Source of the DNA: Chromera velia
Lineage: Eukaryota > Sar > Chromeraceae
Assembly (NCBI GenBank): GCA_018398765.1
Contig: JAHBMJ010001260.1
Span: forward strand, 1-28,370
Direction: 5' to 3'
DNA length: 28,370 nt
Shown: in pieces, positions 1 to 28,370 of the stretch
Layout: the number at the start of each line of letters is the position of its first letter
Position numbering within the stretch: position 1 is the stretch's first letter
Program-made: the position numbers and the translations under genes
Notes under the pieces: generated by a model
Databases searched by the model: none
What the model was told of the DNA's origin: nothing
Seen by the model: the letters and a program-made list of their open reading frames with translations, nothing else

Positions 1-1806
1 CATTTCCTTTTAGCTCGATGGATCAAATTGAGACTTCCAGCAGTTCGATGGATCACCCTAGGTTTGACATTCTTTCCTTCTATGTATAAACCTTTAAGAG
101 TTCGTGTCAAGTGTCTGTCTGTCCATCTGTCCATCTGTGTGGAGAGGAAACGTCTCTCTACGGTAGGTGATTATCTAGATCACCTCTACCTATAAACAAC
201 GTTAGCGGGCATGTACAGATATAAGCGTATAGCGGTGGCATCAGGCAGTTCTCTGCCCGTCTTGCATGTAGATTATGTTGGGGTAGGCGATCGACTTCAG
301 GTTCTTGTCTCAACTGAAAAATTTGGTCATCTCAGGAGACACAAACACATATCGCATGTATCAGTCGCTGCATAGAGGGAGGGAGGGAAGGGAACACCAT
401 GCACTGCACACTGCTCTACGGACTAATGCCTTTACATATTCTTCTATCTTTTTTCTTCATCGCACTCGCACAGCTTTCTCATCAATCACACTTCAATTCA
501 TGCATACACTTCAACGTATCTAAACATACACTCTCTTACACTCTACATTCTTCATTCTCTTCCATTCTAATCTCCTACTGTTATCTTCCGTTGCCGGGCA
601 GTAGGGCGACTTTACCCTACACGATGATCTTGGCCAATCATCGGTCCTTCCTCCCAAGTGGCTAAGCATTAACGGAGCCCTGGCCTCTCGCAACTATTAA
701 TAGAGGCTCGAGTCGCTCGTGGCCATTTACGGAGGCTCCGAGTCGCTTTTATCCCTCTTGTACGGCCATTAACATTCCGCGTTTCACTCTCCCTTCTTGT
801 GGTCATTGACGTCCGCGTTCCCCTCTCCTTTCTCCCCCCCCTTTTTTCCGCCCTCCTGGCATACCGACTCTCCCCCCCCCTTGTCCCCCCCCTGGCACAC
901 CAGCTCTCATCGGCTCTCCCCTCCTTATTCCCTTCCGCCCCTAGCTTCTGCCCTCCCCCTACTAGCCCTCCTATTCTTCTTCATGCTCGGGATACCCGGC
1001 TTCTCTTTCATGCAACTCTTTCCCTTCGTTCCCTTATCTGTCTCCCTGACATACATCGGACACACAGACACTACTATACTCTCACTGTTCTCTCTCTCTC
1101 AACAAACGCTTTTATGTCATCTCACATCTATCCAAGGACAGCAGTACTCTTAGCCACACTACAAATGCACATACTTGCACGAACTATCTCACTTAAAGCA
1201 AAAAGATGTGTCTTCATGCTGTCTAACCTACCAAAGTCGCTGCCAGTGGATGAACAGTCCAATGAGCAAAGGCAGACGGTTGGTGTTTGCAGGCCGCACA
1301 GGCTGGTCAAACCTAAGCAGACAAGCAAGCGACTACAGCAAGGCAGGCGAAGGGGATCAGTCTCCTCTTAGACTAAAGACGAAGGATAAAACAGCCGGTC
1401 GACATACATAGAAACAAGGAAACCAACTGCCCATTTCTCTCCAGTCTGCTTGTGGGTGGCAAGGCCGATCGTCTCCAAGCTCCTGTCCAGTCTTCACAAG
1501 AAAGAGATCTCTTCCTGTCTCTAGTCTCTCCCGACTCCACAATAATTTCTGTCTCCCGTCTTCAGGTTCTTCCCGGAGAACCGAGAAAGAAAAGTTCTCA
1601 CCAGACCAGAAGAGCAAGAGAGGAGAGCTTCGGCCAGCTGACACGGGACGCAAGGAGTCTCTGACACCCTCTTTCACAGTCTCCTGATTATGCCTGCAGT
1701 GGTTTGAAAAAGAGACGGATTGACGCAGACTGTCTTCTTGAAAGAAGCTGGAAGAAAACGAGGTGACAACTTAATCCAAAACAGAGGGAAGTAGTCGACT
1801 CTTGCT

Positions 1807-1854
1807 GAAGTAGTTACCACATGTAGTAACTTCCCGCTACTTTGGAGGTAGCGG
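1807..1854. repeat. Two adjacent short inverted repeats
   Basis: The left structure pairs GTTAC (1813-1817) with GTAAC (1826-1830), and GAAG/CTTC outside it can extend the stem with a bulge. The right structure pairs CCGCTAC (1834-1840) with GTAGCGG (1848-1854) around a 7-nt loop. These could be protein-binding palindromes or hairpins, but their significance is uncertain because short inverted repeats arise often by chance. Confidence 0.35.
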
Positions 1855-2094
1855 CAGAACAGATAGAGAGCTGGACCAGAGACGAGGCCTAGACAGAGAG
1901 GCAGATCTATAGACTTTTCAAACTCTAGCTCAGTCTGAAGGTCTCAGTCAGCTAAGGGATATGATATCAGAAGATTCTTAGCCGTTCGTAGAGTTGAGAG
2001 AATTCACAGTTCGAAGTTAAACTTGAACTTCTGCTAGCGCTGCTAAGAAAAGACAGACTCACAACCCGACAAACGGAACGAACGATCTCAGCGA

Positions 2095-2265
2095 GACGGC
2101 TGAGGGCGGATTTAATCTGACCAGTCCCCGCGCGGATGCAAAGACAAGCTTTCCGGAGCCAGACAGACAGAACGCGGCGGCGGGCGATCGAAGCAAACTT
2201 AAGGCGGCGCGCATGCGAGAAGGACCGAACGGCGGCGGCGCGGGACGGCGTCAGGAGGTAGGACA
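2095..2265. promoter_or_regulatory. CpG- and GGCGGCGG-rich block, possible distal promoter
   Basis: This stretch is much richer in CpG than its surroundings and contains several GGCGGC-type runs and a GCGCGCATGCG segment. It lies about 600 bp upstream of the first supported coding exon of the plus-strand gene. A donor-like GAG|GTAGGA follows at about 2258, so the block could end in a non-coding first exon. The assignment rests on composition and position only. Confidence 0.3.
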
Positions 2266-2747
2266 CTACACTGCATGCATGTACAGGGCTCCGCATGTAC
2301 GTTGCTTCTTTTACAGTGTTGCTTTAATTCTGACATGTTTGAGTGTCAATAATACCGATACAGTTCTTAATTACTGTATTGTGGATTAAAATGCAGAAAT
2401 CAATGTAGATGCTATATACACGTATGCATGCACAAACTTTTATACATCCATCTTGCAAATGAGGGTCGAAACAGCTGCTCGTTTCACAGGAAAGCTGCAG
2501 CCCTCCCCGCAAACGCAAAAGAAAGTGACAAGCTGCATAGCTCAAACCCCGAAAGCATGTATCGTTGAGTCGACTCCCTCAACCAAACAACCAAAAATAC
2601 CATCGCGTCTCTTGCCGAGGCTGTACCCGACTTTTTGTCGCGTCCCGAAGCGCTCTTCACCCGCAGTGCTGGGAAAGGAAGGTGCCAAGAGCGCACTTGC
2701 ACCTGTCCCAACGGCTCTGTCGCTGCATGTTCGCTTCAACTCTCCAC

Positions 2748-2755
2748 TATATAAA
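2748..2755 (+). promoter_or_regulatory. TATA-like element
   Basis: TATATAAA lies about 120 bp upstream of the first in-frame ATG (2873) of the plus-strand gene. Position and sequence fit a TATA box. An acceptor-like TTCTGCAG at 2801-2808 leaves open that transcription starts further upstream and that this TATA is incidental. Confidence 0.35.
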
Positions 2756-2872
2756 CATACAGAGCCTGTAAATATCGGGAGATCCCAATTGACCTGAGGC
2801 TTCTGCAGTCCCTTGCGAGAAAGAGTCTTCCAACGTTCCAAAGACCAGAAAGGGAAAGAGGAAGAAGGGCCA

Positions 2873-4690
2873 ATGGGGGGGGAAGCAAAAGGAGGATATG
2901 TACAAAGTGGTCCATCCACGCAGAAGGATGAGGTTCAAAAAGAGCAAAGTCGCAGAGGCGTCATGTACAAAGCTAAGCTACTCCGGTCTCTCGGTGACGT
3001 TCTGCGCAGCATGGACGCATGGACCCGTACTTTGATGCATAACGGAAAGAAGAGGGAGGCTCTGGCAGTCGTGCTGAGGGGACTCCAGCTTGCACTTGAG
3101 CTTCCAGCAGATCTTTTGGTCCTCCCTTCTCTGGTGCTGGCAAGAGTGCGACTCCGACTGAATGCCTCTTCGGTCCTCTCATGTAAGCACGCATGTCTTC
3201 TCTCACGTACTGCCCTTCCATCTTCTGTGTCTCTGTTCTTTTCCCATCTCCCCCCATCCCTGGTAGCTCTCACCTCCTTTCAGCTCTCTCTAGTTTAGAG
3301 CCTCTGCAATCATGCCTGTCCTCTCTCACTGTCTCACGCTTGCACACACAAAGTGTTACCGACCTTCCCACACAAATCCACGCGCTCTTGCACTCACTCA
3401 TTTACTCACCCCACTCTGACTCGGAGTGCCCTAGGAAAGTCCATGAAGTCATTTCCGATGGATGTGCATAGGTAGGTGTACGTGCGTGCGCCTACTGTCC
3501 GACCACGCATGCACGCAGACTTGGGATCTCACAGAAGGGCACAGCAGCACCTTGGGATTGCGTCAATGGAGCTGCACCTTCTCATTCTGGGGTCCTCCCA
3601 CACACTGGAAGAGGACGCAGCAGAAAAGCGGCCAGAGTGGATGGCCGAAGCTGTCGAGCTCGTCTGCGCAGCTCTGTGTTCAGCAATCATCGGTCGGTCC
3701 TTCGGTCTGCCTCTTTCTTTCTTTCTTTCTTTGGCGATATATTGATAGAATTACTGTCACTCTCTGACTATCTGTGTGAGGGCTTCGATTCAAAGGCAAC
3801 TCAGTGTGCAAACCAGAGCTGGCCGACTGCATGTTTGGGTGAGCAATTGATCAGCTGGACCTGCATGTCACGAGCATGAATGCTCGAGGAAGCTGGGTCG
3901 ACGTAGTGTCTCCATGTGAGGAGGTACGATAGGGAGGAAAAAATGCATGGAACTTCTGTCTGGTTGGCTGGCTGGCTGATTGTTGGTCAGAGGAAACGAA
4001 AATGACAGACATGGGTGAGTCAGTGAGTTAGAGAATTGATGACAGAATGAAGATACACAGGCATGGAGGGGCTAGGCAGGCAAAGAGTCAAAACAGCCCT
4101 TGAATCTGGTTTATGTATTCTCTCACATTTCTTTATCCTCTTTTTTCCTTTAATTGTCTCTTCTGCCGTTGTCTTCATGTCCTTTTGAATGCATGCATGC
4201 ATGCAGAGACCGACTTCATGCAGCAAATGACAAAGAGGGAAAAGTCCTTCCGGGTCAGTTCGTTGCTTTGTTTGTCCGTTTGCTTAATTCTTTGCGTATG
4301 AATGTCTGGCAGGCAGGTGTTCTTCCCTGCCTGTGTTGTTCTCTTCTTTCCACTGCAATTCAACCTCATGTGGTTCTCTTCTCTTCTCACCCCACTCCTT
4401 CAATCGTCTGCCCAAAAGGCTGCAGGGGTCTTCTTTCTTTCATCTTCTCTTCTCTTCTCTCCTCCCATGTTTTTACTTTTCACATCGCAAACCCTCCCAC
4501 CTGTTGCCCGTTCACGTTGATTCGTCTGTCCATCCATTTCTTTCTTTCTCCCCCTCTCTCTTTCTTGTTGACCATGCAGACGCTCCTCCGAGAGAGCCAA
4601 GCACTCGCTTTGCTTGCACTTCCTCGAGACTCTCAGAGACTATTTGAGGTGGTGGGGGGTCTGAAGGCATTCGAGGAAGCAATCGAGCAG
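2873..4690 (+). other. TPR-like helical segment encoded by exons 1-4
   Basis: Exons 2873-3182, 3519-3692, 4207-4253 and 4580-4690 join in phases 1, 1, 0 and 0. They give a continuous helical protein with the alternating small and large hydrophobic pattern of tetratricopeptide repeats. The clearest unit is around the first junction, where LGSHRRAQQHLGIASMEL resembles the second helix and start of a TPR. The fourth exon adds another amphipathic helix ending AFEEAIEQ. TPRs are protein-interaction scaffolds; no catalytic motif is present. The TPR call is by pattern only and would need a profile search. Confidence 0.45.
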
Positions 4691-5065
4691 GTCGGCCTGT
4701 CTCTCTGTCTGTCTGTCTGTCTGTCTGTCTGTCAAGAAAAGACGATATAGTCTGTCTGTCTGACTTTCCTCTCCTCTCCTCTCCTCTCTTCTCTTTTCTT
4801 TTCTTTTCTTTTCTTCTCTTCTCTTTCAAAATCATGTGTGTGGCATAACATCTATCTGCTCTCTTTCGATCACTTGGAAACAAACATGCGAAAAGAGATC
4901 GGTGTTCTGCGTGCAAGATATGAACAGTTGATAGTGGCAGAGTGACTCGCTACTTTCTTCCTTGGCTTCTCTAACGGCGTGTCTGTCTTGCAACACGTTC
5001 TTTTTGCTCCGTTCGTCCTGGTCCATTCTTGTTGCTCGACGACATTTTTTATGCCCGTCTTTCTG

Positions 5066-5096
<31 letters not shown>

Positions 5097-8000
5097 GGCT
5101 TTCTGTCTGCAGCATTTCAGGCCGATTGCCACCTTCACGAAAGTGCCCAGCAGACTCGCAGCCCCCTTGCAGCCTCCCCCCCCTCCTCCGCCTCCTCCCC
5201 CCCCCGACGCCCCCACGATGGAGGAAATGGCCTCAAAGGCACGTCGGAACTCCAGATACGAAATGGAGCAGTTCGTTGATGAGGAGACCCTCAAGACGTC
5301 CATGGAGGCCACCATCGCAGCAGTGATGGAGCAGAGACGACTCTCTCAGGCCTCCGCGGCAGAGAAGGCGAAGCAGGCAAGACTGCAAGGGAAGAGAAAC
5401 TCACATGCATCGAATTCGACCGAACAGAGCAGAGGAGGAGACCAAGGAGGAGGAACTGCAGCATTCAGACCCAGCATCCTACATCAGTCCAAGGGAGTCT
5501 CCCAAGCAGGAGGGCCCAGAGAGCTCAAACCCCCACCCCCTGCTGGACAGACGGAGGGAGATTCTTTGAGTCCCTCTGCAGGAACGCCGTCCTCGCCTCT
5601 TCCTATGAAAGTCTCAGGCCCCCTCAGAGAGATTCCTGTGTCTGGCGACAGCTCCCAAGCGAGTGAATCTGAGAATGGATCCGAAAGCTCTTCGGGAGAG
5701 GAAGAAGAAGAAGAAGAAGAACAAGAACAAGAGGGACCGGAGGGAGAAGAGGAGGAGCAGAGGGTCCATGCAGCCCGCCCCGCAAGTTTGGAGGAGGAGG
5801 ACTCTTCGAATACAAGGTAGGTAGCCAGGGAGGGAGGAAAGCACGCATCGATGAGCTGTGAGAAGGAGACGGGGTCCGATTGTTCCTTCCATCCCTTTTT
5901 GTTATTCGTGTATCGATATTTGTGTTCACGTCTTTCTTCTGCTCATTCAAATCCTCTCGAAGAGTCATTCGTTAGATAAAGCCCATACGAATCTCACTGT
6001 CTCTCTTTCTTTCTTTGTGTCCAAATCCAAACCCAAATCCATGCAGGTCTGGAAGGCCCCCCTCTGCGTGTGCTGCCAATGGGGGAGAGGAACCTCGGGA
6101 GTCCGGAATTTTGGAGGATGGTCCCATGAGGACAAAGGAGATGGGAACAGAAAAAGAAGAAGGGGGGGAAACATGTGCTTCTCCGATTCCTCCTTCTCTT
6201 CTCAACGTGACTGGGGGCCTCGTGGGGGTGGTCAGTCAGTCAGTCAGCCAATTAGTTGGTGTCTTGATGAGTTCGTGAGCAATTTACGCAGGCAGGCAGG
6301 CAGCCAGGTAGGTGGGAGTGTGCGTCCTTGTCGTTTGGAACAAAAATCATTTGGAAGAACAGAAGTCATCAGACTGACTGACTTGGGGCATCGGTGAGGC
6401 CATAGGTAAGTATCCTCGTCAGCTGAGCGTCCCTAGCCCCACTCAGCACGGATCCGCAGATTTATATAAGATGTTTTCTTGCGGTCTTGAACTCATGCGC
6501 TCCATCCTTCATATCACCATCATAAATGCACCACCCCGCTCTGTTGTTGTCCTTCTGATGACTTTCATACTGTTCGTTCATTGCAGCTGACAACTTCTCT
6601 GGGGGTCTCGGAAGAGTTCACGGAGGACCCTGTTCAAATGGAGAATTGGGGTCTCGGTGCGTTGCCCGAGAAGCCAAAAGAGGAAGAGAGAGAAAAAGCA
6701 CCCCCCCCCAGACCCACAGTCCAGACAGAAGAGGAGTTTCCAAAACCGACCGAAGGATTTCTTGGAACTTTCGTTCCCCTTTCTTTCTCGACTGCGCCTC
6801 CTGAGAAGGAAAAAGAAAAAGAAAGACAGCAAGATGACATGAATGAAAAAGGTCCCACAGAAGAATCGCACGATCCCGCTTCTTCTTCTTCTTCTGCTGC
6901 TGCTGCTGGTGCTGCTGCCGAGGAGCCCCCACCCAAGGTAGAATCCCCCTTCCTTCTCTTCCCAGACTCTCCCGTTCAGGTCAAAGAAAGAAGAGATAGC
7001 GGGGGGGGGGGATCCCAGATCGAATCTGAGTCGACAGCAAAGACTGGAGAGATGTTGTCAGCCGACGGAGACGGAAGCAAGAGGAGAAAGAAAAAGAAGA
7101 AGAGGCGACATAAGCATGAAGAGACGGATCCCGACGCATTAGAAAAACCAGAGCTTCCAGCTCCTCTGGAGCCAATTCAGTCCAATGACCAGGTCCAGCC
7201 TGCACCCCGGACTTTTGAATCTGCCGCTCAGAGGAGACGCCGAGAAGTTTTAGATCGGTGGAGAAATGCTGTTTGGCGCATTATGAGAGAGCCAGGGGGG
7301 ATCAACTTAGCTTTAGGCAATCCCCTCAGTGGCGATCAGTCTGCGTTTTCCTTCAGGGCCCTCAACGAGAGGAATAAGGAGGCTTCAGCAGAGAAGGCGA
7401 AACGGTTGAGAAATCTGAAACGAAAAAAGTCAGTTTAGAGAATAAAATAGAATCAGGGAAAAAAAAACCTTCTTCACATTCAAAATAGTGCAAGACGTCA
7501 ATTGTGAACGCTCTTCCCTCTCCTTCTGTCTATTTTGCTTGTGACTGTCTGGAATAAGGATAAAGCCAGCCAATGTTGTACTCTTTGTGCCCTTTGGATG
7601 TTATTTCTTATTTCTTCTCCCCTCGTTTCCTGCATCATGTCTGTCTGACTGCCCAATTAGTTAACTGACCATGCATGGGCCTCCCTCCCTGCAGACGAAT
7701 GTCAGCCCAGGGCTTCTCAAGTCAGGCCATGAGAGACGACGCCGCGAGAGAACACAGGCTGATGCGAGAGGGTAGGTGGGTAGGTAGGTCGGTATGTGGT
7801 TACATGCGCAGACGTGATTGGCAGAATGGACGATCGAACGGCCATTCATGGATCTTTAGTTTGTTTGAAACAGCCCCTGAGATAGTGAAGGGAGAAAGAC
7901 AGATAGATGCTGACAGCAGTCGCTCTGATGTGCACACGCAAATAGGAGTGGCATGTGAACATGGAGGGAGCCCGAATGAATGAATGAATGCATGAATGAA

Positions 8001-8566
8001 TGGATGAATGAATGAATGAATGAATGAATAAATGAATGAATGAATGCATGAATGAATGAATGAATGAATAAATGAATGAATGCATGAATGAATGAATGAA
8101 TAAATGAATGAATGGATGAATGAATGAATAAATGAATGAGTGAATGAATGCCCAAACAAACGAATTCATCTTCCCGAAGAATCGAAGAGGAGTGACGATG
8201 TTGTGCTCAATGTGACGTTTGATGCACAGAATATTCATCTTCCCTTGACCTTTGCAGATTGGTACTTCAAGTTTTGCGTCAAACACTTTCATCGCGTTGT
8301 GCGGGGTCACAAAGTTGCGTTAAGTTTAACGACGGTTCCCTCAGTCACGCCGGGACTGGACAGAGAGAAGGACTTGACGACTTATGAGTTCTTCCTTCTC
8401 TGTCGGGCCGTTAACGCAAGAATTCTGAAAAGAGCTACACTCAAGTGAGTGAGTGAGTGAGTGAGTGAGTGAGTGCGAAGAAGGTCGGACAGGACAGCCT
8501 CTTCATTGTTCTTCATACTGTCTGTCTGTCAATCTGTGTGTACGCTTGTCTGTCTGTGTGTCTGTG

Positions 8567-8601
<35 letters not shown>

Positions 8602-10749
8602 TCGTTTCCTTTAGAGGAATAAAACGAACAGACGACAACACAAACAAGAAGGGTCGGTCGGTCGGTCGGGCAGAGAATCCATCCGTCTCCTTTTCATCTT
8701 TGCTTGTGTCTTTTCAGGTATGCTCCCCTCGTTTCCCCCTCTGTCATTTCTGGAGGCCCTCGTCAAGGTTTCCTCACCTCTGCGCTCCCCTCTGTGTCCC
8801 TCTTCGAGACCAACGAGCAAGTCGACTGGGACGCGTTCGTAAGGGAGCAGATCGTTGCAAGCAGAATTAAACGGAAAATGCCATCGTCAGTCCATCCTGT
8901 TGGACTCTCTTGAAAAGAAGAAGAGTGTGATGGAACATTGAATGACGTAATTAAAACAAACACGCGAGAATGGAGCAATCGGTGCACAATGGAGCACGCA
9001 GAACCTGATTTCCTGCAGTTCTTATTTCATTTTTTGGCCTTTGTTTGTTTTTGTCTGGTGTCCTTTCTTCCCTCGCAGCCCCCCTCTGAGCCCATGCACA
9101 ATCTTTCTTGAGTAGACAAGAAGATCCAAGGCACACTTGCTGATCCATCCAACACAAAGAAAGTACCTCCATTCAAGTGCAGCAAGTCATTAGAATTCAT
9201 TCAAGATGCGAAAACACAAACAAACACGTGCATGCATGCATGAATATGCTGTCTCCCCCCCTCCGACAGAGCGGGAGTATCTGACGAAACGATCTGGAAG
9301 AATCTCACGATGAGAATCAGAGACTACCAACAGCTCCTACAGGATTCATCCAGGAGAGTGGTCAGTTAGTCAGTCAGTCAGTGATGCAAGAAAGATGGTA
9401 AGGCGTTCTTTCCATCAGACTGAATGCAGTCAGTCGGTTTTGATTGTCTTTTTCTGCTTGAGCGAGTGACGATGCGTTGTTGATTTGTCAATCAATCGAT
9501 TGTGTCTGTCGATCAGCAGACGGTTGACACAATTTTTTTTGCAGCACTCCCTCCGATTTTCTTGCCATCGCCCTGCCTCCGTTTATTTTTTGAACCTGAC
9601 GACGCTGAAGACCCCTCTCTCTCTCTCTCTCGCTCTCTTTTTTTTGTTCATCTCCCCTCATGCAGGATCGTCTGTTGAACGGGAAGAAAGATGCCGTCAA
9701 CGATCGAAAAAGTCAGTCTGTCAGTCAAGTGACTGTGTCGCGTCAACTAAGAAGAGAAAGACGCGTACATGCACCCTAAAATCACTCCCTGTTTTCCGCT
9801 TCATTCCAGGTTCAACTTCCTGTCGATGCATGCGTCTGCCTGCCTGCCTTTCAGAAGGAAGACCCAAATTGGGGCCGGACATGATTCTTCCTTCCTTCCT
9901 TCAATCGCATCCATTCCTCCTACGTCCGTCCATCCCTTCTTTTCTTCCTGTCTTCCAAATTCGCTTTCCCCCGAATTCACATATGGATGGATGCATGCAT
10001 GCATGTACGAGGAGACCGCAAGTATTTTGCGTTATCATAATCTCCATCTTTCTCTCTCTCTTTCTCTCTCTCTCTCCGCAGGCCTCGCCAAAACGTACAG
10101 CGGAGGGTCGGCAGGCCAAGGGGGCGGCATCAGTCCGGGGCGCTTCAACGAATTGAGAGGCTCCTTGTTGAACCTGACGGGAATGCTGAAGGGCAACCCC
10201 GGAGCTCCGCAAGCACAGACTGCACCCGCCCCCATGATCGGATTTGCCGCTCTGTCTCACCCCCGTGAGGCTCGCAGTGGAAGCAGCCAGCCGGGGGTGG
10301 GGGCGCCTTCAACGACTGGCTTCGACGGCGGGTCTGCTATCTCTGTGGCAGGAGGGGGAGGAGCGAATGGAGGGGGTGCAGCTTTCCAGCCGGGGAGTGG
10401 AGGGGAGAGGGAAAGAGAGAGGACGCCCGGGTTTCCTCTGAACGCCCGTGTGCTGCTTCTGAGGAGTCATCAGATCGCAGACAGAATTGCGCCGTTCTTG
10501 GTCAGTCTGGGGGGCAGCGAAGTCAACTTACGGTGAAGGAGAAGAAGACAGAGTGAGAGAGATAAATCACAACCTTCAGTGAAATCCATTCATTTCAAAT
10601 TTGAAGATCAACCCGGCCTCTGCTGAGCAACAGAATGGCCCGACATGTTTGAGTCTCGCGTTGTGATCGTACCTATGGCAAATGGAGCCTGCTCTTTCTT
10701 CCTCTGTGTATGTGTACGGGTTTATGTATGTGTGTATGTATGTAAGCAC

Positions 10750-10811
<62 letters not shown>

Positions 10812-11211
10812 ATATGCGTGTGTATGTATGTGTTTGTGTGTGTGAATGTGTGTGCGTGCGTGATTGAGTGAGTGAGCAGTAAGTGAGTCATTATTTGAAC
10901 GCGCTCGACTGTTGAGGTTCGTGCAGATCCAAGACCGTAGATTCCGCCCCCTGAAGCTGCAACCTCTGCAACGCAAGACGGTCAACACCCGAGGCGGTCC
11001 AGGAGGAGGGACTGTCATCTTACCCATCAATGCAAAGGACCAAAAAGGAGGGGGCATCCCAAAAGGGGACCAGGCAGGCAGGAGAGTGAACTCAATTGAC
11101 GGTAGTCCGCCAAGAAACTTCAAGTTAAAAGAGATCGAGGTTGATGGAGTCGACGCCGACCACCATCAACTTGGGAAGAAGGCAAGATGCATGTCTGCTG
11201 TGTATTGACGT
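2873..11211 (+). CDS. Large uncharacterised protein with TPR-like N-terminus (14 exons)
   Basis: I do not recognise the family. Model: join(2873..3182,3519..3692,4207..4253,4580..4690,5113..5816,6047..6230,6587..7428,7695..7771,8258..8444,8718..8885,9270..9360,9666..9711,10082..10500,10927..11208), 3,642 nt, about 1,213 aa. Every junction keeps frame between GT and AG. Residues about 57-125 form amphipathic helices with TPR-like spacing (LNASSVLSYLGSHRRAQQHL). After that come a polyproline run (about 5173-5208), a Glu run (about 5698-5760), an Ala/Ser run (about 6877-6920), a KKKKKRRHKH basic cluster (about 7084-7116) that could be a nuclear signal, and well-ordered C-terminal exons (such as DWYFKFCVKHFHR at 8258 and VDWDAFVREQI at 8821). 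The start is uncertain: an in-frame TGA at 2795 closes the frame upstream, but an acceptor-like TTCTGCAG at 2808 allows an earlier first exon. The stop TGA is at 11206-11208; the end given includes a few bases beyond it. Intron 6 has alternative in-frame donors at 6222, 6228 and 6231. Confidence 0.6.
4697..4733 (+). repeat. (CTGT)n microsatellite in intron 4
   Basis: The tract begins just inside intron 4, right after the donor GTCGGC at 4691. A long CTCCT/CTTTT pyrimidine tract (about 4765-4826) and a CT tract before the acceptor (5071-5097) follow, so the intron is mostly simple repeat. Confidence 0.8.
7429..7446 (+). promoter_or_regulatory. Donor GTCAGT overlapping a stop and AATAAA
   Basis: The donor GTCAGT at 7429 joins in phase 2 to the exon at 7695 (AA + A, Lys), which keeps the large gene open. 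If the donor is not used, translation stops at TAG 7436-7438 and an AATAAA lies at 7441-7446. The site is therefore either a plain donor or a composite terminal exon giving a shorter protein by intronic polyadenylation. Confidence 0.4.
7772..7797 (+). repeat. (GTAG/GTGG)n donor-derived array
   Basis: The 5' splice site GTAGGT of intron 8 continues directly as a degenerate GTNN tetranucleotide array (GTAG, GTGG, GTAG, GTAG, GTCG, GTAT). Each unit start is a potential donor shifted by 4 nt. Confidence 0.6.
7974..8149 (+). repeat. (GAAT)n tetranucleotide satellite in intron 8
   Basis: About 175 bp of GAAT units are interrupted by ATAAATG, GCATG and GGATG variants at roughly regular spacing, which suggests higher-order expansion of blocks of about 24-36 bp. 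All three minus-strand frames translate as Phe-Ile-His-Ser repeats; these are artefacts. Confidence 0.9.
8445..8474 (+). repeat. (GTGA)n array starting at the intron 9 donor
   Basis: The exon ends at 8444 and the intron opens with seven consecutive GTGA units. The first is the donor consistent with phase 2 joining to the exon at 8718 (AA + G, Lys). Downstream in the same intron are a (CTGT)n tract at about 8518-8599 and a GGTC tract at about 8652-8669. Confidence 0.75.
10750..10810 (+). repeat. (CT)n(GT)n compound microsatellite in intron 13
   Basis: A CT dinucleotide run switches to a GT run, followed by degenerate GTAT/GTGT repeats to about 10860. It lies between the donor at 10501 and the acceptor at 10926. 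Confidence 0.85.
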
Positions 11212-12224
11212 ATTCAATACTAAAAAAAAGGAGTATCATACTAGGGTCCTACTGATATGAGTTTAGATGTATATTGCATACTTCTAGATGAAAGATAAAA
11301 TAATAATTTAGGATTTCTGAGAAAGATTTAGAATATTAAATTTGACAAAAAACATTTTTGAATTATAATCTGAATATAGTAATATGATCATTTAATTTGA
11401 TTTCTGACATTAGACTACATTATGACCTAGATTATGGCATTGATGGATTTTTGTACAGTATTATCAATATTTATCATAAATGTATGTGAAATGCTTATAC
11501 GATTGATTACTAGATAGATATTATATCATGATTTATTATAGCTTATCTCTATCGCTCTAGCTACGGCTACACTAGGCTATACTTATAATGCCAGTGGTGA
11601 GAAATCGTCATCATGCAACTTGAATGCCAGCCTGAGTACTTATAAGCCTTAGAGCCTATAGCGTTACCTACTATAGAACTAATAGCATAATGTTTTGAAC
11701 TCATTATGTTACTTATACATCTAACATCATTATTACAAACTTATACTAAGTAATACTATTAGTAGTAATAATCTATCTGTAAAGTAAAATTACTTGTATA
11801 ATAATATTCTACTATTCAAGTAACTATTAAGCTGAAGGTGCCTACATCTAATCATTAGATTTCTATACTTACAAAACCACTTCTTAGGCCAGTTCTAGGG
11901 CCAGTTCTTAGGAGACTAGTTATAGTAATCATTGTGAAATTAATTTATATACAATTAATTCAACCTCCATTATCAGATAATATGATTTAAATCGCGACTT
12001 TTTAAAATTGAATTATAATTTATAAACATACAGTAAGCCATTTGAAATGCGGTTAAATATGCTGCATATCATAAATAAAAAAAGGAGTCAAAATTTTTTC
12101 TGGCATACAGTTTTACTCTTAGCCTGAGGTGAATTCACTCAATTGAAAATGTTTTAAACAAATTTTTCAATGTATTAGTCCTCTTCAGCTGCTGTTCAAT
12201 GATGTTGCATTTTTTAAAATTTTG
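11209..12224. other. AT-rich, ORF-free island between convergent genes
   Basis: Composition changes abruptly at the stop codon of the plus-strand gene and returns to normal at the stop codon of URB1. The stretch is dominated by A and T, lacks the CT/GT microsatellites of the rest of the window, and has no open frame worth reporting. A 12-bp direct repeat AAAAAAAGGAGT occurs at 11223-11234 and 12077-12088. A shorter repeat, GGCCAGTTCT / GGGCCAGTTCT, lies at about 11888-11909. It probably includes both 3' UTRs and the shared terminator region. Insertion of foreign or organelle-derived DNA is an alternative I cannot test. Confidence 0.6.
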
Positions 12225-15200
12225 TTACGCCAAGTCAACTCCATTCCCTTCTGCATCTCTTTGCACCCACTGAAGCGCCCCCCTGACAGACTTGCACAGC
12301 CGCATGCCCTCCCTGATTGCTACAACAAGCCCTTCATTGCCGCTTGAGCGGCTTTGACTTAGATTGGGATTCGATGCCGTCCCAACAGACATGTGCTGTG
12401 GGGTTCCGAGAGTGTCTGTCCTTTCGCTTTCGCTCTGCAATCCGGCAGAAAAGAGATGCCACCTGCTCTCAAGAAGACAAGCACACTCGTGCAGGTTCCT
12501 CAAAAGCGGGTGGTCGAGCGGGAGTCTCTCGGAGAGGTCCCCGATCCCCCCCGTCTTTGCATCATCCTTTCCTTTTTTCTCATGGGGGGACGAAGAGGGG
12601 AACCGGCAAAGAATGTGAAGACGCGCGAGTCGACCCAAACTCACAGGATCCCGCCATCTCTCCCCACCCTCTTCACCTTCCCCGTATCCTTCCGAACCCT
12701 CCCGTCCGGACGGGTCACAGGTCGGGAAGACAAAGGCAGTCTGGGGATCTGAGGAGGAGAGAGAGAGGGAGATGGCGGGAGGGGGAAGGAAACTGGCGTG
12801 CACGAGGGAAGCCAGGAGACGGGAGAGAAGACGGAGACGGCCCCAAATGCGCACTGCGGGCACATCTGCTGCCGTCTGCTGGGCCCTTCTCTGTCCTATC
12901 CCCTCGGGGGTATTTGGAGGCTGGCTAGCGAGGTCACTGGGGAGAGACGAGGAAGTGGAGGGAACGAGGACCCTGGCATGCCTGTCAATGAAGGTGACGA
13001 CAGAGTGATTCCGCAGGAGAATGTGCGCCTGTCGTGTGGCCTCGGGGAGATCCTGCATTTATGGTCGTCAGTCAAGCCATACAACTATCAACAAAAGAAG
13101 GGAATCACTCATGAGAGAGAATGCTGTACTTCATTCTTCCAAACGTTTGCCTGCCATACAACCGCCGTCATTTTCACCCTCAGTCTGCCACTCTTGGTGT
13201 ATTTTCAAGTGAAAAAGAAAGAAGGGCAAAACAAGCATCATGGCAACGTGCTTTTGGAACCTCGAAAACCGAAAAAGAGGCACACCGACACAGCCTGCCT
13301 GCGCAGATAACATTGTGTACACAAGGAAGACACAGGGCCTCCCCTCATTTGTGCGTGTCACACAAACCGACCGACTGACCGAGAAAGAATACCCACTCAG
13401 CCCCCCTGCAGTAGCAGAGACCGTGCAAGCTCTTCTGAGGCACTCCACCGAGGCCTCCCAGAGACGCCAATCGCCGGATGACACAGGACTCTCCCCCCCC
13501 CCTGCAAAGGGAAACAAAGGATCCGGGGGAGGGGGCAGACCCGGCCCCCCTCCACACACACCCAGGAGGAGAGGGAACAAATGGACCCTCCCCATGGATG
13601 AGGACAGGAGAGAAAGGCCCCCCCGGACCCCGGCATGCCTCGTCGTTTCCCCCTCGTCCTCCGCCGGCTCATCTTTCTCTGGGCCCCCATCACCCCTCTC
13701 GTCACCCGGGTCGTATCTCAACAGCCACCCCGGAGGGACAGGGTCCACAGGAGCAAAGAAAGCGCCAAGAGACCGTTTGAAGATCTGCAAAGAAAAAATG
13801 AACGACCAGAAAGCACGACACACTTCTGAAAGCTCGATCACCGATACAAGGCTCAAAGGAAGCCCAGAATGGAGGGAGGATTTTGAACAGGCACAAGATC
13901 GAGTGCATGTGTTGCACCATCTCTCTCTTTCATGGAATTCCCAACTTTCAGTCCATCAGGCAGAGAGAGTCTCTCTATCCAAAAGGAGAAAAAAAGAAAA
14001 GAAGAAAGGCGACCCACCCACCTGGACTGCCCACAGATGTTCCAGGGCCCCCCTTTGAAGCAGTGCGTGCACCCCCGCCCCCTCCTCTCGTCCCCTCTGG
14101 AACAGAAACAGGTCGCTGACCAGACCAGCGACCACAGCGCCATCAAGAAGAGGGCGCCTGAAGAGGCTCTTGCACAGGAGTGGAAAGAGGGGATGAGAAG
14201 GGGTGAGAAGGACGGGCACAGAGGCGCATGCAAACACGGCGATGAGGGGAGGAAGACGGGGACAAAACGGCAGACGCATCCCCCTTCTCTGAGTAGAGCT
14301 CTGCTGCTGCCCTCTCCCTCTTCCCATCGCACCCTCTTTCTCTTTCTCTTTGCCCTGCCCTTCTCCTTCTTTGTTGTCCATGGAGAGAAGCCCGGAGGCA
14401 TGCGAGAGCGCAGTGCGGACCTGCAGGGCAGGGCGGGAGGGACGAAACAAAATTTCCATACGAGAGAGACACCTACTCATTCGCGTTCACGGTTGGTTCA
14501 GAAAGTCGACGGCAGACCAGACTGACGGGAGAATCTACAGAAAGAAAAAGGAAGTCTCGAGAGTAGACGGGTTGTTCTTACTTTTTCAATGCCTCTCTCT
14601 GCTCACATACATCCCTTACTGACTGACGGACCTGGAAGAGCATTTCCAAAAGAAAGGGGAATTCTCGGAATGGATAACGGAGGGAGGGCGCACTCAGATC
14701 CTCCTCTTCCGGTTGGTCAGCTCCTTCTCCTTCTCCTTCTTTCTCAAGAAGACCCCACGCCTGCTTTTTGGCTTTTCGTTTCCTTTCTGTCTTCTCCCTC
14801 CTCCTCTCTATCTTCCTCTCCCACTGCCACACACGTCGTTGATGTGCGATCTCTGCCTCTCTCTCCATCACCTCCAGGGAACGAAGGAAACCGCCCAGGC
14901 CAGCCAGTGCCACCCATCTCAAAGATTCATCCTGCGCTCATGTCATAGACAGAAAATAAGAAAGCACATAAAATCCTTGACCGATCCATTTATTCATTTA
15001 GATCCTGCCACTCCCTATCTGGCAAGACGATTGATTAATTCTGCATCCATCCGCAGTGAAGGACGGGACCAACAAAATATCGGAGAGAAGTCTATTTCAC
15101 AGACGAACTCTGACGGCTGCAAAAACAAAAAACGTGAGCAAAGAGTGACGTATGCACACGCCAGCACAAAAGAGCGAGAAGAAAAAGGGATAAAGCAACA

Positions 15201-17322
15201 CTAGACAGAGGATGGATCGACGCCCCCCCCGTTCAGACAGAATGCCCCGCCATGCATACTCCTTTTGTTTTGCATTCAGGAGCCCAGCACGATCTTCTCT
15301 CCAGCAGAGAGAGTAAGTTGACAGACCGACATGGGAAGAGGCAGCCAGAAGAAGAATCTGAAGAGCACCACCGGACGCAAAAGCCCGTGCCCACCCCCCA
15401 TCCTCCCCCACTCCATCCATCCAACTTTCCCACCGGAGGGGGAACACCGGAACCTCCAGCGACTCCTTCCCTCCCTTGTCACCCCTCTGCACTCCCCCCC
15501 CCCCCCNNNNNNNNNNNNNNNNNCCTCTCTGTTGCCCCCCGGCCTCCGCCGCTGCCGCCCTCCTGGATGCCTCCCCATACTGCCGCAGACGCTGACGGTG
15601 CCTCACAATCAACATCGCTGCGTGGGCTCTTGAGGCAAGGACGGGGACAAGATAGGGAATCAGGTAGGGAAGAGGAAGAGACCCCCTGTCTGTACGAGAA
15701 GGGACTGAGGAGGACGGAGGAAGTTCCGAGTGGACAGACGAGGGAGGAGACAGACGAAGGAACGTCGTGCCAGTGAAAGCAGAAAGAGGAGAAATGGCAA
15801 AAGGAATTGTCTCGGTTGCAAAGGGGAAGGCCGAGAGTGTCTCCCTCAATCTGTCCGGATCCAGTGCCAGCCAGTCCCCTTTCTCTTTCTCGACACCTTC
15901 TGCTCTGTATTCGATCCTGCCCGTGGAGGCCGATCCGGATCCCCCCTTCATTCGATCTTGTTCCCTCCACCCGGGGAGGGAAGGCGCCAGACGGAAAAGT
16001 TCTGTGGCTACCGCAATGGGCTGACATCCAACCGCCGTGTTGCCGAGCTGGAAGGGTCTGTCGATGTCGGTCTCCAGGAGAGTCACAGAGCTGAGCCCCG
16101 ACCTGACTGCCAAAGAGTGGCCTTTGGTCGGAAGAGAGACATCGATGAATCTCGAGGGATCGGTAGAGACTGTACCGGCGATAGTGATGAGAAATGTGAG
16201 GCGGTCCAGGGACTGTGCCGTGAAGTTTTTGGAGGGATGGGGGGAATGAGAGGCGGTGAAGAGCGGAAGGAGACGTGAGATCAGAGGTGCCAACCTGGAT
16301 ACACACTTCCCCCTTTCCCATTCAGAAACTCCGGTCTCTTCCTCTTGTTCGGAAGAGGAGGTGGGTGCCCTCTTCCTCCACAAGAGAAGAGAAAAGAGAG
16401 AGATGCGACTGAGTGCTTCAAGAAGATAAAGTCCATCATTCCCTCTTACATCTCTTGGCAGTGCGTGTGCCATGAGGGAAGGCAATTTGGAAAGGATTTT
16501 GTCCCCCAAACTGGACAGAGACTCTACAGACCGAAAAAGGGTTTCTTTCTCTTGTACGTCTACCCCCTCTTCTTCCTCCTCCTCCTCCTCTCCCTGGGCA
16601 TTACTGGCACTGGCGTACTGCTCGGAAATCCGTAAAAGAGCTCCCTGGGTGACAGCCAGAAGGCCCAGGGCCTCAGCTAGAATGCCCAAACGCTCAACCC
16701 GCCTCTTTCCCCCATTCCCCGATTGTTCGAACTTATCATCTTCCCCTTGTCCTGATGTGCCTACTCTCTTGGCAGCTGGGTGCTCGTCCTTCTCTTCCCC
16801 TTCGTCCTCGTCAGAGGAGGAGGAGGAACTGTCAAAGTCCCCCCTCTTTCTCTTCAACAGAGTCTCCCTCCCCACCTGCCCCCCCCCTCTACCCTTGTGC
16901 AGCTCCTCCAAGAGCCCCCTCCCAACTTCCTCGAGGGAGGACGCGATGACCTCCAAGCTCTTCCTCGTTTTGTCGGACTGTTCTTGTGACCCTGAATCCC
17001 CCCAGCTTGCTGAGGAAAAAGAGAGCGGCAGATTCAGAAGCCTTAACGCAGCCTTTGCGTATCTGCAAACAAACACATAAACAAACTCCAATGTCATCTG
17101 AGCTTTTGAAAAGACGGACTTAGATTTTTTGTTTTTTTCGGCGAAATGTCGAGCAGGCAGATAGAAAGGCAGGCACTCTTTCGACTGTTTCGTCTGAGAG
17201 AGACAAGGATAGTCAGCAAAGCAGAGGGGGAGACGTTCAAATACGCACGCGATGCACAGAAAAGTGCCGTCATGGGACGCGCAAGACAGGTACAATCTCG
17301 TGACTAAGACTGTTGCTCTCTG

Positions 17323-17355
<33 letters not shown>

Positions 17356-20300
17356 GTCTGTCTGTGAATGTTTCCTACGTTTCATTCTTCAACCTCGGAG
17401 ATGAACCAACCCCCTCCCCCGTCCCGAATCAAAAATTTTGCAGAAGAAAAAAAGGGACCAACCGAAGCGCCCCATCCGCCAGAAAAAGCGAGCCTTCTCC
17501 TGTGCCCCCCTCCCGCTCCCGCAACACTTTCAGCTCCTCAACTGCTACCTCAACGGACTCCATTAGCGGATTCACACCCTCCTCCCCCACACACTCAACC
17601 GCAACGCCCTCCAACTCCGTCAGGGGTGACAAAAGCTCTGCAGCCAGTATTTTCTTCGTTCTTTTCAACACCTCGCTAGACCCCTCTCCTGCCTCTTGCA
17701 TTCGCTTCCAGAGCGCGACTGCCTCCTCCTCTCCCACCACGTCTGCTGTGCGTTTGCGCTGTTCCTTGAATTTTCTCATCGAAATGAACAACGCACAGTC
17801 ACGCAGACACAAAGCCAAGGACGCTAGTGACGATCCGCTCCCTGTACGCATCCCAGCAGTACTACACAAGAAAAGTTTCAGGATCCCGCCCACCCATTCC
17901 CACACACCCCTTGTGAATTTGGAAAGCCCTCCCCCCCCGTCTCTTCGGGCCCAAGCCTCACAGGCGTGCAACAGGGCGGCACCTAGAGCGTCTCCCGTGA
18001 CCTCCCCAACCGCCCCACTCAAATCATTCCCGACACTGCCTGAGCTTCCACCCTGCGGTCCTGTCCGCCCAATCAACGGCAACAGAAGGGGACAAACAGC
18101 CACAGCAGAGGAAAGGACCAGTTCAGAAAAAGAGGAAGAAGAAGCAGAAGAAGAAAGAAGAATCCCCCCACCAGATCCCCCCACAGCCACGCCACTCGCG
18201 TCGCCCCTCCCAGCGGCGGCAACTTCCAAAGACTTCAGCAGCTCTGGAGGAGCACACGAAAGAAGACGCTCAGCCCACTCGGCAGACTCCAGGAGAGACG
18301 CCATCTCGCACGTTGCCAACGGAGCTAGAGAGGAAATTAGAGAGGGAAGATTTTTTTGCTGTTTCTGCCCGTCACGAGACGGACACAGTGACTGGAGCAC
18401 TTCAGATGCTTCCGAACCTCCATCCAATTCCCCACAGGCACAAAGCAAACACGCAAGGGGGCGCAGAAACAAGACCAGAGGTCCCATTGCTTGTGCTCCC
18501 TTTTTCTTTTTTGCCTTTTCACGCTTGGGTGACTGTACACCTCCGCTGTTTGTCGCCGTCTCTTGAACTGCTGTCAAGAGGGCTGATAGCGATGGGATCA
18601 GCAGAGACTTCCGAGCTTTCAACCAAATCTGATCACAGACGTTCGCCCCTTCTTCTCCCCCCGTACCTGTCTCTGTACCCTGATCACTCTCTTTTGATTC
18701 ATCTTCTTCAAAAGTCTTCCTCTTGCTCGTTCTCCCATGACTCCCTTTCGATTCGCTTGACCGGGGGAGGACCCCACAGAAAAAAAATGCACAAACGCAT
18801 TCAGTCAACAAACTTAGTGACTCGCCTACGACAGCCTGCTCTGGTGACCCTGCACTCTCCCGAAACGTTTTCAAAATTCTCTTTGCAGCACTCTTCAGGT
18901 GTTGCACAACCGCAGTAATCCATACGGAATCTGTCCAGCAAGGCAGCCCTGCCGTGAATTGCCCCCCCTCCCTCCCTTTTAACCACATCTCTGCAAACGA
19001 TGGAAGCGACGCTCTGCTCCTGTATCGCCGTTCTTCCTTCCACCCATCTCCACCAAAAAAACAAACGCCAAACGCACCTAGCAACACTTTCAGCACAGAC
19101 GTCTGTATCTGCACTTCGCTCTCTCCCTCTCCTCCCAGCCCCTCAAGAGTCTGCACACACAGCCCCACTAACCCCCAACCGTCTGCTGACGAGAGAGAGC
19201 CCCGGCACAAATCACGAAGGATGTCCCCGAGAGCCTCACTCAATATCACGTCGCTGTCCCCTGTTTCTGCTGAAGCATCCCCCAGCTGCAAAGAGACTCA
19301 CAGGATATGGGTGCAACACAGGAAGACGACTTCGCAAGCTTCCGAAGTCTCTGGGCAGGTGTCTATGCCCCCCCCTGGCAACACCCTACAGAACGCCCAC
19401 ACTCACTCACCCACCACTCCACATACCAACACACGGTGAGATGAGCACAGTTGTTTTTCAGGAAAGAAGAAAAGGCAACAGAAGAGGGCCGAGAAGAGAA
19501 CCAAGGAAGATTCCTCGAGGAAAGCAGAGAAACAAACGCAGGAGGAAAGAAAAAGGCAGACGCGGGGAAAGGAAAAAACGAAGAAAACATGCAAGAAGTG
19601 GAGGTCATAGGGGGCGGGCATCCCCCCCCTTCCCTCCCCCACAAGAAGCCAAACAAGGACAAATGGACGCACCTCCCCAAATTGATCCAAAAAGAAAACA
19701 CCTTCGCCAAGCGCCTCGATCGCGCTTCTCCACACACCAGCAGAGACGCCGCCCCCTCTGGTTTTACCCTCATCTCCCTCTCCGCCCAATCCAAGAAACT
19801 TAGCAAGCGCTTCTCGCAGCTTTTTCCGCATTTTCTTTAACTTCTTTCTTCTTCCCTCTAACGCCTTTACCTCTTTGCCCCCCTCCGTCTCGGGGTGGTG
19901 TCCATTTTCCATTCGCACCTGTTGCTGCAAGGGGGGGACGGACACGTCCCTCCACTCGCCCATCACCTCAAGCTGAGACAAAAAACGAAGGCCCGCAGAC
20001 GGACACAAGAGGGCCACCCGCGTCAACGCACGCACGGCTCCTCTTGTCGCAATCACGGAGTCAAACTCTGCGCACACACAAAGAAGCAAGCAAGCAGTCC
20101 CACACAGCAAGCAAGGATAGTGGGAAGCAGACGGACGAAAACATCGACGGCTGAACAAAACTGCAAACAAAACGAGAGAGAGCATTCACCGACGAAGACA
20201 CCGATTCATCAGGCCAGTCCACGGCTTCTCCCTCCCTCAAAATTCAGCAAAGCATGAACCCGTTCTAATTTTTCCATCCCAAGCTGTCTTGATTTTCAAG

Positions 20301-23300
20301 CAAACACTCTTTGAGCAACACGCTTCAGTCCACTCCCCTCAGTCTCTCACCTGACCGACGGACCTGCAGCGTCCCTCGGGATCCCCCCAAATCCCCTCGT
20401 GACACAAAAGTGCAACGAGAGCTGACGTAGCAGCGCGGCTGAAAAAAGGGAAAAAGCAGGAACTGCTATCCCTCCATCTCGTCTGCATTTTTCGGCACTC
20501 TCCCCTTCCCCCTCTCCTTGTTCTTCCTGCTCCCACCCCTCCCCTTGCTTTTGCTGCAGAGGCGCCAGCACCGAAAAAGGAGACGAGGAGGCGAGAGAAA
20601 GGACGGCAAGAGTCAAAACCACCACATCGTTCCGCTCTCCCTCCCCCTTTTCGCCACCCCCCCCCACCCCCACGGAGGAAATCCCGGAAAGCCACGCAGC
20701 CGGCTCGTCAACAACTTCTGTGGGGGCAAAGGCACCCGACTCCGACAGGACTCTGCATCCAGGCATGCGCGCACGCATGCACAGATCCATCCATTCCATT
20801 ATTCCATCCATTCAATCTCCATGAGAACAGGTGATGGCCGAAGAACATGAGCATAGACTGATGGTCAAGGCTTTCCGTCTCGTACTAAAGCACCATACGC
20901 ACACCCACACACTCACAGGGAGAGGGAGAGCGTGAAAGAGCCCTGGGAGCTTCAACAAGGGAGATGGATGAGTGAGTGAAAAGGGACGGAGACGGCGGAC
21001 GAAAAGACGCAGACAGACAGACCAACCCTGTCGCCACTTCATTGACCAGCTGCAGAATTCAGACCTTTTGTGCATCCACCCGAAAACCGACCGAGATTGT
21101 TTTATCGCTCTCTGTATTCCTGCTGCCACTTCTCTTAGTGGTGTCACTATTCCGACTATCCATCCCACCCAACTGACGGACCTCTTCAGGATTGTGCGGC
21201 AGACCCTGGACAACACAGAGACGGCTCTGTTGCCATCACTCCGTTCTCCTGGCCCGTCTCCGACCAACTTTGCGTCTGTCCCTGTCTGCACAGCAAATAG
21301 AGCCCCCGCCCACTTCTGCAGAGGTTTCGACCCTCGTTGGCCCCTCAGAGAAAGGGAGGAGGAGACGCTCAAACCTGTGTCAACAAGAAGAAGAAATTCC
21401 GCAAGTTCAAAACAGGATGCAGAGGCAACTTCCGCATCCCTGTCAGACACGCCCTTTCCCCTCCTGACAGACTCCAACATTTCCGATGCACCTCCCCGCT
21501 CTTCCAACAAACGGAGCCAGTCAAAGCCCCCCCCCGCCAAAGAAGAGGCAGAAGAAGACGAAACAACGGAACCTGTACCACTTCTCCCGTCAGCCCAGCG
21601 GGAGACCACAAGAAACAAACGGAGACTCCACATCCACCTGCATGCACACAGACAGTCAGGAGGCTCGAATATCAATCTGATCTGATCTTCGCATCTTTCT
21701 TCGCACTTACTTATCCGTGACGTTCTTCCTTCTTTTGATAAGGGGAAAGGGCAGAAAGAATAAGAAACAAGTCGCAGAACACAAAGGCAGCAACTGCTGC
21801 GCAGTCGGAACGAGAAAAAGGAATAAACATCTGACGACTGGCAAAGACGAAATGGCAGCCTTTTCAATTTACTGACTGTCTCTGCAAGCTCCATTTGCCT
21901 AAGTCAGCCCCGTCTTTTTCTTCTGAATCACCGAGAGACCAAAGAATGAGTCCCTCTTTATCTCTTCCATTCGTCTTCCTCTTTCTCAGCGTCTCCCGAG
22001 AAGCTCTCTCTGTCTCTGTCTGAGAGAAGAAGAAAGCGTCCGAGAGAAGATGCAAAAACCAAACGGAGGCGCCAACCGGAGACGGTCCGGCCCTCACACG
22101 CCCCATTTGTCGCTCTCTTTGTCCTTCTGTTTTCCCCCCTCCCCGGTCCCCTTTTGTTTTTTCTTCAGACAGCGAAGAAACACCCGGCCGAAGAAGGGCT
22201 ACTGCTGCCTGCAGGGAACTTTCCAGTCCCCCTTGACCTCTGACATCATCTTCTTTTCCCATTACAACATCTCCATCTTCTTCCTCCTTCTCTTCTGCCT
22301 CAAAATTTAACATCAAGTCATCCTCATCCTCTCCTTCTTCCTCCACTTTCTCCATTTTCAACCCATCGCCATCTCCCTCACTCTCACCCCCCTCCCGAGC
22401 CCCTGAACGAAAAATGGCGTTTCTTGACCCCAATAAAGGCTGCAGCTGGGGTAACTGGGACAACACCTGAGCACAAACAGTTGTCAGGGCAACGGAAACA
22501 TCGGGGACTGTCAGAAGGCTCTCTCTCCCGCTTGCCGCCACAACCCTCGACGACAGGAGAGCACAGACGGAGAGAGCGAACGCGGTGGCCATAGGGGAAG
22601 GATGAAGCAGACACGCCGTAAGGGAGGCACGAGAGAGGAACGAGGGTGGGCTGGCCAACTGGAGATCAGAGCCATTTCTCTTTAAATTATTTGTCCCTCC
22701 AAAATGCCCCAAGCCAGCTTCTTCCTCTACCTCCGTCTGAAAAGAAGGCTCACTCGAAAATTCGGAGGGGGAAATATCTGCAGCTAAAGCCGAAGGAGAC
22801 GGCAACAACAAACCTCGGGCCCTTAAAAGCCCTAAAACTGCATTCCCATTACCCCCAGCGCCCCCCCCTCTCGGGCTACCGCTTTCCATCATTCGTCTTT
22901 CTTCCTCCCCCTGACCCCTCTCGACACCAATACTTGGAACCTCCTCCTCCCCCCTCCGTCCCTTTAACTTTCCGGGGCCGCTCTTGGATGGTCGGAGGGC
23001 CAGCAGCCGGAGTGCGAACCCCGCAGAAGAGGCCCATTTGAGGGTGAGTGCCTCGGGAGGAGAAAGCAGAAGGGGGACCTGGGCGAGGAAGGAGGGAATC
23101 AGGGAGGGTCGTTGTCGTAGGACTTCTAGAACAATCGTCTGTTCTGTAGGCCAAAAAGGAGAAAGACCTAAAAGAGCAGTCAACACAGTTCCCTCCTCCC
23201 TCTTACCATAAATCCTTTCATCCCCCAACAATCCCACCAGAAATCGACACACCTCATCCACACACGCCTTCAATCCTGAAGAAGAAGACGAAGAAGGCGT

Positions 23301-24368
23301 ACTTCCATTTGCCAAATCCTCCGACAACAATCGCGACAAATCTGCGGGGCTTCCCACACCCTCCCACAGGGCGGTCGACAAACGCAGCAAAAGAGCTGTC
23401 ACTTTTTGGAGTGCGAAATTGTTCAAGACACCCGTTTTCTGACGCACTGGCACCTCACTATTCTTAACCACCCCCGTCCCTAGTGTTCGAAGAAACGGTA
23501 GAGCTCTCTGAGGGGGGTCGTATTGAAGTGCAAACAGCCCTTTGCCAAGGAGCCCGCGCACTCGCAGAGCGCCACTCACTACGGAGCCAACGGGACATCT
23601 AAGCAGAGACGAGAGAAGACGTAAAAACGCCCCTCTGTTTGTCCCATCATCACTCAAATCTGGTCGTCCACTTTCGTCCGTCTCTCCCCCCCCGTCCCCG
23701 CCCCCCATCTCTTCCCCGTCTCCCCCCCGTTCTCCGTGCTGCCGTTTGATGTTATCCCCCATTCGCAAGAACCCCTCCAGAGAAAAATCCCATTCGCGAA
23801 CAAAAGCGGCAGCCACCGACGGGTTCAAAGAAGCCGCAGATGCAAGCGCGCGAAGCGCACCACGCCCTGTATTTCCGCCCAGGCTCCTCCCCCTTCCAGC
23901 TAACATCCACTCAGCCACATTCTTCAACCGTCCGGCAGAAACGAGACGGTCTGCAATGCACCGTCTCGTCTCTCTGGTGGGCAGACTGTGCGCATCTAGC
24001 AAGGGACACCGTAAAATCAGATCGAAAAATTCCAACAGCTTCTCAATAACAGACCTGACTTGAGACTCTTCATCTTTCTCTCTGGACTGGTGTGAGCGTT
24101 TTTTGTTTTGGTGCTGCTGTCGGTGGAGTCTCTCCATTCTGTCCCACAAATCGAAGAGCTCATTTCCCTGGGGAGAAGAGTAAAAGAGTAAAAACGTCTC
24201 TGCAAGTAGCTTCTTCCATTTTTTCTTCTCATCCTCGGCACCCTCTGATTCCAAAGTCCTCACAACGGTGCAGAGGTGTCGACAGAGACGGGAAAGGAGA
24301 CGGAGAACCTCACGAGGGGATCCACCGGAGAAGATTCCTGCCGGCCCCGCGTCCCGATTCAAATCCAT
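12225..24368 (-). CDS. URB1: URB1/Npa1 nucleolar pre-ribosome assembly protein (10 exons)
   Basis: Model: complement(join(12225..13052,13380..13784,14022..14420,14632..14931,15331..17062,17463..19285,19673..20067,20364..20752,21182..21637,21877..24368)). The total is 9,219 nt, 3,072 aa, with ATG at 24368 and TAA at 12227-12225. All joins keep phase. Homology is read from both ends. Near the N-terminus, AAFVREWDFSLEGF (about 187-200) and YDPPQRALPFLRTL (about 283-296) with NNFALQKV (about 316-323) match the Npa1 domain pattern. Near the C-terminus, TPSHPLFPLLCKSLFRRPLL (about 2602-2621) matches the URB1 C-terminal (NopRA1) signature. In yeast, Npa1/Urb1 works with Npa2/Urb2, Dbp6, Nop8 and Rsa3 in the earliest pre-60S particles in the nucleolus. 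This protein is much longer than yeast (about 1,760 aa) or human (about 2,270 aa) URB1 because of acidic, Lys- and Gly-rich insertions. Exon 6 contains a 17-base assembly gap. Confidence 0.82.
14022..14420 (-). CDS. URB1: URB1 exon 8: C-terminal NopRA1 signature
   Basis: It joins in phase 0 to exon 7 (which ends EFPFLLEMLFQ), the usual order in the family. After a charged Lys/Glu/Gln insert comes the conserved block LPPLIAVFACASVPVLLTP and its continuation ending SLFRRPLLD, which I recognise as the URB1 C-terminal motif. The exon ends at CAG before GTGGGTGGGT. Confidence 0.75.
15507..15523. other. Assembly gap (17 N) in a C homopolymer
   Basis: Seventeen N follow at least 14 C bases and lie inside URB1 exon 6, where the coding strand would be poly-G (Gly codons). 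The reading frame on both sides agrees if the gap is 17 nt. The true length is unknown, so a few residues there are undefined. Confidence 0.95.
17316..17365. repeat. (CT)n/(CTGT)n microsatellite in URB1 intron 5
   Basis: On the coding (minus) strand this is a purine-rich GA/ACAG tract, opposite in polarity to the pyrimidine tracts of the plus-strand gene's introns. It lies between the donor at 17462 and the acceptor at 17063. Confidence 0.85.
17463..19285 (-). CDS. URB1: URB1 exon 5: central helical region
   Basis: The exon opens in phase 0 after CTCTTTGCAG and ends in phase 2 before GTTGGT, joining to exon 6 as GALRYAKAALRLL. It is rich in Leu/Ala helices typical of HEAT/ARM-like repeats, interrupted by an acidic Lys/Glu insert (about 18640-18740) and a short KREKAKKKKG cluster (about 18503-18532). 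No catalytic motif is seen. The long plus-strand frame over the same DNA (17313-18566) is a shadow. Confidence 0.65.
21877..24368 (-). CDS. URB1: URB1 exon 1: N-terminal Npa1 domain
   Basis: This 830-codon exon carries the most diagnostic part of the protein. Helical-repeat sequence is interrupted by disordered inserts: an Asp/Glu/Gly-rich one at about residues 205-245, a Lys/Arg/Gly-rich one around 23000, and a strongly acidic one encoded near 22240-22360. The Npa1-like core includes the WDFSLEGF, YDPPQRALPFLRTL and FLVGLLGDERIYG segments. The exon ends at 21877 before GTCAGT in phase 2. Without splicing the frame stops at 21864, 13 nt further on. Confidence 0.75.
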
Positions 24369-24667
24369 TCTATCAACAATGGGGGCTATGTGAAAGCTAA
24401 TTTCGCTTTTTCTAAGGGGTCACTGATGGCCGATCGACACTTTCTTGAGGAGAGCAGAACATGCAGGAGCAGATCTTCCAAATTCATCACGTGAACGCAC
24501 ACGGCCAGAAGAAAAGAATCTTCCACAACTGATCAGACATACGCAGGACCCTCCCCAGAAACGAATTGAATATGTACGAAATGTTTGCCGTCTTCGGATC
24601 CTCTGGCAGTTAGTGCTTGCATGTTCCAACTCTGTGACATCCTGTGACGTGCCAGACTGTGCAAACT

Positions 24668-24712
24668 GACAGTATATTGACAGTCCATGACAGTCCGGAG
24701 GACAGTCCGGAG
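24668..24712. repeat. Four GACAGT repeats at near-helical spacing
   Basis: GACAGT starts at 24668, 24679, 24689 and 24701, with spacings of 11, 10 and 12 bp. The last two are part of a perfect tandem 12-mer GACAGTCCGGAG (24689-24712). The cluster lies about 300 bp upstream of the URB1 start and is a candidate array of transcription-factor sites. Confidence 0.5.
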
Positions 24713-24740
24713 GTGATTCAATGGCCCCCGCGAGGGCGGA

Positions 24741-24951
24741 GGGGGACTCGTACAAAATACTTTATGCAACATAACCCCCCCCCCTCCAAAGCTATCGATC
24801 ATATATATGCAATTTGCTGGTTGCATAAGGCGGCGGCGCGTATGTAATGGATGCTAGAATGCGGCGGCGCCCAGAGGGACCACCTCTGCATAAGACCCCC
24901 CCCAGCCCTCTTATGCAACTCCGTTGCATAAGGTATTTTGTACGAGCCCCC
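24741..24951. mobile_element. MITE-like element with about 30-bp terminal inverted repeats
   Basis: The left end (24741-24770) reads GGGGGACTCGTACAAAATAC followed by TTTATGCAAC. The reverse complement of the right end (24923-24951) is the same apart from one missing A and one T/C change. The roughly 210-bp element has no coding capacity. Inside, the TTGCATAAG motif recurs in both orientations. The right end also forms a perfect 10-bp hairpin, CTTATGCAAC-TCC-GTTGCATAAG (24910-24932). Size, inverted repeats and promoter location fit a non-autonomous DNA transposon. I could not define a clear target-site duplication. Confidence 0.6.
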
Positions 24952-25364
24952 GAGGCTTGGAGCGCGTGTTCGCACGGAGCCCGCCGCACGGGGGGCACTT
25001 ATATACTCCGCTCTTCTGGCACATTAATTCTGGATCATTCTGGCACCCCAGCGCGGTTCCAGTGAACCTCTCCTCAATCTTTTCTCTCAGTCGAGAACAG
25101 TTCTTCGTTCTTCTTCTGACGGTCCTCTCTTCTTTCACAATTATGGTAGACCCTAGTAGATGACCTTTAGACCCTGCATGCTCTGTGTACTTAGCTGTCT
25201 TTGTATGTGCCTGTATAGATTGTTGAAGGTCGATCTTTATTTTTATACAGACACCGGCCTCGGTGTTCAGAAAGGTTGCCTGTGTCCTGATGCACAAGAG
25301 TTCCTCCAGACTCTTGTTTGAAGCTTCAGGATTGATCTTGCCCTTCTGAAATGCTTGGGACGCG

Positions 25365-26591
25365 ATGAGTTCAGATGAAGTGACGGGTGACTGCACTTCG
25401 CCCAACCTCTCGAGTAATGAAAGGGATGTCCCACTCAGTGTGTGTGAAAGCAGTGAAAACACTGGGGACGTCTCTTTTTTTCACTCGGGGCGGGCAGCTG
25501 AAGGTCCGTCAGACGGGAAAGGCGATAAGGGCCTTAGCCCATGTGGTTCTCCATCCGTTGCTGGTGTCGGAGAGAACGAGAGACCAACTCCCTGCTCCTT
25601 CCCACCAGACGGGGACGGGGATGAAGACTTGGAAGCGGGAGAAGGAATTGTAGAGAGGTGTCGTTTGGGAGATGGTGCGGGATCTCGGCTTGCGACACGT
25701 GCCACCTCCCTTTCTGGTCATGAGGTTTTGGGTTCTTCTGGGGCCTCGTCTTCCTCTAACTCACCTGCACCGTCATGGCACAGGAACGCTTTGTCTGAAG
25801 GCGCCTTTCCCCTTGATTCTCCAGAAGAGGAGGGGGTGATGGAGGACTTCATGGGCACAGCAGCAGAAGGAAATGAAGACATGTATCATGGCGGTTCTGT
25901 GTATTCTGCTGATGGGTTTTCGCAAGAGGGGGATGACAACGAGACGGAGGGAATGGGGGAAAGGGAAGGGAGGGAACCACAAGGGTTTGACAACGGAGAG
26001 TGGTGGGGGGATGGGGGCTTCCCCCCTGGTCCCCCTTCCGATCAAAGGGGGGGTTCTCTTTATTCGCAGGGAGAAGAGGAGGAAGAAGAAGAGGAGGACT
26101 TTGATCAGATGTTCGCGAATGACCAGCCGCCAGAGGGGGGGGTTGCCGTTGAGATTCCTGTGGAAGAATTCGGGAAGGGCGTGGAGACACTCCATGAAGC
26201 TTTTGCCGGTCGGTTGGTTGGTTGGTTGATTGGTCGGTTCCGTGGATTCCTTCTTTCTTTCTTTTCTTTCTTTCTTTCTTTCTTTCTTCCTTCCTTTCTT
26301 TCTTTCTGTCTTTCTTTTTTTTCCTTGCTTGCTTGCCTGCATGCTTCCGTGCTTGCTTGTTTGCTTTCTTTCTTTCGTTGAGCGCTTTTGGTTATGTTTT
26401 CCTCCCCACTCCTTCTTCCATTTGAGTTTTTTTGTCAATGGCCCTTCTCTTGCAATCCCCTTTTTCCGTTTCGGGGGGGGGGTTGACCTTTTTGGTCATT
26501 GAGTTCTGTCAAGTCACCTGATGCATTCATTCGTGTACGGGCCGTCCTTGTCCCTCCCCCCGGTGCTTCAATGGCTGCGTGTTTTTTCTTT

Positions 26592-26635
<44 letters not shown>

Positions 26636-26653
26636 TTCTTTCTTTCTTTCTTT

Positions 26654-26688
<35 letters not shown>

Positions 26689-27604
26689 CTCTTTTGGCAT
26701 GCAGACGCGTTCCCCCACCCGTGTTTTTTTCTTTCGCTCTTTTGACATGCAGACACGTTCCCCCACCCGTGTTTTTTTCTTTCTCTCTTTTGACATGCAG
26801 ACACGTTCCCCCACCCGTGTTTTTTTCTTTCTCTCTTTTGATATGCAGACACGTTCCCCCACCCGGCTGCCCCCCCCACGATCAGGTCAGCAGTCTCCTC
26901 ACTTGACCTGCGGGTCTCTCTCTGTGTGTGTGTGTGTGTGCGTGTGTGTGTGTGAGTGAGTGAGTGAGTGAATGATCAGTCAGCCTGCTCGGGTATGGTA
27001 GAGAGTGCGAGGGAATGGAATGTGCAAAGCGATGCACGAGTAAGGGTGCGACAGACGAGGCAATTCCAGAAGAGGGTATGTCAACTGAAATGAAGAGATC
27101 GAATAACAACCCTCGTGTTTTGAGGACAAGAAAAGCGGAAAGGAAGAACACAAAGAAAGAGCCCCCCGAGATCGGCAGCCAGGTACAGACGACGGACACA
27201 CTCCCGCCTCTTCAGACAGCGAATGTTCGGATGACTGAGTCGACTGATCGGGCGATGGTTGGAGAAGGGGATAAACAAACGAAGAATGGTTGAGTGAATG
27301 AATTGATCGGTGCAGAGACGGAACGGTGATCTCCTTTTCTCGGGCAGGGCGGTCGATGGTTCGGTTGGATATTCCGTCAGTTTCTCCTTTCTTCTTCTTC
27401 TTTTTCTTCTTATTCTTTTTTGTTTCTTGCGCCAGGTCTTTCTTTTTCCCTCGTATATTCGTGTGTCTGATCTGAACCTTTTTTCTGGACCATCTCTCCT
27501 AGTCTCTTCCTCTTGACGCCAGTTGCCCTTTCGGCACCGAGTTCAATAAAATTTCGTGGCCGTCCCCCCCCCCCTCTTTCTCATTCTCTCTCTCTCTTTC
27601 TCTG

Positions 27605-27652
<48 letters not shown>

Positions 27653-27805
27653 CCAATCAAGTGCTCCTCAAATCTTCCCTCCCTCCCTCCCTCCCTCCCT
27701 GCCAATGGTACGAACTGAGTGACTGACGCACGCGTGCATGCAGCTCCGAAGCCCTCTCGTACGCCGCCGCCAAGTGGAGACAGATGGACGCAGATGCCCA
27801 TAGCA

Positions 27806-27849
<44 letters not shown>

Positions 27850-28318
27850 AGCCTGTGGTGTTCATGAAGAAAAAGAGGGAGAAGAAGAAGAAACATATAG
27901 TCTGTCTGTCAGCCTCTCTCTCTCTCTCTCTCTCTCTTTGTCTTTGTCTGTCTCTTCGTTTCTTTTCTGCTTTCTTTTTGTTTTTCTTCTCTCTTGCTGT
28001 GTCTGACGCAATTGAATGATTGAGACGTAACGCAGTGGCGTACAGTTGTGGTGCAGAGAGGCAGGCAGGCAAGCGTCTGTGTGTCTCTCGTCTGCCCGAC
28101 TGTGGGACGCGCCCCCTAACTTTGTTCTGCTTTTGTCTTGCCTGCTTCCTTCCTTTCTTTCTTCCTTTCTTCCTTCTCGTTTTCGTGCGCTCCGTGCGCA
28201 TGTTGTTTTCTCTTTCTTTCTTCTTTTCTGCAGGCACGCTGAAAGAGGAAGTCTGTTCCGGTCTTCCGTCCGAAGGAATCCCTTCGTCCCTCCCTTCTCT
28301 GGCACTGAGGTCCAAGAG
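25365..28318 (+). CDS. Acidic, disordered protein of unknown function (5' part)
   Basis: No family is recognised. Exon 1 (25365-26208) starts at ATG and encodes a Ser/Gly/Glu/Asp-rich, largely disordered protein with a Glu run (about 26076-26097) and a short ordered tail ending VEEFGKGVETLHEAFAG. A phase-consistent chain continues with 26849..26885, 27002..27182, 27316..27358, 27744..27806 and 28234..28318, after which the gene leaves the window. The third exon is Lys/Arg-rich. Confidence falls after exon 1: the acceptor at 27001 lacks a pyrimidine tract, and the exons at 27744 and 28234 are open in a second joint frame as well. No signal peptide or membrane segment is credible; hydrophobic Phe/Ser/Leu runs after 26220 are intron read-through. 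Confidence 0.5.
26209..26240 (+). repeat. (GTTG)n array starting at the donor of the acidic gene
   Basis: After exon 1 ends at 26208 the intron begins GTCGGTTGGTTGGTTGGTTG and degenerates through GATTGGTCGG. It is another case of a donor continued as a 4-nt array. Confidence 0.6.
26249..26688 (+). repeat. (CTTT)n tracts within the intron
   Basis: Two CTTT-rich tracts (about 26249-26320 and 26585-26688) lie inside intron 1 of the acidic gene. The second is about 100 bp and nearly uninterrupted, and it runs directly into the 48-bp tandem repeat, where it would act as an extended polypyrimidine tract. Confidence 0.85.
26689..26865 (+). repeat. 48-bp minisatellite, each unit with a 3' splice site
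   Basis: Three full units (26689-26736, 26737-26784, 26785-26832) and a partial fourth (26833-26865) are nearly identical. Each holds CTCTTTTGACATGCAG, then ACACGTTCCCCCACCC, then GTGTTTTTTTCTTTCT: a pyrimidine tract and AG acceptor, a 16-nt exon-like core, and a GT. The fourth copy runs into unique sequence up to a donor at 26886 and is my choice for exon 2. Confidence 0.9.
26915..26971 (+). repeat. (TG)n(AGTG)n microsatellite
   Basis: A TG dinucleotide run followed by GAGT/GTGA repeats fills most of the short inferred intron between 26886 and 27001. Confidence 0.8.
27584..27701 (+). repeat. (CT)n(GT)n and (CTCC)n repeats
   Basis: A CT run switches to GT at about 27620, as in the tract at 10750, and a (CTCC)n run follows at 27675-27700. 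The repeats lie upstream of the acceptor GCATGCAG at 27743. Confidence 0.85.
27807..27939 (+). repeat. (GTCT)n donor-proximal array and (CT)n tract
   Basis: The inferred exon ends at 27806 and the intron opens with GTCTGTCTGTCTGTTTGTCT, continuing to about 27849. A CT tract follows at about 27913-27938. The register of the first unit coincides with the donor. Confidence 0.7.
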
Positions 28319-28370
28319 GTGTGTGGGCAGGGAGGGAGGGAGGCTCATTTCGTCTTCTCCTTTTTTTTTC

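Follow-up and report, generated by a model that had tools for sequence, protein, structure and literature searches.

Introduction

Intronic microsatellites can arise by replication slippage. The introns considered here resemble them in carrying tandem 4-bp units in imperfect copies, in a genome whose sampled sequence is itself 4-periodic; whereas such microsatellites may lie anywhere in an intron, the present arrays keep a fixed phase and position relative to the splice signals and die out over about 28 bp. A second related system is that of the GYNNGY (delta-4) tandem donors of mammals, for which Bortfeldt et al. (2008, PMC2423196) report that about 47% of constitutive donors are followed by the second motif. 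As in those donors, a second GT derived from the donor consensus itself follows four bases on, here in 55 of 74 mapped donors. Unlike the mammalian arrangement, the present register runs for about six units, the NN letters are copied from unit to unit, and the acceptor behaves similarly; furthermore, the subject of that paper is the use of both donors, whereas the stacks described here are known from sequence alone. Repeats at intron ends are also reported for the introners of the alveolate Amoebophrya (PMC7789003). The present genome is likely alveolate as well and likewise has repeats at its intron ends. In contrast to introners, neither terminal inverted repeats nor direct repeats at the boundaries are in excess in its introns, and no convincing families emerged among the 74 introns compared. 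Among the entries listed in literature searches, none dealt with splice-site-locked tetranucleotide arrays.

Arrays in the window

The window, which is the whole stretch of 28,370 nt analysed, had been read from its letters as containing introns that open with tandem GTNN arrays at the exon edge. All eight arrays listed in this sequence-only reading, as well as the start at 3693, were found letter for letter at the positions and on the strands given there. Scores were obtained with a donor matrix for positions -3 to +6, derived from the 74 donors that were mapped by homology in this genome. The putative splice features are as follows.

3693..3700, plus strand: putative donor GTCG GTCC, 2 GT units; 8.4 bits for unit 1, -0.7 for unit 2
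4190..4206, plus strand: putative acceptor, TGCA units ending in TGCAG, mirroring the donor array
6231..6246, plus strand: putative donor array, 4 GT units (GTCA); 10.4 bits for unit 1, at most 5.8 for later units
7772..7799, plus strand: putative donor array of 7 GT units, the donor unit being uncertain
8445..8476, plus strand: putative donor array, 7 GTGA units and GTGC; 8.7 bits for unit 1, 3.5 for units 2-7
9361..9384, plus strand: putative donor array, 6 GT units; 10.4 bits for unit 1, at most 5.9 for later units
9712..9727, plus strand: additional donor-like array, absent from the earlier reading, 4 GT units (GTCAGTCTGTCAGTCA); 10.3 bits for unit 1
13360..13379, minus strand: putative donor array, 5 GT units; 9.1 bits for unit 1, 8.4 for unit 3
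14010..14021, minus strand: putative donor array GTGG GTGG GTCG (3 GT units); 11.3 bits for unit 1, 6.1 for unit 2
14616..14631, minus strand: putative donor array, 4 GT units; 10.9 bits for unit 1, at most 5.8 for later units
26209..26228, plus strand: putative donor array GTCG GTTG GTTG GTTG GTTG (5 GT units); 10.4 bits for unit 1, at most 5.4 for later units

The nine sites of the earlier reading score 6.9-11.3 bits, the 5th to 95th percentile of the mapped donors being 6.7-13.2 bits, and unit 1 is the top-scoring unit at eight of them. The exception is 7772, where the units score 6.9, 9.3, 4.8, 8.0, 10.8, 3.1 and -2.6 bits in order; the junction is uncertain there because unit 1 is outscored by units 5, 2 and 4. 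Of the acceptors that follow the 3693 donor, the one at 4206, 514 nt away, scores highest (12.7 bits). Upstream of the 8445 donor the frame is open for 101 codons in phase 2, in agreement by eye with the phase of the exon from 8718, whose acceptor lies 273 nt past the donor and scores 9.2 bits, second of the three listed. Counting both strands, with some GT runs counted twice, the window holds 27 starts of GTNN arrays with at least four units, 11 of them donor-like (at least 6.7 bits) and 16 not. When ten open-frame pieces from the window were compared with Pfam, one matched Npa1 (ribosome biogenesis) above the cut-off and the other nine had no match above it; therefore, the window junctions are predicted ones rather than junctions placed by homology.

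Homology-mapped introns

Within the assembly (177.8 Mb, 4040 contigs), introns were mapped by homology in eight conserved genes, namely five CCT subunits, two CDC48/p97 genes and PRP8, and the intron results apply to this one genome and these eight genes. A custom spliced protein-to-DNA aligner was used for which every GT or GC is a permissible donor and every AG a permissible acceptor, with no further context read; chaperonin and Prp8 chains from the PDB and human p97 served as references. Of 90 introns mapped, 74 were kept: 35/49 from CCT (14 being dropped because the margin was below 9 or filler X lay close to the junction), 14/14 from CDC48/p97, and 25/27 from PRP8 (two being dropped at margins of 5 and 1). 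Margins were dispensed with for the p97 introns because the proteins aligned at 541/729 and 441/741 identical residues; PRP8 aligned at 1725/2135. The 49 kept CCT and p97 introns served as the training set and the 25 PRP8 introns as the hold-out. Every kept training donor (49/49) is GT though the aligner permitted GC, the PRP8 introns having been pre-filtered for GT, and the acceptor AG is imposed by the aligner and hence built into the GT-AG counts. Donors are placed by parsimony against proteins of other species, which biases placement towards the first unit, since a donor 12 nt downstream costs the alignment an insertion. Mean lag-4 identities cover those introns that exceed 140 nt in length (71 of 74), and the Fisher and position tests assume that neighbouring positions in an intron are independent.

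A four-base register at both intron ends

The donor consensus is NAG/GTCAGT, and GT recurs at +5, +9, +13, +17, +21 and +25 in 55, 26, 21, 13, 12 and 13 of the 74 mapped donors, respectively. In-phase GT from +9 to +25 amounts to 85/370, compared with 36/1036 off phase from +7 to +25. Sorted by phase, the GT counts from +9 to +32 are 90/22/35/20 and become roughly even further in. A 4-base GT register is locked to the donor and fades by about +28; both the register and this reach are direct observations. At least three contiguous GT units occur at 24/74 donors versus 48/1348 GT starts in the interior of these introns, which bears out the earlier claim of an enrichment of GTNN arrays at intron position +1, in the register of the donor. 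Once two units are present, at least three are reached at 24/55 donors versus 48/187 interior seeds in the pooled set (p=0.009) and at 12/34 versus 35/128 in the training genes (p=0.24), and at least five at 6/55 donors and 18/187 interior seeds. Compared with interior seeds, short arrays are commoner at donors and long ones are not, given two units. Lag-4 identity is 0.504 at donor positions +9 to +16, 0.361 in mid-intron and 0.539 at acceptor positions -15 to -6. The 4-periodicity that follows GTNNGT is much the same at interior seeds and at donors when pooled (0.515 versus 0.520), but differs by gene set: 0.545 versus 0.478 in the training genes and 0.450 versus 0.589 in PRP8.

The acceptor consensus is TGCAG, and the pattern (TGNN)nTGCAG mirrors the donor arrays. 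T is found at -5, -9, -13, -17 and -21 in 40, 35, 30, 28 and 30 of 49 acceptors, and TG in phase from -9 to -21 amounts to 87/296 versus 81/962 off phase (74 introns). The acceptor lock is clear to -17; at the off-phase position -19, TG occurs in 13/49, as many as at the in-phase positions -13 and -17 (12 each). On the exon side, no lag-4 excess was seen in the flanks of 49 introns, exon blocks giving 0.24-0.25. As the acceptors carry the mirror pattern, the phenomenon belongs to intron ends and is not donor-specific: both intron ends tend to carry short four-letter repeats in step with the splice signals.

Five predictions were fixed before PRP8 was mapped, when its open-frame translations, in which exons run on into introns, had been read and its mapped junctions had not. 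Four of the five held in the hold-out (25/27 introns): in-phase GT is 28/125 versus 10/350 off phase; at least three units occur at 12/25 donors versus 13/464 interior GT starts; lag-4 identity is 0.540 at the donor, 0.568 at the acceptor and 0.346 in mid-intron; and acceptor TG is 35/100 in phase versus 20/325 off phase. The fifth, that donors show no excess once two units are present, failed in PRP8 (12/21 versus 13/59, p=0.004), which favours something extra at donors, either a rate that is raised locally or selective retention.

The genomic background was sampled as 20 stretches of 10 kb (200 kb, including 13,442 N). Arrays of at least four XYNN units exceed a single Markov simulation for all 16 dinucleotides, GT arrays numbering 120 observed versus 4 simulated on both strands, and lag-4 identity (0.324) is the highest among lags 1 to 12. 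At least three GT units were counted at 308/18,256 GT starts on both strands. The probability of reaching at least three units, given at least two, is 0.197 for GT and 0.195-0.196 for AG, CA, GA and CT, with CC, GC, CG and TA lower; thus, GT arrays extend no more readily than most other kinds in the sampled genome. Since arrays of every XYNN kind are a common background, the raw array count is uninformative on donors. By a hexamer model, the sequence preceding GT arrays is not enriched in coding signal, a score above 5 being reached in 0.033 of 184 arrays versus 0.051 of 3805 random places. This result, unfavourable at face value, was given little weight because the model separates exons from antisense poorly: true chaperonin exons and their antisense overlap widely in score, and the ab initio model was dropped.

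Proposed slippage from fixed splice signals

Adjacent units within an intron match in their NN letters beyond chance, NN of unit 1 equalling that of unit 2 in 17/55 cases (7.3 expected from shuffled introns) and NN of unit 2 equalling that of unit 3 in 9/24 (3.0 expected, p=0.0008). This copying is seen directly, as is the absence of periodicity from the exon flanks, and it points to tandem duplication, with slippage as the probable mutational act. The earlier suggestion that a 4-periodic GTNNGT donor seeds slippage gains from the copied NN letters and loses some of its force from the acceptors, which are also locked, from the 4-periodicity of the whole sample and from the comparable 4-periodicity that follows interior GTNNGT seeds.

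Slippage was combined with conserved splice signals in 17 simulation runs, including one without slippage and one without constraint; the runs were simple (90-110 introns each, hand-set rates), so that a shortfall should be taken as indicative rather than as measured. Uniform slippage with mid-intron values of 0.368/0.369/0.393 gave donor lag-4 identities of 0.355/0.432/0.410 versus the real 0.504, and the three uniform-slippage runs nearest the real mid-intron placed GT at +9 in 0.14, 0.23 and 0.28 versus the real 0.37. A 3-fold boost at the edges gave 0.466 and 0.30 with a mid-intron value of 0.364; a second such run gave 0.535 and 0.42, but its middle was too periodic (0.419). The scarcity of off-phase GT (real 0.034) was reproduced in 0/17 runs, the simulated values being 0.067-0.099. 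As an indication from these models, uniform slippage alone would fall short at both intron edges, and a richer model might do better.

Our reading, held with only a little more belief than doubt, is that in these GT-AG introns the end repeats grow from fixed, self-similar splice signals by slippage, together with an edge boost or retention. Purifying selection would fix NAG/GTCAGT and TGCAG. As GTNNGT is self-similar at a shift of 4, a 4-bp duplication from the donor would leave the site intact and add an intronic unit, while other length changes close by would tend to damage the donor. A strong genomic habit of 4-bp slippage would supply the copies, and the signals, being conserved under selection amid this slippage, would act as permanent in-phase seeds. 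Copies would then accumulate over some 25-28 bp on the donor side and some 17 bp on the acceptor side; to fit the data, a uniform process would additionally need either faster slippage near the edges or weak retention of units there. A more specific version can be offered tentatively, and we doubt it somewhat more than we believe it: splice signals may seed microsatellites, donor GTNNGT and acceptor TGCAG being copied inward at a raised local rate, so that the edges lengthen from both ends, while the spliceosome would go on picking the outermost copy, recognised through the G on its exon side. If growth from fixed signals is true, a constrained signal that is self-similar at a short shift can seed adjacent repeat growth, giving intron ends one way to lengthen and evolution one way to test splice-site choice.

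Alternative explanations

Selection may instead retain in-phase units as splicing aids, such as reserve landing sites for U1/U6 or a donor read past +6. The excess of donor arrays reaching three units (24/55 versus 48/187 interior) is an outcome that had been assigned beforehand to donor-specific selection; the underprediction of both intron edges by uniform neutral simulations and the few off-phase GT close to the donor point the same way. However, selection on GT only would leave the copying of NN between units unexplained, and arrays of at least five units are not in excess given two (6/55 donor, 18/187 interior). The U1 5′ end AAACTTACCTGG would pair with neither C at +7 nor G at +9. The acceptor is recognised by other factors than the donor, and it nevertheless has a similar register. 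We consider selection of this kind rather unlikely as the explanation, if clearly the best placed of the alternatives.

That shifted donors 4 nt apart are used in a regulated way, giving frame-shifted transcripts, appears improbable. GTNN units do supply several GT dinucleotides, and later units outscore the first at 7772 and in 1/21 PRP8 arrays. Against this, unit 1 scores highest in 34/34 training arrays by a leave-one-out matrix, a figure that is partly circular because the matrix consists of first units, in 30/34 by U1 duplex energy, and in 20/21 PRP8 hold-out arrays by a matrix trained on the other genes. G at -1, present in 66/74 donors, is a main contrast between first and later units and singles out the first, which is presumably the splice site used. 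With the first unit scoring best in 34/34 and 20/21, routine use of shifted donors is unlikely as judged from these scores, and the earlier claim that every added unit is a possible donor is weakened, 7772 being the exception.

A pure background of abundant tetranucleotide arrays, some of which start at donors by accident, is very improbable: although 16/16 XYNN array kinds exceed the Markov simulation in the 200-kb sample and 16/27 array starts of at least four units in the window are not donor-like, the register is locked to the splice site inside about 28 nt and lost further in, and the contrast between 24/74 donors and 48/1348 GT starts in the interior of these introns already contradicts it. 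Equally hard to credit is that the introns are mobile introner elements with terminal or direct repeats at their ends, a precedent being the direct and inverted repeats reported for the alveolate Amoebophrya elements (PMC7789003), since in 74 introns neither terminal inverted repeats (longest same-intron end match 3.905 versus 3.857 shuffled, p=0.34) nor boundary direct repeats (5.55 versus 5.47 matches shuffled, p=0.26) were in excess, and 8 of 14 matches in an intron-intron blastn (these 74 introns only, plus strand, low complexity masked) comprise seven short ones (17-37 bp) and a 120-bp one that derives from a dispersed repeat; a dispersed-repeat or introner origin was rejected on these results.

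U1 and the stacked donors

U1 was found above the Rfam cut-off at G000:C723, with a second copy at C948 below it, and both of these best copies begin with AAACTTACCTGG, the canonical U1 5′ end. C prevails at +3 (47/74 donors), so that this donor position is usually mismatched to U1. A variant U1 fitting GTCAGT was also considered and rejected: the alignment of the tested candidate, G000:C587, to U1 spans just 17 bp, and Rfam gives it no U1 match. Besides it, there are three one-mismatch places for such a variant, equal to the chance expectation (3, reversed control).

The extended register at both intron ends could be used by gene finders for such a genome. The donor stacks of the sample span 1 to 11 GT units, the 11 being mostly a GT run, and offer a natural series for studying the choice among many GTs.

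Donor position +3 and U1

Among the 74 donors mapped by homology in eight conserved genes of the same genome (loci L032-L040), the third intron base is C in 47, and the 5' end of U1 is canonical in the two best-matching copies of the genome. Therefore, the usual donor, GTCAGT, is mispaired with U1 at +3.

Tandem arrays and a dispersed repeat

A dispersed core of approximately 40 bp, which is purine-rich and carries ACATATA at its end, is followed by GTCTGTCTG arrays and is often preceded by them as well. This arrangement was observed at the following positions:

Dispersed core with GTCTGTCTG arrays
Window 27861-27910
L023 (a further locus), about 4363-4540
L032, intron at 3614
L037, intron at 1419

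The copy in L037 shows 1-2 base differences. Genome-wide counting of an exact 17-mer of the repeat, CATATAGTCTGTCTGTC, returned 590 forward and 521 reverse matches, against 0 forward and 1 reverse for the reversed-letter control. Within the inferred intron downstream of the donor at 7772 in the window, there is also a long GAATGAAT array (7976-8150).

Other features of the window

The long open frame at 21867-24419 on the minus strand is probably a single exon of a larger minus-strand gene; its Pfam match, with an E-value of 1.4e-9, is to Npa1, a family of 60S ribosome biogenesis. A run of N at 15507-15523, located inside a long minus-strand open frame, is probably an assembly gap. The GC content of the window reaches its minimum, 0.439, in the block 10001-12000, and an A+T-rich stretch of approximately 1 kb is found at about 11200-12200.
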